DNA of 64,000 nucleotides from Kordiimonas pumila (GTDB taxonomy: Bacteria > Pseudomonadota > Alphaproteobacteria > Sphingomonadales > Kordiimonadaceae). The stretch lies in NCBI RefSeq assembly GCF_015240255.1, contig NZ_CP061205.1:434001-498000 (forward strand), given 5' to 3'. Below the pieces are notes generated by a model that worked only from the letters and a program-made list of their open reading frames with translations, made no database searches and was not told where the DNA came from. Position numbers and translations under genes: made by a program. Positions within the stretch are counted from its first letter, which is position 1, and each line of letters begins with the position of its first letter. This document shows, one piece after another, positions 1 to 64,000 of the stretch.

Positions 1-918
1 CATCGCCTGAACAGTGCCCGCATAACGCGGTTGCCCAAGGACAAACATAAACTCATACACGCCGTCTGCAGCCAGTTCCCGCGTGTCAATGGCTTCCAAA
101 AGGTACGTACCGTTTTCATAGAGCAAGGTGACATGAACATCAAAAACAGTATCATCAGCGAATGGAACAGCATCAATGCCCCACGTATCCGCACCAACAG
201 CAATAACATTTTTACTGGCAAGATACTCAGCCCCCGCCCTATTCAGGCCCGGTTCGCCCGCACCAAAACGATCAGGGTCTTCATCCAGCAATGAGAGCCA
301 GCCAGTGTGCAAGATAACAACATCGCCTTGGCGAATTTCAACACCCTGCTGTTCAGCCACCGCTTTCAGTTCATCTACAGTAACAACTTCACCTTCCTTA
401 AGCCGCTCAACCCCACGGTATTTAGCAATATCTAACAAAATACCCCGCGTAACAATTGGGGGAATGTCAGCGGCACTTAGTTTTTTAACACCGGAAGGTG
501 TGACAAAATCGATTGCCTTATTTCCATTATAGAAAGTGCCGTTCTGGCCGGCATGGGCAAGGCCATCAATCTGAGTTCCAATGCCCATCCAGCCCGTAAT
601 CATGTCATCGAGGTAACTTGCTTTATTGGATCCAAGTGTCGCGCCACCGTATTGGCCCGGCATAAACACATTAACGGCTATCGTGCGCGGGGCAACTGCT
701 GGCGTTGAACTACTCACGGGAAGACCAAGGCCGTACACCTTACCATTTGTCACCAACCCTGCCGCTTTCAAAGCCAGCTCTGGTGTAAGATAGTTAGCTG
801 ATCCTATGGTATCATCCTTACCCCATTTTGAAGGGGCCTGATCCTCTGCACCTACAGGGCACAGAATGGCACCGCCAAGTACACATGTTAACAAAGCCTG
901 TTTTATTGATTTCATCAT
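1..918 (-). CDS. Cyclase-family metal-dependent hydrolase, secreted, 3' end off the window
   Basis: The protein runs off the left edge; about 305 residues are visible. A short hydrophobic N-terminus ending near CPVGA looks like a signal peptide, so an exported enzyme is likely. The segment GTQIDGLAH followed by G-FYNG matches the cyclase / kynurenine-formamidase-like superfamily (PF04199), whose Asp and His bind a metal and which hydrolyse amides or lactones. Three in-frame ATGs cluster at 915, 918 and 924; AGGAG at 926-930 fits the one at 918 best. It is the last visible gene of a minus-strand group (receptor, MFS transporter, cyclase) and may act on the same imported substrate. Family call is firm, substrate unknown. 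Confidence 0.85.
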   Translation of the reverse strand, partial: MMKSIKQALLTCVLGGAILCPVGAEDQAPSKWGKDDTIGSANYLTPELALKAAGLVTNGKVYGLGLPVSSSTPAVAPRTIAVNVFMPGQYGGATLGSNKASYLDDMITGWMGIGTQIDGLAHAGQNGTFYNGNKAIDFVTPSGVKKLSAADIPPIVTRGILLDIAKYRGVERLKEGEVVTVDELKAVAEQQGVEIRQGDVVILHTGWLSLLDEDPDRFGAGEPGLNRAGAEYLASKNVIAVGADTWGIDAVPFADDTVFDVHVTLLYENGTYLLEAIDTRELAADGVYEFMFVLGQPRYAGTVQAM

Positions 919-976
919 AGTCATGCTCCTTTAAGCTATAGTGGCAAAGTTTCTGCTTCCACAAGGACCGGCAGAA

Positions 977-2308
977 CTAACCCTTATTTTGGTTCAGCAT
1001 TTTCCGAAGGGGCTTCAGGGCAAGGTAGCACAAAACACATCCACCAATGCCTGCTATCGCCCCAACAACACCAATCGACTGCCCAACAGCATTGTCATTT
1101 TTAAAAACATAATCTGTAAACATCGCCACCGCTGTTGGCCCCACAGCAAGCCCAATAATGCTAGTGACAAACAGATAAACAGCAGAAACCTGAGCCCGGT
1201 AATGGGGCGGCGTTGCCATTTGAAGGGCTGCCACACCTGAGCCAAACGGGAAAGCAACCAGAAAGAAAACAACACCCACAAAGAAAAACGAAACAGCGAC
1301 AGAACCAGTCATTGTCGCACCCATCACAGCAGGCGCCAGCAAAATCGAACCCAGCCAAACACTACGCATCGCCCCGTCACTATAAGACCGGCTGTTTTGC
1401 AAGTAATCCGCTAAGCGCCCACCGGCAAATATGCCTAATGTACCAAATACCAATATAAGCACGCCTATATTGCGCGCCACTTCCCCAATTTGCATATCGT
1501 AAACGCGAACAAAATATGTCGGCAGCCAAGAAAATGTGCTGTAAGCAACTAGGGAAATCAGGCCCATTCCCAAAGCATGGCACAAATAAAACCGGGTGTG
1601 CCCGGCCATATAAGGCAGAACACCCCGCAAGAAAGAGGTCTCATGCTCTTCCAGCACCCCGCTTGATTTTCTCTCTGGCTCACGCACCCACTTTAAAATC
1701 ACAAGTGCCACCAGCACGCCAGGAAGGCCAACCACCAAAAAAGCAGCCTGCCAGCTAGAAATATCCCCTAAAACTGGTACGGATAATTGCCCAAGGCTAT
1801 CGATATAAGAAACCGTTGCACCGCCCAATATATAAGCAAGTCCAGAACCAATATACGGCCCAGCGCCGTAAACAGATAAAGCCGTGCTCAGGCGTTTTGC
1901 AGAAAAATAGTCGGTAATCATCGAATATGATGCAGGCGACAAAGCCGCTTCACCAACCCCAACACCCAAGCGCCCCAGAAACAGTGTCCAGTAGTTCTTA
2001 GAAATACCACAAAAGGCCGTCATAATAGACCAGATTGCAATGCCCCAAACAATGATATTCCGGCGCGAATGTTTATCGGCCCAGTTGGCGATACGAATAC
2101 CCATCAAGGTATAAAACAAAGCAAAGGCAAGCCCCTGCAACAGGCTCAATTGTGTATCCGATATATGCAAATCTTCGCGAATAGGGCCAACCATCAGCGA
2201 AATAATTTGCCGGTCAATAAAAGACAGCGTGTATGCAACAAGGAGCATTACCACGACAACCCATGGATACAGACCATTTCTTAAATCGGTAGTTTTCTGC
2301 TTACTCAT
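977..2308 (-). CDS. MFS transporter, spinster-like
   Basis: About 443 residues with twelve predicted membrane segments. The N-terminal SFIDRQIISLMVGPI and the first-loop motif with ADKHSRR belong to the MFS; FLGRLGVGVGEAALSPASYS is typical of the spinster-type branch common in alphaproteobacterial catabolic clusters. A longer reading frame to 2362 exists, but GGGAG upstream of ATG 2308 and the hydrophilic start MSKQKT favour 2308. It lies between the TonB-dependent receptor and the cyclase, all on the minus strand. A likely role is moving the cluster's substrate over the inner membrane once the receptor has brought it through the outer one; the solute cannot be read from sequence. Confidence 0.85.
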   Translation of the reverse strand: MSKQKTTDLRNGLYPWVVVVMLLVAYTLSFIDRQIISLMVGPIREDLHISDTQLSLLQGLAFALFYTLMGIRIANWADKHSRRNIIVWGIAIWSIMTAFCGISKNYWTLFLGRLGVGVGEAALSPASYSMITDYFSAKRLSTALSVYGAGPYIGSGLAYILGGATVSYIDSLGQLSVPVLGDISSWQAAFLVVGLPGVLVALVILKWVREPERKSSGVLEEHETSFLRGVLPYMAGHTRFYLCHALGMGLISLVAYSTFSWLPTYFVRVYDMQIGEVARNIGVLILVFGTLGIFAGGRLADYLQNSRSYSDGAMRSVWLGSILLAPAVMGATMTGSVAVSFFFVGVVFFLVAFPFGSGVAALQMATPPHYRAQVSAVYLFVTSIIGLAVGPTAVAMFTDYVFKNDNAVGQSIGVVGAIAGIGGCVLCYLALKPLRKMLNQNKG

Positions 2309-2397
2309 TCTCTTTACTCCCGCCTTTAAGAGAAAATAGCAGCGCCGATTTAAAGCCGACACTGCTATCTTATATCACCCTATGTCTTCAGTATTTC

Positions 2398-4701
2398 TTA
2401 CCAGTCATACCGCAGTGATACACCGTATGTACGTGGTGTATTGTAAAACACCGGGAAGGCACCAAAGAGTGAATAGCTACCAACAGAGAATGTCTGATTT
2501 GTAAGGTTTTTACCCCATACAGACAGTTCCCAGCCACCTTCCACATTTAGTAGGCTCAGGCGGGCATTCACCAGCACATACGAGTCCTGCGCAAGCCAAC
2601 CTAGGTTTTCAGCGTTCAGTTCGTAAGCGCCGTTATATTTACCGTCCACTTGAATTGTGGCTGTATAATTATCCGTGATAGGCTGTTCATAGCGCGCAAG
2701 TAGGGTGAAGGACTCGTTCGCTGCAAGCGGCAGTTCGTTACCGTCAAACAAAGCAAGTGCCGGATCTGTGCTATCCTCTTTCAGCTTGGTGTCAAGAAGC
2801 GTTGCAGAAGCCGCAAAATACAAGCTTTCTGTTGGCGCCCAGTTCAGATCAGCTTCAACACCATATACTTCAGCAGAATTCAGGTTAATAAGCTGGTTAA
2901 ATGGCAGGCCAGCATTACTAACACGCTGCACCCGTACTTGCGGTGCTGAATAATCATAATAGAATGCTGCACCATTAAAGCGCACCTGACCATCAGCGAG
3001 TGTCGTTTTCCAGCCAAACTCGTATGATTTCAATGTTTCTTCACCGTATGGGTCAAGCTGCTGACGTGTGAAAGAGAAGTCACCGTCATAACCACCGCTT
3101 TTGAAACCTTTAGAGTAGCTGGCATAAAGCAGGATATCTTCGGTTGCAAAATAATCGATACCAATGCGACCAGAAAGGTTTGAGCCACTCACCTTATCAT
3201 CGATAATTGCTTCATCCTCTGGATTAAGCCCAAAGTTAGCAATTGTCTCATTACCGAACTCATCAGTAAGCGTGTTAATGCTATTGAAATCACGTTGCTC
3301 GTATGTATAGCGAAGACCAAGTGTAAAGCGTAGTTTATCGCTAACAAAGTATTCTGCTTGGCCGTAAGCGGCGCCGTTGTCTGTTACCTGAGAAAACTCA
3401 TTCCGGCACTGCGCGCCAAGACCAATAAGCAAGTTCAGGTCACCACAGAAAACCTGATCAATTTCATCATGGCTATAATAAAGGCCGGCGATCCAGAACA
3501 GGTTACCCATCGTTGCATTCAGGCGAATTTCCTGACTGAACTGATCAAAATTAATGTCATACGCATTACTGAACACAAAGAACGCCGAACCATCAGCATC
3601 CGCAGACTGTTGCTTGCTGGCGCTTTCATAAGCTGTGATCGATGTAAAGGCTACGTCGCCAAGATCAAAATCAAACCGGGCAGAAGCACCAAAGTTTTTC
3701 TCGTCATTTTCACCAACATAGTCGTTGCTGACAGTAAATTCGTCACCGTCTGTGTCAGAATACCCAAACGCATCACCACAAAAACGTGGGTCTGAGAAAT
3801 CACCGCCAGTTGCTGTTGCTTCACACGTGCCGCTCACACCTGCAAGCTGCGTAAACCCAATCGGCGTTACCGGCAGTGTATCCGCACTTCTTTCACCGCC
3901 GTGAATGTTCAACAAGAGTGTCGCATTATCACCGAGGTCAATTTCTGTTAGCAAACGACCAGCCCAGTTAAAATCTTCACCGACGTTGCTTTTTACATTT
4001 TGGAAGTTAGGAGCAGGCCCAAATGGGTTCTGGGCATCTGTGAAGGTATTTGTGTAAATACCCTTGTCCTGATTGGAAAACTTACCAGCAAGACGCATTC
4101 TAACACCGTCAGTAACAGGGCCACCAATTGCTAAAGCGCCGTCAATTGTCTGGTAATTGCCATAGCCAATTTCGGCATAGCCTTCAAACTCGTCAGATGG
4201 GCGCTTGGTTGTATAGCTAACCGCACCGCCCGTCGTGTTACGGCCAAACAGAGTACCTTGTGGACCTTTCAACACTTCGACACGTTCCACATCGAAAATC
4301 TGAAAACCTGTTACAATGTTGGAACCAAGGTAAACTTCGTCAATGTAAACTGCTGCCGTTGGCGCTGTGTTTGGTGCAAAATCCTGCGTACCAACGCCGC
4401 GCACCACAAAAGATGGCTGGCTTTTACCGCGGTAGTTATAAATTTGAACGCCGGATACTGAATCCGCAATACCATCAGCTGATGACACACGCAGTGACCT
4501 AAGCTCTTCACCGCCAAAGGCTGCTACAGCAATACCAACATCCTGAACATTCTGTTCACGCTTTTGAGCGGTAACAACAATTTCCTCAAGACGAAACGGC
4601 TCATTACTCTCAGACTGCGCTATAACTGGTGACACAGACATCAGTGCCGTCCCCGCCATAATGCTCCCAATAAATAAAGAACTCTTTTTGAAAGCCTTCA
4701 T
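2398..4701 (-). CDS. TonB-dependent outer-membrane receptor
   Basis: About 767 residues: signal peptide, a TonB-box-like segment EEIVVTAQKREQ, a plug domain (RGVGTQDF, then VERVEVLKGPQGTLFGRNTTGG, residues about 45-170) and a 22-strand barrel ending in the aromatic terminus YGVSLRYDW. The plug type is that of CirA/FyuA-like and sphingomonad catabolic receptors rather than classic siderophore receptors. ATG 4701 has AAGGAAG five bases upstream; the GTG one codon earlier is less likely. The promoter region holds a 33-bp operator-like palindrome (4807-4839). First gene of the receptor-MFS-cyclase unit, probably for uptake of the compound degraded by the neighbouring enzymes. Confidence 0.92.
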   Translation of the reverse strand: MKAFKKSSLFIGSIMAGTALMSVSPVIAQSESNEPFRLEEIVVTAQKREQNVQDVGIAVAAFGGEELRSLRVSSADGIADSVSGVQIYNYRGKSQPSFVVRGVGTQDFAPNTAPTAAVYIDEVYLGSNIVTGFQIFDVERVEVLKGPQGTLFGRNTTGGAVSYTTKRPSDEFEGYAEIGYGNYQTIDGALAIGGPVTDGVRMRLAGKFSNQDKGIYTNTFTDAQNPFGPAPNFQNVKSNVGEDFNWAGRLLTEIDLGDNATLLLNIHGGERSADTLPVTPIGFTQLAGVSGTCEATATGGDFSDPRFCGDAFGYSDTDGDEFTVSNDYVGENDEKNFGASARFDFDLGDVAFTSITAYESASKQQSADADGSAFFVFSNAYDINFDQFSQEIRLNATMGNLFWIAGLYYSHDEIDQVFCGDLNLLIGLGAQCRNEFSQVTDNGAAYGQAEYFVSDKLRFTLGLRYTYEQRDFNSINTLTDEFGNETIANFGLNPEDEAIIDDKVSGSNLSGRIGIDYFATEDILLYASYSKGFKSGGYDGDFSFTRQQLDPYGEETLKSYEFGWKTTLADGQVRFNGAAFYYDYSAPQVRVQRVSNAGLPFNQLINLNSAEVYGVEADLNWAPTESLYFAASATLLDTKLKEDSTDPALALFDGNELPLAANESFTLLARYEQPITDNYTATIQVDGKYNGAYELNAENLGWLAQDSYVLVNARLSLLNVEGGWELSVWGKNLTNQTFSVGSYSLFGAFPVFYNTPRTYGVSLRYDW

Positions 4702-4784
4702 CACTACTTCCTTCCCCTAGTAAATATGGCCAAATGTTTTTTGACCGCTTGTTGTAATTCCCCGCATCAAAGCCAATAAATTTC

Positions 4785-4839
4785 ATATTACGCAATTATT
4801 TCACAATGTCAATATGTGAAAGAATATCAAATAATGAAA
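4785..4839 (-). promoter_or_regulatory. Promoter of the receptor gene with operator-like palindrome
   Basis: On the minus strand a perfect TTGACA (-35, 4807-4812) lies 16 bases before TAATAT (-10, 4785-4790). The -35 box is one arm of a 33-bp imperfect palindrome (4807-4839): TGTCAATAT, TGAAA at 4817-4821, TATCA at 4825-4829, and ATGAAA on the far side. The same layout recurs at 8194-8226 and 12875-12907. An extra half-site TTGTGAAATA (minus strand) falls in the spacer at 4797-4806. Overlap with the -35 suggests repression; binding by the nearby IclR protein is inference. Confidence 0.6.
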
Positions 4840-4864
4840 TTATCGCCTTGTTTTAACCACACCT

Positions 4865-6358
4865 TTAGGCGAGATTGCCTATTCCCACATACTGCGTGGT
4901 CAGATATTCCTCTATGCCTTCTGCGCCGCCCTCTCGGCCTATACCTGAAAGTTTAACGCCGCCGAACGGCGCAGCAGGGTCAGAAATAACCCCAGCGTTA
5001 ATGCCCAACATACCGGTGTCTATTTCAGACTTTATGCGCATCGCCCTATCAAGGTCGCTCGTATAAACATACGCGGCGAGGCCATATTCACTGGCATTTG
5101 CATGCGCAATGACTTCTTGCTCACTTGAAAAACCACAAATAGGTGCAACAGGCCCAAAAATTTCTTCCTGCATCACACGAGCATCAGCTGGCACATTCAC
5201 CAAAATTGTCGGTGGGTAAAAATAGCCCGCACCATCAATGACAGCCCCGCCCTGCACAAGCCTTGCGCCACGGCCAACTGCATCCAGAACCAGCTTGTGT
5301 ACATTCTCTCTGGCAACTGCACTGATAAGCGGCCCTATTATATCGCCTTCGATCGTACCGCGACCAATTGGCAGCGCAGCAAACCTCTGCCTGAGCTTTT
5401 CGGTAAACTCTTCCACAAGTGTGGCATGAACATAAAAACGGTTCGCGGCTGTACAGGCCTGCCCTATGTTGCGCAGTTTTGCCTGAACAGCACCTTCAAC
5501 TGCAGCACCCACATCTGCATCTTCAAACACTATGAACGGCGCATTACCACCCAGCTCCATAGATATACGCAGTACGTTTTCTGCAGCGCCGACCAAAAGA
5601 ATCTTGCCCACCCGGGTAGACCCCGTGAAAGAAATCTTTTTTAGCTTGTTATCTTTCAGCAACGCACCAACAACTTCACTCGAATGCGTGGTTGTAATTA
5701 GATTCAACACACCCGGAGGCAGGCCCACATCGTGCATGAGTGACACAAACATGCCTGCCGTAAGCGGTGTAAGCTCAGCAGGCTTTAAAACCATCGTACA
5801 CCCAGCAGCCACAGCCGGACCCACTTTACGGGTAATCATCGCAAGCGGGAAATTCCACGGCGTCACCAATAGGCAAGGGCCTACAGGCTTTTTACTAATC
5901 AAATGTTGCAGCTTACCGTTTGGCGCCAACTGATAGCGGCCCTGTATGCGAACTGCCTCCTCAGAAAACCAGCGCAAAAACTCAGCTGCATACAAAACTT
6001 CGCCGCGTGCATCCTGCAAGGACTTTCCCATTTCCTGTGCAATAACACGGGCGAATGTATCTGCCTCATCAATCAAGCGGTCATATGCTCTGCGAAGAAT
6101 TTCACTGCGCGCACGTGGGGGCCATGCAGCCCACTCGCCTTGTGCCTCATGCGCCGCATGTAGAGCCGCCAAGCTATCAGCAGGCGCCGCATCAGCAACA
6201 TGAGCCAAGACTTTCCCTGTTGACGGATCTTCAACAGGGAAAGTAGCCCCAGTGGCCGCATCCTGCCAAACACCCCCCACCATTAATTGTGGGCATATCT
6301 GTGCCAATGCTTTTCTCTCCAGAAACTCTACAATGCTATTCTGGTCAGGTGCATTCAC
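4865..6358 (-). CDS. NAD(P)-dependent aldehyde dehydrogenase, succinate-semialdehyde-type
   Basis: A full-length 497-residue ALDH. Visible motifs: VTPWNFPLAM (cofactor loop), FTGSTRVGK, the glutamate motif MELGGNAPF, the catalytic Cys in NIGQACTAANRFYVH, and EEIFGPVAP. The fold subgroup is GabD-like (succinate / glutarate semialdehyde), but such enzymes accept many aldehydes. The only in-frame start near the family N-terminus is GTG 6358, with AGGG about nine bases upstream. It follows the ThDP enzyme by 11 bases, so the two are cotranscribed; oxidation of an aldehyde released by that enzyme is a reasonable inference. Confidence 0.88.
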   Translation of the reverse strand: MNAPDQNSIVEFLERKALAQICPQLMVGGVWQDAATGATFPVEDPSTGKVLAHVADAAPADSLAALHAAHEAQGEWAAWPPRARSEILRRAYDRLIDEADTFARVIAQEMGKSLQDARGEVLYAAEFLRWFSEEAVRIQGRYQLAPNGKLQHLISKKPVGPCLLVTPWNFPLAMITRKVGPAVAAGCTMVLKPAELTPLTAGMFVSLMHDVGLPPGVLNLITTTHSSEVVGALLKDNKLKKISFTGSTRVGKILLVGAAENVLRISMELGGNAPFIVFEDADVGAAVEGAVQAKLRNIGQACTAANRFYVHATLVEEFTEKLRQRFAALPIGRGTIEGDIIGPLISAVARENVHKLVLDAVGRGARLVQGGAVIDGAGYFYPPTILVNVPADARVMQEEIFGPVAPICGFSSEQEVIAHANASEYGLAAYVYTSDLDRAMRIKSEIDTGMLGINAGVISDPAAPFGGVKLSGIGREGGAEGIEEYLTTQYVGIGNLA

Positions 6359-6369
6359 AGTTTCACACC

Positions 6370-8106
6370 CTATACTTTTGCTAACTTTTTGGGTGCTGGT
6401 TGCACGTTGACAAGATCTGCGTTCCCGTCAAAAATCCGCAGTGGCCCCGCCGCATCAGCGCTACTGATAACATCAATTAGTGTCACTTTATCCGAAGCAA
6501 GAGCACGCTTTAATGCAGGCGCAAAATCTTCCGGATCCTCAATACGGATTCCTTCCGCACCCACGGACCGCGCAACAGCAGCATGGTCAACAGCAGCAAA
6601 TTCAATACCTGTCGTTGTTTTGCCAAACCCCAGCGCTTCACCGTGCTTTTGCATTGCAAGCTGCGCGTTATTCAACACAATAACAACAACAGGAATTTCT
6701 TCCCGCACGGCCATTTCAAGCTCAGCCCATACATGTGCAAAACCACCGTCCCCAACAAGCGCAATTGCCTTAGCTTCCGGACGCCCCAACTTTGCACCCA
6801 CAGCGAACGGGAAACCCCAACCAAGCCCAGCTAACCCGCGCGGCGTCAAAAACCGCTGCCCAGCCTTGCGGGCTGTTAAATACCCCAGCACCCAAACCGA
6901 CGAGTAGCTTGCATCAGCCACAACAATGTCATTTGGTGAAATAAGCTTGTCTAATTCAGACATCAAACGCTGCGGCATCACCGGCTTTGCTGTCGACTGA
7001 CATACAGGCGCGATTGCCTGAGCCCGCGCCTTGCGCCCCGCAACAATATCGGCTTTTATCTTGGCACTTTTCTTGTGTCGCTTAGACAAATCTTCATATT
7101 CTAGCGCCGTCGCAAGATCAGCAACAGCAGACCTTGCATCACCAACGACCCTAAGCGCTTCGTATGTGCGGCCAACTTCTGTACCATCAACATCAATATG
7201 GATATAATTTGCTGTCGGTGATGTTAGGGTCCAGGAATCTGTTCCATTTTCATTTGTACGCGTCCCAATAAACAGAACAACATCTGCATTCTTAATTAGG
7301 TCACGGTGGGCATAAGCAGGCCCATTTTCACCTGTAATATTGGCGGCAACACCCATGGAAAGCTCGCTGGTTTCATCAACCGAGCCTTTACCCATATTTG
7401 TTGTCGCAACAGGAATTTGACCCACTTCAATCAGTCGCGCCAGCTCATTTGATGCTTGCGATGCAAGTACACCACCGCCAGCAATCACTAACGGCGATTC
7501 CGCTTCTGCCAGCATCCTTGCAGCAGCTGATACAGCAGCAGCCTCTGGGCGCGGCCGATCAAGTGGGAAGCTACCCAAATTTTGCTGCCGTTTAAATGCT
7601 GGTGGGTTGCTGGGCATGCGCAGTACGTCTTTTGCTAACAATAACACAACAGGCCCTGGCTTGCCGCTGTTCGCTGCCATCATAGCCAGATCAATATACT
7701 CAGCGGCGCGGTTAGGATCATCTAGTCTGCGAATCCACTTTGACACGCCCTGAAAAAGAGCAAAATGATCATATTCTTGGAATGCATTCCTATCGCGTTC
7801 GCTTGCTGGCACTTCCTGAACCAGTACCAGCATAGGAATAGAGACGGTTAGCGCTTCAGCCATCGGCGCAACCATAAGCGTTGCAGCTGGGCCATTCTGG
7901 GCAGCCACAACACCAATCTTATTTGTCACACGCGCATAGGCATCCGCCATCGCACCTGCGGCATTCTCTGTCCGGTACAAAAGTTGACGAATACCTTCCG
8001 CTTCAGCAGCCAACATCAGGGCTGTGGGATTGCTCTGACCAAAAATATACTCAACACCGTGACGCGTAAGAGCCGAGGCAATCGCCCCTGCAACAGTCTG
8101 GTTCAT
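6370..8106 (-). CDS. ThDP-dependent lyase/decarboxylase (acetolactate-synthase superfamily)
   Basis: About 578 residues with three domains: an N-terminal PYR domain with the catalytic Glu (about residue 47, in YRTENAAGAMADAY), a central domain, and a C-terminal PP domain with the GDGGF...NN diphosphate/Mg site (about residues 445-475). Related enzymes include acetolactate synthase, benzoylformate decarboxylase and benzaldehyde lyase. No small regulatory subunit is nearby and the setting is catabolic, so a decarboxylase or C-C lyase role is more likely than valine synthesis. AGGAG seven bases before ATG 8106 fixes the start; a TTG one codon earlier is unlikely. Upstream is an operator-like palindrome at 8194-8226. 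Confidence 0.8.
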   Translation of the reverse strand: MNQTVAGAIASALTRHGVEYIFGQSNPTALMLAAEAEGIRQLLYRTENAAGAMADAYARVTNKIGVVAAQNGPAATLMVAPMAEALTVSIPMLVLVQEVPASERDRNAFQEYDHFALFQGVSKWIRRLDDPNRAAEYIDLAMMAANSGKPGPVVLLLAKDVLRMPSNPPAFKRQQNLGSFPLDRPRPEAAAVSAAARMLAEAESPLVIAGGGVLASQASNELARLIEVGQIPVATTNMGKGSVDETSELSMGVAANITGENGPAYAHRDLIKNADVVLFIGTRTNENGTDSWTLTSPTANYIHIDVDGTEVGRTYEALRVVGDARSAVADLATALEYEDLSKRHKKSAKIKADIVAGRKARAQAIAPVCQSTAKPVMPQRLMSELDKLISPNDIVVADASYSSVWVLGYLTARKAGQRFLTPRGLAGLGWGFPFAVGAKLGRPEAKAIALVGDGGFAHVWAELEMAVREEIPVVVIVLNNAQLAMQKHGEALGFGKTTTGIEFAAVDHAAVARSVGAEGIRIEDPEDFAPALKRALASDKVTLIDVISSADAAGPLRIFDGNADLVNVQPAPKKLAKV

Positions 8107-8193
8107 CAAATTTCTCCTTCCAGCGTAGCCGGGTGAGGCGTCATGGACCCCGTACTTTTACGTCACCTTCCTTGAAAATATCCGCCCCGGTTA

Positions 8194-8226
8194 TTTTATA
8201 TTGTGAAATATTTTCATTATTTGACA
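8194..8226. promoter_or_regulatory. Operator-like palindrome upstream of the ThDP enzyme gene
   Basis: TGAAA-TAT-TTTCA at 8204-8216 is the same core as at 12885-12897, and TTGACA at 8221-8226 holds the same offset from the centre (+11 to +16) as at 12902-12907. The left arm is degenerate (TTTTAT). The site lies 88-120 bases before the ThDP gene start. No good -10 can be placed behind TTGACA on the plus strand, and the minus-strand promoter is not obvious. Confidence 0.55.
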
Positions 8227-8498
8227 TAATAAAAAGCGTTAGTAAAGGAATTTTTTTTATGTGCGTCGTGGATCACTTCGGGAAAAATGCACAGGGAAAA
8301 TGCACCACAAAGGGCACCGTGCACTCGCAAAAAGCACGCCTTATATGGATAAAAAATATTACTTTTCAGATAGTTACAGAGGATATAAATTTTGACGGCA
8401 CAAAAGCATAGTAAAGGAACAAGCTATCATATTGCTTGGCCAAGGGCCGAATGTACTGGCCGCAGACTAAACTGAAAAATCAGCGATAATGGATGTTT
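8227..8498. other. Intergenic stretch downstream of iclR
   Basis: AT-rich DNA between the operator and the 3' end of the IclR gene. A 50-codon plus-strand reading frame at 8260-8411, preceded by AAGGAA, exists, but its protein resembles nothing I know and it includes a short repeated AAAATGCAC. I do not call it a gene. No convincing terminator was seen. Confidence 0.3.
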
Positions 8499-9266
8499 TT
8501 ACTTGTCGGAAATATTCTTAAGCAGTTGGGTTGCCTCAGCAGCGCCTGCCAAAACAGCATTGATAAAACTGTCCCGCGACTTATCCATCCGGAAAGTAGG
8601 CGTTACAATGCCCACAGCCCCGATAACAGTGCCTGACGCATCAAAGATAGGAGCACCAATCGAAATGATACCTTCTTCAGTCTGATCATCTACGGACCAA
8701 CCGCGAGCGACAATCTGAGGTAACTCTTTTTCGAGTGTTTTATATATAGTTTTGCGTTGCCGCTCTGGTGTGTTTGCAAGACATGCTTCCAGAATGTCGC
8801 TTCTTGTTGTCTCATCCACATGAGCTAAAACGGCCTTGCCTGCTGCACGCCGATATTCATGGCCCTGCAAGCCAACAAACAAGCCCGCAACCCTTAATCT
8901 GTGCGTTCCCTCGATCAACACCTTAAGAATAACATTCTTGCCGTCTCTCAGGGACAAAAAGGACGTTTCCAGTGTTTGCGAAGCAATACGTTTCACGACG
9001 CCCGCCAAATATTCTTCGGTATCCAAAGACCTTTGATAACTACGAAAGAGAATACCAACGCTTTCGCCCAGCTCCAGTTGGCCGTCAGCACCGCGCTTTA
9101 TATAATCGCGAGCAACCAACGTCCGAAGTAGGTGATAACAGGTGGTAATATTCAGATTCAGGCCCTTAGAGACTTCTCGAATACTGGGAGGCTCTGCTGC
9201 GGCCGCCACAAATTCCAGAAATGATATCGCACGATCAACTGTCTGAAGTGTATTCTGATTATCCAT
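8499..9266 (-). CDS. IclR-family transcriptional regulator
   Basis: A 255-residue protein of normal IclR length. An N-terminal winged helix (about residues 8-70, with TVDRAISFLEFV and NLNITTCYHLLRTL) is followed by the IclR effector-binding domain (EYRRAAGKAVLAH, RGWSVDDQTEEGIISIGAPIF, AVGIVTPTFRMD). These proteins act as dimers or tetramers and sense small organic acids or aromatics. It sits inside the catabolic cluster, so it is the natural regulator of the shared 33-bp palindromes; this is inference. Its leader contains a 14-bp inverted repeat that could allow self-control. Confidence 0.93.
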   Translation of the reverse strand: MDNQNTLQTVDRAISFLEFVAAAAEPPSIREVSKGLNLNITTCYHLLRTLVARDYIKRGADGQLELGESVGILFRSYQRSLDTEEYLAGVVKRIASQTLETSFLSLRDGKNVILKVLIEGTHRLRVAGLFVGLQGHEYRRAAGKAVLAHVDETTRSDILEACLANTPERQRKTIYKTLEKELPQIVARGWSVDDQTEEGIISIGAPIFDASGTVIGAVGIVTPTFRMDKSRDSFINAVLAGAAEATQLLKNISDK

Positions 9267-9386
9267 ACCAAATGCCCACTACAAATATGCACAGCAATGT
9301 GTACCTCAACGCGAAGGGGTAAATGATCCACTGGTTAGCGTCAAGTTCTATATATGAAATATGATCACTTCCTGCAGGTCTCACCC

Positions 9387-9430
9387 ATATAGTGAAATCA
9401 CATGATATGCTCAACATGATTTCACTATAT
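9387..9430. repeat. 14-bp perfect inverted repeat at the SDR 3' end and iclR leader
   Basis: ATATAGTGAAATCA (9387-9400) and its exact complement TGATTTCACTATAT (9417-9430) are separated by 16 bases. The right arm contains the SDR stop codon (9425-9427). The arms hold GTGAAAT, resembling the half-site of the cluster operators, so an IclR binding site is plausible. A hairpin terminator is less likely: the stem is AT-rich and no U-run follows. Confidence 0.5.
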
Positions 9431-10225
9431 ATTTGCCACGTTCAAGCCTCCGGCAATCCACATGGGCTGACCTGTCATATAGGGGATACGTCCTGCTGCA
9501 AGTGATGCAATTGCCTGCCCCACATCCTCCGGTTTCCCCCAGCGAGGAATGGGCACATATCCCCGTGCCAGCAAGGCCTCGATTGTGTCATTCCCCACTT
9601 TAGCCGTCATCTCGGTTTGCATAAACCCCGGGCGAATTTCATGCACATGGATACCCGCTGGGGCCAATCGTTTGGCGAAAAGCTTGGTCACCATTGACAG
9701 AGCTGACTTGGTTACACAATATTGTGACCGATCAGTAATGGCAAAATCAGCTGCAATTGACGTAATATTAATAATAGACCTGTAAGCACCATCCGCCGGC
9801 TCACCCATCGCCAAAAGCTTGTTGGCAAACTTCTGGGTCAGAAAAAAAGTGCCCTTCAAGTTCACCTCAACCGATTTATCAAACGCAGTCGTATCAAGCT
9901 TGAGAATATCGGTTAAAGGTCGGGCTGCAATGCCCGCATTATTCACAAGGCAGTCAAGCCGTCCGAAATCACCTTCTATGGCGGAAAGAACTGTTTCGTG
10001 TCTTTCTGTATCGGCAATATCCATTTGATAGTACCGGCACTGTTTACCGGCACCGAGACGCGATGTTACCCCATCCGGCAGAGCAACATTCGCCGCTAAA
10101 TCAACAATCGCAACATCAAAGCCCTCATCAAGCATTTCGCATACAGCCCCAAGACCAAGGCCCTGCAAGCCGCCAGTGACAATTGCAACAGGACGGTTGG
10201 TGCCTTCCCCGCGATGATTTGACAT
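9425..10225 (-). CDS. Short-chain dehydrogenase/reductase
   Basis: A 266-residue classical SDR: cofactor motif TGGLQGLGLG near residue 17, the NNAG motif (LVNNAGIAARP), the catalytic Ser in INITSIAADF and YCVTK as the Tyr/Lys pair. AAGGAAG seven bases before ATG 10225 supports the start. It lies between ALDH2 and the IclR gene in the same orientation; the 125-base gap to ALDH2 has no clear promoter. It probably oxidises or reduces an alcohol/ketone intermediate of the pathway. An Asp at the end of beta-strand 2 (VAIVDLAA) suggests NAD(H) rather than NADP(H). Confidence 0.88.
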   Translation of the reverse strand: MSNHRGEGTNRPVAIVTGGLQGLGLGAVCEMLDEGFDVAIVDLAANVALPDGVTSRLGAGKQCRYYQMDIADTERHETVLSAIEGDFGRLDCLVNNAGIAARPLTDILKLDTTAFDKSVEVNLKGTFFLTQKFANKLLAMGEPADGAYRSIINITSIAADFAITDRSQYCVTKSALSMVTKLFAKRLAPAGIHVHEIRPGFMQTEMTAKVGNDTIEALLARGYVPIPRWGKPEDVGQAIASLAAGRIPYMTGQPMWIAGGLNVANI

Positions 10226-10350
10226 GATATTGCTTCCTTATCGTGCTTATCGTGAAAATAATTATACATCAGCACCACAGCCCTCAGGGATACGGCGCTG
10301 CAAAACCCAGGGAGATAACAGCATCCCCTCCCCAATATAAGCGCCGTTTC

Positions 10351-11769
10351 TTATGCCAAGGCTTTGACAGTAATTGTCTGCGTATTGGTGAACTCCAGCA
10401 GGCCTTCTATGCCATGCTCTACACCAACACCTGACTGCTTGTGGCCAGAGAAAGTTGCCTTGTGTGAGAAAGCAAACATCTCATTGATCCATACAGTACC
10501 CGTTTCAAGCTTTTTAGCAATTTCATATGCCTTATCCGTATCCGCAGACCAAACTGATCCCCCAAGGCCGGTGTCCGTATTGTTGGCGCGTTTAATCACA
10601 TCGTCAAGATCATTGAATTTCAAAAGCGGCACAACTGGACCAAACGCTTCTTCCACAACTACTCGGGAATCCTCTGGTGGATTATCCACAATGGAAATCG
10701 GTATAAAATAGCCTTTTCCGTCAGGAATATCACCACCAAGCAGGAATTTATGACCCTTGCCATGCGAGTCTGCAATCAGGCTTTTAACCTTTTCAAATTG
10801 CATCTTGTTCTGCACCGGCCCAAGATCAACACCTTGCTTCGCACCGTCACCAACTGTCACCCCTTTGGCATATTCAACCAGCTCCCGCGCAACAGCATCA
10901 TAAATGTCTTCGTGGATATAAAGCCTCTTGATAGCAACACAAACCTGCGCACTGTTAAAGAACGCCCCCCAGAACAAGGCAGGGACAATCGCCTTTGGGT
11001 CAACATCTGGCAATACAATCGCCGCGTCATTACCGCCAAGTTCCAGCGTAACCCGCTTTAATGTCGCTGACGCACTTTCCATTACCTTGCGGCCAGTCAC
11101 TGTTGAACCGGTAAAAGAAACCTTGCCAATACCAGGGTGGTTGGTAATCCATTGCCCCAATTCATTACCGCCAGAGACAATGTTTAACACGCCCGCAGGC
11201 AGTATATCTTTCAGCGCCTCGCCTAGCTTTAGGGTTGCAAGCGGCGTATAGGGTGACGGCTTCAAAACAATCGTATTACCCGCCACAAGGGCTGGCGCTA
11301 TTTTCCATACCATCATCAAGATAGGGACATTCCAAGGTGTAATTGCCCCAACCACACCAATCGGTGTATGGCGTATTTCAGTCCTGCGGCCGTCTTCTTC
11401 CATTATTTCTACAGGCAAGGTAAATTCTGCAGTACCCCGGCACCAGCCGGCGGACGCGTCAACTTCATATTCAGCGCCGCCACGCCCCTTACCTTGTTCA
11501 AGCGTTAGAAGTCTGCAAAACCCATCCCTATTATCTTCAAGGCACTTGGCAATCGCCACAACCATTTCTTGGCGCTCAGCAATGGGCCGGGCTGCCCATG
11601 CAGGAAAGGCAGCATTCGCGGCAGCCACTGCTTTATCAAGATGCTCATGGCTCGCATCCGGCATCTGGGCAAACACTTCTTCAGTTGCAGGGTTAATCAC
11701 CCCCATAGTTTTATCGCTTGTCACCAGTTGACCATTAATCAACATTGCAAAATCACTATCAAACTTCAT
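10351..11769 (-). CDS. Aldehyde dehydrogenase (second)
   Basis: About 472 residues with all main ALDH motifs: ITPWNVPILMM, VLKPSPYTPLATLKL, FTGSTVTGRKVM, the catalytic Glu in LELGGNDAA, the catalytic Cys in NSAQVCVAIKRLY, and EEAFGPVVPL. It belongs to a different subgroup from the ALDH at 4865-6358. The frame extends to 11805, but MKFDSDF at 11769, with AAGGAA about ten bases upstream, is the usual kind of N-terminus. It lies between the alpha/beta hydrolase and the SDR in the same direction, consistent with alcohol-to-aldehyde-to-acid oxidation; the natural aldehyde is unknown. Confidence 0.88.
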   Translation of the reverse strand: MKFDSDFAMLINGQLVTSDKTMGVINPATEEVFAQMPDASHEHLDKAVAAANAAFPAWAARPIAERQEMVVAIAKCLEDNRDGFCRLLTLEQGKGRGGAEYEVDASAGWCRGTAEFTLPVEIMEEDGRRTEIRHTPIGVVGAITPWNVPILMMVWKIAPALVAGNTIVLKPSPYTPLATLKLGEALKDILPAGVLNIVSGGNELGQWITNHPGIGKVSFTGSTVTGRKVMESASATLKRVTLELGGNDAAIVLPDVDPKAIVPALFWGAFFNSAQVCVAIKRLYIHEDIYDAVARELVEYAKGVTVGDGAKQGVDLGPVQNKMQFEKVKSLIADSHGKGHKFLLGGDIPDGKGYFIPISIVDNPPEDSRVVVEEAFGPVVPLLKFNDLDDVIKRANNTDTGLGGSVWSADTDKAYEIAKKLETGTVWINEMFAFSHKATFSGHKQSGVGVEHGIEGLLEFTNTQTITVKALA

Positions 11770-11826
11770 TAGATCTGGTTCCTTTTCCCTATGCGTCCTG
11801 CACATCCTAAACCGATTGAACGATCC

Positions 11827-12645
11827 TTAATGCGCAGCCATAAAATCAAGAATTTTCGGAATAACAACTTCTGGAGCCTCAATGATTGGCGTGTGACCAA
11901 CCCCTTTGATCATCTCCAGCTTGGCACCTTTTATACCGTCCGCCACCTCTTTGGCCCATGCTGGCGGACGCGGCATATCTTCTTCACCATTCATGATAAA
12001 AGTGGGGGTTGTAATACCCGCCAGTAGCGGTACCGCTGTGCCGCGCTCCAGCACGCCGATAAGGGCTGGCCATGCAGAACGTGGTGTGAGCTCTAGTTTT
12101 TTGCGCCAATGGTCCAAAATAGTGTCCGCATCTGGCCGGGCACGTGTCGTTGCCCCAAACATAATAGACATCAACATGTCTAAATCGTCACCGACAAAGC
12201 TTTTATGGCCTGACATGCCGTCCAACCATTCAGTGAAATGTGCCTTTTGCTCAGGTGGCTCTGTGCACACAGAAGACCCAACCATAACCATAGACCGAAA
12301 CAGGTCAGGCTTTTTTGCGACCATCCGGGCCGCAACATCCCCGCCCATTGATGCAGCAAGCAAATGAACAGGCGGCAAGTCCAGCGCATCACTAAGGGCA
12401 ATCATATCATCCGCACAGCAATCCATTGAAATAGCATCAGTGAACCCAGGCGCACTGCCACCCTGTCCGCGAAAATCTGGGCGTACAACACGAAACCGCC
12501 CCTTAGCCGCAACAACAAGAGCATCAAACATGCTGCCATCAAGCCAAAGTGAATGCAGACAAACTATCGGCGGTAAATTAGCCTCACCAGTGTCTTCAAC
12601 CCACAAAACAGTGCCATTGACTGCAATTCCATTTCCAGTGCTCAT
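11827..12645 (-). CDS. Alpha/beta-fold hydrolase
   Basis: About 272 residues. Nucleophile elbow AASMGG (Ser), acid in NGEEDMP and His in GVGHTPIIEAPE make a complete triad; HSLWLDGSMF is the oxyanion-hole segment. The closest types are 3-oxoadipate enol-lactonase-like or C-C (meta-cleavage product) hydrolases, but assignment is open. ATG 12645 has AAGGAAG six bases upstream; a TTG two codons earlier is rejected. First gene of the minus-strand unit starting at the divergent promoter near 12860. Confidence 0.82.
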   Translation of the reverse strand: MSTGNGIAVNGTVLWVEDTGEANLPPIVCLHSLWLDGSMFDALVVAAKGRFRVVRPDFRGQGGSAPGFTDAISMDCCADDMIALSDALDLPPVHLLAASMGGDVAARMVAKKPDLFRSMVMVGSSVCTEPPEQKAHFTEWLDGMSGHKSFVGDDLDMLMSIMFGATTRARPDADTILDHWRKKLELTPRSAWPALIGVLERGTAVPLLAGITTPTFIMNGEEDMPRPPAWAKEVADGIKGAKLEMIKGVGHTPIIEAPEVVIPKILDFMAAH

Positions 12646-12852
12646 ACCCAACTTCCTTATTCCCAGTTACCCCATGCAATGCCAGAACCACACCCGCAAA
12701 TGGCGCAGAGGGCTCACACGTGTGCAATCATGCCGTTATTCTGTTAAAGATTCCCTTCCCCACAGACATTGGCCGCCAACTCTCTCGCCTGCAAGCTTAC
12801 TTCCCCGCACCCGCAGTCCAGCCTTTACGCTGTTAGCGTGCAACATGGATAC

Positions 12853-12929
12853 ATGGTAGCACGCAATATATAAATGTCAATATTTGAAATATTTTCATAT
12901 ATTGACATAATAGGGTAGAGTGATACGAT
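12853..12929. promoter_or_regulatory. Divergent promoter pair flanking the best copy of the operator
   Basis: Minus strand: TTGACA (12875-12880) and TACCAT (12853-12858), spacer 16. Plus strand: TTGACA (12902-12907) and TACGAT (12924-12929), spacer 16. The two -35 boxes are the outer arms of the 33-bp palindrome between them, so one bound protein could control both the hydrolase-ALDH-SDR unit and the acyl-CoA synthetase unit. The -10 boxes match consensus at 4 of 6. Confidence 0.6.
12875..12907. promoter_or_regulatory. 33-bp near-perfect operator palindrome
   Basis: Centre at 12891. Outer arms TGTCAATAT / ATATTGACA are perfect complements; the inner core is TGAAA-TAT-TTTCA. Only the base pair next to the core is mismatched. 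This is the best of three related sites (others 4807-4839 and 8194-8226). An IclR-family operator is the natural reading; not proven. Confidence 0.65.
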
Positions 12930-13057
12930 AAGGAAAGGTATGAAAATCAGCATTTTTGTGCTGCTGAATGACCGGACACCACACTCATATTCAAAGGGCT
13001 AAAGCGAAACATACAGAGCTTATCGGGCTTAAGGTTTCTCGGGGAGGAAACTTCAAT
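12908..13057. other. Leader of the acyl-CoA synthetase gene
   Basis: About 120-base untranslated leader from the plus-strand promoter to ATG 13058. It ends in a strong GGGGAGGAAA ribosome site (13041-13050). The rest of the 12646-13057 gap towards the hydrolase holds no gene I can support. Confidence 0.4.
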
Positions 13058-14674
13058 ATGACAACCACATTTGCAACAACCACTAAATTGACAACGTCTT
13101 TTTTTCCTCGTGATGAGAGCGTACCTCTGATTGAAGGAACAGTGGGTGATGCCGTGCTGAGAGCAGCAGAACAATTTGACAGCAAAATCGCCTTAATTGA
13201 CGGCCAGCCAGACCCATCAGCCCGGCGTCAATGGACATTCAATGAGCTCGCAGAAGACGCCAAAAAAGTCGCATATGCGCTTCTTCAACATTTCGAACCC
13301 GGTCAGCGTATAGCGGTATGGAGTGCTAATAGCCCTGAATGGGCCCTTATTGAATTTGGTGCCGCCCTCGCAGGCCTGACGCTCGTAACCGTAAACCCCG
13401 CTTATCTTACCCATGAACTGGTTCATGTGCTTGGTCAGTCAGAAGCGCATGGGATCATACTGCAAGACAAATACCGGGGACGGAACCTAATCACGGTTTT
13501 AGAAGAAGCTAAAGCAAACTTACCAAATATTAAAACAGTGCTTCCTTTATCAACGTGGGATGCTTTTATAGCAGCTGCCAAGCCCTGCGCCTTACCAAAG
13601 GTTGCGCCCACAGATATGGCCCAAATACAATATACATCTGGCACTACAGGTTTTCCCAAAGGGGCCTGCCTGTCACACCTTGGGCTCAGTAATAATGGCC
13701 GCCTTTTTGGTCAAAGAATTGGGGGTACCGACAAGGATATCTGGATCAATGTTATGCCCATGTTCCATACAGCCGGCTGCGGCCTAGCAACCCTTGGTGC
13801 CCTTCAAACAGGCGGCACACTAGTGATGGCACCAGACTTTGAGGCAGGGCAAATGTTGGATCTTTTTGAACAAGAGTGCGGCACGATCATGCTGTGCGTA
13901 CCAACAATGCTTATCCGTATGCTCGTCGAGCAAGAACAAAACCCCAGAGATTTGTCATCATGGCGCACTGTTGCGCTGGGCGGCGCACCGGTGCCCGCAG
14001 ACCTCGCGCGTAGAGCCAAAGAACTAACCGGCGCAAACGTAGGTATCGGCTTTGGTCAAACAGAGTTTTCGCCTTATCTCACCCATACACTTATTAATGA
14101 TCCACACCCTTCATGGGTTGAAACAATTGGCAAACCATTGCCGCAGACAGAAGTAAAAATCATTGATCCCTCAACCGGCGATACCCTGCCAGTAGGCACC
14201 TCTGGAGAGATCTGCGGACGGGGTTACGGCATCATGCTTGGATATTATAACGCACCAGAGGCCACTGCCGCGACAATCGATAAAGATGGGTGGCTTCATA
14301 CAGGTGACACAGGCAGCATGGATGAATATGGCTATTGCCGTATCCATGGCAGGCTCCGCGATATGATTATTCGCGGCGGCGAAAATATTTACCCCAGAGA
14401 AATCGAAGATGTTCTCTTTACGCACCCTGCTATTATGAATGCTGCTATTATTGGGCTGCCTGATGATGACTGGGGTGAAATTGTAGCAGCCTGCATTATA
14501 CTGCGAGAAGGCCGCATCGTAACACCCGCCGAATTGGAAACTTTTTGCAGGCAACATTTGGCCAGCTTTAAAGTACCTAGAAACTGGCATTTCATGGATA
14601 GTTTCCCACAAACAGCATCTGGTAAAATTCAAAAGTTTGCCCTGCGTGACCAACTCATGAAACAAAGCGCATAA
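13058..14674 (+). CDS. AMP-dependent acyl-CoA synthetase/ligase
   Basis: 538 residues. ATP/AMP motif YTSGTTGFPKGACLSH, the GFGQTE motif, DGWLHTGDTG, the hinge GRLRDMIIRGGENIYPREIED and the C-terminal catalytic Lys in QTASGKIQKF are all present. It activates a carboxylic acid to its CoA ester in the cytosol; sequence alone does not separate aryl from fatty acids. The frame opens at 12968, but the strong Shine-Dalgarno site before 13058 and the N-terminus of relatives support 13058. The stop overlaps the ATG of the isomerase gene (TAATG), so translation is coupled. Under the divergent, operator-controlled promoter. Confidence 0.9.
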   Translation: MTTTFATTTKLTTSFFPRDESVPLIEGTVGDAVLRAAEQFDSKIALIDGQPDPSARRQWTFNELAEDAKKVAYALLQHFEPGQRIAVWSANSPEWALIEFGAALAGLTLVTVNPAYLTHELVHVLGQSEAHGIILQDKYRGRNLITVLEEAKANLPNIKTVLPLSTWDAFIAAAKPCALPKVAPTDMAQIQYTSGTTGFPKGACLSHLGLSNNGRLFGQRIGGTDKDIWINVMPMFHTAGCGLATLGALQTGGTLVMAPDFEAGQMLDLFEQECGTIMLCVPTMLIRMLVEQEQNPRDLSSWRTVALGGAPVPADLARRAKELTGANVGIGFGQTEFSPYLTHTLINDPHPSWVETIGKPLPQTEVKIIDPSTGDTLPVGTSGEICGRGYGIMLGYYNAPEATAATIDKDGWLHTGDTGSMDEYGYCRIHGRLRDMIIRGGENIYPREIEDVLFTHPAIMNAAIIGLPDDDWGEIVAACIILREGRIVTPAELETFCRQHLASFKVPRNWHFMDSFPQTASGKIQKFALRDQLMKQSA

Positions 14675-15321
14675 TGGAAACAATCACAATGAATGCTGAT
14701 ACCACCAATACGGTAGATAATGGTGTCATTGACTTCTATTTTGACTTTATATCCCCCTATGGGTGGCTTGGGGCTGAAAAGGTTGGGGCCCTTGCACGTA
14801 AATTTGGCAGGCGCGTTAATTGGCACCCCTTTCTTCTTAAAGTCACAGTTCTTGAAACAATGGGGATGAAACCCCCACTTGAAACCCCCTTAAAAGGGGA
14901 TTATCTCCTGCATGATATCAAGCGGTCGCTGCGTTATCACGGCCTTTTTTTGCATGAAAAATCAAAATTCGGCTTCCTCTCTGTGGTCCCAGCCCGTGCC
15001 GTTATGTGGGCACACACCACCGCGCCTGAAAAAATAGAAGATTTGGTTCTTGCCTTATACCGTGCGCACTGGCGTGACGGCAAAGACATCTCCGACACTG
15101 CAACGGTGCTTGATGTCATAGAATCCATAAGCCTTGCACGACACGAGGCTGCAATAGCCTTGAAAAGTGCCAGTATCAAGGTAGCCCTGCGCGACGCTGT
15201 TTCTGACACTATCAGCAAGGGTATTTTTGGATCTCCCTCTTTTATAATCGACGGTGAAATGTTTTGGGGGTCTGACCGGCTACAAATGATAAAAACATGG
15301 CTAGAAAAAGGTGGGTGGTAA
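14674..15321 (+). CDS. DsbA-fold 2-hydroxychromene-2-carboxylate isomerase family protein
   Basis: 215 residues. The N-terminal FDFISPYGWLGAEKV has the Ser-Pro pair of the HCCA isomerase / GST-kappa group instead of a CxxC, and the C-terminal GIFGSPSFIIDGEMFWGSDRL is diagnostic of the family. Known members are glutathione-dependent isomerases of naphthalene-type degradation. Start overlaps the stop of the synthetase; an alternative ATG is 15 bases on. Its presence is the best hint that the pathway handles an aromatic or other unsaturated cyclic compound. Confidence 0.83.
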   Translation: METITMNADTTNTVDNGVIDFYFDFISPYGWLGAEKVGALARKFGRRVNWHPFLLKVTVLETMGMKPPLETPLKGDYLLHDIKRSLRYHGLFLHEKSKFGFLSVVPARAVMWAHTTAPEKIEDLVLALYRAHWRDGKDISDTATVLDVIESISLARHEAAIALKSASIKVALRDAVSDTISKGIFGSPSFIIDGEMFWGSDRLQMIKTWLEKGGW

Positions 15322-15353
15322 ACTATTTCGCTCTAGGTTGATCACAGCAACGC

Positions 15354-15371
15354 GGAAAGTGGGCACTTTCC
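15354..15371. repeat. 18-bp palindrome before the flavoenzyme gene
   Basis: GGAAAGTG / CACTTTCC with a two-base centre (GG), 57 bases before the next ATG. The short centre suits a protein-binding site better than an RNA hairpin. It is unlike the 33-bp operators. Function unknown. Confidence 0.35.
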
Positions 15372-15427
15372 TGTCGTGATTAAAACAATATTCTAGGGGC
15401 TGTGTACCCCAAAAAGGAAGTCTACAT

Positions 15428-16399
15428 ATGAAAACCCGTATTACCGAGCTTTTAGGCATTGAGCACCCCATCGTTCAGGGGGGCATGCATTATGTCGGCT
15501 TTGCAGAGCTTGCTGCCGCCGTTTCCAATGCGGGCGGGCTAGGCATCATCACCGGCCTTACACAAAGAACACCAGAACTGTTGGCCGCAGAAATTGCCAA
15601 GTGTAAATCGCTTACCAGCAAGCCTTTTGGTGTTAACCTCACTTTTCTGCCCATGGTTAATTCGCCAGATTACCCCGGCTATATACAAGCAATCATTGAC
15701 GGCGGGGTTACTGTTGTGGAAACAGCAGGCAATAACCCTTCAGCATATATGCCACAACTGAAAGAAGCCGGGATTAAGGTCATCCATAAATGCACGACGG
15801 TGCGCCACGCCCTGAAGGCGCAGGATATTGGCTGCGATTCCGTCTCGGTGGATGGTTTTGAATGTGGCGGCCACCCAGGCGAGGACGACATCCCCAATAT
15901 GATCCTGCTGCCGCGTGCGGCTGATGAACTGGACATTCCCTTCATTGCATCAGGCGGCATGGCAGACGCTCGCTCGCTTGTGGCAGCACTTGCGATGGGC
16001 GCAGAAGGCATGAACATGGGCACCCGCTTTATTGCAACACAAGAAGCGCCCGTACACCAAAAAGTAAAAGAGGCTATTGTGGCAGCAACGGAGCTTGATA
16101 CTCGTCTTGTGATGCGGCCCCTTAGGAATACAGAACGTGTGCTGACCAATGCCGCTGTTGAGCGGCTACTTGAAAAAGAGCGCACGCTGGGCGCAAACAT
16201 CAAATTCGAAGATATCGCCCCAGAGGTTGCTGGTGTTTACCCCAAAGTGATGATCGACGGTGATCTCGACGCTGGTGCATGGTCATGCGGCATGGTCGCC
16301 GGCCTTATTCATGACATTCCAACAGTCAAGCAACTCATCGACCAGATTATGCAGGACGCAGAGCAACTTATAAAACAGAGATTAGCGGGTCTATATTGA
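15428..16399 (+). CDS. Nitronate monooxygenase / 2-nitropropane dioxygenase-like FMN enzyme
   Basis: 323 residues, FMN TIM barrel. Motifs: PIVQGGMHYVGFAELAAAVS at the N-terminus, SVDGFECGGHPGEDD with the catalytic-type His, then IASGGMADARSLVAALAMGA and GMNMGTRFIATQEAPVH for FMN phosphate binding. The family includes nitronate monooxygenases, FabK-type enoyl reductases and unstudied members in CoA-thioester degradation clusters; next to an acyl-CoA synthetase, a reductase or oxidase of a CoA ester is plausible. AAGGAAG precedes ATG 15428. A 106-base gap with a palindrome separates it from the isomerase gene. Confidence 0.85.
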   Translation: MKTRITELLGIEHPIVQGGMHYVGFAELAAAVSNAGGLGIITGLTQRTPELLAAEIAKCKSLTSKPFGVNLTFLPMVNSPDYPGYIQAIIDGGVTVVETAGNNPSAYMPQLKEAGIKVIHKCTTVRHALKAQDIGCDSVSVDGFECGGHPGEDDIPNMILLPRAADELDIPFIASGGMADARSLVAALAMGAEGMNMGTRFIATQEAPVHQKVKEAIVAATELDTRLVMRPLRNTERVLTNAAVERLLEKERTLGANIKFEDIAPEVAGVYPKVMIDGDLDAGAWSCGMVAGLIHDIPTVKQLIDQIMQDAEQLIKQRLAGLY

Positions 16400-16491
16400 C
16401 TGAAATACACATTGTAGGAATGTAGGAGCTCGTGGGACACCTCGTGTAAGTTGATTCTATATTGGGTAAATTATCGGTCTACTACTTTTTC

Positions 16492-16518
16492 GTACCGGCG
16501 CCGAATGGGCGCCGGTAC
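16492..16518. terminator. Strong GC-rich hairpin between convergent genes
   Basis: GTACCGGCGCC (16492-16502) and GGCGCCGGTAC (16508-16518) are perfect 11-bp arms around GAATG. It lies between two convergent genes and would stall transcripts from both sides. No U-run follows on either strand, so it is not a textbook intrinsic terminator. Confidence 0.4.
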
Positions 16519-16556
16519 AAATACAGCATTTACCCTATAGAAAACAAATCAAGGTA

Positions 16557-18752
16557 TTAAAAGCGCCAATCCAAACCAATACTATAGCTTCTTGGTGCAC
16601 CGTAATAGCTCGCATAATAGAGACTGTTGATGTATTTCTCGTTCGTCACATTACCAGCATTAGCGCGCAGGGTAAGATCTGGGGTGATATCCCAAGCGGC
16701 AAAAAGATCGAGTATAGCGTAGCTGCCCTGTTTGATTTCATATCCACTATAGCTATCAATATTGGATGTTTTGCTTTGCCAACGCCCATTAAAGCCCATG
16801 GAAACAGGTGTGCTAGGTATTTGCGTGCTTAGCGACAGATTTGCCGTGTGACGTGGTACCCAAGGATAGGTATCGCTGCCACTAGTGCCGTCCATGTCCA
16901 AGGTGGTCGCACCGAAAACGATCTCCGTATAATCACCCAGTTCACCAACTACTTCAAGTTCCCAGCCCTTGGATTTAATATCAACGCCAACGTAGTAAGC
17001 ATAAGCGCGATCAGGTAAGAACTGGAAACCGCCATAGGTCGCTAAATCTTGCTGCTTCGCGCTGAACCAAGCGAGAGTCGTCAGCAGGCGGCCGTCAAGA
17101 AGTTCTGCTTTTACACCGATCTCATAGTTCACACCCTTACTCGGGTCCAGGTACACTTCATTAATATCAGTTTCTTCTTGTGGCTGATAAATATCGGAGT
17201 AACTGGCATAGACCATGATATCATCAGTAATATGATAGGTTAAACCAGCGTACGGGCTGATTTTGGATTCTGTTTGATCAAAGGGCACGGCCTCGGCATT
17301 CACACCCACACGGTGATACTCCGCCCAGTTGAAGCCAAAAACGCCCACAAAACTATCTGTAAATGTCAACCTTGTGGCCGCGAAAAAGCGTTTTAAGTCC
17401 TGATCTAAAGTCGTATAAACTAGGGGGTCTCCCCAAACCGGTTCAGGAATCGCATCCCCTGCATATGGAAAAGCTGGCAGACCCGAGAAAAGCGGATTGC
17501 TGAAGTCGGTTGGGTTATACCAATCAGTGCGTTCGCTTTTGCCGATACCGCCACCAAACACAACCTCCTGCACGTGCCCAAACAGTTCAAATTCACCGTT
17601 TACTGTAAGGTCAAAGAGATGCATTTCAGTTTCGTATGGGCTCTTATAAGCCCACCCAAGGAGACCTTCGCCAGTTTCAGGATCGAGACCAGTAAGGGAG
17701 TAACCCATCATCAACTGTGAATCATGAGCATATTGGCGGTAGTTGTACGAGGCCTTTGCCTGCCAATTCGATCCTAGCTGATGTGTGTAATCGACAAAAA
17801 TGTTCTCGGTATTGGAATTCCAATATGTCCAATCTTGAGTTGTGGATGCATCGGTATCCCACTCAAGTTGAGTGCCGTCATTTGCCACGAAAGTAAGCTG
17901 ACCCCACATATTGCCGCTAGTGTCAGAATCCTGATTGGAATAGCCAATAGCTAGCACGCCGTTCTCGCCGATCTGGCCATCTACTACACCGTAAATAAAG
18001 GTGCGATCAGTTTCAAAATCGCGCAGGTGCGAGTCAGATTTTTCCTTGGCGACTACGACACGGCCTGCCCAGCTACCTGAGTCAGTAAAGGGCGTCGAAT
18101 AATCGGCTTCAATCCTTCGGTTACCCCATTTACCATAACTAACACCAATATGTCCTTGCGCTTCATTCGTCGGCCGTTTGCGGATATAGTTGATGGTGCC
18201 AGACGCATTACCCACGCCGGTCAGTAGGCCGTTCGCTCCACGAATAACCTCAATTCTTTCATAGCCGTATGAATCTACCGCATTTGTCAGCGTACCCCAT
18301 TCATTGGGCATACCAACACCATCGACCTGCGTACTTCTGATATCAAAACCACGAACAACAAATGTCGTTTGGTTGGTTGATGTCTCTTCTACTCTAACCC
18401 CGGTTGTCAGTCTAAGAGCTTCATTGATAGAATCAGCACCGAACTTTTGCATCATATCGGCGCTAATCACACTAATGGATTGCGGCGTTTCACTAATTTC
18501 CATATTCAGGTTGGTGGCGCCTTTACTGGTGCGATAGGCACGCTGAGCCACTACTGTGATGGTCTCCAGGTAATTAGATTGATCCTCAGGCTGATCGGCC
18601 TGCGCATTCACATTTGCCGAACCTAGCAGCATACCAGCTGCCGCCATAATGAAAGGGGTTCTATTCAAGATGGAGCATGAACGTAAGTGTTCAAGGTTTT
18701 TCTTGTATATCATGCTACACCTGTCCTCTAACAAGGTTTTCATAAAATTCAT
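16557..18752 (-). CDS. TonB-dependent siderophore-type receptor
   Basis: About 731 residues. The plug has the siderophore-receptor pattern: ETPQSISVISADMMQ, LRLTTGVRVEE, FVVRGFDIRSTQVDGVGMP, YERIEVIRGANGLLTGVGNASGTINYIRKRPT; the barrel ends in PRSYSIGLDWRF. It resembles FhuE/FpvA-type receptors and lacks an N-terminal sigma-signalling domain. GGAGGAG at 18761-18767 fits ATG 18752; the ATG at 18770 would place that site inside the gene. Signal peptide has an unusually long polar n-region before the hydrophobic segment ending NVNAQA. Iron-siderophore import is likely; no siderophore biosynthesis genes are near. Confidence 0.9.
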   Translation of the reverse strand: MNFMKTLLEDRCSMIYKKNLEHLRSCSILNRTPFIMAAAGMLLGSANVNAQADQPEDQSNYLETITVVAQRAYRTSKGATNLNMEISETPQSISVISADMMQKFGADSINEALRLTTGVRVEETSTNQTTFVVRGFDIRSTQVDGVGMPNEWGTLTNAVDSYGYERIEVIRGANGLLTGVGNASGTINYIRKRPTNEAQGHIGVSYGKWGNRRIEADYSTPFTDSGSWAGRVVVAKEKSDSHLRDFETDRTFIYGVVDGQIGENGVLAIGYSNQDSDTSGNMWGQLTFVANDGTQLEWDTDASTTQDWTYWNSNTENIFVDYTHQLGSNWQAKASYNYRQYAHDSQLMMGYSLTGLDPETGEGLLGWAYKSPYETEMHLFDLTVNGEFELFGHVQEVVFGGGIGKSERTDWYNPTDFSNPLFSGLPAFPYAGDAIPEPVWGDPLVYTTLDQDLKRFFAATRLTFTDSFVGVFGFNWAEYHRVGVNAEAVPFDQTESKISPYAGLTYHITDDIMVYASYSDIYQPQEETDINEVYLDPSKGVNYEIGVKAELLDGRLLTTLAWFSAKQQDLATYGGFQFLPDRAYAYYVGVDIKSKGWELEVVGELGDYTEIVFGATTLDMDGTSGSDTYPWVPRHTANLSLSTQIPSTPVSMGFNGRWQSKTSNIDSYSGYEIKQGSYAILDLFAAWDITPDLTLRANAGNVTNEKYINSLYYASYYGAPRSYSIGLDWRF

Positions 18753-19331
18753 TTTTTGTTTCTCCTCCATGATCTATTATTGGTAACGTTAAAACTCACC
18801 TTAGTGACTCATAAGCTATTAAAAGGCTTAGAGAAATTTACTGACCAGTGTACTTGTTACTCATAATGCGCTAAGCATTTACTCTTTATTTGTGTCCGCA
18901 TGATAGGCTGGTCAGCGCGCAGTGAAACCACCACACTGAGCAGCTGAGCAGCCAACTTGATCACATAGGAAGCAGCAGCAACTACAGAAGGCTCTACTAC
19001 CATTGGAACAAATATTCTCTCCCATTAACGATAAAATTAGGTACCACTCCCCATAGGCAACTCAAATTTCCCGACACCGTTTTCTATCCTGTCGTTGGCT
19101 ACATTCAGGGGTAAAACACCCTCACCGAATTAATCGGGAAACACTCTCCGGATCGAACATTGCAGTCGAGCTGAGCGCAGCCAATCTCCCCTCTGGCCGC
19201 ACATTTCTTATGCCCACTATCGTCAAACGCCCGGTCTTCTCTGAAAGAACGTGAATCCATCTTGCCTTCCTTAGGGGTTTCTTGAATTGAGACCATACAG
19301 TGATACTAATGGACAAACTTGCCCATAAAAA
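18753..19331. other. Long intergenic stretch without a supported gene
   Basis: Nearly 600 bases upstream of the siderophore receptor. Minus-strand frames between about 19095 and 19300 give protein-like text in two phases (one ends FDPESVSRLIR) but no full gene; a decayed remnant is possible. No Fur box was convincingly seen. Confidence 0.3.
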
Positions 19332-19365
19332 GGTACAGTTTTGGTTTAAAACAAATATGCGTACC
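19332..19365. repeat. 34-bp GGTAC...GTACC element, copy A
   Basis: Starts GGTACA, contains TTTTGGTTTA, ends GTACC; exactly the same length and layout as 22052-22085. Flanks also match (AAA before, TTATT after), giving roughly 45-50 bases of similarity. It lies 45 bases before a small plus-strand reading frame. Could be an operator (TetR-type sites often have GTAC cores) or the end of a small mobile element. Confidence 0.5.
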
Positions 19366-19410
19366 CTTATTTTTATAGTTACAGTTACAGGTGTTCGGCA
19401 GAGGTAAATA

Positions 19411-19560
19411 ATGAGCAAAACAGATAAGATCGCAGAAAGCGTTATTGTTGACGTGGAGGGCGCAATCATCCACCGCGCTCAGAAACTGCCGCTCATTCTA
19501 AAAATGGCAAAGGACTTTTGGCGTATCAAAAAATATTGGGATCACATCACCACAAAATAA
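19411..19560 (+). CDS. Small hypothetical protein, 49 residues
   Basis: ATG 19411 is preceded by GAGG at good spacing and reads 49 codons to TAA 19558-19560. The product is lysine-rich with a central hydrophobic stretch (LPLILKMAKDFW) and no known motif. It is the only plus-strand frame between two minus-strand genes and sits right behind element A, which could be its promoter/operator. Ends 18 bases from the stop of the convergent hydrolase. I do not recognise it; a chance reading frame is possible. Confidence 0.35.
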   Translation: MSKTDKIAESVIVDVEGAIIHRAQKLPLILKMAKDFWRIKKYWDHITTK

Positions 19561-19578
19561 TCCAACCCCAATAAAAAC

Positions 19579-21468
19579 CTACTTTATTACCGGCAAATTA
19601 ATGTATGAGGGCCTCTCACCTGAAACCACAATCTTTTGTGTCGCCTTTTTATAATCCCCCTCGCTAGCAAAGAATATAGTAGGCACAAACTTTTGTGGAT
19701 TTCGATCATAGAGAGGAAACCAGCTAGATTGCACCTGCACCATAAGCCTGTGTCCGGGCTTGAAAACATGGTTCACCTTCGGAAGCTCAAAGGTATAAGT
19801 AAGAGGTTTATCTGCTGTTAACGGACGCGCCTCAGATATAGTTTCCCGATAGCGACCTCGAAAAATTTCCATAGCAATTGGAAACTGATATCCTGCCATA
19901 TTATTATCAGAGGGCACTTCATCTGGATAAACATCAATGAGCTTCACAACCCAGTCACTGTCTGTGCCGCTGGTGGATGCGGTTAAGTTAACAACAGGCA
20001 CTCCCGCAACAGCTATCGCATCAGCAAGAACTTCTGAAGTAAAAGTGATTACATCTGGCCGAGTGGCTGCGTTACGTTGGTCTGTTGTGAGCCATGTGGT
20101 CCATTGGCTGTAATCCTCAAAGGTGATAGGTCGATCAATAAATGGAACCGGGTATGCGGGATCAGATATATAATCAACCGTCTTTTCAGCCCCAGATGCT
20201 GGCGTAAACTCAAGCGTCCTATCAGGCTTCATATATAGCTTTTTAACAGTTGATGTCTCTGGCCATGTGATATGCTGCTGCCATTCATTTGTGCCAGACT
20301 GGAATACAGTTACCGGGGCAATATGCGCGGCTTCTCCTTTCAAATGATATGCCAAAAAGGGGGCAAGTACATTCTTTTGCCACCATACAGATGTGTTGTG
20401 CCCCCATTTTATGTTCCCAAGGCTGCTGGCATCATCAGCCATGGACTGACCATGAGACCAAGGTCCCAATGACAAAAACACCATATCATTTGCGGTATCC
20501 TTCGGCTCAAGAGCCCGGTATACGGCATACCCACCATACAGGTCTTCCTGGTCCCAAAGTGAAGACACCAGCATCACAGGTACCTTCAAAGGTTCCTTCG
20601 CCAAAACCAGATCCATGGCCTGAGACTGCCAGAAATCATCATAGGCCTCATGGTCTGTAAGCTTTCGCCAAAACCCAGACTGCTCCATCCCATAACGATT
20701 TGCCATCGCTTTAAGGGACCCTTCACGCAAAAAGGCCTCATAACGCTCAGGCGTACTCCAAACAAAACTGCTGTCACCTCCTCTGGAGGCACTACTGCTA
20801 TATATAGAACTGATAGTCATTTGTCTGAAGGCGCCATTGTGAAACCAGTCATCACCCCTCCAGCCATCAACCATCGGATCAACCGGAACGGCTACTTTTA
20901 AAGCGGGATGTGGATTCACAAGCGCCATCAGCGCCTCAAACCCGTTATACGACATTCCCATGATACCAACGTTTCCATTTGTTTCAGGAATGTTCTTAAT
21001 CAACCACTCTATAGTGTCATAAGCATCGGTGGATTCGTCTACATCCGTTGAATTATAAGGATTACTGACTAGGGGTCTGTTCATAACAAACGAACCATCA
21101 GAGCCGTTCGTACCACGGATATCCTGAATAACCCGGATATAACCACCATCAACTATCAAGTCTGCAACATTGCCAAACCCGTGCAAAATAGCACGCATAT
21201 CTCCACTGGTCGCATAACTTGTCATCGCCTCCGCACTATAGGGCGTGCGGGTTAGGAGTATAGGCGAATTCATAGCGCCCTTAGGCACTATAATCACAGT
21301 GTGCAAAGTCACACCATCACGCATTTCAATGTCAACAATGCGCCGCTCGTAATTCCACCCTTCCGTAGAAACCACATGTGTTTCTGGCCGCTCATCATAT
21401 GATGGGTCATCGGCAGAAACTAGTCTCAGTGAACTAAAAACAACCAAGGTAAAAAGCAAAATACGCAT
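19579..21468 (-). CDS. Secreted CocE/NonD-family (X-Pro dipeptidyl-peptidase-like) serine hydrolase
   Basis: About 629 residues. A clear signal peptide (hydrophobic to LVSA, then acidic DDPS) indicates export. The N-terminal alpha/beta hydrolase domain has RDGVTLHTVIIVPKG and the nucleophile Ser at about residue 173 in GIMGMSYNGFEAL; a His follows in LGPWSHGQS. The C-terminal jelly-roll (about residues 430-625, with LPKVNHVFKPGHRLMVQVQSSWFP) is typical of S15 / cocaine-esterase relatives. GAGG six bases before ATG 21468 favours it over the ATG at 21480. Likely cleaves peptides, esters or beta-lactam-like amides outside the cytoplasm. A perfect inverted repeat lies in its leader. Confidence 0.88.
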   Translation of the reverse strand: MRILLFTLVVFSSLRLVSADDPSYDERPETHVVSTEGWNYERRIVDIEMRDGVTLHTVIIVPKGAMNSPILLTRTPYSAEAMTSYATSGDMRAILHGFGNVADLIVDGGYIRVIQDIRGTNGSDGSFVMNRPLVSNPYNSTDVDESTDAYDTIEWLIKNIPETNGNVGIMGMSYNGFEALMALVNPHPALKVAVPVDPMVDGWRGDDWFHNGAFRQMTISSIYSSSASRGGDSSFVWSTPERYEAFLREGSLKAMANRYGMEQSGFWRKLTDHEAYDDFWQSQAMDLVLAKEPLKVPVMLVSSLWDQEDLYGGYAVYRALEPKDTANDMVFLSLGPWSHGQSMADDASSLGNIKWGHNTSVWWQKNVLAPFLAYHLKGEAAHIAPVTVFQSGTNEWQQHITWPETSTVKKLYMKPDRTLEFTPASGAEKTVDYISDPAYPVPFIDRPITFEDYSQWTTWLTTDQRNAATRPDVITFTSEVLADAIAVAGVPVVNLTASTSGTDSDWVVKLIDVYPDEVPSDNNMAGYQFPIAMEIFRGRYRETISEARPLTADKPLTYTFELPKVNHVFKPGHRLMVQVQSSWFPLYDRNPQKFVPTIFFASEGDYKKATQKIVVSGERPSYINLPVIK

Positions 21469-21489
21469 GTAGTTCCTCATTCATTACAA

Positions 21490-21515
21490 GGTCAATTCAA
21501 GTTATTGAATTGACC
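21490..21515. repeat. Perfect 11-bp inverted repeat in the hydrolase leader
   Basis: GGTCAATTCAA (21490-21500), GTTA, TTGAATTGACC (21505-21515). It sits 22-47 bases before the hydrolase ATG. As RNA it forms a hairpin near the ribosome site; as DNA it is a good dimeric-repressor site. No regulator gene is adjacent. Confidence 0.5.
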
Positions 21516-21547
21516 CAAATACTTTATCTACTGATGAGACGTAAGAC

Positions 21548-22051
21548 CTAGTCAATCAACGCACTTGGATGCTCTTCTCTCCACTTACCCAGACGTGCCA
21601 AGCATTCTTGTGCTGATACGGGGCCTACTGTTTTCGAATCTGTATGAGACAAAACATTTTTACGAATATTGACAAAATAAGCTGGGTTAGGCGGAAGATT
21701 TAGGCCCTCCCGCTTTTGCTACCTCATCCGCAAGTGCTATTTCACACATGAATGCTCCATGCCTACCGGGGGCCAACTTGAAAGTTTCAAACCAAGTTAC
21801 CGGCCATTCGCTAACTTCATCAGCTTGAGAAGTCATCGGTGAAGATACAGTAACACGGGCTGTTTTTTCCTGCATATCCCCCGCTGAAGACGTAATGAAA
21901 ACACTATATTCTCCTGACGGCAAACCAGCAAAAGGCGTGTGCCACTTGAAGACGACGTTACCCTCCGCGTGCAGCCCTGAGATTCCAAGCTAATCGTTAC
22001 TGTTATACCAGAAACAGGTGATATGCTATTCAATGACCCGCAAACAGGAAA
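21548..22051 (-). pseudogene. Decayed gene remnant, family unknown
   Basis: Protein-like text continues through three phases on the minus strand. One part reads GNVVFKWHTPFAGLPSGEYSVFI and runs on to FKLAPGRHGAFMCEIALADEV, then stops. Shifting phase around 21700, near a GGGAGGG run, continues it as NLPPNPAYFVNIRKNVLSH and on to REEHPSALID with stop TAG at 21548-21550. A second shift near 21990 joins it to an upstream beta-rich piece. Two frameshifts and no start mark it as broken. The middle looks like a beta-sandwich domain. I do not recognise the family. Confidence 0.5.
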
Positions 22052-22085
22052 GGTACACTTTTGGTTTATATTTTTGCTTTGTACC
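22052..22085. repeat. 34-bp GGTAC...GTACC element, copy B
   Basis: Same orientation and spacing as the element at 19332-19365: GGTACA, TTTTGGTTTA, twelve variable bases, GTACC, then TTATT. It borders the decayed gene remnant. The pair brackets 2.7 kb containing the secreted hydrolase and the remnant. Confidence 0.5.
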
Positions 22086-22341
22086 TTATTCATATTAGGA
22101 ACAGTTTATTGAGAGAGCTTCATCTTTTACGTAAGGGGTGGCTATTCAATATCCAATTATAAGATACTAAGCTGAGATTTAAAATTTCACCCCACCGTTT
22201 TGCAAAAAACTTAGCCTTTTGAAAATTACTATAATTTATCTTATTGCACATCAAATATTTATAATACACCTGTACATTTGATGACAGAGGGGCACCACTG
22301 TGTATTTGACTTGCTGCTGCCGGCCCTCCTATAAAAACAAT

Positions 22342-22692
22342 ATGAAAATATTTGATGGAATCATATCAGACCGTGGGTCAAAATATGCGGTGTCTGGCGG
22401 GCCGTGCAGCAGTGCGGACGAAGCAAAAGCCCTTATAAAGAACCTCTGCAAACAAAAGAAGTTTGCAAAAGCCACCCACAACAGCTGGGCGTTTGTAGGC
22501 CGTGAAGGCCCCGTGAAAAATGATGACGGTGAAAGCGGCGCAGGCATGGTGATCGTGCGCATGCTAGAGCGCGAGACCTTGCATAACCATATTGTGGTGG
22601 TTACTCGCTGGTACGGCGGCAAGCACCTAGGGGGCGACCGGTTTCGCCATGTGCAAGATGCGGTCCGGCATTATCTGGATAACGCATTTTAG
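22342..22692 (+). CDS. IMPACT-family (YigZ/UPF0029) protein
   Basis: About 116 residues of the IMPACT/UPF0029 domain. Diagnostic text: THNSWAF, DDGESGAGM and TRWYGGKHLGGDRFRHV. Eukaryotic IMPACT regulates Gcn1/Gcn2; bacterial YigZ-type proteins bind nucleic acid or ribosomes and their job is unclear. This one is the short single-domain form without the C-terminal DUF1949. MKIFDGIISDRGSKY at 22342 looks like the domain's natural start, yet GTG 22300 has a better ribosome site (AGAGGGG), so 14 extra residues are possible. Stands alone between minus-strand genes. Confidence 0.82.
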   Translation: MKIFDGIISDRGSKYAVSGGPCSSADEAKALIKNLCKQKKFAKATHNSWAFVGREGPVKNDDGESGAGMVIVRMLERETLHNHIVVVTRWYGGKHLGGDRFRHVQDAVRHYLDNAF

Positions 22693-22738
22693 CAAACCAC
22701 AGGCCATGCCGTGCGCCTGCCCCCCAGGCTGGGCGTAG

Positions 22739-23272
22739 TTAGTGTTTCCACTCTTCTGTTAAAAACACTGCTTTTTCATCTTCAAAAGACACTTCATATT
22801 TTGCCTCTGTGCCCTCTGTATCACGGGTGAAAAATTCATAAATGATCATGCCGTTATCCTGATCACTTTCAATAATACGCGCTGGCGCAATACCGGGCAC
22901 CTTATGTGTTAACACTTCCTGCACACTATGAGGCACTGTTTTCCACGCAATATCACGCTGAATTTCAACCACCGCCCAGATGCCATCCTCTAAAACCAGA
23001 TCCAGCTCAATTTCATTGCCGCTGGCATCTGTTCCCTCAATATCAAAATATTGGTTATTGTTGCGTATTTCCTTTTCAGCCTCTTCAACTTTCAATTCGG
23101 GCCTTTTGGCTTTTACCGCTGCCAAAACAGCGGCAGGCACCTCAGATACCGGAACAGCGACCTTTTTGTTCAGCGTGGTGCCAACTTGCATTTCCTCACC
23201 AACAGATGCAGCAGTGAAGGCAGGCACAGCAAAAAGCAAGAGTGTGACGGCTGACAGCTTATATGAAAACAT
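22739..23272 (-). CDS. Secreted PepSY-like protein
   Basis: About 177 residues. N-terminal signal peptide (MFSYKLSAVTLLLFAVPAFTAAS). The rest shows two tandem PepSY-like units: VPAAVLAAVKAKRPELKVEEAEKE with YFDIEGTD, then VPHSVQEVLTHKVPGIAPARIIESDQD with YEFFTRD. Such domains are periplasmic and often inhibit proteases or respond to envelope or metal stress. The frame extends to 23341, but AAAGG before ATG 23272 and the signal peptide set the start. Function beyond periplasmic binding is unknown. Confidence 0.7.
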   Translation of the reverse strand: MFSYKLSAVTLLLFAVPAFTAASVGEEMQVGTTLNKKVAVPVSEVPAAVLAAVKAKRPELKVEEAEKEIRNNNQYFDIEGTDASGNEIELDLVLEDGIWAVVEIQRDIAWKTVPHSVQEVLTHKVPGIAPARIIESDQDNGMIIYEFFTRDTEGTEAKYEVSFEDEKAVFLTEEWKH

Positions 23273-23408
23273 TATCGTACCTTTCCGGTAATTTGAATCG
23301 ATAACAAAGATGAATGGTGGCTTACACAGGGGAAATGTCAACCCAATACAATGAAGGCACGATCACAATACAGCGAGGCGAGCAGTGCGCCCAGCACAAA
23401 TCACCTAA

Positions 23409-25110
23409 TTATCTTAGCGCCTTAAAACGCTGGGCGATAAGCTCTAGCGTTGCAATGCGCGAGGCAATAAGTCTGTCATTTAGTTTATCAAGCTGAAAAT
23501 AGGCCTGCATATAAGGAAATGTCTGATCCTTTATTAGATATAGATCGCGCCCTAAAAGAGCATTAATCCCCACAGGTTTTTTAATCCTGCGCCGAATGGC
23601 TGGGATCAGCCGCCGAAGCCACAAGGGGCGATAATAGCTTTCCAGTACACGCATCTTGTATTTCAAAGAAGGCTCTTCATCAAAACTGTGCCCATATTCA
23701 CCCGGAATACTAGCCAGAAGCGGGTTTAAAAGTGCATTCATTTTTGCCTCAAGCCGACCAAATTGTCGGTATCTATACGCCAGTGGCAGACTGGCGGCTA
23801 CGACCTCAGGTTCCATAAAAGGGTAGAGCGTTTTTACAAATCGGTGATTAACCATAATGTCACGCGCTTTTTCATGGGTTAACCGTACATTTATATAAAC
23901 TCGGTCTATGTCTTGCCGAGATAACGTATCCCCTACGCAGCCCATAAGGGCTAAAAAGGTTTTTCGGGCGCTTTGCCTATATACCCCCAGATTAAAACCT
24001 TGTGACACAGCACCCGTATCCACTCTGGCATATGTGGCCGCCAGAAAGGCATCTACGCTTACAGGCTTGTTTGGGTATAGGAAAAAGTGCCTATAAATTT
24101 CGCCGCCACTGCCATTTGCCATAAAAGACATGGCTGTACTTCGGTTTTTCCTGTCTAGTAAATCAACTGCAGTCGGGAAAAGGCCTTCATCTTGTGTAGC
24201 ATCAAAATAAAAAATGAGGTCATCCGCAGTTGGGAGCTCAGCTTCAGTAATATTTATCTTCTGCTTATCAATATGTCTTAACGGCATGACCCCTGCTTGA
24301 GCCACGGCCTTTGCCGAAGTAACATCTGGGTCAGTATCTTGCCCGTAAACAAACAGGTCTGGCACCCTGTTCTCTGATAAAAAACCAGCCAGAAAGCGAG
24401 GATGATATTTTCCCGACACAACCACTATACTTTTTCATTATTCTCTTGAAAGCTACCACCTGCCCTTTAGCAGCAGTTTCAAGATCAGATAGTGGATCGT
24501 CCTGCGGGCACCGTCCCAAAGGCACAGAATGCTGTATATTCTGTATAGCCAATTCCGCTGTCAGTTCGAACCCTTTGCCGGGCATGGCGGCCATCACTTC
24601 CTGAAACGGCGTATTAGTACCTAGTGCATGGCCGTTAAAAACATATTCATAAAGACCCTGCGCATGAAATGACAGTGACGGCGCACATAATAAGGTCTCT
24701 AAAAAACCAGCAGAGATAAAACTACCATCCTGGCTGCCATATAATTTCCAAACGCCAAGCCGATCATTTAACACAAAACAATGCCCAGCTTTTTCAATAA
24801 CTAGCGCAAAATGGCCATTCGTACCAGAAAGGTCAATGGCTGTTGGGTCAAACTGCTTATAAAACAACTCGAGAGCTTCTCTGCCCTCACTATCACCGTA
24901 TAAAAACGTGCCGGCCACTGCAGCAAAGCCACCAGTTGGCTCTTTATGGAGAGCACATGTTTCAGGACGTAGAGCCGACCATAAAAACAGCTGAAAACCG
25001 GGGCGTGACGAAATATCTAACGTCTCAGAATAAACCGCCCTTTGTCCAATATACTGGCGAAGGGCTCCTTCAGTGTCAGGCTGTTTGCGAAAGACCACAA
25101 AAGACGACAT
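23409..25110 (-). pseudogene. Asparagine-synthase-like gene split by a frameshift
   Basis: The first part (25110 to about 24430) is the N-terminal glutaminase-like half: FALVIEKAGHCFVLNDRLGVWKLYGS is typical. The second (about 24425 to 23409) is the synthetase-like half, starting VVSGKYHPRFLAGFL. The phase changes at a run of five A's on the coding strand (24431-24435); losing one A would give one protein of about 566 residues. Catalysis is doubtful in any case: no Cys at position 2, and the ATP-PPi motif SGGxDS is replaced by SGKYHPR. Sequencing error, real mutation and slippage are all possible. Follows the beta-helix gene by 27 bases. Confidence 0.75.
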
Positions 25111-25137
25111 ATATAGCCTTACCTACTGAAACTTTAT

Positions 25138-26352
25138 TTACTGTGTATGAATCTCAGACAGTTTGTCTTGCAGCGTGCATTTTGCAGGCTGGCTAAAGGC
25201 ACCAATCCATGTGTCCTGCCGTTCGCCCGTACAGAAATCAACCCCGTTATAATCCCGCGCAGCTTTCATCAAAATTTCCTGATTGGCCGGGGTAAGGTCA
25301 TAATAAGCACTATTGGGGAACACATCTTTCATGGATTCTTGCACAAGGTTATTTTCTTCCCTGTGGGTGCCATCATCACGGTCTTTGATACGGCCCTCAA
25401 TAATATTATTAGCAAACATGGCAAAACTGGTACTGAAGCGCACATCAACGCCTGTCGAATTTAAAATAGTATTATTCACAATTTGGGTGTTGGCAGCCTT
25501 GTTTAAGTATATGCCGACATCCGCCGGGCAATTCATAATAACATTGCCGCGAATAACCCCTTTGTAATGCTCAATTTTACAGTTACCGCCATAGCAGTAT
25601 TTTTCTTCAGTGCCGCCCCCACCCAAAGACAGACCCAAGCGCACGCCGCCCTTATGCCGCCATTCGCAAATGACCAGATTTCGCTCAAACAGGCCATTTT
25701 CAGAATTACCCTTTAAGAAAGCAGCATAACTTATATTGTTACCTCGAAGCTTATGAAAATCGGCAATAAAATTGTCTCTAACAACCCAGTTTTTACCACC
25801 AACAACATCAATTAAGGTAACAGGGTAGCCAGTTTCGCGAGGGCGGTTATTAAATATTTGATTACCTTCAATCAGTACATTATCAGGAAACTGTTTGCCC
25901 CCCTGAACATCAATACCATTCGCTTTTATCGTAGAATTAAACTCATTAAAGGTGTTGCGACGAATCGTGGTAAAATCTGCGTCTCCCACTATCTGCATAG
26001 CATGCTGACACTGGTCATCTGTCTCGCACATACCCACAAATTTCAGGTCTTCTACAATCCAGTTACTGCCAGAGATTTTAAAGCCGATTGTTGTTGTGAC
26101 AACAATGGTTACAGAACCCGGAAGCGTTGGTCGTATAATGATTGGTTCCCCTGCCATACCAGAGGCTTCAAGCTTGGCCGTTCCTTTAATTTTGTAGACG
26201 CCAGGGAATATTTTAAAAACATCACCCGGTTTTGCGGCAGAAAGATACTTGTTAAAATCCTCATCCATAATAAGAATTTCATCAGCCTGCACAGTGCCAA
26301 GTGACACCACCCACAACACAAAACAAGAAAGAAGAAGTTTTTTCCCAATCAT
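25138..26352 (-). CDS. Secreted right-handed beta-helix protein (polysaccharide-lyase-like)
   Basis: About 404 residues. Signal peptide MIGKKLLLSCFVLWVVSLGTVQA, then repeated short strands with N/V/I ladders (NVLIEGNQIFNN, NWVVRDNFIADF, GVIRGNVIMNC, NTQIVNNTILN), the pattern of parallel beta-helix domains (chondroitinase-B / alginate-lyase-like, PL6, or carbohydrate-binding NosD-type). Several Cys suggest disulfides. GAGG six bases before ATG 26352 decides the start over ATG 26364. The chondroitinase-B likeness rests on its opening (GDVFKIFPGVYKIKG, ASGMAGEPIIIRP); no catalytic Lys/Arg could be fixed by eye. Confidence 0.75.
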   Translation of the reverse strand: MIGKKLLLSCFVLWVVSLGTVQADEILIMDEDFNKYLSAAKPGDVFKIFPGVYKIKGTAKLEASGMAGEPIIIRPTLPGSVTIVVTTTIGFKISGSNWIVEDLKFVGMCETDDQCQHAMQIVGDADFTTIRRNTFNEFNSTIKANGIDVQGGKQFPDNVLIEGNQIFNNRPRETGYPVTLIDVVGGKNWVVRDNFIADFHKLRGNNISYAAFLKGNSENGLFERNLVICEWRHKGGVRLGLSLGGGGTEEKYCYGGNCKIEHYKGVIRGNVIMNCPADVGIYLNKAANTQIVNNTILNSTGVDVRFSTSFAMFANNIIEGRIKDRDDGTHREENNLVQESMKDVFPNSAYYDLTPANQEILMKAARDYNGVDFCTGERQDTWIGAFSQPAKCTLQDKLSEIHTQ

Positions 26353-26520
26353 GGCCAGCCTCATTCATCGCTGCTATTTTAAACACATTAACCATACCCT
26401 ATCAGGGCTGGTTAAAACTAAAAAACACTTTTTGACAGTTTATGTTTATTAGCATCATCTTAAAGATGCAAAACTGAACACCGGTTGAACAAGGCTGCAA
26501 AGCCAACAACAAAGTTGCGG

Positions 26521-27312
26521 TTACTCAAAATATACCATGGATTGCCGCGTCAAAAGACACAGGTTGCCCTGCGCATCAAATATTTTCCCAGACTGCTGGG
26601 AGTAACCGTCCGCTGCAGCATGCATTTCAAACTCCAGGTAAAACCAATCAGAAGAAACATCTTCTGCCGGACGAACAAAATCCAGCGACCATGAAAGGGA
26701 GCTGATCATAATCATACGATCATAATGCGAGAAAATGATTGCGGGTGGAATATCGGCAAGGGCAACAAGTTTTGCCTCTGGGTGCCTGCTGATATCATCC
26801 TTATGCCGCACCCACATGGACAAGCTTGTGCTCTTTGTATTTGCCATTGGTATACCACCACCAGTCCAGTGAATATCAAAATGGGACATAAAAGGTGGCC
26901 TGCGCCGATCATGACTATCAAGGGGGGCAACGCTCTCCCGCGCATCAGGATTAAAAGCCGCCACAGGCGCAACAGCGAGAGACGGGCGCGGCGCACCAAA
27001 AGTGGCTGAAACATGGGTGGTTATCTGCCCGTTCGCAACAACATCGGCCACTGACTGGGTCACAGACCGGCCACTGCGCAGCACCGCAGTATTAACCTGC
27101 GTCGCCCCAGCAGGGAGCGGTGCGACAAAATTTGTCATTAACGATCTTAACGATTTTCCTTCAAGGTCTTCCTTCTGCAGGGCAGTTAAAGCAACACTTG
27201 TAGCCAACCCCCCAAACGCAGCCCGGCCCTGCAACCAGCTTGGGCATATATCAGTGCCACAATCATCGCTGGCTATTACAGTGTCCAGCATGTTTTGTAG
27301 GGAGGTGCGCAT
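26521..27312 (-). CDS. Acyl-CoA thioesterase-like protein (double hotdog)
   Basis: 263 residues with two hotdog-like halves. First half: WLQGRAAFGGLATSVAL and MTNFVAPLPAG; second half: WVRHKDDISRHPEAKLVALADIPP, then LSWSLDFVRPAEDVSSDWFYLEFEMHAAADGYSQQSGKIFDAQGNLC. This matches the thioesterase-like / TesB-type superfamily that hydrolyses acyl-CoA. The second-half DGYSQQSG segment is the usual active-site region with polar Ser/Gln. Its 5' neighbour rnd is divergent. Physiological substrate unknown. Confidence 0.8.
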   Translation of the reverse strand: MRTSLQNMLDTVIASDDCGTDICPSWLQGRAAFGGLATSVALTALQKEDLEGKSLRSLMTNFVAPLPAGATQVNTAVLRSGRSVTQSVADVVANGQITTHVSATFGAPRPSLAVAPVAAFNPDARESVAPLDSHDRRRPPFMSHFDIHWTGGGIPMANTKSTSLSMWVRHKDDISRHPEAKLVALADIPPAIIFSHYDRMIMISSLSWSLDFVRPAEDVSSDWFYLEFEMHAAADGYSQQSGKIFDAQGNLCLLTRQSMVYFE

Positions 27313-27359
27313 GTTAAAATATCCTGTTGTTCGCTGTAGGTTTTGATTAAAATCTATTG

Positions 27360-27371
27360 CACTTTAAAGTG
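27360..27371. repeat. 12-bp palindrome in the thioesterase/rnd divergent gap
   Basis: CACTTTAAAGTG is self-complementary and lies 48 bases before the thioesterase start in the 195-base divergent gap. A regulator site is possible; a 12-bp palindrome can also occur by chance. Confidence 0.25.
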
Positions 27372-27507
27372 ATTTCAAGCATCGCCTATAGAACAAAAAC
27401 AAACGCCCGCTATTCATTTTCTTTTTTTTGCCATCAGCATTTGTATTGTGCCTAGACATAATGGTAATTACAAACAACCGGTTCAATACGACACGTAAGG
27501 AAACACC

Positions 27508-28119
27508 ATGGCTATTTATTTACACACAGATGACTTACCGGCAGGGCTGTCATTCGGTAGTTCGGTCGCTGTAGACAGTGAAACCATGGGCCTAAACCCG
27601 CATAGGGACAGACTATGTGTTGTACAGCTTTCAGACGGCAACGGTGACGCCCACCTTGTGCAGTTTAAAAGCGGCACCTACGATGCCCCAAACCTGAAAG
27701 CCCTGATGGCAAACTCAGACGTGTTAAAAATCTTTCATTTTGCGCGATTTGATGTTGCCGTTATCAAACAGTATCTTAAGGTAGACACAAGCCCGCTTTA
27801 CTGTACTAAAATTGCATCAAAACTGATACGCACCTATACGGACCGTCACGGCCTGAAAGACCTGTGCCGCGAGCTAACCGGGGTAGACCTGAACAAACAG
27901 CAGCAGTCAAGTGACTGGGGCGCCGATATTATCACCCCCGAACAACAGGAATATGCGGCCTCTGATGTGTTGTATCTGCACAAAATGAAAGAAAAGCTTG
28001 ATATGATGCTAGAACGTGAAGGCCGCATGCACATAGCAAATGCAGCTTTTGCCTTTTTACCAACACAGGCAGAGATGGACCTTGTTGGATATGGTGACAT
28101 GGACCTTTTCTCGCATTAA
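27508..28119 (+). CDS. rnd: Ribonuclease D (short form)
   Basis: 203 residues: a DEDDy 3'-5' exonuclease domain without HRDC domains. Visible catalytic elements are VAVDSETMGL (Asp/Glu, exo I), the FHFARFDVAVIKQYL region (exo II) and QEYAASDVLYLHKM (exo III Tyr/Asp). This short form precedes lptC in many alphaproteobacteria, supporting the assignment. Trims 3' ends of structured RNAs, including tRNA precursors. AAGGAAACACC precedes the ATG. Starts the block leading into LPS transport genes. Confidence 0.88.
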   Translation: MAIYLHTDDLPAGLSFGSSVAVDSETMGLNPHRDRLCVVQLSDGNGDAHLVQFKSGTYDAPNLKALMANSDVLKIFHFARFDVAVIKQYLKVDTSPLYCTKIASKLIRTYTDRHGLKDLCRELTGVDLNKQQQSSDWGADIITPEQQEYAASDVLYLHKMKEKLDMMLEREGRMHIANAAFAFLPTQAEMDLVGYGDMDLFSH

Positions 28120-28137
28120 AAGGCTTTTAGGTACAAA

Positions 28138-28767
28138 ATGGCATCAACAAAAGATATCAGCACCGCCTCTGGCGAAAAGAATTGGGACCGCTTCATTGTC
28201 CTGATGCAAGTTATCTTGCCGCTTGCCGCCCTTGTACTTGGCACCATTACAGTACTGTGGCCCTTCCTGAACGATCAGGAAGTAAGTTTTACCTTATCAA
28301 CCGAGGATGTGGCGCAGGGCGACACCGCCGTTCATATGACTAACCTGCACTATGTTGGCACAGATGCCATAAACCGTCTGTTCCACGTTGAGGCCGCCAC
28401 AGGACTGCAGGAAAACCCCTCATCGCCTCGTGTGCGGCTCAATGATATTCGGGCAGAAATGGCCCTTGATGAAACCGGCCCCGCCAAAGTACAAGCCCGC
28501 ACGGGCATCTATAGAACAAAAGAAAACACTCTGTCGCTTGTGGGCGGTGTACACTTTAACACAGGCAGCGGCTACAAGCTTGATATGGCAGGTGCCGAGA
28601 TTGACCTGAAAAAACATATAGCCACAGGGCAGGGCGCAATACAGGGCAGCTCAAAACTTGGCACACTGGAAGCAAACCGTATTGTAATTTATGCTGATAC
28701 AGAAGAGGCTGTTTTTGAAGGCGGTATCAAACTGCATATTGAACCAAAACGGCCTGAGAACAATTGA
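28138..28767 (+). CDS. lptC: LPS export protein LptC
   Basis: 209 residues. One N-terminal membrane helix (about residues 20-45, LMQVILPLAALVLGTITVLWPFL) and a periplasmic LptC/OstA-like beta-jellyroll domain (VHMTNLHYVG, QARTGIYRTKENTLSLVGGVHFNTGSGY). LptC anchors in the inner membrane and passes LPS from LptBFG to LptA. It follows rnd by 18 bases with AGG before the ATG and precedes lptA. Sequence is divergent, as usual for LptC, but context makes it secure. Confidence 0.9.
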   Translation: MASTKDISTASGEKNWDRFIVLMQVILPLAALVLGTITVLWPFLNDQEVSFTLSTEDVAQGDTAVHMTNLHYVGTDAINRLFHVEAATGLQENPSSPRVRLNDIRAEMALDETGPAKVQARTGIYRTKENTLSLVGGVHFNTGSGYKLDMAGAEIDLKKHIATGQGAIQGSSKLGTLEANRIVIYADTEEAVFEGGIKLHIEPKRPENN

Positions 28768-28810
28768 TTATACCAGCAGCGATACCTCGTGGCGATAATA
28801 TGGGAACAAA

Positions 28811-29338
28811 ATGATGAGATTTAACGGCACATATAAAACCCTGTTTGTTTGTGCAGCACTTTTTGCCACATCAACAGCCCTACGTGCGCAGTCCGTTCTG
28901 AAAAGCCATGACACATACCAACCAATTGACATCAGCGCAGACCGGCTGGAAATGAAACAAAAGCAGGGCCGGGCAATTTTCAGAGGGGCGGTCACAGTAA
29001 CCCAAGGCGAAATGACCTTCAGTTCTGAAACATTGACCGTTTTTTACGCCTCCAACACAGAATCAGAAAAACCATCCATTTCGCGGCTGGATGCAGAAGG
29101 CACTGTAACACTTGTCTCAAAGACAGAATCTCTCAGTGGTGATTGGGGTGTTTATGATGTTGATGAGCGCCTTATTACTATTGGGGGCAATGTTACCTTC
29201 AGGCAGGGCGAATCTATCCTAAAGGGTAAACGGCTTGAATTTGATCTGGTGTCCGGCATTGCCAAACTGGACGGGCAATCGGGCGGCACAGATGGCCGGG
29301 TGAAAGGTAGCTTCAGTGTACCGGAAAAGGATAAATAA
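28811..29338 (+). CDS. lptA: LPS transport periplasmic bridge protein LptA
   Basis: 175 residues. Signal peptide ending STALRA, then the OstA/LptA fold: PIDISADRLEMKQKQGRAIFRGAVTV, LTVFYASN, VTLVSKTESLSGDWGVYDVDERLITIGGNVTFRQGESILKG. LptA multimers carry LPS across the periplasm. In most alphaproteobacteria lptB follows at once; here lptB lies 21.8 kb further on, behind a glycan gene island. The lptC-lptA gap is 43 bases. ATG 28811 and 28814 are both possible. Confidence 0.93.
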   Translation: MMRFNGTYKTLFVCAALFATSTALRAQSVLKSHDTYQPIDISADRLEMKQKQGRAIFRGAVTVTQGEMTFSSETLTVFYASNTESEKPSISRLDAEGTVTLVSKTESLSGDWGVYDVDERLITIGGNVTFRQGESILKGKRLEFDLVSGIAKLDGQSGGTDGRVKGSFSVPEKDK

Positions 29339-29355
29339 AGCCTCAACCATTTAAC

Positions 29356-29370
29356 TGGCACACCCCTTGC
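29356..29370 (+). promoter_or_regulatory. Near-consensus sigma-54 (-24/-12) promoter
   Basis: TGGCAC-A-CCCC-TTGC: the -24 GG at 29357-29358 and -12 GC at 29369-29370 have the required ten bases between them, and TGGCAC and TTGC are exact. Expected start of transcription is about 29382, 34 bases before the first gene of the FkbM / radical-SAM operon. It lies just after the lptA stop. The rpoN gene for sigma-54 is in this window at 51900, and a candidate activator is at 58016. Confidence 0.7.
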
Positions 29371-29415
29371 CTTACAAATACCAAGACCGGCACCAGACCA
29401 ATTTGATAGGCATTT

Positions 29416-30417
29416 ATGACCCAAATGATGAACATCATTGAAAATCCAACATCTTTTCATGAAATTGAAACGTGTGAGCGGTTTTTTATTTTTGGTAATG
29501 ACGAAAAAGCCCACAGGCTGCATCTGCTGCTTGCCGGAAAATTTGAAACACGGTTTTTTGGGTTTTTCAAAGCATCCGGTGAACAGGAATATGATAAAAC
29601 CACCATGTTTCTGGTGCGCTCTCTCACAGACACTTTGGAAAAACTTGGGCCGGGCGACTTTATATTTCTTTTTTTACACGATGCTGAACTGGAACAAAAA
29701 CTGCTGGAAAAGCAGGTACGCCTTGGCTATCCGCATAATTTCCTGTCAACGTTCAGCACCTATGAAGCCCCTATTCTCAACACATTCCTGAAGGCCACCT
29801 TCGATGCAAAAAAGCCTGCCGATATAGCGCTGGATATTGGAGCCAACTTTGGCCTAACCGCAACAACTATGGCCCCGTACTTTCAGAAAATTCATGCTTT
29901 TGAGCCAAATTTGAAAATATATGAAAACCTGAAAAGAAATTATACACTACCTAAAAATATCGACCTTCATCAGGTTGCCCTTGGGCCTGAAACGGGCGAG
30001 CGGGTATTTTATGATATGGACGGCGCAAACGGCTCTATTTTAAAGCCAAAAATAGACACGCCCAGTTACAAGGTTAGCATGGATACAGTCGATAACTTTT
30101 GCATCAGCCGCGACCTGCAACCCCGGTTTATAAAGATTGATGCAGAGGGCCTTGACGGCGATATTATAGTAAGCTCGGAAAAAATAATCGAAAAATACCG
30201 GCCCCTTATATTTTTTGAGAACCCAGCCGCAGGGCCACATGATAAAGCGGTATGGGCCGACCAACTGAAATTTATCAGCCGTTATTATGATCTTAAAGCT
30301 TACCCTTGCCTAAACCAGCTTGTGAAACATGAGCATATTGGCTGTGATTATTTCGAGTTCAAAAAACTCTATGAGCAGGAAACCCTGAATATAGCAGCCA
30401 TACCTAAAAGGGCGTAA
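29416..30417 (+). CDS. FkbM-family SAM-dependent methyltransferase
   Basis: 333 residues. The C-terminal half is the FkbM domain: ALDIGANFGLTATTMAPYF (SAM motif I, near residue 136), IHAFEPNLKIYENLKRNY, VSMDTVDNFC and PRFIKIDAEGLDGDIIVSS. FkbM enzymes O-methylate sugars, polyketides or lipids. The N-terminal 120 residues are not conserved in the family and may bind the acceptor. First gene of a tight plus-strand operon; AGG lies five bases before ATG, 34 bases after the predicted sigma-54 start. Only one base separates it from the next gene. Confidence 0.87.
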   Translation: MTQMMNIIENPTSFHEIETCERFFIFGNDEKAHRLHLLLAGKFETRFFGFFKASGEQEYDKTTMFLVRSLTDTLEKLGPGDFIFLFLHDAELEQKLLEKQVRLGYPHNFLSTFSTYEAPILNTFLKATFDAKKPADIALDIGANFGLTATTMAPYFQKIHAFEPNLKIYENLKRNYTLPKNIDLHQVALGPETGERVFYDMDGANGSILKPKIDTPSYKVSMDTVDNFCISRDLQPRFIKIDAEGLDGDIIVSSEKIIEKYRPLIFFENPAAGPHDKAVWADQLKFISRYYDLKAYPCLNQLVKHEHIGCDYFEFKKLYEQETLNIAAIPKRA

Positions 30418-30418
30418 C

Positions 30419-32122
30419 ATGAAAGCATTTGACCATACTCAAGAATTCGCCCGCGGCATGCAAATGATGACCCAGAAGCAAAGCCTGCCCGAAGCAGAAA
30501 GGATCTTTAAAAGCCTTCTTGCAAACTCAGCTGACCCATCCATTCAGTTGCAGCTTGGCATAACCCTTAGGGTGCAAAAAAAATGGAAAGAAGCCAGTGC
30601 TACCTTTAAACGTGTAATAGCCGCCACGCCGCATTTTTCAGAAGCCCATGCTCATCTTGCAGAAACATATCACGCTCAGCAAAAGAATGCGTTGGCTCTC
30701 CAAACCTTTGAAACAGCCCTAAAGCTGGACCCCGATAATGCCTATGCCCACACACATATGGCTGTAACATACTTTGATATTGGAGAGCTGAACCTTGCTC
30801 AACAAGGTTTTAAAACCGCTTTAACCTGTATGCCTGCAGATATGCCCGCGCCGGAGGCAACCCTCTGCAAACATTATCTGGATGAAATCGCAACTCTTTT
30901 CATAACGCTTGAAACATACGGCATTGACCCGTCACTTGACCGCGAAACTATGGGGATTGCGCTCTATAAAAAAGCAAATGCGCTCACACTTGCAAGCAAC
31001 CTGGACGATGCAGTTATATGTTATGACCTTGCAGCACAGTGTCGGACCGACTATGGCAGCCCTGAACTGAACGTCGGTGAAACAGTTGACAGCCACCAAA
31101 GCCGAATGCCTGAAGGCGCTTATAAAAGCTGCTCCTGGCTGGAAGGCGGCCTACATTTTCATGAAAACCGCTTAACCTTCTGCTGCACAGCCCACAGTAA
31201 GAACAAAGGTTGGACAGCTATAGGCCAATTTAATGGTGGCAAACTGCCCGTTGACTATATTTTGGCAAAACGGGCGCAGATTACAAACCAGTTGATGTGC
31301 GGCACAGATAATGGCTGCACGGGCTGCCCCAAGCTTGTTGAAAAAGAAGCCGAGGAAAAAGAATTTCTGTTCAATGACCTGATCATTAACAGCTTTAGTG
31401 TCTGTAATTTCCGGTGTTCCTATTGCAGTCTTACACACCAAAACTTTGAAATGCCTGCCTATTATTACTATATTACAGACGCCATTGATGCCATGCTGGA
31501 AAACAACTGGCTAGGAAATACCGGCACCATTACATGGGGGGGCGGCGACCCAAGCGTTTCTAAAGAGTTTAAAGCCATAACCGCAAAACTTGTCGCCCAT
31601 GGCAGCCGCCACATCATCAATACAAATGCAGCGATTCATGTACCTGAAATTGACACCGGGCTAGAAAATAAAGGCACCCACCTTTGCATCAGTGTGGATG
31701 CTGGCACACGTTCAACCTTCAACGCGGTCAAGTTTAACAAGCCAAAAGGTAGCAACGAGCCCATCCTGATAAAAGGCAAAGATGCTTACGATGCCGTCTG
31801 GGACACAATCAGCAAATATACGGCGATTAACGCCATGAACGTGCTGATTAAATATATTGTTGATGACATCAATGCCTCCCGCACCGAGATCGATACTTTT
31901 CTGGATAAATGCGTCAAGGCAGGCGTGAGACGTATCATGTACACCCCAGAGGGGCGCTTTATACGGCAAATCCCCATTACCAGAGAAATATTACCCGAAA
32001 ATATTTTTGATACCATACAATATGCCACAGCACGCACACAGGCATTGGGGATGATCTGCTCCTTTGATCCACAGGTTTATGTGAAAGAAGTCTTTAGCGA
32101 ACCTGAGGTTTCACCGGCCTGA
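30419..32122 (+). CDS. TPR-radical SAM fusion protein
   Basis: 567 residues. Residues about 1-190 are tetratricopeptide repeats (SEAHAHLAETYHAQQKNALA, then NAYAHTHMAVTYFDIGELNL). A Cys-rich linker follows (TFCCTAH near residue 257; MCGTDNGCTGCP near 298-310). The radical-SAM core starts with Cys 329, 333 and 336 (SVCNFRCSYCS) and a glycine-rich ITWGGGDPS. The extra cysteines could hold a second Fe-S cluster placed before, not after, the core. TPRs presumably bind a protein partner. The target is unknown; modification of a peptide or of a sugar are both possible. AAGGG precedes ATG. Confidence 0.83.
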   Translation: MKAFDHTQEFARGMQMMTQKQSLPEAERIFKSLLANSADPSIQLQLGITLRVQKKWKEASATFKRVIAATPHFSEAHAHLAETYHAQQKNALALQTFETALKLDPDNAYAHTHMAVTYFDIGELNLAQQGFKTALTCMPADMPAPEATLCKHYLDEIATLFITLETYGIDPSLDRETMGIALYKKANALTLASNLDDAVICYDLAAQCRTDYGSPELNVGETVDSHQSRMPEGAYKSCSWLEGGLHFHENRLTFCCTAHSKNKGWTAIGQFNGGKLPVDYILAKRAQITNQLMCGTDNGCTGCPKLVEKEAEEKEFLFNDLIINSFSVCNFRCSYCSLTHQNFEMPAYYYYITDAIDAMLENNWLGNTGTITWGGGDPSVSKEFKAITAKLVAHGSRHIINTNAAIHVPEIDTGLENKGTHLCISVDAGTRSTFNAVKFNKPKGSNEPILIKGKDAYDAVWDTISKYTAINAMNVLIKYIVDDINASRTEIDTFLDKCVKAGVRRIMYTPEGRFIRQIPITREILPENIFDTIQYATARTQALGMICSFDPQVYVKEVFSEPEVSPA

Positions 32123-32174
32123 CCCTGAAAGGCTATCACCTGTATTTTAATCTAAACGCTGGAACACAGATTTA

Positions 32175-33743
32175 ATGGCACGCGCAGACTTTAAAAAATT
32201 CTATAACCGGGGAAGACAGCTCGCACAAAAAAACCGGTTTTCTGATGCCATTGCCGCCTTTGAAACCGCCCTGGAGGTAAAGCCGGGCGACCCGGATACA
32301 ATCTTCCAGCTTGGTAATATGTCCAAGGCCATGCATTTTTACGACATGGCGATCAAATGGTATGATGTTGCCAGTAGCCTAAAGCCCGATTCCATTGAAA
32401 TTGCCTTCAACCGTGCCCATGCCTTGCAGTTAACCGGCAGAAATAATGAAGCCCTGCAAGCCTATGCTGATGTCGCCCCGCTTATGCACAGTGACCCCAT
32501 GTTATGGAACAATCTTGGCACCCTCTACCAGCAAATGTCGCTAACGGCAGATGCCATAGACGCGCTTGAGCGCGCCGTAAGCCTGAAGCCTGCCTATTAT
32601 GATGCCTGGAACAACCTTGGCCTTAGCTATTTTATCGCCCGCACTGTGCCACGGCACGCCGGTAAATGGACGGAAGCCTTTGAAAAAGCCGAACGCGGCT
32701 ATGCCAAAGACCCACACTTCCATGTGAACCGCGCCACCTGTTATTTCTGGGATGGCTACTACAGCAAAGGCTGGGCTGATTATGCTTTTCGCCATGATCC
32801 AAAAATTAAATCCTCGGTTAAATACGACCACACAATTCCGTGGTGGAAGGGCGAAGACCTAACCGGCAAAACCATCCTGATCGGGGAAGAGCAAGGCATT
32901 GGCGACCAGATCACATTTATCAGCGCGGTTGCTGATATCGCCGCCACTGCCAAAAAGGTTATTGTCGAGGTAAACCCCAAAATTATCTCTCTGGTTCAGC
33001 GTAGCCTGCCAAATGTCGACGTGATCAAGGCAAAGGCGGAAACAATTGACCTGAAAAGGCATCATGCCTACGACTGGCTTACAGAGCCGGTAGATTTTTT
33101 TGCCCCCCTCGGCGACGCTTTTTACTATAGCAAGCCCTCGCTAGACACCTTCCGCGCTAAAAAGCCGTTTTTAATAGCTGACCCTGCCCTTAAAAAAAAT
33201 TGGGCGGAACGACTTTTAAAGCTTAATACAAAACCCAAAGTTGGCATTAGCTGGCGCAGCTCAAAAATGACTGGCGAGCGGCAGGGCGGTTATTTTGATC
33301 TTGAAATGCTATTACCGTTCCTTGAAAAAATGAGCGACTTCCAGTTTGTCAACATTCAGTACGGCGACTGTACTGATGAACTCGCGGCCATGCCAAAGCG
33401 TGCTGACGGCACTGATCTGATAATATCGTATGCTGATCTTGATTTATTCGATGATATTGAAGGAACAGCCGCCCTCATAGAAAGCCTTGATTTTGTTATC
33501 AGCGTCAGGAATACACAGGCCTGTTTTGCTGGCGGCCTTGGCAAAAAAACCATCACATATCATGGCTCATTCATGCAGTTTGGCCGCCATTATACCGACC
33601 CGGTCTACCCTTACCTTTTAGCAACATACCCACATGAAAATGAACTACCCATCCTGACCCAGCTTGAAAATGCCCTCTGTCATTTTGACACGACATACCA
33701 CCTCTGTGAACAACAGGACGAAACAACACTGGCGGCGCTATAA
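32175..33743 (+). CDS. TPR protein with C-terminal glycosyltransferase-9/41-like domain
   Basis: 522 residues. Four to five TPRs fill residues 1-210 (DAIAAFETALEVKPGDPDTIF, DAIDALERAVSLKPAYYDAW). The C-terminal half has ILIGEEQGIGDQITFISAVADI and VGISWRSSKMTGERQGGYFDL, then a GT-B-type tail with LIESLDFVISVRNTQACFAGGLGKKT, as in heptosyltransferase / OGT-like TPR proteins. A protein-directed or surface-sugar glycosyltransferase is likely; such TPR-GTs occur in flagellin and adhesin modification. The 52-base gap to the rSAM gene has no promoter I trust. Confidence 0.8.
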   Translation: MARADFKKFYNRGRQLAQKNRFSDAIAAFETALEVKPGDPDTIFQLGNMSKAMHFYDMAIKWYDVASSLKPDSIEIAFNRAHALQLTGRNNEALQAYADVAPLMHSDPMLWNNLGTLYQQMSLTADAIDALERAVSLKPAYYDAWNNLGLSYFIARTVPRHAGKWTEAFEKAERGYAKDPHFHVNRATCYFWDGYYSKGWADYAFRHDPKIKSSVKYDHTIPWWKGEDLTGKTILIGEEQGIGDQITFISAVADIAATAKKVIVEVNPKIISLVQRSLPNVDVIKAKAETIDLKRHHAYDWLTEPVDFFAPLGDAFYYSKPSLDTFRAKKPFLIADPALKKNWAERLLKLNTKPKVGISWRSSKMTGERQGGYFDLEMLLPFLEKMSDFQFVNIQYGDCTDELAAMPKRADGTDLIISYADLDLFDDIEGTAALIESLDFVISVRNTQACFAGGLGKKTITYHGSFMQFGRHYTDPVYPYLLATYPHENELPILTQLENALCHFDTTYHLCEQQDETTLAAL

Positions 33744-34807
33744 TGAGGCAGGCCTCAACAGAGCTTACCAGCCTTAGTGCGCTGAAATCAGCCACCTGTG
33801 TCTATCTGTATGAAGTGAATAACTACACCGTTCTGCTCGCAGGCTTTTTGCAGCAGGCCGGGGTTAAGGTCGGTGGGTTTGTGCAGGAAAAGGGCATAGG
33901 CGCAAAGCTTGAAACCCAGCAAACCCCCATTCTTGGCTTTGCTGACTATAAAGCCATCTGGCATGCTGACACGCACCCCTTGCTGTTTTCCGAGAAATTG
34001 GTGATCAACAAAACTGCGCCTTATAGCCATATGGAACAAATGGGCATTAGTACATTTTGGGACCCATACCCGCTTATGGCGCCGTTCAAAGAAGCAAAAG
34101 AATGGTTTTATATTGCCAACACCATCCGGCATTATGGAAACCCAAAAGCCGGTGTATTTTTTGATATTGGCTCAAACAGGGGCGGCGCCACCACAATAGC
34201 GCTAGAGCACTACCACCGCATAATTGGCATTGAAGCAAACCCGGTCATGCAAAAACTGTATCAAAGCCTTTTTGCTGATCATCACCATGTTCAATTAGTG
34301 CCGTGCGCCGTTGGCTCGGCCGAACAGCGCGGCCCGCAAAAATTTTATATTGATGTATCAGAAAGTGCGGGGGGGTCTTCGCTGTATGCTGAATACACCG
34401 AACGCCACATTGTAAATACCATTGACGAAATCGACGTAACGGTAAAAACCCTTGCTGATATCTGCAATGAAACAGGGCTATTTCCCACCTTTATCAAGGT
34501 TGATGTAGAGGGAAGCGAGCCAGACGTACTGCTGGCCAGCCTTGCTATTATTACAGAACACCAGCCCGTTATCCTGTTTGAATGCTGGTCAGACAGCTGG
34601 CACAAAGGTGTGCGAGACCTGTACCTCGCGCTCAACCAGAGGGGCTATACTCTCTATTGCACAGTTGCTGGCGCCAGTGTGTGGGATGTGTTTGAATATG
34701 GTTACACGCTTGACTATGTAACCAATGTTGTATGCTTGCCGCAGGGCTCCGCCCTGCCTGCCTTTCCCCAAAACCCCCTCACGCTGCTACCAGACCTAAA
34801 ATTTTAG
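33743..34807 (+). CDS. FkbM-family SAM-dependent methyltransferase (second)
   Basis: 354 residues. SAM-binding motif VFFDIGSNRGGATTIAL near residue 140, then IIGIEANPVMQ, and the family's FIKVDVEGSEPDVLLASL and VILFECW. Its ATG overlaps the stop of the TPR-glycosyltransferase gene (TAATG), so the two are translationally coupled. It is convergent with the E1 beta gene, nine bases away, leaving little room for a terminator. Two unlike FkbM enzymes in one operon suggest methylation at two positions of a glycan. Confidence 0.88.
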   Translation: MRQASTELTSLSALKSATCVYLYEVNNYTVLLAGFLQQAGVKVGGFVQEKGIGAKLETQQTPILGFADYKAIWHADTHPLLFSEKLVINKTAPYSHMEQMGISTFWDPYPLMAPFKEAKEWFYIANTIRHYGNPKAGVFFDIGSNRGGATTIALEHYHRIIGIEANPVMQKLYQSLFADHHHVQLVPCAVGSAEQRGPQKFYIDVSESAGGSSLYAEYTERHIVNTIDEIDVTVKTLADICNETGLFPTFIKVDVEGSEPDVLLASLAIITEHQPVILFECWSDSWHKGVRDLYLALNQRGYTLYCTVAGASVWDVFEYGYTLDYVTNVVCLPQGSALPAFPQNPLTLLPDLKF

Positions 34808-34816
34808 GGTCAAACC

Positions 34817-35848
34817 TTAATATGGCCCTTTGAAAAGCGATTCCTGATCAATATGCGCCATATCCGTTGAAGCTTTGCCCAAAAGCTGAAGCGCCGCGTT
34901 CGCAAGCGTAGAGGCCTTTGGGTAAAATGCTTCTTCAAGCTTCATCGAGACAGGGGCAGGGCAATTCGCCAGCGCAATCCGCCGCACCGGTGCCTTTAGG
35001 TGGTGAAAACCTTTTTCTGCAACCAATGCCGCCACTTCACTGGTAAAACCGCATAGTTCCCAACTGGTATCTGCCACAATAAGCCTGCCGGTTTTTTTAA
35101 CAGACGCCAGAATGGTTTTTTCATCCAGCGGCCTAACTGTGCGCGGATCAATAATTTCCACGCTCACCCCGCGCGCCGCCAGTTCCTCTGCCGCGACGAG
35201 CGCCTCTGACACCATAAAAGACGTTGCCACTATTGTAATATCTGACCCTTCACGCACAATATTCGCTTTGCCAAACGGGATCGGTGTCATTGCCTCATCC
35301 ACAGGGCCTTCTGTGTCGTAAAGGGCGCGGTGTTCAAAGATAACCACAGGGTCTTGCCCTGTCAGGGCGGAAAGCAGCAGGCCTTTTGCATCAGCAGGCG
35401 TTGCTGGTAGTGCGACCGTCAGCCCCGGAAAGTGGGCAAGCGGCGCGTGCGGGCTCTGCGAGTGTGTTGCACCCTGACCCCAACCCTTGCCCACAATAGC
35501 CCGAAACACAATCGGCACACGCCCGGCATTACCGCCGTACATATAGCGCCATTTGCACGCTAGATTAAGGAGGTTATCGAACGACAGAAACATAAAATCT
35601 GCCCGCGGGAACACATAAAGCGGGCGCTTGCCCATAGCGGCCGCACCCACCGCGATACCCGCAAAGCCATTTTCCATAGACGGGCAGTCAAACACCCTGT
35701 CGGGGAAGCGCGCTGCCGCCGCTGTTGTCGAGCCAAAAATGCCAGACGGATAATCCACCGCATGACCAGTTACAAAAATACTGTTATCTGCTTCCATGGC
35801 CTGCACCGTGGCTTCAGAGATCGCTTCTTTATATTTTAGTATGCGCAT
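34817..35848 (-). CDS. ThDP-dependent 2-oxoacid dehydrogenase-like E1 beta subunit
   Basis: About 343 residues. MRILKYKEAISEATVQAM at the start, MENGFAGIAVGAAAMGKRPL and ATHSQSPHAPLAHFPGLTVALPATPADAKGLLLSAL are the transketolase-central domain; residues 190-320 are the transketolase C-terminal domain (EIIDPRTVRPLDEKTI). This is the beta half of an acetoin/pyruvate-dehydrogenase-type E1. No E2 or E3 gene is near, and the operon makes sugars, so transfer of an acyl or ketol unit to a sugar is more likely than oxidative decarboxylation. Start at ATG 35848 rather than GTG 35866, by family N-terminus. Last gene of the fifteen-gene operon. Confidence 0.85.
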   Translation of the reverse strand: MRILKYKEAISEATVQAMEADNSIFVTGHAVDYPSGIFGSTTAAAARFPDRVFDCPSMENGFAGIAVGAAAMGKRPLYVFPRADFMFLSFDNLLNLACKWRYMYGGNAGRVPIVFRAIVGKGWGQGATHSQSPHAPLAHFPGLTVALPATPADAKGLLLSALTGQDPVVIFEHRALYDTEGPVDEAMTPIPFGKANIVREGSDITIVATSFMVSEALVAAEELAARGVSVEIIDPRTVRPLDEKTILASVKKTGRLIVADTSWELCGFTSEVAALVAEKGFHHLKAPVRRIALANCPAPVSMKLEEAFYPKASTLANAALQLLGKASTDMAHIDQESLFKGPY

Positions 35849-35868
35849 TGCTCTCTCGCCCATCACTT

Positions 35869-36852
35869 TCAGGAAGCATTATCAAAAAGTTGGCTTGGGT
35901 CTGGCCACGGGTCTGCATAGGCTCGCTCAATATCAGCCTCAATCTCAGCTTTTATGGCAGCTTCCCAGCCTTCCAGTTCAGCCTCTGTTGCCAAGCCTGT
36001 CGCCAAAAGGACTGTTTCACTGCGCCTTACCGGGCATTTCTGCTGCCAGTCTTGCAGTTCAGCCTCATCCCGGTATGTACGGCCCAGATCGTGGTCGAAA
36101 TGGGGGCCAACATGCTCTAGCCACCGGTATGTTGTACATTCCAGAAACACAGGCAACATATGCTCGCGGGCAAAAGCAACGGCTTTAGCTGCCGTTTCGT
36201 AAACAGCGCACACATCATTGCCGTCCACATAAAACGTTTCGATACCGAAACTTTTAACCCGGCCCGTAATGGAAACACCTTCTGGCTGGCGAATAGCAAG
36301 CGGGCTTTCTGTTGCATAACCATTGTTTTCGCAGACATAAAGAACCGGTAATTTCATAAGCGCGGCATAGCCAAGGCATTCATAAAAAGCGCCTTCTTCC
36401 GCCACTGCGTCACCAAAAAAGGCCGTGGATACCCGGTTTGCCTTATCCATTTTAAAACTAAGCGCACTCCCTGTTGCTGCTGCCAGCGCCTCACCGAGGA
36501 TCGCACTTGAAGCCACAAACCCAACGGATAGATCTGTCAGGTGAACAGACCCCCCACGTCCACGGGAACACCCGGTCTCGCGGCCAAAAAGCTCTGCTGC
36601 CAGCCGGTACACGCTGCCACCTTTTGCCAGAAAATGATTATGCGACCGGTGATGGCTGTAAGCTACATCGTCTTTCCTGAGCGCCGCACAAACACCAACA
36701 GCTACGGCTTCCTGCCCCACACCAAAATGGGTCGGGGTACGCATTTCCTGCTGTTTATAACGCTCGGCAAGCGCAAGTTCGGCGTGGCGCACCCTTAAAA
36801 GCTCGCGGTGCATCTGCACTAACAGTTTTGGCGCGATGTTGCTTTCGGTCAT
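35869..36852 (-). CDS. ThDP-dependent 2-oxoacid dehydrogenase-like E1 alpha subunit
   Basis: About 327 residues. HFGVGQEAVAVGVCAAL, YSHHRSHNHFLAKGG, RGRGGSVHL and the ThDP motif AFFGDAVAEEGAFYECLGYAALMKLPVLYVCENNGYA are those of E1 alpha chains (GDG is GDA here). ATG 36852 lies one base after the stop of the glycosyltransferase gene; a GTG at 36861 would overlap. With the beta subunit 20 bases on, it would form an alpha2-beta2 enzyme. Absence of lipoyl-carrier partners sets it apart from true dehydrogenase complexes. Confidence 0.87.
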   Translation of the reverse strand: MTESNIAPKLLVQMHRELLRVRHAELALAERYKQQEMRTPTHFGVGQEAVAVGVCAALRKDDVAYSHHRSHNHFLAKGGSVYRLAAELFGRETGCSRGRGGSVHLTDLSVGFVASSAILGEALAAATGSALSFKMDKANRVSTAFFGDAVAEEGAFYECLGYAALMKLPVLYVCENNGYATESPLAIRQPEGVSITGRVKSFGIETFYVDGNDVCAVYETAAKAVAFAREHMLPVFLECTTYRWLEHVGPHFDHDLGRTYRDEAELQDWQQKCPVRRSETVLLATGLATEAELEGWEAAIKAEIEADIERAYADPWPDPSQLFDNAS

Positions 36853-36853
36853 A

Positions 36854-38629
36854 TCAGGCACTCAACCCAGTTAAAAAATCAGCGAGTTTGTAAATCTGGT
36901 TTTCAATATCAAGGCTTTCAAGCGAAATAGCGTCAATGGCTTTCCAATCCATACCGTCGAGAATATTTTTCAGGTTACCAAGTTCAGACAAAGTTAGCGG
37001 AATGGCCATGCCTGCAGGCAACATATCAACAACACCGCGCATATCGCGGTTACAAACAACAGGCAGGCCAGCGGCCGCACTGGTCCATATAACAGACGGT
37101 AGTGTTGTGGGGGTAAACAGTTCCATCGCATCCCGAGTGAACTGGTCTTCCATATAGGTGGTAGTATCATTGAAAATCTGCATGTTAAACAGACTCCAGC
37201 CCACATGATACTGGCTAAGCTCGTTTGACAGTTCATCAAGATCGTGAATAGGCCGGTATGCCTGAAACTGGTGCCGTTTATCTTCTGGTAACGACAGGCG
37301 GAATTCCTCAAGCTTTGGATGGTCAACATTGCCTGTGTAATAGTGAATATGCATACCGTCGAGAATAAGGTCGCGCAGATACGGCACAACACCCATGCGC
37401 GATGGCTCCCAAAATTCTTCCAGCATCACAGATATAATCGCAATATGGTATGCGTCTGTTCTGCGCGGTTGGCGGTTTTTGGGCATAATTTGATAGCGGT
37501 GGCAGTGTACCCGTGGCAGCTTTTTGCGGACAGCATTTTCAACAAAGTCACCAAATGGCTCGGTATATGAGCTAAAAATGATCGCCTCGGCTTCCTGCAT
37601 CATGGTTTTATATAGGCGGCCACAACTTGGTCCGCGATCATAGTTTTTAACACCCGGCTTAATCGCGTCATACATGTAAAGCGCCAGCTTGCCCTTTGCC
37701 TCACTATCCCGCATTTCCTTAACGGTGCGGATCATGGCAATGGTGGCGGCATAACACAGGGCAACACGGTTAAAATCCCAGTTTGGCGGGTAAATAGCCT
37801 CGTAATGAAAAAACACCGTGCCGTGCTGCAGATTGATAAAGGCCCGCAGATTATCAATAAACCCACCCATCTGATAATCAACAAAAGCAACATCCGTTAC
37901 ACGCGGCGTTGAATACCCCACCTGATGATCTTCTTTCACTTCCTCTGACCCTAGCCAGAAGGGAGAAAAGCCACGCCGCCCCAGCTCGCGAATAGTAGAA
38001 GAAAGTGTGCCCATAGGGCGCGGGCTGGAGAACAGGATCGGTTTTTCCGTTGCATGCACCTTGTCCATAAAGGCAGGCAAACCGTCGGTTACATGCGCCA
38101 ACTTTAGAAGAATATACACTTTCAGGAAATTAATAAAATTACCCTGCCCAAACATATTTTCATACCCGGCGGCGGCCTCGGTATTGCGGGTTAAAATCAG
38201 GCACAGGTCGCCTGTTTCTGGCTTGTAGGCATCAACGGATTGTATGGTTTTACCGGCAACTTTTACACCCGCTCTGAATTTATCGATAAAAACGATATGA
38301 TCAAAATGCCCCGCAAGGTCTGTCATAACCTTGGTAAAGAGCGGCGAACACGGTGCCACAACAAGGCGTCTGCCGCCTTTGGTGCCTGCATGTGGATAAG
38401 GCTTTAGGCATTCCTGCACCTGCCCAAAGGTGATACTGGTGACAAAATCTTCAACATTCACATAATTGGATGCAATTTCCAGCAGCAGGTCCACAACATC
38501 AAAGTTTTCTGCGGTTTTGCCAAGGGCGCCGTATAGGTTTTCTTCCCTGACAAGGGCTTCAAGGTGCTTGCCGTAACAGGCCATGTCTGGCGCAAGAGCG
38601 CGTTCAAGCATGCGTGTATCATCAGCCAT
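36854..38629 (-). CDS. Putative GT-B glycosyltransferase, 591 residues
   Basis: No family is certain. The C-terminal region (about residues 410-590) looks like a GT-B donor domain: SVIWTSAAAGLPVVCNRDMRG, then VDMLPAGMAIPL, as in group-1-like transferases. The middle has many aromatic residues (VFFHYEAIYPPNWDFNRVALCYA) and SCGRLYKTMMQEAEAIIFSSYTEPFGDFVE. The first 100 residues are helical. No signal peptide or membrane helix. Its start overlaps the preceding methyltransferase stop by one base. Sugar transfer fits the setting; donor and acceptor unknown. Confidence 0.6.
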   Translation of the reverse strand: MADDTRMLERALAPDMACYGKHLEALVREENLYGALGKTAENFDVVDLLLEIASNYVNVEDFVTSITFGQVQECLKPYPHAGTKGGRRLVVAPCSPLFTKVMTDLAGHFDHIVFIDKFRAGVKVAGKTIQSVDAYKPETGDLCLILTRNTEAAAGYENMFGQGNFINFLKVYILLKLAHVTDGLPAFMDKVHATEKPILFSSPRPMGTLSSTIRELGRRGFSPFWLGSEEVKEDHQVGYSTPRVTDVAFVDYQMGGFIDNLRAFINLQHGTVFFHYEAIYPPNWDFNRVALCYAATIAMIRTVKEMRDSEAKGKLALYMYDAIKPGVKNYDRGPSCGRLYKTMMQEAEAIIFSSYTEPFGDFVENAVRKKLPRVHCHRYQIMPKNRQPRRTDAYHIAIISVMLEEFWEPSRMGVVPYLRDLILDGMHIHYYTGNVDHPKLEEFRLSLPEDKRHQFQAYRPIHDLDELSNELSQYHVGWSLFNMQIFNDTTTYMEDQFTRDAMELFTPTTLPSVIWTSAAAGLPVVCNRDMRGVVDMLPAGMAIPLTLSELGNLKNILDGMDWKAIDAISLESLDIENQIYKLADFLTGLSA

Positions 38630-39309
38630 TATGCGCGCTTCCCGCAGCCAAGCGCAAAAAGATAGTGAGCCATTTTATGATACCCCGTATGCACAACTTC
38701 ATCATTCATCGAAAACATAAACACGTTCTTAAAATACTTTTCCATCAACACTTTAAAGTCAGGCATTGTCTTGCAATTAACATGCCCTTCCTTGCTAATA
38801 GGCGATGCATAGTCTTGGCTTTCCAGCGACGGCATCCCCAATATGATCACACCGTCCATGTCGAGCGGTGCTATCATATTGCTGATAAACGTGTCTTCAT
38901 CCTGCTTTTCAATATGCTCCAGCACATCAAGGGCATACATGCAGTCATATGCACCCGGTGCTGGGTCTGCCAGCATATCATGCACAAAGCAGTCAAACCG
39001 CCATTTATCGCTCATACGGTCTTTCACATCCTTGATAAAAACAGGGTCAAAATCCGTTGCCGTTACTTTTTCTACTTCTTGCGCCACAATACGGGTGCCA
39101 AAAGCATCAGCACAGCCAACCTCAAGCGCATGCTTGCGGCCTGAAAACATTTTGGAAACAAATTTATAGCGCGCAAGCGTGAACGTGAGGCGGCGCGGGT
39201 CATCATACCATGCCTGACTTGTCATCAGGCCCATTTGCTCAAGCCCGCGCGCGCGGGCATAGTCAAGCGCAATATTATATTGGGATTCTTTGGTTTTTTC
39301 GTCTGTCAT
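38629..39309 (-). CDS. Class I SAM-dependent methyltransferase
   Basis: 226 residues. Motif I HALEVGCADAFGTRIVAQEV, motif II VTATDFDPVFIKDV, and CMYALDVLEHIEKQDEDTFI (post-II) are typical of small-molecule methyltransferases (UbiG/Methyltransf_11-like). Coupled by one-base overlap to the 591-residue glycosyltransferase gene downstream. Probably methylates a sugar or lipid-linked intermediate; C- and O-methylation cannot be told apart by eye. Confidence 0.82.
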   Translation of the reverse strand: MTDEKTKESQYNIALDYARARGLEQMGLMTSQAWYDDPRRLTFTLARYKFVSKMFSGRKHALEVGCADAFGTRIVAQEVEKVTATDFDPVFIKDVKDRMSDKWRFDCFVHDMLADPAPGAYDCMYALDVLEHIEKQDEDTFISNMIAPLDMDGVIILGMPSLESQDYASPISKEGHVNCKTMPDFKVLMEKYFKNVFMFSMNDEVVHTGYHKMAHYLFALGCGKRA

Positions 39310-39347
39310 TTTAACCCCTGAGCCGTGCTTTAAACCAGCCTAACAGC

Positions 39348-40022
39348 TTATTCTGTTTCGTCAAATTCCAATATGGTCCAGAAATAATCCCCTGTATAGC
39401 GCGCCTCGGCAAAAAGTGTGTACCACTCGTCTGGTGTGCAGTATGTTTGAGCGGTTAGCATCCATGCTTCAAAAAGCGTGAGTTCTGCTTCATTGCGGTA
39501 CGCATCCACCTGCACAAAACACGCGCCCGGGTTTTTGCACACCCGCACCATTTCTTGTAACGCTGCAACGCACCCGGCGCGGTCCAGATTGTGGATGGTA
39601 TTAATCGAGAAAACCGCATCAAAACTGTGATCTGCAAAGGGCAGTTTATCTGCCGAACCCTGTTGCACATGTGCCTGCACACTGTGCAACGCATGCTCCA
39701 GCGCGTAGGCGGAAATATCTATGCCCACAGCCTCCAACCCCGGCACCATTTCCATCAGGTCGTGGACAAAAAAGCCTTTTGCACATCCGATATCCAGCAC
39801 CTTCATTCCTGCTTTAAGGCCGTACCGGTCGCGCGCGGTTGCAGCTACTGCTTTCCAGCGGCCATCATAGGTGTAACCACCGTACCCCTGTTCACGCGGA
39901 CCATCAAAATAGGCTTGACCAAATTTAAGTGCCTCTGCCCGGTTCACATCCTTGTTCACCAAGCGCGCCGCCACGCTGCGCCTGATACTGGGGACAGACT
40001 TTAAGAGGTTAAATTCCGGCAT
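39348..40022 (-). CDS. Class I SAM-dependent methyltransferase (second)
   Basis: 224 residues. GMKVLDIGCAKGFFVHDLMEM is motif I; LEAVGIDISAYALEHA, GSADKLPFADHSFDAVFSINTIHNL and LQEMVRVCKNPGACFVQVDAY complete a Methyltransf_11 domain at residues 70-190. Three bases after the epimerase stop. Different from its neighbour at 38629, so two separate methyl groups may be added. Confidence 0.83.
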   Translation of the reverse strand: MPEFNLLKSVPSIRRSVAARLVNKDVNRAEALKFGQAYFDGPREQGYGGYTYDGRWKAVAATARDRYGLKAGMKVLDIGCAKGFFVHDLMEMVPGLEAVGIDISAYALEHALHSVQAHVQQGSADKLPFADHSFDAVFSINTIHNLDRAGCVAALQEMVRVCKNPGACFVQVDAYRNEAELTLFEAWMLTAQTYCTPDEWYTLFAEARYTGDYFWTILEFDETE

Positions 40023-40025
40023 GTT

Positions 40026-40901
40026 TTATTCAACATCCTTCTGAGCAAGCGCGAGGCCCTGATCAAGCGGTGTGAAGGCAAAAGCCGGGAAAGCCTTCCG
40101 GCATGCCGTTATATCAAACTTGCGGTGTGTGATGGCACTGCCGCGCGGTGAACCCTTTACGGGTACATCTGTATCAAAAAGCGCTGCCACCATGCGGGCA
40201 AGGGTGCCAAAGTCTGTTGAAACACCGGTTGCAACATTTAACAGCCCTGTACTTTTATGCCCCAGCACCAACCGCACCAAAGCGGCAACATCCGCCACAT
40301 AAATATGATCGCGGGTTTCTTCGCCCTCGCCGCCAATGGTGATTTTGCCGTCTGCCGCCGCCACCCGGCGAAACCTGTTAGGGCCGTAAGAACTGTGCGT
40401 GTCGCCCGCGCCGTAAATAAGGGTTGGCCGCAGGATACAAAGCCTGTCGGCCACCGCAGATTTCAACATAATTTCCCGCGCCAAATGCATAGCGCCGTAT
40501 AAATCACCCGGTGCGGCAGCGCTCTCTTCTGAAACCGGGTTCTCCGTCATCGGATAAACCGCATCTGAACTGAAATAGACAATATGGGCCGGCATGGTTT
40601 TTTGAACGGCGCTGCAAACACCCTCCACCATACGCAGGTTTTTCATAAAGGTATCAATACCTTTGCCCTTGTCTGGTGTAAGCGCAGAAAGAACAACAAG
40701 ACTGTCGCCTTCTTTTAACTCTGTTGCAAGCTTAACGGCGCCTGCCTCTGTGCTGAGGTCTATATCCGCTGATGAAAAAGACGCGACGTCAATGGCTTCT
40801 TCTTTCAGCAGTGCAGAAACAGCCTTGCCAACAAAGCCACTACCCCCCAGCAGAACAACACGGTCAGGTTTTTTATAGTCAGCATTCATGTGGGTAAGCA
40901 T
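40026..40901 (-). CDS. NAD-dependent epimerase/dehydratase (extended SDR)
   Basis: 291 residues. Cofactor motif VVLLGGSGFVGKAVSALL (about residues 14-31), YFSSDAVYP, and LRPTLIYGAGDTHSSYGP. The active-site signature normally YxxxK reads YGAMH here, so His replaces Lys; the Lys usually tunes the catalytic Tyr. Either a variant of the family or a protein that binds but does not oxidise its sugar. AGGATAAAAG precedes ATG 40901. Follows the nucleotide-sugar dehydrogenase homologue by three bases. Confidence 0.8.
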   Translation of the reverse strand: MLTHMNADYKKPDRVVLLGGSGFVGKAVSALLKEEAIDVASFSSADIDLSTEAGAVKLATELKEGDSLVVLSALTPDKGKGIDTFMKNLRMVEGVCSAVQKTMPAHIVYFSSDAVYPMTENPVSEESAAAPGDLYGAMHLAREIMLKSAVADRLCILRPTLIYGAGDTHSSYGPNRFRRVAAADGKITIGGEGEETRDHIYVADVAALVRLVLGHKSTGLLNVATGVSTDFGTLARMVAALFDTDVPVKGSPRGSAITHRKFDITACRKAFPAFAFTPLDQGLALAQKDVE

Positions 40902-40904
40902 CTT

Positions 40905-42197
40905 TTATCCTATCGTTTGAGGTGTTTTCCGTCCAAGGGTAAAGTGTTGCAGCGCATTTTTTGTGCAGTCGTTTGTACACAGCACGCCGTAAGGGTCGAC
41001 AATGATTGAACCCGCCATAGCTGCCTTGATAGCCGCCGGCGCGACAGCCCGGAACACATCCCACGGTGTCATAATAATAAGAATATCAGCGCCTTTTATG
41101 GCAGATAAGGCATCTGGTTGCGGCGCAAGCTGCATCGTAGGCACGGCACTATTGGCAACAACAGGGTCATACGCCGCAAGATCAAACCCGCCAAGATGCG
41201 CGAGCAGCGCCAGCGACGGCGAGTTTTTAACCGAATGGGTATCCTGCTTGTAGGCAAGGCCCCAGATGGCAATTTTAGGGTTTGGCACAAGGGGAAAAAG
41301 CTGATCATGCAGTAGGCGCAGCACCCAGTCGCGCCGGTACTGGCTGTTTTTTTGCCATGCTTTTACAACACCCGCATCCGTGCCGTGCTGGCCCGCGAAC
41401 CGCACAACCGTGTTAAGGTCGCGCTCCAGGTTACCCCCTGCAATACCAAGGCCCGGTGATAGGTAGGCATATTGGCCAATGCGCCTGTCAAGCCTGAGGG
41501 CAGGCACAATTTCTGACCAGTCTGCCCCAATATTTTCGCAGAGTTCCGCCAGAGTGTTTGCCGTGCTGATGGAGGAAACAAGGCAGCAATTAATGGCAAT
41601 TTTAGCCAGTTCCGCGCTTTCATAGCGCATAGGCAACAAGGGGCAATCGAACATATCCAGAAATGCCCTGTAAGCCTTGTGCAAGGGAGCGGACGGGTCT
41701 TTACAGCCAATGATAATACGTTCAGGGTTTAAGGCCCGGTCAATAGCTTGCCCAAATATAAGCGTCTCAACCTGATAATAATAAGGCCTCCCCTCTTGCA
41801 GGATAAGGGCACGGCTAAACCCCGGCGGTAACTGGCTTAGGATAATAAAAGGCATAGCCGCAGGCAAAGCAGCATCAAGCAACTGCACAAGGTTTTGCAG
41901 TGCCGTTAAGTCACTGTTTGCAGCATCATCTGTTGGAATGTCAGGCGCAATTATTACAAGGTCGCAGCCTTCCAGGGCTTCTCGATTGGCGGTATAGCGA
42001 AGGCGGTCCATGTGCTTTGCCATCAGCGCCGTAAGGTCTGGTTCCTCAATGGCTGTGGTGCCGGCCTTTAAGCCGGTGATAACGGCTTCGTCTCTGTCGA
42101 AACAGGTAACCTGCATACCCCGTGCTGCCGCCGCAACTGCAGAGTTTAGCCCCAAGTGGGTCATGCCCGCATAGGCTATGGTCGGCGCACCATTCAC
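40905..42197 (-). CDS. UDP-glucose/GDP-mannose dehydrogenase-family protein lacking the catalytic Cys
   Basis: About 430 residues. All three family domains are visible: N-terminal NAD domain (IAYAGMTHLGLNSAVAA), central dimer helix (YESAELAKIAINCCLVSSISTANTLAELCENIGAD) and C-terminal substrate domain (IAIWGLAYKQDTHSVKNSPSLALLAHL). The catalytic loop GxGFGGSCFxKD reads GLGIAGGNLERD near residue 255: the Cys is Gly and the Lys is Arg. A four-electron oxidation to a uronic acid is therefore unlikely; a one-step alcohol oxidation or epimerisation is possible. GTG 42197 overlaps the previous stop (GTGA); the frame extends to 42251. Confidence 0.85.
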   Translation of the reverse strand: MNGAPTIAYAGMTHLGLNSAVAAAARGMQVTCFDRDEAVITGLKAGTTAIEEPDLTALMAKHMDRLRYTANREALEGCDLVIIAPDIPTDDAANSDLTALQNLVQLLDAALPAAMPFIILSQLPPGFSRALILQEGRPYYYQVETLIFGQAIDRALNPERIIIGCKDPSAPLHKAYRAFLDMFDCPLLPMRYESAELAKIAINCCLVSSISTANTLAELCENIGADWSEIVPALRLDRRIGQYAYLSPGLGIAGGNLERDLNTVVRFAGQHGTDAGVVKAWQKNSQYRRDWVLRLLHDQLFPLVPNPKIAIWGLAYKQDTHSVKNSPSLALLAHLGGFDLAAYDPVVANSAVPTMQLAPQPDALSAIKGADILIIMTPWDVFRAVAPAAIKAAMAGSIIVDPYGVLCTNDCTKNALQHFTLGRKTPQTIG

Positions 42198-43117
42198 GGA
42201 CACATAGCCTTTGTCTCGTGTGTCAGGCGGGCCAGTTCCTGCTCGATCCATATATCATTTGAAATATTGCCCGCACCGGTTTTGCACAGTTCCTTGAAAT
42301 GGGCATATTCAGCGTGCCATGTGGGGTCTGGCTGGGTTATGGTAACCGTATCTTCATCTGGTCGACCACTTGGAAGCTTGCGGTCACGCAGGGTAAAGCT
42401 GCTTGGCCCCCATTTGCACAGGGACCGAATATGGGCACTGCCTTTTTCTGCAAAAATATCAGCCGTAAAATGGTTGCGCCAGCTTAGAAGCGTCATTTCT
42501 GCCTCGAGGCTTATTTTACCCACAGCACCAAAGACACAGTGGTCAGGCGCCTTGTTTTCAAAGGCATTGGCACTGATCATTTTAAAGCCCGTATCCGGCA
42601 GGCCAAACCAGAATAGAAAAGTATCAAGCAAATGTGACCCAAGGTCGGGTAGCACACCCGCACCTTCATCGCGCCACACCGAGTTACGGACAAGCCGCGC
42701 CGTACCATTGCCGTAAAACATGCGCGCCCGGTAAACCTGCCCCAGCATACCGTCTTCAATAGCCTGCTTCATACGCACAAAATGCGGCTCAAACCGGTGG
42801 TTATAGGCTGTGTAGCAGGTAACATTCTTTGCCTTAGAAAGCGCCTGAAGCGCCTCAAGATCACCCGCTTTGCCAGCCAGCAAAGGCTTTTCCACCAGTA
42901 CATGTTTGCCGTTTGAAAGAAGGTAGGTGAGAATCTCAATTTTCGCGCCGTCAGGGGTGCACACAAGGGCAGCGTCAAAGGCTGCAAGGGGTACATCCTG
43001 AACGGAGCGGTAATCAGCATCAGGGTTAACCGGGTCCACAACGCCCACACAGTCAGGCCCCGCCACATCGCGGCGTTTATGGCCTTGAACCCCCAATCCT
43101 AATACCAGCACCCTCAA
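42194..43117 (-). CDS. Gfo/Idh/MocA-family oxidoreductase
   Basis: 307 residues. N-terminal Rossmann fold (MRVLVLGLGVQGHKR), AALVCTPDGAKIEILTYLLSNGKHVLVEKPLL with the EKP motif, and a C-terminal alpha/beta domain with YNHRFEPHFVRMKQAIEDGMLGQVYRARMFYGNG and LPDLGSHLLDTFLFWFG (His as catalytic candidate). Family members oxidise or reduce sugar hydroxyl/keto groups with NAD(P), often 3-keto nucleotide sugars. Coupled to the next gene by a four-base overlap; 32 bases behind the HldE-like gene. Confidence 0.87.
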   Translation of the reverse strand: MRVLVLGLGVQGHKRRDVAGPDCVGVVDPVNPDADYRSVQDVPLAAFDAALVCTPDGAKIEILTYLLSNGKHVLVEKPLLAGKAGDLEALQALSKAKNVTCYTAYNHRFEPHFVRMKQAIEDGMLGQVYRARMFYGNGTARLVRNSVWRDEGAGVLPDLGSHLLDTFLFWFGLPDTGFKMISANAFENKAPDHCVFGAVGKISLEAEMTLLSWRNHFTADIFAEKGSAHIRSLCKWGPSSFTLRDRKLPSGRPDEDTVTITQPDPTWHAEYAHFKELCKTGAGNISNDIWIEQELARLTHETKAMCP

Positions 43118-43149
43118 CAGACGTTCTCCCCTTAACCTGCACCCACAGG

Positions 43150-44709
43150 CTAACTGTTTGAATAATTTATTGCGTTCTCGATACGCGCCAGCCGCTCCAG
43201 TATCGCGCCCGGCTTAACGGTTTCATTGCCGTCATATTCGCATTCAAGCCCTGCCGCAATATTACCCAGCACAGAAGCAAGCGCTTCATTACCGCCAGTT
43301 GCCACCATGGCAAGGGAAGCATAGGCAAGCAAGGCATCCCCCGCGCCCACCGCATCAAGCACCGTATCTGCAAAGCTATCAACAGAGATAATCGTGCGCG
43401 GGTCACCCTCTGGTCGGGTTCTGTATGTCAGAATACCGCGTGCCCCAAGTTTCAGGATAAGGGTTTTGCACTCTGCTTTTTTAAACAGCTCGGTTGCCAG
43501 TGGTCGCATGACCGAATCCTGATCCCCAAGGGCAAAGCGCGCCTCACGCTCGTTTGGTGTTATCAGGTCAAAGCCTTTAAATTCTGTAATATTACCCCAG
43601 CGGCTCGCGACCTGACTGTCAGCCACGCGGTAAGCCCCATCCGGTATCGCGCTCACCAGATCGCCGATCGTATGCTTGTTAAAAATACCATGGCGAAAAT
43701 CACTAAAAACAACAATCGCGGCGTTTTCACTGGCAATTTGCTTCTGTAGTTTTTTCACAATCTTATCTGAAATTGACCGGTTATCGAGTGTATCAACCTT
43801 TAAAAGCCGGTAGTCGCTGGCAACAAAAGCATTTTTGTTGGTCGTTGGTCGGGTCGGGTCGATAATAGGCTGGCAGTTAACCCCGCTTTTCTCTAAATCA
43901 TCGAGCACAAAAGCCGCTAGATTGTCGTCCCCAAGTACCGTGGAAAAAGTGACATCAGCGCCCGCCGCACAAAGGTGTTTTGCAACAATGCCAGCGCCGC
44001 CAACATAATCAACCTTTTCCTCAAACCTGACACTCATGGTCGGGGTTTTGGTCATGCCGCCAATCATGGAACAACGGGTAAAGCTGTCGACAATAGTATC
44101 GCCCACGATATGCACCTTCATGCCAGCAAACTGGCCAAGTGCCGCGCGCATGTCGCCAAAGTCAAAGTTTTCTTCCTGCATCAGCACCATTAATTTCTCT
44201 GTGCTAATGTTAGGCGGCGCTGATTCTATAAACCGTGAAGATGAATAAACGATATCGCCGGGGGTAAAGATCATTTCACCGCCAAAAGGCTCGAGGGCCG
44301 CCATTTCTTCCTGCGTTTTGGGCGGAATATTGCCTGCCACATATTCATAGCCTTTGGCAAAATAGTCAGGCTCTAGAAACTTAATGGTTTCAATCGGCGT
44401 CGGGTTATCATCAATAATGACATAATCAACCATTTCAAAAGCGGCCAGATTTATGGCGCGCAGATGTTCTGGCACATAAGGGCGCATATCAGCCTTGGTC
44501 ACATGCTGGTCACATGTCAGGCTGGCGATCAATATATCTGCCTTGCTTTTTGCATAGAGCAAATGCCGCACATGGCCGGGATGCACCACATCAAACGTAC
44601 CATGACAGATAATAACCTTCTTGCTGCGCGGCCTTGCACCAATAAGATCACGCAGTTGCTGTCTGGTTTTAATTTTTGGAGAGACCAGTTTACGGCTGCC
44701 ATCATCCAT
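43150..44709 (-). CDS. HldE-like bifunctional enzyme with reversed domain order (nucleotidyltransferase-PfkB kinase)
   Basis: About 519 residues. Residues 25-170 are a cytidylyltransferase-like domain with HGTFDVVHPGH (HxGH near residues 43-46) and a YEYVAGN loop. Residues 190-519 are a PfkB/ribokinase domain: VHIVGDTIVDSF, DYVGGAGIVAKHL, LITPNEREARFAL, and DAVGAGDALLAYA near 465 with the catalytic Asp. E. coli HldE has the kinase first. In heptose synthesis these steps phosphorylate C1 of heptose 7-phosphate and then add a nucleotide after GmhB action. AGGAG seven bases before ATG 44709 sets the start; overlaps the epimerase stop by eight bases. Confidence 0.85.
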   Translation of the reverse strand: MDDGSRKLVSPKIKTRQQLRDLIGARPRSKKVIICHGTFDVVHPGHVRHLLYAKSKADILIASLTCDQHVTKADMRPYVPEHLRAINLAAFEMVDYVIIDDNPTPIETIKFLEPDYFAKGYEYVAGNIPPKTQEEMAALEPFGGEMIFTPGDIVYSSSRFIESAPPNISTEKLMVLMQEENFDFGDMRAALGQFAGMKVHIVGDTIVDSFTRCSMIGGMTKTPTMSVRFEEKVDYVGGAGIVAKHLCAAGADVTFSTVLGDDNLAAFVLDDLEKSGVNCQPIIDPTRPTTNKNAFVASDYRLLKVDTLDNRSISDKIVKKLQKQIASENAAIVVFSDFRHGIFNKHTIGDLVSAIPDGAYRVADSQVASRWGNITEFKGFDLITPNEREARFALGDQDSVMRPLATELFKKAECKTLILKLGARGILTYRTRPEGDPRTIISVDSFADTVLDAVGAGDALLAYASLAMVATGGNEALASVLGNIAAGLECEYDGNETVKPGAILERLARIENAINYSNS

Positions 44710-45706
44710 TTTGCTTCTCCTGCATGAAGCGGAACCATGTTTTGGTTGCGTCCGCAATGCTGTCTACATCCCACAAAGGGGCTTCACGCCAATAGTCGAT
44801 ATTATCCAGAATTTTGCTAACACCTTGTTCAAAAGAAACCTCGGGTTTCCAGCCTAATTCTGTTTTAATTTTTGTAATGTCTGCCCATGTGCAGTCAGGT
44901 TCGCCCGGGCGCTTTGGCAGGGCAACCGTTTCGCCGCCCAAAAGCGATGCCAGATAATTCACCGTTTGCGGGTTACCGGCCCCGAGGTTATAAATTTCGC
45001 CGACACGGTCTGTATCCGCCGCCGCATAAAAGGCCTTTGCCACATCCGTTACATAGAGAAAGTCGCGCGATTGGGTACCATCCCCCACAATTGTTAGCGG
45101 CTTACCCGCCAGCTTCTGCTTCAGGAACACGCCAAACACAGCACCGTAAGCCCCCGATGTGCGCGAGCGCGTACCGTAAGCATTAAATATGCGAACAGAA
45201 TTAACCGGGAGCCCGTAAACACTATGCCAGTGCAGCACAGCCTGCTCGCCCTGATATTTCGAAAGGGCATAGGGGTATTTGGTATCAATCACATGGCTTT
45301 CATCTGTTGGTACAGCCGCAAGGCCGTAGCAGGAGGAAGAAGCAGCATAAACCAGCTTTTCAACGCCTGCGGCGCGGGCACATTCAAGCACCTGCACCGT
45401 GCCCTGCGCATTGACAGACATATAATCAAGCGGACGCTCAATAGACGGTACAATGTCGCCGATACCAGCAAAATGAAAAACAAATTTTGCCCCGTCAAAA
45501 ATTGCATTGCCGGGTTCAAGCGCGCGAATATCTTCCTTAAAGAAACGCACATCGCTGTTTGCACTGTGGCGCGCAATGTTTGCCTCGCGCCCCCCGACCA
45601 GGCTATCAACCACATGCACTGCAAAGCCCTTGTCAACCAGCACATCCACCATATGGCTGCCAATAAAACCACACCCTCCGGTTACGATGGCCAGCGGCTT
45701 GCCCAT
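44702..45706 (-). CDS. NAD-dependent epimerase/dehydratase (GalE-like)
   Basis: 334 residues, extended SDR. VTGGCGFIGSHMVDVL binds NAD; FHFAGIGDIVPSI, YAASSSCYG and YPYALSKYQGEQ (YxxxK intact) form the active site; NSVRIFNAYGTRSRTSGAYGAV is the substrate region. Acts on a nucleotide sugar, most likely as 4-epimerase or related dehydratase. One-base overlap with the upstream epimerase gene and eight-base overlap with the HldE-like gene show a tightly coupled operon. Confidence 0.88.
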   Translation of the reverse strand: MGKPLAIVTGGCGFIGSHMVDVLVDKGFAVHVVDSLVGGREANIARHSANSDVRFFKEDIRALEPGNAIFDGAKFVFHFAGIGDIVPSIERPLDYMSVNAQGTVQVLECARAAGVEKLVYAASSSCYGLAAVPTDESHVIDTKYPYALSKYQGEQAVLHWHSVYGLPVNSVRIFNAYGTRSRTSGAYGAVFGVFLKQKLAGKPLTIVGDGTQSRDFLYVTDVAKAFYAAADTDRVGEIYNLGAGNPQTVNYLASLLGGETVALPKRPGEPDCTWADITKIKTELGWKPEVSFEQGVSKILDNIDYWREAPLWDVDSIADATKTWFRFMQEKQNG

Positions 45707-46719
45707 TAACGCGCCCCAATGCGCTGCATGGTGCGCACATTAAAATATTTATCATCCTCAAAGCTGTTGGGCAATTTTCCTTCACGGAAAGCAACACACA
45801 GGCTGCGCACGGCATCATCCACCGAATATTTAGGCGCAAAGCCAAGTACCTTTTTGATCTTGTCAGAATTAATGTGGTACGAGCGAATATCGTCTGTTGG
45901 CTGGGTTTCAATCTCGATTTCGCCGAGCTCGGGGAATTCCTGCTGCACAACACGCTTCACTGAATGGGCAATTTCCATCATGCTCATATTTTCATAACCG
46001 CAATTGAAGGTTTCATCGGCGATGATGCTGTCGTCTGCTACCAAAAATGCCTTACACAGGTCGACATAATCCTGAATATGCAGGTTTGGTCGCAACTGCG
46101 ACCCACCAAACACCAGAATTTTACGGTTATTAATAGCGTGGTTTGTGAGAATGTTTACGGACACATCCAACCTTTGACGCGGGCCGTAGCCACAAACTGT
46201 TGCAGGCCGGAAAATAACCCCGACAAAAGTATCGTCGGTGTATTTTTTCAGGACCGGTTCGCACATGCCCTTGTATTTATTATAGAGTGTCAGCGGCACC
46301 AGCGGGTGATCTTCTTTTACATCCGGTTCGTCAGACACACCGTAAACAGAGCTTGAAGAAGCATAGATAAAGCGTTTTACGCCCGCATTTTTCGCGGCAG
46401 CAACCATAGGCTCAAATGCGTTTAAGTTAACGGACGTGGAAAGGTCTTCATCCAGCACAAAACTGGCATCATTTGAGATGCAGGCAAGGCTGATAACCGC
46501 GTCCACACCAGCCATGGCGGCGGCAAGCGAGGCCGTATCCCGGATATCCCCTTTTATGACTTTCAGGTTTTCATGGCCCTTTGGCAGGTGCGTGTCACCG
46601 TAATACATAATATCGTAGACAATAACCTTGTGCCCCATTTCCAGCAGTTGGGGAACAAGCACACTGCCACAATATCCTGCGCCGCCTGTGATGAGGACAG
46701 TTTCAAACTTCAATGCCAT
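45706..46719 (-). CDS. NAD-dependent epimerase/dehydratase (extended SDR)
   Basis: About 337 residues. VLITGGAGYCGSVLVPQLLEMGHKVIVYD, SLACISNDASFVLDED, YASSSSVYGVSDEPDV and LYNKYKGMCEP (YxxxK intact), then RPATVCGYGPRQRLDVSVN. The SNDASFVLDED segment resembles SDRs found beside heptose or C-methyl sugar enzymes, but specificity is not readable. The frame begins at 46773; MALKFETVLIT at 46719 is the usual N-terminus. Forty-six bases separate it from the transaldolase gene. Confidence 0.85.
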   Translation of the reverse strand: MALKFETVLITGGAGYCGSVLVPQLLEMGHKVIVYDIMYYGDTHLPKGHENLKVIKGDIRDTASLAAAMAGVDAVISLACISNDASFVLDEDLSTSVNLNAFEPMVAAAKNAGVKRFIYASSSSVYGVSDEPDVKEDHPLVPLTLYNKYKGMCEPVLKKYTDDTFVGVIFRPATVCGYGPRQRLDVSVNILTNHAINNRKILVFGGSQLRPNLHIQDYVDLCKAFLVADDSIIADETFNCGYENMSMMEIAHSVKRVVQQEFPELGEIEIETQPTDDIRSYHINSDKIKKVLGFAPKYSVDDAVRSLCVAFREGKLPNSFEDDKYFNVRTMQRIGAR

Positions 46720-46765
46720 AAATCGCTCGCTTTTAGTAACGTGATAAAAAATGCCGGAAGCCTGC

Positions 46766-47512
46766 TTACGCAACTTCGCAGTCTTTGGGTGCCTTCACCC
46801 TGATCTGATAGGTCGCTGCACTGGCGTCATTATAGAACATGGCAACGGTTTCAAGGGAATATTCCACCAGATCCTTGCCGTATAAATCCAGCTTCTTCAA
46901 CAGGCTGTGCGTGACGGTGATAATACCACAGCCAACAGCATCTGCCTGATAAATATTCAGCACTTCGCGGGGGCTTGCCCACAAGAGATCTGCCTTAGGG
47001 AGGGCCGCCAAAACAGTGGCCGCTTCCTGCATATAGGGCACCGGATCAAGCCCCGTATCTGCAATACGGCCCGCAAAAACGGAAACGATCGCCGGTGTTG
47101 TCGGCGAAAGCACCGCTGCCACAGCACGCACCTGATCAACCGTCATAAGAGCGGTCACATTCACCTGCACACCGTCTGCTGTCAGGCGCTTTAAAATAGG
47201 GCCGGTAAATTCGCCTTTTGTGGTGGTAACCGGAATTTTTACATTCACATTCTGGCCCCACGATGCAATCTCGCGTGCCTGTGCCTCCATACTGGGCAAA
47301 TCATCTGCAAAAACTTCGAACGAAACCGGCTTGTCTGTTGCAACGGCTAAAACCTTATGAGCAAAAGCTTCATAATCGCTGACACCGGCCTGCCGCATAA
47401 GGGTTGGGTTTGTGGTAAACCCCTCAATACGCGGGTTTTTATTCAGCATGCAGATATCATCAAAATCCGCGCCATCGGCAAAAATTTTCACCTTCAGATT
47501 ACATACTGTCAT
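46766..47512 (-). CDS. Transaldolase-family protein (fructose-6-phosphate-aldolase-like)
   Basis: About 248 residues, short transaldolase type. KVKIFADGADFDDI has the conserved Asp, GFTTNPTLMRQAG the strand-2 motif, and NVNVKIPVTTTKG the Schiff-base Lys; VTALMTVDQVRAVA and SVFAGRIADTG follow as in transaldolases. It makes or splits C-C bonds between ketose and aldose phosphates. Inside a heptose operon it could supply sedoheptulose 7-phosphate or a longer sugar. Start at ATG 47512 (GGGA just upstream) rather than 47557. Confidence 0.86.
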   Translation of the reverse strand: MTVCNLKVKIFADGADFDDICMLNKNPRIEGFTTNPTLMRQAGVSDYEAFAHKVLAVATDKPVSFEVFADDLPSMEAQAREIASWGQNVNVKIPVTTTKGEFTGPILKRLTADGVQVNVTALMTVDQVRAVAAVLSPTTPAIVSVFAGRIADTGLDPVPYMQEAATVLAALPKADLLWASPREVLNIYQADAVGCGIITVTHSLLKKLDLYGKDLVEYSLETVAMFYNDASAATYQIRVKAPKDCEVA

Positions 47513-47665
47513 TTTTTCCCGGTCCTCTTTATGGCCAAAATCTTTGTATTTCAGCAAGTTACAGGCCGCATTCCCCGATTAGGGCATAGTCCCTAATATC
47601 CGCAGCATGCCTTTTTGTTACTGCTAAAGCAATAATGTGGCCAACTTAAAATATCAACACGAGCG

Positions 47666-48205
47666 CTACTTTATGCCAGCCTCGTTGTTACATATAAAAT
47701 CACTTGCCTGTTTCAAACTGCCCGTTGCCAGAACATAACCCTCTGCCGCTTTTTCAGCATAGCCATACTCAATAAAAATAGCCTGACACCCAGCCCTTAC
47801 GCCAGCTTCAATATCACGCCACCTGTCGCCCACCAGATAACTGCTGGCAAGGTCAATATCATGCCGTTTCGCCGCCTCCAGTATCATACCTGGCGCAGGC
47901 TTGCGGCAGGCGCAGATGTCAGCGTCCACATGGTAGCACACAAAAATATCATCAATGGGTACAAGCGCTGTAAGCTTGGCATGCATTTTTTCCACCACTG
48001 CCCGCGTTTGCTTGCCGGTTGCTACATCGGGCTGGTTTGTCACCACAATCAACTTAAAGCCTGCACTTTTTAACGCGCTGCATGCCTCAGCCACCCCCTC
48101 TAGCAGCTCAAATTCATGCAGGGTTGCCGGCGGGTACGATTTACCGCCGCGCACAAAAGCACGGTTTAACACACCGTCCCTGTCAAGAAACACCGCCCGA
48201 TTCAT
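47666..48205 (-). CDS. gmhB: D,D-heptose 1,7-bisphosphate phosphatase
   Basis: 179 residues, HAD superfamily. FLDRDGVLN carries the nucleophile Asp pair, VVTNQPDVATG is motif II, the zinc loop CYHVDADICACRKPAPGM matches GmhB (CxHxxxxxCxC), and YLVGDRWRDIEAG is motif III/IV. It removes the C7 phosphate of heptose 1,7-bisphosphate between the two HldE reactions. The DxD loop and zinc site are complete, so it should be active. 153 bases precede the transaldolase gene downstream; no terminator seen there. Confidence 0.9.
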   Translation of the reverse strand: MNRAVFLDRDGVLNRAFVRGGKSYPPATLHEFELLEGVAEACSALKSAGFKLIVVTNQPDVATGKQTRAVVEKMHAKLTALVPIDDIFVCYHVDADICACRKPAPGMILEAAKRHDIDLASSYLVGDRWRDIEAGVRAGCQAIFIEYGYAEKAAEGYVLATGSLKQASDFICNNEAGIK

Positions 48206-48244
48206 AACAGCCCCCTGTTTCGAACAAGTACCGGTTGGGTGTGG

Positions 48245-48829
48245 TTACCACTTTGTTGCCATTGTTTGCAAAACCGGGTTTGACACCAGACAGTGCCACA
48301 CAACCGCCTGAAACCCTTCTGCGTGCGGTGTAACCCTATCGGCATGTACCGTTGGTATAATCACAACATGATCGCCCACAGATGCCGTATAGCCGCCATC
48401 CCGGCTAACGATACCGAAAATTTTAGCGCCCACATCCTGTGCCACTTCAAGCGCCTTAATAATATTGGTGCTGACATTTTTTTCAGCATTGCCACCACCA
48501 ACGGACAGGACAAAAACCGCATCTTTGTTCGATAGTCTACTGGTTTTAAGCCAGCCTGAAAAAACCGTATCCCAGCCCTCGTCGTTTGTGCGGGCCGTCA
48601 GTTCTGACACATTATCTGTGGGGGCATAGGTTTCAATGCCGCACAGTTTCCTGAAATCATTCACCGCATGGGCGCAGTTTGCAGCACTGCCGCCCACCCC
48701 CAAAAAGAAAAGCCGCCCACCGTTTGTGCGCACCTGTGCCAGTTCGGTAGCCATTTGGTCTATTTTGGTAACGTCAATATCTTCACAGATTTTGGCAGCT
48801 TCCGTGAAAAATGTTTTTGCGTGCGACAT
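48245..48829 (-). CDS. Phosphoheptose isomerase-like SIS protein (GmhA-like)
   Basis: About 194 residues, single SIS domain: LFFLGVGGSAANCAHAVNDF, APTDNVSELTARTNDEGW, VFVLSVGGGNAEKNVSTNIIKAL. GmhA converts sedoheptulose 7-phosphate to D-glycero-heptose 7-phosphate. Here residues that bind zinc in E. coli GmhA seem altered (Asp for Glu in the AHAVND helix; the C-terminal TPHAEGFQAVVWH lacks the usual Gln-Glu pair), so it may act on another sugar. Start MSHAKTFF at 48829, not 48868. Followed by gmhB after 39 bases. Confidence 0.8.
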   Translation of the reverse strand: MSHAKTFFTEAAKICEDIDVTKIDQMATELAQVRTNGGRLFFLGVGGSAANCAHAVNDFRKLCGIETYAPTDNVSELTARTNDEGWDTVFSGWLKTSRLSNKDAVFVLSVGGGNAEKNVSTNIIKALEVAQDVGAKIFGIVSRDGGYTASVGDHVVIIPTVHADRVTPHAEGFQAVVWHCLVSNPVLQTMATKW

Positions 48830-48910
48830 GAGAGGCTCTTTTTTGATGTCAGAAGGATCTGGTGACAATGGCTGAAATACAGAAAGTATTCAACGAAAGA
48901 TTACACTTAC

Positions 48911-50065
48911 TTATCCCATAAGCATGGCCTTGAGCGCGGCAAGGTTTTGGGTGTTTTCTGTCTGCATATAATGCTTTAGCGCCCTAACACCGGCTTTAGC
49001 CTCTAGCAGGTTCAAACCCTTGATGGTTTCCAGAAACACAGCCATATTACCCGCCGGAACCACAGCCCCCGCCCCAAAACGGCTTATAAGGTCAGCCGCA
49101 AATGCAAACGCATCATCAATAATAACCGGTAAGCCTGCATCCACATATGTCATCATGCGGTTAGGCAATCCAAAGCGGGTTACATCCATAACGGTGTCAT
49201 CCCGGTAGTGTGCACAGCACAGCCCTAAATCATATCCCGCCGCCTTATCGCTAATATACTGCCGGGGACTGGCGCGGTGATAGTGAACATTTTGCTGCGC
49301 CCCATATCTCTCTATCAAAGCGGCAAACTTTACCGAGACATCTTCATGCGGCAGGCTGTGCGCGGCATTATAAATATCAAGGGACAGGCTTTTATCTGCG
49401 GCGATGGCATCAAAATACCGGACCAGATTAGCGCCGTCTGTTTTGCCGCTATCAGGGTTTAGTTCCCGGGCACTTGCTGAGCCCGCATAAAGCAGTTTGC
49501 GCACGCCCGTTTTGTCTGCCCTCTGTCCATTCGCTTTTTCCCCACCCTCAAGTGCGGGGAAAACAGAGATGATCGGCGCCTTGCAGCCCGCCGCCCAGTC
49601 TTGAAAAGCCTTGCCGCCCATCTTTACGATAAGGCCGTCTGCACCCTCTAGCGCTGCCCGACAGCTGGCCGTAGCCACTTTTGCAGCGTCATTCCCGTAT
49701 ATATACCCAACAGCATCACGGGTAAAAAGCAGGCTTAGATCGTAAAACTCAACAAATAGCTTTGCCGCAGATACCTGCTGCCGCAAACAACTATACAAAT
49801 ATTCCGAGCGGGTATGGGGCGCGACCCTTAGATATAGAATATCAGGGTTAAAAGCCTTGAGCGCCGCGTATAAAGCCTGCTCCCCGTCCATAACGGCAAC
49901 AGTTTGGTCTATCCCTAGATCAGACACTTCAAACGCCCGGCCTGAAGGCGAAAAATAGAATTCTTTTACCACTGCGTTAGCACACGTCGCCATCAAAACA
50001 GGTGTATCGATAACCGCCCAAGGCCGATTGGCCGTGTTAATAACTGCAATTTTTTTGTTTTTCAT
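48911..50065 (-). CDS. Putative GT-B glycosyltransferase
   Basis: About 384 residues beginning MKNKKIAVINTANRPWAVID. The C-terminal half has RKLLYAGSASAREL and TRFGLPNRMMTYVDAGLPVIID, then AADLISRFGAGAVVP, as in group-1-like GT-B enzymes. No membrane segment. The open frame continues to 50527, but the extra 154 residues lack family character and run opposite the cytidylyltransferase gene, so 50065 is chosen; the ribosome site is weak. First gene of the fifteen-gene minus-strand operon, 81 bases before the gmhA-like gene. Acceptor unknown. Confidence 0.68.
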   Translation of the reverse strand: MKNKKIAVINTANRPWAVIDTPVLMATCANAVVKEFYFSPSGRAFEVSDLGIDQTVAVMDGEQALYAALKAFNPDILYLRVAPHTRSEYLYSCLRQQVSAAKLFVEFYDLSLLFTRDAVGYIYGNDAAKVATASCRAALEGADGLIVKMGGKAFQDWAAGCKAPIISVFPALEGGEKANGQRADKTGVRKLLYAGSASARELNPDSGKTDGANLVRYFDAIAADKSLSLDIYNAAHSLPHEDVSVKFAALIERYGAQQNVHYHRASPRQYISDKAAGYDLGLCCAHYRDDTVMDVTRFGLPNRMMTYVDAGLPVIIDDAFAFAADLISRFGAGAVVPAGNMAVFLETIKGLNLLEAKAGVRALKHYMQTENTQNLAALKAMLMG

Positions 50066-50131
50066 AAACCAGTTATCGCCCCAAACAACACAGCACACCA
50101 CACCTGAACCATTGACATAAAACATGATTTC

Positions 50132-50143
50132 GCCAACATTGGC
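50132..50143. promoter_or_regulatory. Short palindrome in the divergent glycan promoter gap
   Basis: GCCAA-CA-TTGGC lies midway between the divergent glycosyltransferase (50065) and cytidylyltransferase (50180) genes. A TTGACA at 50112-50117 on the plus strand is followed only by a weak -10. No sigma-54 site was found in this gap. A shared operator is possible but unproven. Confidence 0.3.
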
Positions 50144-50179
50144 AAAATATTGGTCCTTCACAGCAGGATAAGCATATAT

Positions 50180-50941
50180 ATGAGCGAGAAAATAGTCTGT
50201 ATTGTGCAAGCCAGACGACGTTCCTCGCGCCTGCCCGATAAAATTTTGAAACCGCTCGGCGACAAACCCGCTCTTGCTCATGTCCTGAAGCGCTGTTTGG
50301 CCATACCCTCTGTTCACTCTGTTGTGTGTGCGGGCATTGATGACCCTTTTGAAGCGCCGGTTTATGAAATTGCACAGCAGGCGGGTGCAAAAATATTTAA
50401 GGGCAGCGAAAATGACGTGCTGTCGCGCTATTACGGGGCCGCAAAAATAGAGGAAGCTCAATGGGTTATGCGAGTCACCTCTGATTGCCCGCTTTTTGAC
50501 CCGGATGTTGCCGAAAACCTTATTCAAGGCACGCTCGCATCAGGCTGCACCTTTGGCGCAAATGCCGATTGGCCACACGGGCTTGACTGTGAACTATTCA
50601 GTTTTGACCTATTAGAGCAAGCTTATAAAAATGCCACCCTTGATGGTGAACGCGAGCATGTAACGCTGTGGATGAAGCGCCAGACCGGGTTAAAAATGTT
50701 CCACCATTTTGCGCCAAAAGGCCGCCCGCTTGGCCACCAATATAGGTGGGTTCTTGATTATCCTGAAGATTATCAATTTCTGGTAGAAATATATAACCGC
50801 TTGGGAAAAGGCGCAGCAAAAGCTCGTTGGCAGGATATTATCACTCTTCTAGACAAAGAGCCCGCCCTGCAGACTATCAATGAAAAATGCACAGCCATTT
50901 GGGCTACAGAGAACCAAAAAATTCATCAAGACCTAAAATAA
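50180..50941 (+). CDS. SpsF/KdsB-like cytidylyltransferase
   Basis: About 253 residues. VCIVQARRRSSRLPDKILKPLGDKPALAHVLKRC is the nucleotide-binding start of CMP-sugar / SpsF-type transferases; GSENDVLSRYYGAA, VMRVTSDCPLFDPDV and ANADWPHGLDCELFSFDLLEQA follow the family. It likely activates an acidic or other special sugar with CTP. ATG 50180 (MSEKIV) is preferred to 50150. Divergent from the sugar operon and followed by an intrinsic terminator. Acts in the cytosol, probably on the product of the neighbouring operon. Confidence 0.85.
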   Translation: MSEKIVCIVQARRRSSRLPDKILKPLGDKPALAHVLKRCLAIPSVHSVVCAGIDDPFEAPVYEIAQQAGAKIFKGSENDVLSRYYGAAKIEEAQWVMRVTSDCPLFDPDVAENLIQGTLASGCTFGANADWPHGLDCELFSFDLLEQAYKNATLDGEREHVTLWMKRQTGLKMFHHFAPKGRPLGHQYRWVLDYPEDYQFLVEIYNRLGKGAAKARWQDIITLLDKEPALQTINEKCTAIWATENQKIHQDLK

Positions 50942-50944
50942 TCA

Positions 50945-50970
50945 ACCGGTTACCGGTCTATTTTTTATTT
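50945..50970 (+). terminator. Intrinsic terminator after the cytidylyltransferase gene
   Basis: ACCGG-TTA-CCGGT stem (50945-50957) followed by a T-rich tract (50961-50970) four bases after the stop. It separates island transcription from lptB. The stem is short (5 bp). Confidence 0.6.
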
Positions 50971-51128
50971 AAAAAGCCCGGTAAATGTTTATGTAAACAG
51001 AAAAATTTTTAGATTTTTCTTAAGAATACCTTGTTTGTTCACTATTTATTGATAAAGCTTATGCATAAAATGAGCCAAATAAGCCATTTTGCAGCGCTTT
51101 ATGCTTGTTTAGCGTAACGGGGTCAGTA

Positions 51129-51887
51129 ATGAACGTACAAGACACAAAAAAACAAACTACCGATACTGGCGGTCTGGCAGTGCGGGGGATTGCAAAATCT
51201 TATAGCGGCCGCCCCGTCCTCAGAGATGTGTCTCTCACGGTAAAACGCGGGCAGGTTGTTGGGCTTTTAGGGCCAAACGGCGCTGGGAAAACCACCTGTT
51301 TTTATAGCATCACCGGCCTTATTGCCCCTGATCAGGGCCGCATAGAACTGGACGGTAACGATATTACCCACCTGCCTATGTACCGCCGCGCCCGGCTTGG
51401 CATTGGGTACCTGCCGCAGGAAACATCAATTTTCAGGGGCCTTAGTGTATCTGATAATATTCGTGCAGTTCTTGAGGTGGCAGAGCCTGATAAATCTACC
51501 CGCGAAGACAGACTGGAAACACTGCTCGAAGAATTTTCAATCACGCACCTCAGGAACACGCCAGCCCTTGCGCTCTCTGGCGGCGAACGCAGACGCTGCG
51601 AAATTGCCCGTGCCCTTGCCGCAAAACCTGATTTTGTGTTGCTTGATGAACCCTTTGCCGGCATTGACCCCATTGCCATTTCTGACATCAGGGACCTGAC
51701 ATACCACCTGAAAGACAGAGGCATTGGTGTTTTGATCACGGACCATAATGTACGGGAAACACTCGATATTATTGACCGGGCCTTTATCATTTATGATGGC
51801 CGGGTGTTGTTTGAAGGTACGCCGCAGGATGCCCTGAAAGACAAGGATGTTCGCAGGGTCTATCTCGGTGAAAGCTTTAGGCTGTAA
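51129..51887 (+). CDS. lptB: LPS export ABC transporter ATP-binding protein LptB
   Basis: 252 residues. Walker A GPNGAGKTT near residue 51, Q-loop YLPQETSIFRGLSV, signature LSGGERRRCEIARALA, Walker B FVLLDEPFAGIDP, H-loop ITDHNVRETL. The LptB type is clear from the IFRGLSV and FAGIDPIAI segments. Powers LPS extraction with LptFG. GGGG seven bases before ATG 51129; the frame opens at 51105. Next to rpoN by 12 bases. Separated from its usual partner lptA by the glycan island, so it needs its own promoter in 50971-51128 (AT-rich; exact boxes unclear). Confidence 0.96.
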   Translation: MNVQDTKKQTTDTGGLAVRGIAKSYSGRPVLRDVSLTVKRGQVVGLLGPNGAGKTTCFYSITGLIAPDQGRIELDGNDITHLPMYRRARLGIGYLPQETSIFRGLSVSDNIRAVLEVAEPDKSTREDRLETLLEEFSITHLRNTPALALSGGERRRCEIARALAAKPDFVLLDEPFAGIDPIAISDIRDLTYHLKDRGIGVLITDHNVRETLDIIDRAFIIYDGRVLFEGTPQDALKDKDVRRVYLGESFRL

Positions 51888-51899
51888 GGGAATACAGGC

Positions 51900-53483
51900 A
51901 TGGCTCTTTCCCCCAGATTAGATTTAAGGCAAAGCCAGCAGTTGGTGATGACGCCTCAGCTGCAACAGGCCATTAAGCTTTTGCAGCTCTCTAATCTGGA
52001 ACTCACGGATTATGTAGCCCAAGAAGTTGAAAAAAACCCCATCCTTGAGGTAGGGGAGCCAGACGGCACAAATGGCATTGCAGAGGACGGTGGGGAGCGC
52101 GGCGGCACAGCAACCGACGATAATCTGCGCGATACAAGTGGGGCTGATAATATGCCCGACGAGCTTATAGCATCAGACAAAAGCCTAGAAAGCGCCATGG
52201 ACACTTCTTCCTCAACTGAAAGTGCGCTGGACGCAGATTTTGACACCAATATTTACAATAACGACGCGGTTTCTGACCGTGTTGAGACATCAGACAACGG
52301 TGCTAGCGGCCTAAGCTATGACGGTATGGGTGCCATAAAGGGCAGCGGCGGCGGTATACCGGATGATCGCGGGCTGGACCAAACGCTGGAGAGTGAAGAA
52401 AACCTGCATGATTTTCTAACCCGGCAAATGACCGTGCTGTTTGAAAACCCGAGCCAGAAACTGATTGCCGCTCACTTGATCGACCTTGTTGATGAAGCGG
52501 GCTATATACACCCGGAAACCCTGCCAGAGGTTGGACCCCAACTGGGTGCAACCTATGAAGAGGTTGAATCTGTCCTTCTGGCCCTGCAAACCCTTGAGCC
52601 TACCGGGGTTTTTGCCCGTAGTTTATCTGAATGCCTTGCCATACAGCTACGCGAGCTTGATCGCTACGACCCCGCGATGCAGGCCCTTGTTGAGAACCTT
52701 GATATGCTGGCGCGCCGCGATATGGCAGGCATCAAGCGCCTTTGCGGTGTTGATAATGAAGACATCGCAGATATGGTCCGCGAAATCAGGGCGCTTAACC
52801 CAAAACCCGGCCTTATGTACGGCATGGAAGATGTACAGCCTGTTATTCCTGACATCTTTATCCGTAAAAATCTGGCTGGTAGCTGGATTGTTGAACTCAA
52901 TAGCGAAACACTGCCAAAAGTACTGGTTAATTCGCAGTATGTGACCGAGCTTAAGGACTCAGGCGGCAACAAAGAAGCCAAAGCCTTCATTTCTGACTGT
53001 GTATCAAACGCCAACTGGCTGGTAAAAGCCCTCGATCAGCGTGCGCGCACAATTTTAAAAGTGGCAACCGCCATTGTTAAAACCCAAAGCGCCTTTTTTG
53101 ATCATGGTGTTCGGTTTTTAAAGCCGCTTACCCTAAAAGATATTGCCGACGAAATTGATATGCACGAATCCACCGTATCAAGAGTGACCAATAATAAGTT
53201 TATGTCGTGCTCGCGTGGTATGTTTGAACTGAAGTATTTTTTCACCTCTTCTATTTCTGCGGCTGATGGCGGCGATGCCCATTCTGCCGAATCAGTTAAA
53301 TTCCGGCTTAAGGAACTGATTGATGCAGAAAACCCTAAAAAAATCCTGTCTGATGACAAATTGGTTGTCATGATGAATGCAGAAGGCATTGATATTGCGC
53401 GGCGGACTGTTGCCAAATACCGTGAAGCACTTAGGATACCATCTTCTGTGCAGCGGCGACGGCTTAAAAACATGTCCTCGTGA
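51900..53483 (+). CDS. rpoN: RNA polymerase sigma-54 factor
   Basis: 527 residues. Region I LDLRQSQQLVMTPQLQQAIKLL, an acidic region II (residues about 55-165, long and rich in Asp/Glu), the core-binding region, the helix-turn-helix LKDIADEIDMHESTVSRVTNNK and the RpoN box ARRTVAKYREAL near the C-terminus. Directs transcription from -24/-12 promoters with an AAA+ activator. Follows lptB as in most alphaproteobacteria. A matching promoter is seen at 29356 and an activator gene at 58016. Confidence 0.97.
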   Translation: MALSPRLDLRQSQQLVMTPQLQQAIKLLQLSNLELTDYVAQEVEKNPILEVGEPDGTNGIAEDGGERGGTATDDNLRDTSGADNMPDELIASDKSLESAMDTSSSTESALDADFDTNIYNNDAVSDRVETSDNGASGLSYDGMGAIKGSGGGIPDDRGLDQTLESEENLHDFLTRQMTVLFENPSQKLIAAHLIDLVDEAGYIHPETLPEVGPQLGATYEEVESVLLALQTLEPTGVFARSLSECLAIQLRELDRYDPAMQALVENLDMLARRDMAGIKRLCGVDNEDIADMVREIRALNPKPGLMYGMEDVQPVIPDIFIRKNLAGSWIVELNSETLPKVLVNSQYVTELKDSGGNKEAKAFISDCVSNANWLVKALDQRARTILKVATAIVKTQSAFFDHGVRFLKPLTLKDIADEIDMHESTVSRVTNNKFMSCSRGMFELKYFFTSSISAADGGDAHSAESVKFRLKELIDAENPKKILSDDKLVVMMNAEGIDIARRTVAKYREALRIPSSVQRRRLKNMSS

Positions 53484-53609
53484 GTCGCGCTTAAACTTTC
53501 GCTTTCCCCACAGCAAACAGCTCACACAAAACCCTTTATTTTCATAATTTTGACAAAAATCAACACTTGTTAACCACACTTAAACCATACTTTGTGGTAA
53601 GCTTTGAAG

Positions 53610-53659
53610 AACAGCAGCAAAAGCTGTTGCGGCATGTGACGTGCTGTTACGGGAACAGC
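53610..53659. repeat. Four AACAGC/GCTGTT half-sites in the hpf leader
   Basis: AACAGC (53610), GCTGTT (53623), GCTGTT (53643) and AACAGC (53654) make two nested inverted repeats in the rpoN-hpf gap. As RNA they could form alternative hairpins before the terminator-like stem at 53682. Could also be chance in a short region. Confidence 0.35.
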
Positions 53660-53681
53660 AGGTACCCATAAGCCGTTAATC

Positions 53682-53700
53682 AAAGCCTCAAGGCTTTTTT
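53682..53700 (+). terminator. Intrinsic terminator between rpoN and hpf
   Basis: AAAGCC-TCAA-GGCTTT followed by further T residues to 53700. A compact hairpin plus U-run ending about 50 bases before hpf, so hpf transcription probably depends on readthrough or on its own promoter downstream of it. Confidence 0.5.
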
Positions 53701-53707
53701 ACAGGCT

Positions 53708-53726
53708 GGCAATCACCCGGATTGCC
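53708..53726 (+). repeat. Small hairpin before the hpf ribosome site
   Basis: GGCAATC-ACCCG-GATTGCC directly precedes the AAGGAAG ribosome site of hpf. I tested it as a -24/-12 promoter and the GG-GC spacing is wrong. Confidence 0.3.
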
Positions 53727-53747
53727 GAGAAAGGAAGACTGGCACCT

Positions 53748-54338
53748 ATGGAAATCAATGTATCTGGACGGAAAATGAATGTTGGTGATGCTTTAACCAC
53801 ACATGTCGAGGACCGACTGGAAGCAGTCGCAGATAAATATTTCAGCCGCACCATTGATGCTACGGCCACATTTGCCAAAGAAGGACACATATACACTACA
53901 CATGTCTCGTTTCACGCCAACCAGGGCGTTAATCTCCAAAGCAACGGCGAAGCCGATGACCCTTATGCTGCCTTTGAGCTTGCAGCAGAAAAAGTAGAAA
54001 AACAGTTGCGTCGATACAAACGACGCCTTAAGAACCACCACAAAACATCACAGCGTGATATTGCCATGGAACTGGCCCATGATATTACAATCGCGCCAAG
54101 CTTAGACGAAGAGAGTGATGAACCTGTAAATGGTGGGCACGAAGATCAGCCCATTATCATTGCTGAAAACCGGACAGAAATCCCTCGGGTTAGTGTCGGA
54201 GATGCAGTTATGCTAATGGACCTTGCAGATGCACATGCCTTTATGTTTCGCAACATGCGCAATGATACCCTTGAAGTGGTATATCGACGTACAGATGGGA
54301 ACATAGGCTGGATAAGCCCCAAAACAGCAGCAAATTAA
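53748..54338 (+). CDS. hpf: Ribosome hibernation promoting factor, long form
   Basis: 196 residues. N-terminal HPF/RaiA domain (MEINVSGRKMNVGDALTTHVEDRLEAVADKYF through about residue 100) binds the 30S decoding region. An acidic linker leads to a C-terminal dimerisation domain (PRVSVGDAVMLMDLADAHAFMFRN, TLEVVYRRTDGNIGWISP) that links two ribosomes into 100S dimers. Position between rpoN and ptsN is the conserved one. AAGGAAG precedes ATG 53748. Confidence 0.95.
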   Translation: MEINVSGRKMNVGDALTTHVEDRLEAVADKYFSRTIDATATFAKEGHIYTTHVSFHANQGVNLQSNGEADDPYAAFELAAEKVEKQLRRYKRRLKNHHKTSQRDIAMELAHDITIAPSLDEESDEPVNGGHEDQPIIIAENRTEIPRVSVGDAVMLMDLADAHAFMFRNMRNDTLEVVYRRTDGNIGWISPKTAAN

Positions 54339-54418
54339 ACTTGCTGTTTGAAAAGAGTATGATAGCCAGATATAAGAACCGGGCCCCTCAGTAAGGGCCC
54401 GGCAGAAAGAAAAGGGCT

Positions 54419-54880
54419 ATGGAGATTGAAGATCTGCTGAACGCGGACAGTATCCTTTTGGATTTCAAAGCATCCAGCAAGAAACACGTTATACAAACAC
54501 TCGCACGAAAAATGGCTACAAAAACCGGGCTTGATGACAGGCTGGTTTTTGAAAAGCTGCTTGAGCGCGAGCGCCTTGGCAGCACTGGTGTTGGCAAGGG
54601 TGTTGCTATTCCGCATGCCCGTGTGGCCGGTGTTGACACTATTACCGGCATGTTTGCCAAGCTTTCAAGCCCGGTTGATTTTCAATCGGTCGATGACAGG
54701 CCTGTTGATCTGGTGTTTATGCTGCTTGCACCCGAAGAAGCGGGCGCAGACCACCTAAAGGCACTCGCCCGTGTTTCGCGTTTACTGCGCGATGAAAAAA
54801 CATGTGCTAAACTGCGCGGCACCTCTGACGCCAGCGCCCTTTATGCCATGCTGGTTGGGCCGGTTGGGGCCGCTGCCTGA
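54419..54880 (+). CDS. ptsN: Nitrogen PTS EIIA protein
   Basis: 153 residues, PTS EIIA type 2 (fructose-like). The phospho-acceptor His is in GVGKGVAIPHARV near residue 66. Part of the PtsP-NPr-EIIA(Ntr) relay that links nitrogen, potassium and envelope control; it usually follows rpoN-hpf. Its last 40 bases overlap the 3' end of the convergent truA gene (54841-54880). Confidence 0.94.
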   Translation: MEIEDLLNADSILLDFKASSKKHVIQTLARKMATKTGLDDRLVFEKLLERERLGSTGVGKGVAIPHARVAGVDTITGMFAKLSSPVDFQSVDDRPVDLVFMLLAPEEAGADHLKALARVSRLLRDEKTCAKLRGTSDASALYAMLVGPVGAAA

Positions 54881-55626
54881 TCACAGTCGTATTCAACCCT
54901 GTCAAAATATAGGCCGTCAGACGGCGCATTCAACCCAAGCGCCGTGCGGTCACGGGCTTCCAGTGCGGCCTTCAGGTCTGCTTTTGTCCATTTTCCTAGC
55001 CCAACAAGCTGCAAGGTACCGGTGAAAGACCGTATCTGGTGGTGTAAAAATGAAAGCGCACCAACCTTAACAAGCAGCTCGTCTCCCTGTCTTTCAACAT
55101 GAATGTAATCAACTGTTTTTACAGGGCTTTTTGCTTGGCAATGGATATGCCTAAAGGTTGTAAAGTCATGTTGCCCCACCAAAACCTGCGCGGCATCCTG
55201 CATCGCGTCTGCGTCTAACGGCGTTTTAACATGCCACGCCAGACCTTTATCAAATGTTAAACGCGCCCGGCGATTGATAATACGGTATATATAATGGCGC
55301 TTCTTCGCAGAAAACCGTGCATGAAAGCTGTCTGGAACAACTTCTGATTTCAGCACCGACACTGGCCAGCCTTTAGTGTGGTAGTTTAAGGCACCTTGCA
55401 GATTATCTGCAGATATTTCACGTTCAAGATCAATATGGGCAACTTGGCCCCGCGCATGAACACCTGCATCCGTCCTGCCTGAACCATGAACAACAATTCT
55501 TTCATGTGGGGCAATTTTTCGGGCGGCCTCTTCCAGCGTTTCCTGCACTGACGGCGTACCTGCCTGTCGTTGCCAGCCACTGAATGGGCGACCATCATAT
55601 TCAACAAGCAACCGAAAACGCTGCAT
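54841..55626 (-). CDS. truA: tRNA pseudouridine(38-40) synthase TruA
   Basis: 261 residues. MQRFRLLVEYDGRPFSGWQRQ at the N-terminus, the catalytic Asp in GSGRTDAGVHARGQVAHI, and FLHHQIRSFTGTLQLVGLGKW near the C-terminus. Modifies the tRNA anticodon arm. Last gene of the def-fmt-truA group (four bases after fmt). The C-terminus overlaps ptsN on the opposite strand by 40 bases. Confidence 0.95.
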   Translation of the reverse strand: MQRFRLLVEYDGRPFSGWQRQAGTPSVQETLEEAARKIAPHERIVVHGSGRTDAGVHARGQVAHIDLEREISADNLQGALNYHTKGWPVSVLKSEVVPDSFHARFSAKKRHYIYRIINRRARLTFDKGLAWHVKTPLDADAMQDAAQVLVGQHDFTTFRHIHCQAKSPVKTVDYIHVERQGDELLVKVGALSFLHHQIRSFTGTLQLVGLGKWTKADLKAALEARDRTALGLNAPSDGLYFDRVEYDCDQAAAPTGPTSMA

Positions 55627-55630
55627 GGTC

Positions 55631-56545
55631 TTATCCTATCACACTGCCAGATGGCACCGGAAATCCCCTGAGCAGGTCGGCCGTTTTCACGGGGCCTTTG
55701 CCCGCCCTCTGTGCCCTATCAACCCGGTATGCCCCCTTGCCACACGCAATGAGCAACTGGTCATCAAGGCTTGTCCCTGGCGTGCCAGTTTTGTCATAAG
55801 TCGTTCCAGACAATATTTTTACGCGTTCGCCCGCAATATCTGTCCATGCGCCCGGAAACGGAAAAAGCCCGCGCACCTGACGGTCAATTTCGTCTGCGGT
55901 TAAAGACCAGTCTATTTTAGCTTCTGATTTTTCAATTTTCCGCGCATAGGTAACGCCTTCCTCCGCTTGGGCTATAGGCACAAGCTTGCCCGCAGCAAAA
56001 CCTTCCAGTGCTTCATTAATAAGCGCCGCGCCTTGCTCCGCCAGCGTATCATGTAGGCTTGCCGTTGTATCCACACTCTTAATCGGTGTTACGGCACGGC
56101 ATATAACGGGGCCAGTATCAAGGCCTGCTTCCATTTGCATGATGCAAACGCCGGTTTCTGTGTCGCCAGCCATAATCGCCCGGTGGATAGGGGCAGCACC
56201 GCGCCATCGGGGCAGCAAAGATGCATGCACGTTAAGGCAGCCAAACTTTGGCGCGTTTAAAACGGTAACAGGCAGCAGTTGCCCGTATGCAACCACAACA
56301 GCAGCATCAAGATTTAAGGCAGCAAAGGCTTGCTGGGCAGCCTCATCTTTCATACTAGGCGGTGTGCAAACCTCTAGCCCGGCCTGCTCTGCTGCGAGGT
56401 GAACTGCGCTTTTACGGTCCTTTTTACCGCGGCCAGCCGGGCGCGGCGGCTGGGTATAGACCGCCGCAATATCATGCCCGGCGCTAATCAGCGCCTCAAG
56501 TGTTGGTACGGCAAAATCCGGAGTGCCCATAAAGGCGAGACGCAT
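55631..56545 (-). CDS. fmt: Methionyl-tRNA formyltransferase
   Basis: 304 residues. [19 protein letters not shown], the formyl-folate site with [25 protein letters not shown] (Asn-His pair), then the C-terminal OB-like tRNA-binding domain from about residue 205 ([24 protein letters not shown]). Formylates initiator Met-tRNA. Between def and truA with short gaps (11 and 4 bases). Confidence 0.96.
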
Positions 56546-56556
56546 AGGAGGTCTTT

Positions 56557-57075
56557 CTACAAAATCTGTGTATCTTTTGTGGCCTTTTGAACTTTTCTAA
56601 TAATCATATTCCGCTTTAATTTGGATAAATAATCAATAAAAACAACGCCGTCCAAATGGTCAATTTCGTGTTGAACACATGTTGCAGCAAGGCCTTCCAT
56701 CAACCTTTCCTGCTGCTCGCCGTGATAGTCAATATAGCGCACCTTAACCGCGGCAGGCCGTTCAACTTCTGCATAGTGTTCCGGCACAGAAAGGCAGCCC
56801 TCGTTATAGATATTAAATTCTGGTGATTCCCAGATGATTTCAGGGTTCACCAGAAAAAGCGGCTTCTGCTCTTCTTCACCGCCGTCGGTATCCATCACAA
56901 GCAGGCGTTTTGGCACAGCAACCTGAATGGCCGCAAGGCCAATACCCGGTGCCGCATACATTGTTTCCAGCATATTATCCATCAGGCGGCGCAAATCATC
57001 ATCAACCTGACCAACAGGCTGTGACGTGGTCCTGAGTAACGGATCCGGTACATTGATAATTTCAAGCTTGCTCAT
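56557..57075 (-). CDS. def: Peptide deformylase
   Basis: 172 residues. Motif [20 protein letters not shown], motif [18 protein letters not shown] with the metal-binding Cys, motif [21 protein letters not shown] with the two metal His and catalytic Glu. Type-1B deformylase that removes the formyl group from new proteins. First gene of the def-fmt-truA operon. Confidence 0.96.
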
Positions 57076-57149
57076 TCGTATTCCGACACAAGGGTTATTA
57101 AAAGACTTACCTATGAAGCAGCGAGCATAAGGTCAAGTATTTAAGGCTA

Positions 57150-57491
57150 TCACATATCAGTTATCGGTGCATCTGGCTGATATAGGGCTTTATGGTCTTC
57201 AATTTCAAGCACCCATAAATCCGCATCAAAACCCCGTTTTTTTGCAATCCGCAGGTCTGCACCGCGTTCATCCGTGCCTGAAAACTCTGCTACAGTACGC
57301 CATACTTTATTGCCGTCAAAATCAAGCGCTTGTTCAAACAGGCTTATCCCCGCGCTAAACCGGTTTATTTTCAAAAGCACACCGCCTCTGTCGCTGTCGC
57401 CGCGCGCCACAACAAAAGCAGGCATATCTGCAATAAAACAGCTACGCACATGGGCTTCAACCCAAAGGCTGGTTTTAAGTCTATTTTCCAT
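57150..57491 (-). CDS. DUF1491 family protein
   Basis: About 113 residues. MENRLKTSLWVEAHVRSCF, then MPAFVVARGDSDRGGVLLKINRF and ISLFEQALD, as in DUF1491, a small cytosolic family restricted to alphaproteobacteria. Function unknown. ATG 57491 chosen because relatives begin here; the frame runs to 57527. Lies between def and the PilZ gene on the same strand. Confidence 0.8.
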   Translation of the reverse strand: MENRLKTSLWVEAHVRSCFIADMPAFVVARGDSDRGGVLLKINRFSAGISLFEQALDFDGNKVWRTVAEFSGTDERGADLRIAKKRGFDADLWVLEIEDHKALYQPDAPITDM

Positions 57492-57513
57492 GAAACGGGT
57501 ATGACGACAAGAC

Positions 57514-57861
57514 CTAGTCTGCGTCAAGACCCAAAATGTGAAGCCGGTCGCTAAACATGACCTTCACTTTATCTGCGGGTGTATCAAATGCGAGGCCTGT
57601 TGCCTCGTCCTCTACCCACACAACCCGCGCCTGAATATCACCCCGGCCGATCACTGACAGCACCAAGGCTGTCCCTTCTTTAAGCGGAAGATCGACCCGA
57701 ATACGGGCGCCGCCAAGGGATAAATTCCAAATCTGACAGGCTATAATATGCTTGCCCACAATAAGCCGCGCAGGCCAAAGCACAGAGCGCCTTTTATAAT
57801 GCCTCACATCATGGGTACCTGATGGGGGATTGGAATGTTCGTTTGCATGCATTTTGGGCAT
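57514..57861 (-). CDS. PilZ-domain protein
   Basis: About 115 residues. The PilZ signature for cyclic-di-GMP is present: HYKRRSVLWPARL (RxxxR-like) and IWNLSLGGARIRV (NxSxxG) followed by TGLAFDTP. A single-domain PilZ adaptor. AGG eight bases before ATG 57861 favours it; a GTG is three codons earlier. Might link c-di-GMP to motility or surface polymer production. Confidence 0.85.
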   Translation of the reverse strand: MPKMHANEHSNPPSGTHDVRHYKRRSVLWPARLIVGKHIIACQIWNLSLGGARIRVDLPLKEGTALVLSVIGRGDIQARVVWVEDEATGLAFDTPADKVKVMFSDRLHILGLDAD

Positions 57862-58015
57862 GATGTTCACCTGCCTGTGCCGATTCAGGCCCTGACTATA
57901 CCAACCGATGGTAAAACAATCGTCACTAACTAGATTGCATTTTCATAAAATCGAAAGACTTGTCTCTTTTTGCAACAAAGAGTACCAATAAGCCATAACA
58001 ACACAATAGGTACCC

Positions 58016-59419
58016 ATGGCACTTTTACCCACTGCAATAAAACCAAACATCCTGATTGTTGAAGACAGCCCAACGCTGGCTTTAACCTACCGTGAATATT
58101 TGCGTATCCTTGATGTCCCTATTGAAATTGCTGAAACCGGTGCAGACGCGCTGAAGCTCATTGCAGAAAAGTCGCCCACTGTTGTGCTACTTGACCTTAA
58201 ACTGCCAGATATGGAAGGTATTACCATTCTGAAGCAGCTTAAGGCGGCAAAGCGGGACACCCGCGTTATTGTAGTAACCGCGCATGGCTCTGTCGCCGTT
58301 GCGGTTGAAGCCATGCGCGAAGGGGCTGATGACTTTCTGCTCAAGCCCTTCACCGCTGACCGGATCACCATTACCGTTAAAAATGCCCTTGAAATGCACC
58401 GGCTCGCCAATTTGGTGCAACAGTTTGAAGGCCGTAATTCGCGCAAGTTTGACAAATTTATTGGCGAAAGCCAAGCCATGCAGGCTGTTTACCGCATGAT
58501 CGAAGACTGTGCTCCCTCAAAAGCCAGTGTCTTTATTATGGGGGAATCTGGCACAGGGAAAGAACTGTGCGCTGAAGCCATTCACCAGATGAGCCCCAGA
58601 AACAGCAAAAAGTTTGTCGCCTTAAACTGCGCTGCCATTCCTGAAAATCTTATCGAAAGCGAGATTTTTGGCCACAAAAAAGGCGCCTTTACCGGTGCGG
58701 TTGCCGACCGTGACGGTGCGGCTGTCAGCGCCCATGGCGGCACTTTGTTTCTGGATGAAATTTGTGAAATGCCGCTTGATCTTCAAGCAAAGCTATTACG
58801 GTTTGTCCAAACTGGTGAGGTTGTGCCGGTTGGTAGCAATATTGCTGTACCGGTTAATGTGCGCTTTGTTTGTGCAACCAACCGTATCCCGTGGGAAGAA
58901 GTAGCCTCAGGCCGCTTCCGGGAGGACCTGTATTACAGGCTGCATGTTATTCCTATTCACCTGCCACCGCTCCGCGAGCGCGGCAAAGATGTTGTCACTC
59001 TTGCAAAACACCTGCTTGCGGGCTTTTCAAAAGAAGAGGGCAAAACCTTCACCATTATTGAGCCCGCCGCCGAAGCCCGTCTTCTGGCCCATAGCTGGCC
59101 GGGTAATGTGCGCGAACTTGGCAACGTTATACAAAGCGCAGTGGTATTAAATGATGGCCCGCGCCTAAGTGCTGCAATGCTAGAGCGCCTTATGGGACAG
59201 TCCCCCGCCACTATACAGAGGCAAGCGCAAAAAGCCCCTTCACTATACCCGCCCCCCATATCCAAAACACAGCCTGATACCATAGAACCCTTTGCTGTTC
59301 AGGAGCGCAGGATCATTGAACACACAATAGCGCTGTGTAACGGAAAAGTAAGAATGGCGGCAGTAAAACTGGGGCTGAACCCCTCAACGCTATACCGCAA
59401 AATAAAAGAATGGGCCTAA
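58016..59419 (+). CDS. Sigma-54-dependent response regulator (NtrC family)
   Basis: 467 residues: receiver domain (1-125; phospho-acceptor Asp60 in [13 protein letters not shown] near residue 110), AAA+ domain (about 145-375) with [14 protein letters not shown] sigma-54 contact, LFLDEI and [10 protein letters not shown], and a Fis-type helix-turn-helix at the end ([20 protein letters not shown]). No histidine kinase gene is adjacent. It can activate -24/-12 promoters, and one such site precedes the FkbM/radical-SAM operon; a link is inference. LuxO-, FlbD- or NtrX-like roles cannot be separated by eye. Confidence 0.92.
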
Positions 59420-59464
59420 CGCACGCGTCAGACCCATCCCACAATTTTAATCGCTTAACGCTTC

Positions 59465-61765
59465 TTAATCGTCTTTTTGCATCTCAGCTTTAAACTGATC
59501 AATCGCATGTGCATTACTCGCTGCAAGGGCCGCCATATTCACCAGATCAGAGGCTGATGCTGTCATGCGGGCTACCTGAATAGAGTTGCTCATGCCAAGC
59601 AAAACAGGGCCAATAACCCGGCCACCGCCCAGTTCGGCAAGCAATTTAAAGCTAATATTTGCTGAATGAAGCGCTGGCATAATAAGCACGTTCGCAGGGC
59701 CTGATAACCGCATGAAAGGATACTGTTTCATCAGGTCTTTATTCAGGGCAACATCAGCCTGCATTTCCCCTTCAAACTCGAAATCAACATCACGTTTTTC
59801 AAGAATGGAAACAGCCTTCTGAATATGATGTGTTTTATCAGATGGCGGGTTACCAAAGTTTGAGAACGACAGGAAGGCAATACGCGGGTCATGACCAAGA
59901 CGCTTCACAAAATAAGCGGCGCCCATAGCAATTTCAGCCAGCATTTCTGCATCAGGCCTGTCATTTACCGTTGTATCGGCCATGAAAACAGTGCGGCTTT
60001 TTGTAATCACAATGGAAAGACCAAATGGAATTTGGCCGGGCATCGGATCAATCACACGCTTAATGTTTTTAAGCGCACGCCAATAATGCCGTGTCACCCC
60101 TGTTATTACCGCGTCAGCATCACCCGTTGCTACCATACATGCTGCAAAAACGTTTCTATCCCGTTTTACAAGGCGCTGCACATCGCGCAGTAAGAACCCT
60201 CTGCGGTTAAGCCGCTTATAGAGATAGTCGATATACTCAGATGTATTTTTGGTATTGCTGGCATTCTTGATTTCGAACTCAGCGTCATCAATACCCATCT
60301 CGCGCAGTTTTTCGCGGATAGGCGCCTCGTAACCAACCAGAACAGGTGTTCCGTAGCCACCAGACTTGAAGCCAACAGCAGCACGGAGAACTTTTTCTTC
60401 CTCGGCTTCTGCAAACACAACCCGCTTGGGGGCGCGGCGCTTCAGATCTTCAAAAATGCTCGAAAGCATACTTGCAGAAGGATCAAGCCGCGAAGACAGA
60501 GCAACCGCATAGGCTTCCATATCTGCGATTGGCTTACGGGCAACACCCGTATCCATTGCAGCTTGCGCCACAGCAGGGGGTAATCGGCTAATCAGGCGCG
60601 GGTCAAAAGGTGCCGGGATAATATAATCAGGCCCATAATGAGGCTGATCACCGCCGTAGGCTGCGGCAACTTCATCCGGCACATCTTCGCGTGCAAGAGC
60701 CGCGAGTGCTTTTGCTGCTGCAATTTTCATTTCTTCATTGATCGTACGCGCCCGCACATCAAGCGCACCCCTGAAAATATAGGGGAACCCAAGAACGTTG
60801 TTTACCTGATTAGGGTAATCCGAGCGCCCGGTTGCAATAATGGCATCGCTGCGCACTTCTCGCACATCTTCTGGTGTGATTTCCGGATCAGGGTTTGCCA
60901 TAGCAAAGATAATTGGTTTTGCCGCCATGCTGGCAACCATATCCTTTGTAATGGCACCAGGCCCCGCCAGACCCAGAACAACATCAGCCCCTACAATTGC
61001 TTCCGCAAGGGTACGGTGTGGTGTATCGATCGCATGGGCAGATTTCCACTGGTTCATGCTTTCTTCGCGGCCCTGATAAATAACGCCGGTACGGTCTACC
61101 ATTGTTACATTTTCGTGCGGCAGGCCCATAGATTTGATAAGTTCGATACAGGCGATACAGGCAGCACCTGCACCAACGGCAACCACTTTGGTATCCAGTA
61201 TATTGCGGCCTGTAATATCAAGAGCATTGATAAAACCTGCTGCCGTAATAATAGCGGTACCGTGCTGATCATCGTGGAATACTGGGATATCCATAAGTTC
61301 GCGCAGGCGCTGCTCAATAATAAAGCATTCAGGTGCTGCAATATCTTCCAGATTAATACCCCCAAAGCTGGGGCCTAGAAGCTTGACGCAGTTTACAAAC
61401 TCATCAATATCTTCACTGTCAACTTCGAGATCAATCGAATCAACATCTGCAAACCGCTTGAACAGAACGGCCTTGCCTTCCATCACCGGCTTTGATGCTT
61501 GTGCACCAAGATTGCCAAGGCCAAGAATGGCAGTACCATTTGAAATAACCGCCACCAAATTCCCTTTGGTGGTATAATCGTAAGCTGTATCAGGGTCTTC
61601 TGCAATTTTAAGAACTGGCACTGCAACACCAGGGCTATAGGCAAGTGACAGGTCCCGCTGTGTTGCCATAGGTTTGGATGGGGTAATTTCCAATTTACCG
61701 GGGCGACCGGCAGAATGGAATCGTAGTGCTTCCACATCCGTAAATTTGGACGAGCTATTGGACAT
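59465..61765 (-). CDS. maeB: NADP-dependent malic enzyme with phosphotransacetylase-like domain
   Basis: 766 residues. N-terminal malic enzyme domain (about 1-430): SLAYSPGVAVPVL, VFHDDQHGTAIITAAGFINAL, VVAVGAGAACIACIELI. C-terminal phosphate acetyltransferase-like domain (430-766): RVVFAEAEEEKVLRAA, GMSNSIQVARMTASASDLVNMAALAASNAHA. Converts malate to pyruvate plus CO2; the PTA domain is usually regulatory. Length matches MaeB. AAGGAT before ATG 61765. Divergent from mutS, a conserved alphaproteobacterial arrangement. Confidence 0.95.
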   Translation of the reverse strand: MSNSSSKFTDVEALRFHSAGRPGKLEITPSKPMATQRDLSLAYSPGVAVPVLKIAEDPDTAYDYTTKGNLVAVISNGTAILGLGNLGAQASKPVMEGKAVLFKRFADVDSIDLEVDSEDIDEFVNCVKLLGPSFGGINLEDIAAPECFIIEQRLRELMDIPVFHDDQHGTAIITAAGFINALDITGRNILDTKVVAVGAGAACIACIELIKSMGLPHENVTMVDRTGVIYQGREESMNQWKSAHAIDTPHRTLAEAIVGADVVLGLAGPGAITKDMVASMAAKPIIFAMANPDPEITPEDVREVRSDAIIATGRSDYPNQVNNVLGFPYIFRGALDVRARTINEEMKIAAAKALAALAREDVPDEVAAAYGGDQPHYGPDYIIPAPFDPRLISRLPPAVAQAAMDTGVARKPIADMEAYAVALSSRLDPSASMLSSIFEDLKRRAPKRVVFAEAEEEKVLRAAVGFKSGGYGTPVLVGYEAPIREKLREMGIDDAEFEIKNASNTKNTSEYIDYLYKRLNRRGFLLRDVQRLVKRDRNVFAACMVATGDADAVITGVTRHYWRALKNIKRVIDPMPGQIPFGLSIVITKSRTVFMADTTVNDRPDAEMLAEIAMGAAYFVKRLGHDPRIAFLSFSNFGNPPSDKTHHIQKAVSILEKRDVDFEFEGEMQADVALNKDLMKQYPFMRLSGPANVLIMPALHSANISFKLLAELGGGRVIGPVLLGMSNSIQVARMTASASDLVNMAALAASNAHAIDQFKAEMQKDD

Positions 61766-61826
61766 TTATTATCCTTTTTTTCTTCTTGTAGCCGTGAGCG
61801 GCATAATGCTCTAAAAGCGAGGTATC

Positions 61827-61847
61827 TATGCCGTAAATTATGGCATA
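61827..61847. repeat. Inverted repeat in the maeB-mutS gap
   Basis: TATGCC (61827-61832) and GGCATA (61842-61847) with nine bases between. In the 133-base divergent promoter region, 62 bases before maeB. Possible regulator site; weak evidence. Confidence 0.25.
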
Positions 61848-61898
61848 AAGCCACACACAAATAAAATTTAACTGCATAAATTCAGGTTTTTAAAAAAA

Positions 61899-64000
61899 AT
61901 GTCATCTAGCACCGTCCAACCACAATCCACGACAGTGAACACCGCTGACATAACAACGGCGCCCGAAACGCCCGAAAACAAATGGGTGAAAATGGCAGCT
62001 GACCCTGCCGTAACCCCCATGATGGCCCAGTATCTTGAGATTAAGGCAACATGCCCGGAGAGCCTTTTATTTTACCGCATGGGGGACTTTTACGAGCTGT
62101 TTTTTGATGATGCCGAAAAAGCATCCCGCGCGCTTGATATCACCCTTACCAAACGCGGGAAATTAAACGGTGAAGACATTCCTATGGCTGGCGTGCCCGT
62201 GCATGCCTCAGAAATGTACCTGTCGCGCCTGATTAAAAAATCCTTCAAAGTTGCAGTTTGCGAGCAAACCGAAGACCCGGCAGAAGCCAAAAAGCGCGGG
62301 TCAAAATCTGTTGTTCGGCGAGAAATTGTGCGCCTTGTCACCCCCGGCACCCTTACAGAAGAAAACCTGCTCGACCCCAGAACCCATAATTATCTGGTAG
62401 CCCTTGGCCGCGCGCAAAAAGACCTGTCGCTTGCTGTTGCAGACATGTCGACCGGCGAATTTTTCATTCTACCCACTAAATATGGCCGCCTTGATGCCGA
62501 TCTTGCCCGCTTGCAGCCCGGCGAATTACTTGTTCCAGACGACTTAAGTAACGACCCTGTCATCGCACAAGCCTTGTTTGATTGGCGACCAGTTATCAGC
62601 CCACTTGGCTCAAGCCATTTTGATAGCAGCTATGGATCACGGTTTCTAAAAACCCTGTTTGATGTATCCACCCTTGACGGATTTGCCGCTTTTACCCGTG
62701 CAGATCTGGCGGCGGCTGGCGCTCTGATATATTATCTGGATGATACACAAAAGGGCAAGCTGCCGAAGCTGTTCCCCCCGCGCAGGCTTTCAATTGACAG
62801 CACCATGATGATTGACGCCGCCACCCGCAGAAGCCTTGAGCTTGTCCGCACCCAAAACGGCGAAACAGCAGGCAGCCTGCTTGCGACAATAGACCGTACA
62901 GTAACCGGCGCTGGCGCGCGTTTGCTCGCCAAACGCCTTTCGGCCCCACTTACAGACCCGGTCCGCATTAACGAGCGGCTCGACTGTGTGGATTATATGC
63001 TGGCAAGAAATGCCTTACGTGTGGATATCCGCACCATTCTTGGTAACACACCAGACATAGAGCGGGCGCTCGCACGGCTTTCGCTTGGGCGCGGCGGCCC
63101 CCGCGATCTGGCCGCCATTCGCGCCGGGTTAAAAAGCGCCCAAGCACTAGAGGCTCGGCTTAGGGCCACAGCAAGCAGCCTTGAAGACCTGCCAATGCAA
63201 ATTGAAAACACCCTTGAAGACCTTGGAAACCACGGTGCACTTATAGCGCATCTGGAAAAAGCACTGGTGGACGAGCCACCGCTGTTGGCCCGTGACGGCG
63301 GCTTTATTGCCAAAGGTTATAACAGTAATCTTGATGAATATAGAAGCCTGCGCGATGACAGCCGGCGGCTGATTGCAGCCCTTGAAGGGCGCTATCAGTC
63401 AGAAACAGAAATAAACGCCCTCAAAATCCGCCACAATAATGTGCTTGGCTATCATATTGACGTATCACCCAAAAATGCCGAAAAAATGCTATCCGGCCCT
63501 TTAAGTGAAACCTTTATTCACCGGCAAACGCTCGCGAGTTCAACCCGGTTTTCAACATCTGAACTATCAAGGCTCGCAGGCAAAATTTCAGAGGCGGCTG
63601 ATCGGGCACTTTCCCTAGAGGCTGAGCTTTTTGCCGAATTGGCAGCCCTCATATTAAAGTCGTCCGAAACAATTTTATTATCAGCCGAAGCCCTTGCGTT
63701 TTTTGATGTCGCAACCGCATGCGCGGTGCTTGCAGAAGAAGACCGCCATGTCCGCCCTGAGGTGGATGACAGCCAGAATTTTGATATTAAAGGCGGGCGG
63801 CATCCGATTGTTGAAAAAGCGCTGATGAAAAATGACAACAAACCCTTTGTTTCCAATGACTGTGACCTGTCGGGGGACGATAGACTCTGGCTTATTACCG
63901 GCCCCAACATGGCGGGTAAAAGTACGTTCCTAAGACAAAATGCCCTGATTGCCATTATGGCACAAATGGGTGCCTTTGTGCCTGCAGACAGTGCCATTAT
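61899..64000 (+). CDS. mutS: DNA mismatch repair protein MutS, 3' end off the window
   Basis: About 700 residues are visible. Mismatch-binding domain I with [22 protein letters not shown] (Phe-x-Glu), then the connector, core and clamp domains, and the start of the ATPase with Walker [14 protein letters not shown] near residue 670. The reading frame is open to the right edge. ATG 61899 has a weak ribosome site; an in-frame ATG at 61992 ([16 protein letters not shown]) is closer to the usual N-terminus, so the first 31 residues are uncertain. Confidence 0.95.

What the first reader, a model, noticed from the sequence alone, without database searches (positions are those of the whole stretch)
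34817..50941. Unusual heptose-type sugar pathway: transaldolase, SIS isomerase, GmhB, swapped HldE, E1 pair, three epimerases
One operon holds candidates for each step from sedoheptulose phosphate to a nucleotide heptose, plus a transaldolase and an E1 alpha/beta pair that could build or branch the carbon chain, three SDRs, a dehydrogenase homologue, an Idh-type oxidoreductase, two methyltransferases and a cytidylyltransferase. The sum is more than standard ADP-heptose synthesis and suggests a modified, possibly branched or longer sugar not readily matched to a known pathway.
Basis: inference. Interest (0 to 1): 0.75.

Follow-up and report, generated by a model that had tools for sequence, protein, structure and literature searches.

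The report
Lincomycin-like octose pathway for surface sugar
A bacterium carries a gene set that resembles the pathway for the eight-carbon sugar of the antibiotic lincomycin, here probably used for a cell-surface glycan, and the same set recurs in many unrelated bacteria and in two phage contigs, so a pathway described for an antibiotic may be widespread in surface sugars.

Summary
The inventory is real: 15 close-packed minus-strand genes (50065 to 34817); only the cytidylyltransferase is separate and divergent. It is not ordinary heptose synthesis: HldE, GmhA and GmhB score below their family cut-offs, the complete genome shows no second HldE and no HldD over cut-off, and it has another transaldolase. 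HldE relatives (45% or more) lie in 51 loci of distant taxa, two of them phage contigs, mostly in the order SIS-GmhB-TAL-SDR1-SDR2-HldE-Gfo-Ugd-SDR3-MTa. The best functional match is the lincosamide octose pathway (LmbR, N, K, M, L, Z). Of 392 presumed Streptomyces genomes 5 had this transaldolase, all 5 in lmb-like clusters. The cassette Ugd and LmbL-like proteins share active-site changes (Cys lost, Lys to Arg, Tyr to His) absent from 10 of 10 ordinary Ugd. Of 26 full-flank loci, 23 have a ThDP enzyme: E1 pair 9, split transketolase 12, neither with the other, other type 2. TAL-less cousin clusters also have transketolase (5 of 11). E1 pairs are proposed to add two-carbon branches in avilamycin and paulomycin. 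I infer an NDP-octose, probably 8-deoxy and branched; no reaction was shown. Bradyrhizose as product was tested and not supported.

The parts
48911..50065 (-). glycosyltransferase-like protein, first gene of the run (ATG at 50065, 384 aa)
   Evidence: start chosen; the longer ORF gave no Pfam or NCBIfam match; the glycosyltransferase reading is inference
48245..48829 (-). SIS-domain phosphosugar isomerase, LmbN-like
   Evidence: PF13580; gmhA 54 bits against cut-off 209; Asp at the position of the GmhA Glu in 33 of 33 readable cassette rows and 5 of 5 lmb-like
47666..48205 (-). GmhB-type HAD phosphatase, LmbK-like
   Evidence: over the general HAD-IIIA and histidinol-phosphatase-domain cut-offs, below the GmhB cut-offs
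46766..47512 (-). dedicated transaldolase, LmbR-like
   Evidence: TIGR02134 over cut-off; VKIP/VKLP Lys motif kept; second PF00923 copy in the genome
45706..46719 (-). SDR1, NAD-dependent epimerase type
   Evidence: Tyr, Lys and Ser motifs kept
44702..45706 (-). SDR2, NAD-dependent epimerase type; best window match of the lmb-like SDRs
43150..44709 (-). swapped HldE: nucleotidyltransferase then PfkB kinase
   Evidence: HPGH and GxGD motifs kept; 151 bits against cut-off 521
42194..43117 (-). Gfo/Idh oxidoreductase, LmbZ-like
   Evidence: EKP motif; 25-28% to the lmb-like Gfo proteins
40905..42251 (-). Ugd-family protein without catalytic Cys, LmbL-like; true start probably downstream near 42200
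   Evidence: start is inference
40026..40901 (-). SDR3, His in place of the catalytic Lys here and in most of the relatives printed
39348..40022 (-). SAM methyltransferase MTa, conserved with the cassette
38629..39309 (-). SAM methyltransferase MTb, found in 3 of 51 loci
36854..38629 (-). 591-aa protein, probable glycosyltransferase, no family match
   Evidence: function is inference
35869..36861 (-). E1 alpha, ThDP-dependent (AviB1-like role inferred)
   Evidence: PF00676, below the PDH equivalog cut-offs
34817..35866 (-). E1 beta (AviB2-like role inferred)
   Evidence: PF02779, PF02780, below the PDH cut-offs

Best explanation
The operon makes a nucleotide-activated octose for a cell-surface glycan by lincosamide logic. 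Inferred steps: (1) the dedicated transaldolase moves a three-carbon unit onto a pentose phosphate to give octulose-8-phosphate; (2) the SIS enzyme isomerises it to the aldose; (3) the kinase half of HldE makes the 1,8-bisphosphate; (4) the GmhB-type enzyme removes the 8-phosphate; (5) the nucleotidyltransferase half makes NDP-octose (NDP probably ADP); (6) SDR, Cys-less Ugd and Gfo epimerise and dehydrate it to a 6-keto-8-deoxy-octose, as LmbM, LmbL and LmbZ do; [quoted passage not shown] SDR3 and the methyltransferases finish it; (8) glycosyltransferases attach it. Shown: gene content, recurrent synteny, active-site changes shared with lmb-like Ugd proteins, frequent ThDP partner genes. Inferred: every reaction, chain length, nucleotide, branch position and the surface destination.
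For: Functional correspondence with LmbR, N, K, M, L, Z. TIGR02134 hits at 1e-12 in 5 of 392 presumed Streptomyces genomes; all 5 lie beside GmhB, Ugd, SDR, SIS, Gfo and GHMP kinase in the order in which the lmb genes are tabulated; a MobA-like nucleotidyltransferase and DegT aminotransferase between kinase and TAL were checked in two of the five. Catalytic Cys column: cassette 39 N and 4 H of 43 readable rows, lmb-like 5 T of 5, ordinary Ugd 10 C of 10; Lys to Arg and Tyr to His likewise. No second HldE at E 0.001, no HldD over cut-off in the genome; another transaldolase. 3 of 6 other host genomes also hold a kinase-first HldE. ThDP enzyme in 23 of 26 full-flank loci, 0 of 14 controls; E1 9, split transketolase 12, both 0. 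E1 precedent.
Against: No enzyme was assayed. Window proteins are only 25-32% identical to the lmb-like TAL, SIS, SDR2, Ugd and Gfo, and 39-46% for GmhB; lmb-like TAL and SIS are closer to locus L133 than to the window. The Ugd tree is unrooted, so one origin with LmbL is not shown, and the window Ugd is still over the general nucleotide-sugar-dehydrogenase cut-off, 213 against 189.8 bits. Kinase and nucleotidyltransferase families differ from LmbP and LmbO; no LmbS-type aminotransferase in the operon. TAL-less cousin clusters in an order of Gammaproteobacteria (11 loci) have SDR1 in 6, SDR2 in 4, MTa in 6, SIS in 6 and a split transketolase in 5, with TAL, GmhB, Ugd and Gfo in 0, so SDR1, SDR2, MTa and the ThDP partner also occur without octose-type genes. 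5 of 29 loci with at least 5 kb on both sides lack TAL nearby. The SIS Asp is not octose-specific.
Confidence: 0.55

Rival explanations
1. Modified heptose: the transaldolase supplies sedoheptulose-7-phosphate and the set makes an NDP-heptose that is then epimerised, methylated and perhaps branched.
For: SIS, GmhB and HldE are of heptose families. TIGR02134 was built for bacteria lacking other transaldolases (recalled). TAL-less relatives keep SDR1, SDR2, SIS, MTa, swapped HldE and often a split transketolase.
Against: Another transaldolase is already present. Known heptose pathways have no dedicated transaldolase (recalled knowledge). TAL occurs together with LmbL-type Ugd and Gfo, as in lmb-like clusters.
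Confidence: 0.25
2. The ThDP enzymes and transaldolase together extend the linear chain before activation (for example a nonulose or decose phosphate), so the sugar is longer rather than branched.
For: A split transketolase takes the place of the E1 pair in many loci, and transketolase acts on phosphorylated aldoses.
Against: An E1 pair uses 2-oxo acids and would give 1-deoxyketoses, poor substrates for the SIS step (inference); described E1 pairs in sugar clusters are proposed to act late on keto-sugars.
Confidence: 0.13
3. The cassette is the bradyrhizose (C10 bicyclic sugar) pathway.
For: 8 plus 2 carbons gives 10; some Bradyrhizobium carry the cassette with a transketolase subunit gene.
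Against: Of 27 Bradyrhizobium genomes with photosynthetic reaction-centre genes only 2 have the cassette HldE (8 of the other 238 do), yet bradyrhizose is reported from photosynthetic strains, with an 11-gene cluster conserved in six of them (PMC4743980, passages).
Confidence: 0.02

Closest known systems
Lincosamide (lincomycin/celesticetin) octose pathway, LmbR-N-P-K-O-M-L-Z-S
   Same: Transaldolase, SIS isomerase, GmhB-type phosphatase, SDR, Cys-less Ugd-family protein and Gfo/Idh protein; shared Ugd active-site changes
   Different: PfkB kinase and HldE-type nucleotidyltransferase fused in one protein instead of GHMP kinase and MobA-like transferase; no aminotransferase in the operon; extra SDRs, methyltransferases, E1 pair; glycan context (inferred)
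ADP-heptose pathway (GmhA, HldE, GmhB, HldD)
   Same: Isomerase, kinase, phosphatase and nucleotidyltransferase families
   Different: Reversed HldE, scores below the heptose-family cut-offs, no HldD over cut-off, dedicated transaldolase
AviB1/AviB2 and Pau11/Pau12 E1-type branching pairs
   Same: E1 alpha/beta pair in a sugar cluster; no E2 or E3 match among the operon's genes
   Different: Octose background; acceptor, donor and timing unknown; sequence closeness not tested; avilamycin also needs AviO2 (PMC4425429, passage), not looked for here
Coxiella burnetii phase I LPS genes CBU0674-CBU0678
   Same: Phosphoheptose isomerase, two epimerases and reversed HldE annotated in that region (PMC5843353, passages); a paper places the closest relatives of CBU0678 in Alphaproteobacteria (PMC5423948, passages)
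   Different: Of 36 genomes of the searched order only G059 had a cassette-type HldE; 11 others have 27-36% ones, without TAL, Ugd or Gfo nearby.

Membership tests
Lincosamide-type octose pathway | Dedicated transaldolase (LmbR) | tested here: met
   TIGR02134 over cut-off, extra to another PF00923 copy; 26-31% to lmb-like TAL
Lincosamide-type octose pathway | SIS isomerase and GmhB-type phosphatase (LmbN, LmbK) | tested here: met
Lincosamide-type octose pathway | Ugd-family protein of LmbL type | tested here: met
   Cys lost, Lys to Arg, Tyr to His in cassette and lmb-like proteins; common origin not shown
Lincosamide-type octose pathway | SDR and Gfo/Idh partners (LmbM, LmbZ) | tested here: met
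   family homology, 25-30% identity; activity untested
Lincosamide-type octose pathway | GHMP kinase and MobA-like guanylyltransferase (LmbP, LmbO) | tested here: not met
   PfkB plus HldE-type nucleotidyltransferase instead; the lmb-like loci have GHMP kinase and, in the two checked, NTP_transf_3
Lincosamide-type octose pathway | DegT aminotransferase (LmbS) | tested here: not met
   none among the 15 operon genes; a DegT-like ORF near 16 of 51 cassette loci and 3 of 31 controls
Lincosamide-type octose pathway | Eight-carbon product | not testable with these tools
   needs assay
ADP-heptose pathway | HldE equivalog, kinase first | tested here: not met
   151 bits against 521, order reversed
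ADP-heptose pathway | GmhA and GmhB family scores | tested here: not met
   54 against 209; 131 against 178 bits
ADP-heptose pathway | HldD 6-epimerase in the genome | tested here: not met
   13 SDR matches, 0 over cut-off
E1-type sugar branching pair (AviB1/B2) | E1 alpha/beta genes in a sugar cluster without E2/E3 | tested here: met
   no E2 or E3 match among the operon genes
E1-type sugar branching pair (AviB1/B2) | Transfers C2 from pyruvate to a keto-sugar | not testable with these tools
   needs assay

The most novel reading that the evidence does not exclude
A mobile pathway, spread over several bacterial phyla, an archaeal genome bin and phages, makes branched ten-carbon sugars (8-deoxy-octose plus a two-carbon branch) for surfaces: E1-type clusters add an acetyl-derived branch, split-transketolase clusters a glycoloyl-derived one. 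Phages carry a compact form to alter host or virion glycans. Octose biosynthesis would then be a general cell-surface strategy from which, or beside which, the lincosamide pathway arose.
Probability: 0.31. Interest if true: 0.86.

Novelty: new variant of a known kind. Interest (0 to 1): 0.72.

Why it matters
If true, higher-carbon sugars made by transaldolase chemistry are common surface sugars that composition analysis may have missed or called heptose, and a conserved gene set exists to find the producers. It would also give a role to a group of Ugd-family proteins without catalytic Cys that score as nucleotide-sugar dehydrogenases, offer many natural variants of the lincosamide octose enzymes for synthesis, and raise the question why phages place this pathway among their head genes.

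Tried and rejected
Ordinary ADP-heptose synthesis: rejected on cut-offs, HldE order, missing HldD and the extra transaldolase.

Coxiella virenose cluster as the same system: first thought likely from the papers, then weakened. Of 36 genomes of the order around G059 (itself included) only G059 had a cassette-type HldE; 11 others had only 27-36% ones at 1e-30. In the 11 stretches fetched there, SDR1 (42% or more) is near 6, SDR2 (45% or more) 4, MTa 6, SIS 6, TAL, GmhB, Ugd and Gfo 0.

Bradyrhizose: tested and not supported.

SIS Asp as an octose mark: not specific, as most SIS proteins of the TAL-less clusters have it too.

It goes with the SDR1/SDR2/MTa part rather than with the octose part alone. 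For this I lowered the main reading from 0.58 to 0.55 and the novel case from 0.33 to 0.31, and raised the heptose rival from 0.22 to 0.25.

First attempt to find LmbL by profile in 392 presumed Streptomyces: 300 genomes matched; the 10 top loci that I opened were all ordinary Ugd with Cys and became the controls. The transaldolase search then found the lmb-like clusters.

Annotated phages: 8 of 50,697 records matched the HldE, all under 60% identity, none covering 80%. Plasmids: 42 of 72,556 records matched, all under 60%, 2 covering 80%.

The ThDP count depends on thresholds: by clustering 22 of 26, by direct BLAST 23 of 26; the transketolase set differs by L029 and L054. Loci are related, so the hypergeometric 0.0006 for no overlap overstates independence.

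Loci L001, L002, L006, L004 and L005 were dropped before counts as duplicates of the window, L008, L088 and L089. Literature searches for a surface octose pathway or this gene set were judged by listed titles and abstract starts only: 1, 0, 15 of 34, and 6 papers; none looked like a description. That is no proof of absence.
Full report
What is there. The window lies at 434001-498000 of a 4.04-Mb single-contig genome. A genome of the same genus, G003, has a contig of the same length (2,068,160) as a MAG titled Kordiimonadaceae bacterium, so the host is probably of that family. From 50065 down to 34817 fifteen minus-strand genes overlap or lie at most 153 bp apart (TAL start corrected to 47512): GT-like, SIS, GmhB, TAL, SDR1, SDR2, swapped HldE, Gfo, Ugd-like, SDR3, MTa, MTb, a 591-aa protein without family match, E1 alpha, E1 beta. 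The cytidylyltransferase at about 50180-50941 is divergent. Beyond E1 beta lie plus-strand genes for FkbM-type methyltransferases, a TPR radical-SAM protein and a TPR protein.

It is not heptose synthesis as known. Among the families shown, TAL is the only operon protein over an equivalog cut-off (347 against 281.95 bits). HldE (151 against 521), GmhA (54 against 209) and GmhB (131 against 178) are far below theirs; the Ugd-like protein is over the general nucleotide-sugar-dehydrogenase subfamily cut-off (213 against 189.8). The genome has one HldE match at E 0.001, this one, and no HldD over cut-off among 13 SDR matches. It has a second transaldolase-family gene elsewhere. Of six other genomes with the cassette, three also hold a kinase-first HldE.

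Distribution. Of 59 genomes (own, genus, family, order) three matched at 1e-20: the own one, G003 at 82% and G022 at 31%. 51 loci have HldE of at least 45% identity: L008-L054, L074, L085 and the viral L088, L089. Their titles name Alpha-, Beta-, Gamma- and Deltaproteobacteria, Chlamydiae, Verrucomicrobia, Elusimicrobia, Nitrospirae, Bacillota, Rokubacteria, an Acidimicrobiaceae and a Thermoplasmata archaeon; most are MAGs, so single titles may be wrong. Order is largely constant. In the 29 loci with at least 5 kb on both sides: Ugd 28, SDR2 27, Gfo 27, SDR1 25, TAL 24, SIS 23, GmhB 23, SDR3 22, MTa 21, E1 alpha and beta 10 each, MTb 3. The other 31 returned loci (29-36% HldE) lack the cassette; three show a single SDR1-like and one a Ugd-like gene.

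Phages. L089 carries the set between a head-tail adaptor gene and the protease and major head protein genes; L088 carries it beside terminase and portal genes. L089 has TAL, SDR2, HldE, a short Ugd, an O-methyltransferase, E1 beta and alpha, MTa, SIS and a DegT aminotransferase; SDR1, GmhB, Gfo and SDR3 were not found in the held stretch. L088 has TAL, SDR1, SDR2, HldE, short Ugd, E1 pair and part of MTa. A third contig, L179, has an E1 beta at 81% beside head genes related to those of L089.

Lincosamide parallel. The lmb table lists K phosphatase, L dehydrogenase, M epimerase, N isomerase, Z oxidoreductase, P kinase, O guanylyltransferase, S aminotransferase, R transaldolase, for an octose (PMC4351081 passages, PMC12945683 passages and one section). 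The review states that LmbM, LmbL, CcbZ and CcbS turn GDP-octose into the GDP-lincosamide sugar; that these steps are 6-epimerisation, 6,8-dehydration, 4-epimerisation and transamination I recall from a paper that is not held. To test the parallel by sequence I searched 392 genomes of a genus that I take for Streptomyces (large genus, 9.2-Mb member, 70% GC in 8 kb; unnamed). TIGR02134 matched in 5 at 1e-12, and all 5 lie next to GmhB, Ugd, SDR, SIS, Gfo and GHMP kinase in the order of the lmb table. In L161 and L164, the two checked, a MobA-like nucleotidyltransferase and a DegT aminotransferase lie between kinase and TAL; L161 also has a weak TldD-family match, a family that the lmb table lists. 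Window identities to these proteins are low: TAL 26-31%, SIS 26-28%, GmhB 39-46%, SDR2 26-30%, Ugd 26-30%, Gfo 25-28%; HldE, SDR3 and MTa have no counterpart. One Actinomycetota locus, L133, has TAL, GmhB, SIS and GHMP kinase in a row.

Active sites. Ordinary Ugd enzymes hold the catalytic Cys in a GGSC(F/L)PKD motif. In the cassette the Cys column reads N in 39 and H in 4 of 43 readable rows (one gap); in the lmb-like proteins T in 5 of 5; in the 10 ordinary Ugd opened C in 10. The Lys of PKD is Arg in 43 of 43 and 5 of 5, and Lys in 10 of 10. In the nucleotide-binding loop the Tyr of GxGY(V/I)G is His in 44 of 44 and 5 of 5, and Tyr in 10 of 10. So the protein is unlikely to make uronic acids and resembles LmbL. 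The tree has three groups but no root, so a shared origin is compatible but not shown. Other catalytic motifs are largely kept in the relatives printed: VKIP of TAL, DxDG of GmhB, HPGH and GxGD of HldE, EKP of Gfo, Tyr and Lys of SDR1 and SDR2; SDR3 mostly has His for Lys. The SIS enzymes have Asp where GmhA has Glu, in 33 of 33 readable cassette rows and 5 of 5 lmb-like (GmhA), but most TAL-less cluster SIS share it.

ThDP partner. Near the 51 loci there is an E1 pair (or one subunit) in 13, a split transketolase in 13, both in 0, and an acetolactate-synthase-like enzyme in 4. With at least 9 kb on both sides (26 loci): E1 9, transketolase 12, both 0, any ThDP enzyme 23, none 3. In the loci with a 29-36% swapped HldE: 0 of 31, and 0 of 14 with full flanks (close counts by another method). 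E1 and transketolase are distant members of one superfamily; that two such families stand in for each other suggests one shared C2-transfer step. Against a link to the octose part: the TAL-less cousin clusters have a split transketolase in 5 of 11. PDH-like pairs AviB1/AviB2 and Pau11/Pau12 are proposed to add a two-carbon branch from pyruvate to a ketosugar (PMC4425429, PMC4753412, passages).

Reading. I commit to an NDP-octose pathway with an LmbL-like dehydration and a ThDP-made branch, for a surface glycan. Confidence is about 0.6 for the octose core and lower, about 0.45, for the branch. The TAL-less clusters may be the seven-carbon form with the same late steps (inference). Nothing here measures a product. 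Bradyrhizose was a tempting product (ten carbons, PMC9912281, passages), but only 2 of 27 Bradyrhizobium genomes with reaction-centre genes have the cassette, against 8 of 238 without.

Known or new. The kind is known from an antibiotic pathway; its use outside antibiotics, the fused reversed HldE in it, the ThDP partners and the phage copies I did not find in the listings of four searches of the held library.

Noticed in passing
L088 and L089 (viral contigs), L179: Phage contigs carry the cassette, or at least its E1 beta (L179), among terminase, portal, head-tail adaptor and major head genes; L089 adds a DegT aminotransferase and an unknown 477-aa protein.
   Followed up: partly
   Followed up: partly
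L133:8384-11324: Actinomycetota locus with GHMP kinase, SIS, GmhB and TAL in a row, next to nitrogenase-like genes (by eye): a possible third octose-type module.
   Followed up: partly
window 40026-40901: SDR3 has His in place of the catalytic Lys here and in most relatives printed, a possible non-catalytic or altered SDR.
   Followed up: no
window 6370-8109: A three-domain ThDP enzyme (TPP_enzyme N, M, C) outside the operon.
   Followed up: no
window 30419-32122: TPR domain fused to a radical SAM domain, between FkbM methyltransferase and TPR genes, beyond the 3' end of the operon.
   Followed up: no
L131:9282 and L132:9500 regions: Two Actinomycetota genomes have a TIGR02134 transaldolase over cut-off with no other cassette gene in the 20 kb taken.
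   Followed up: no
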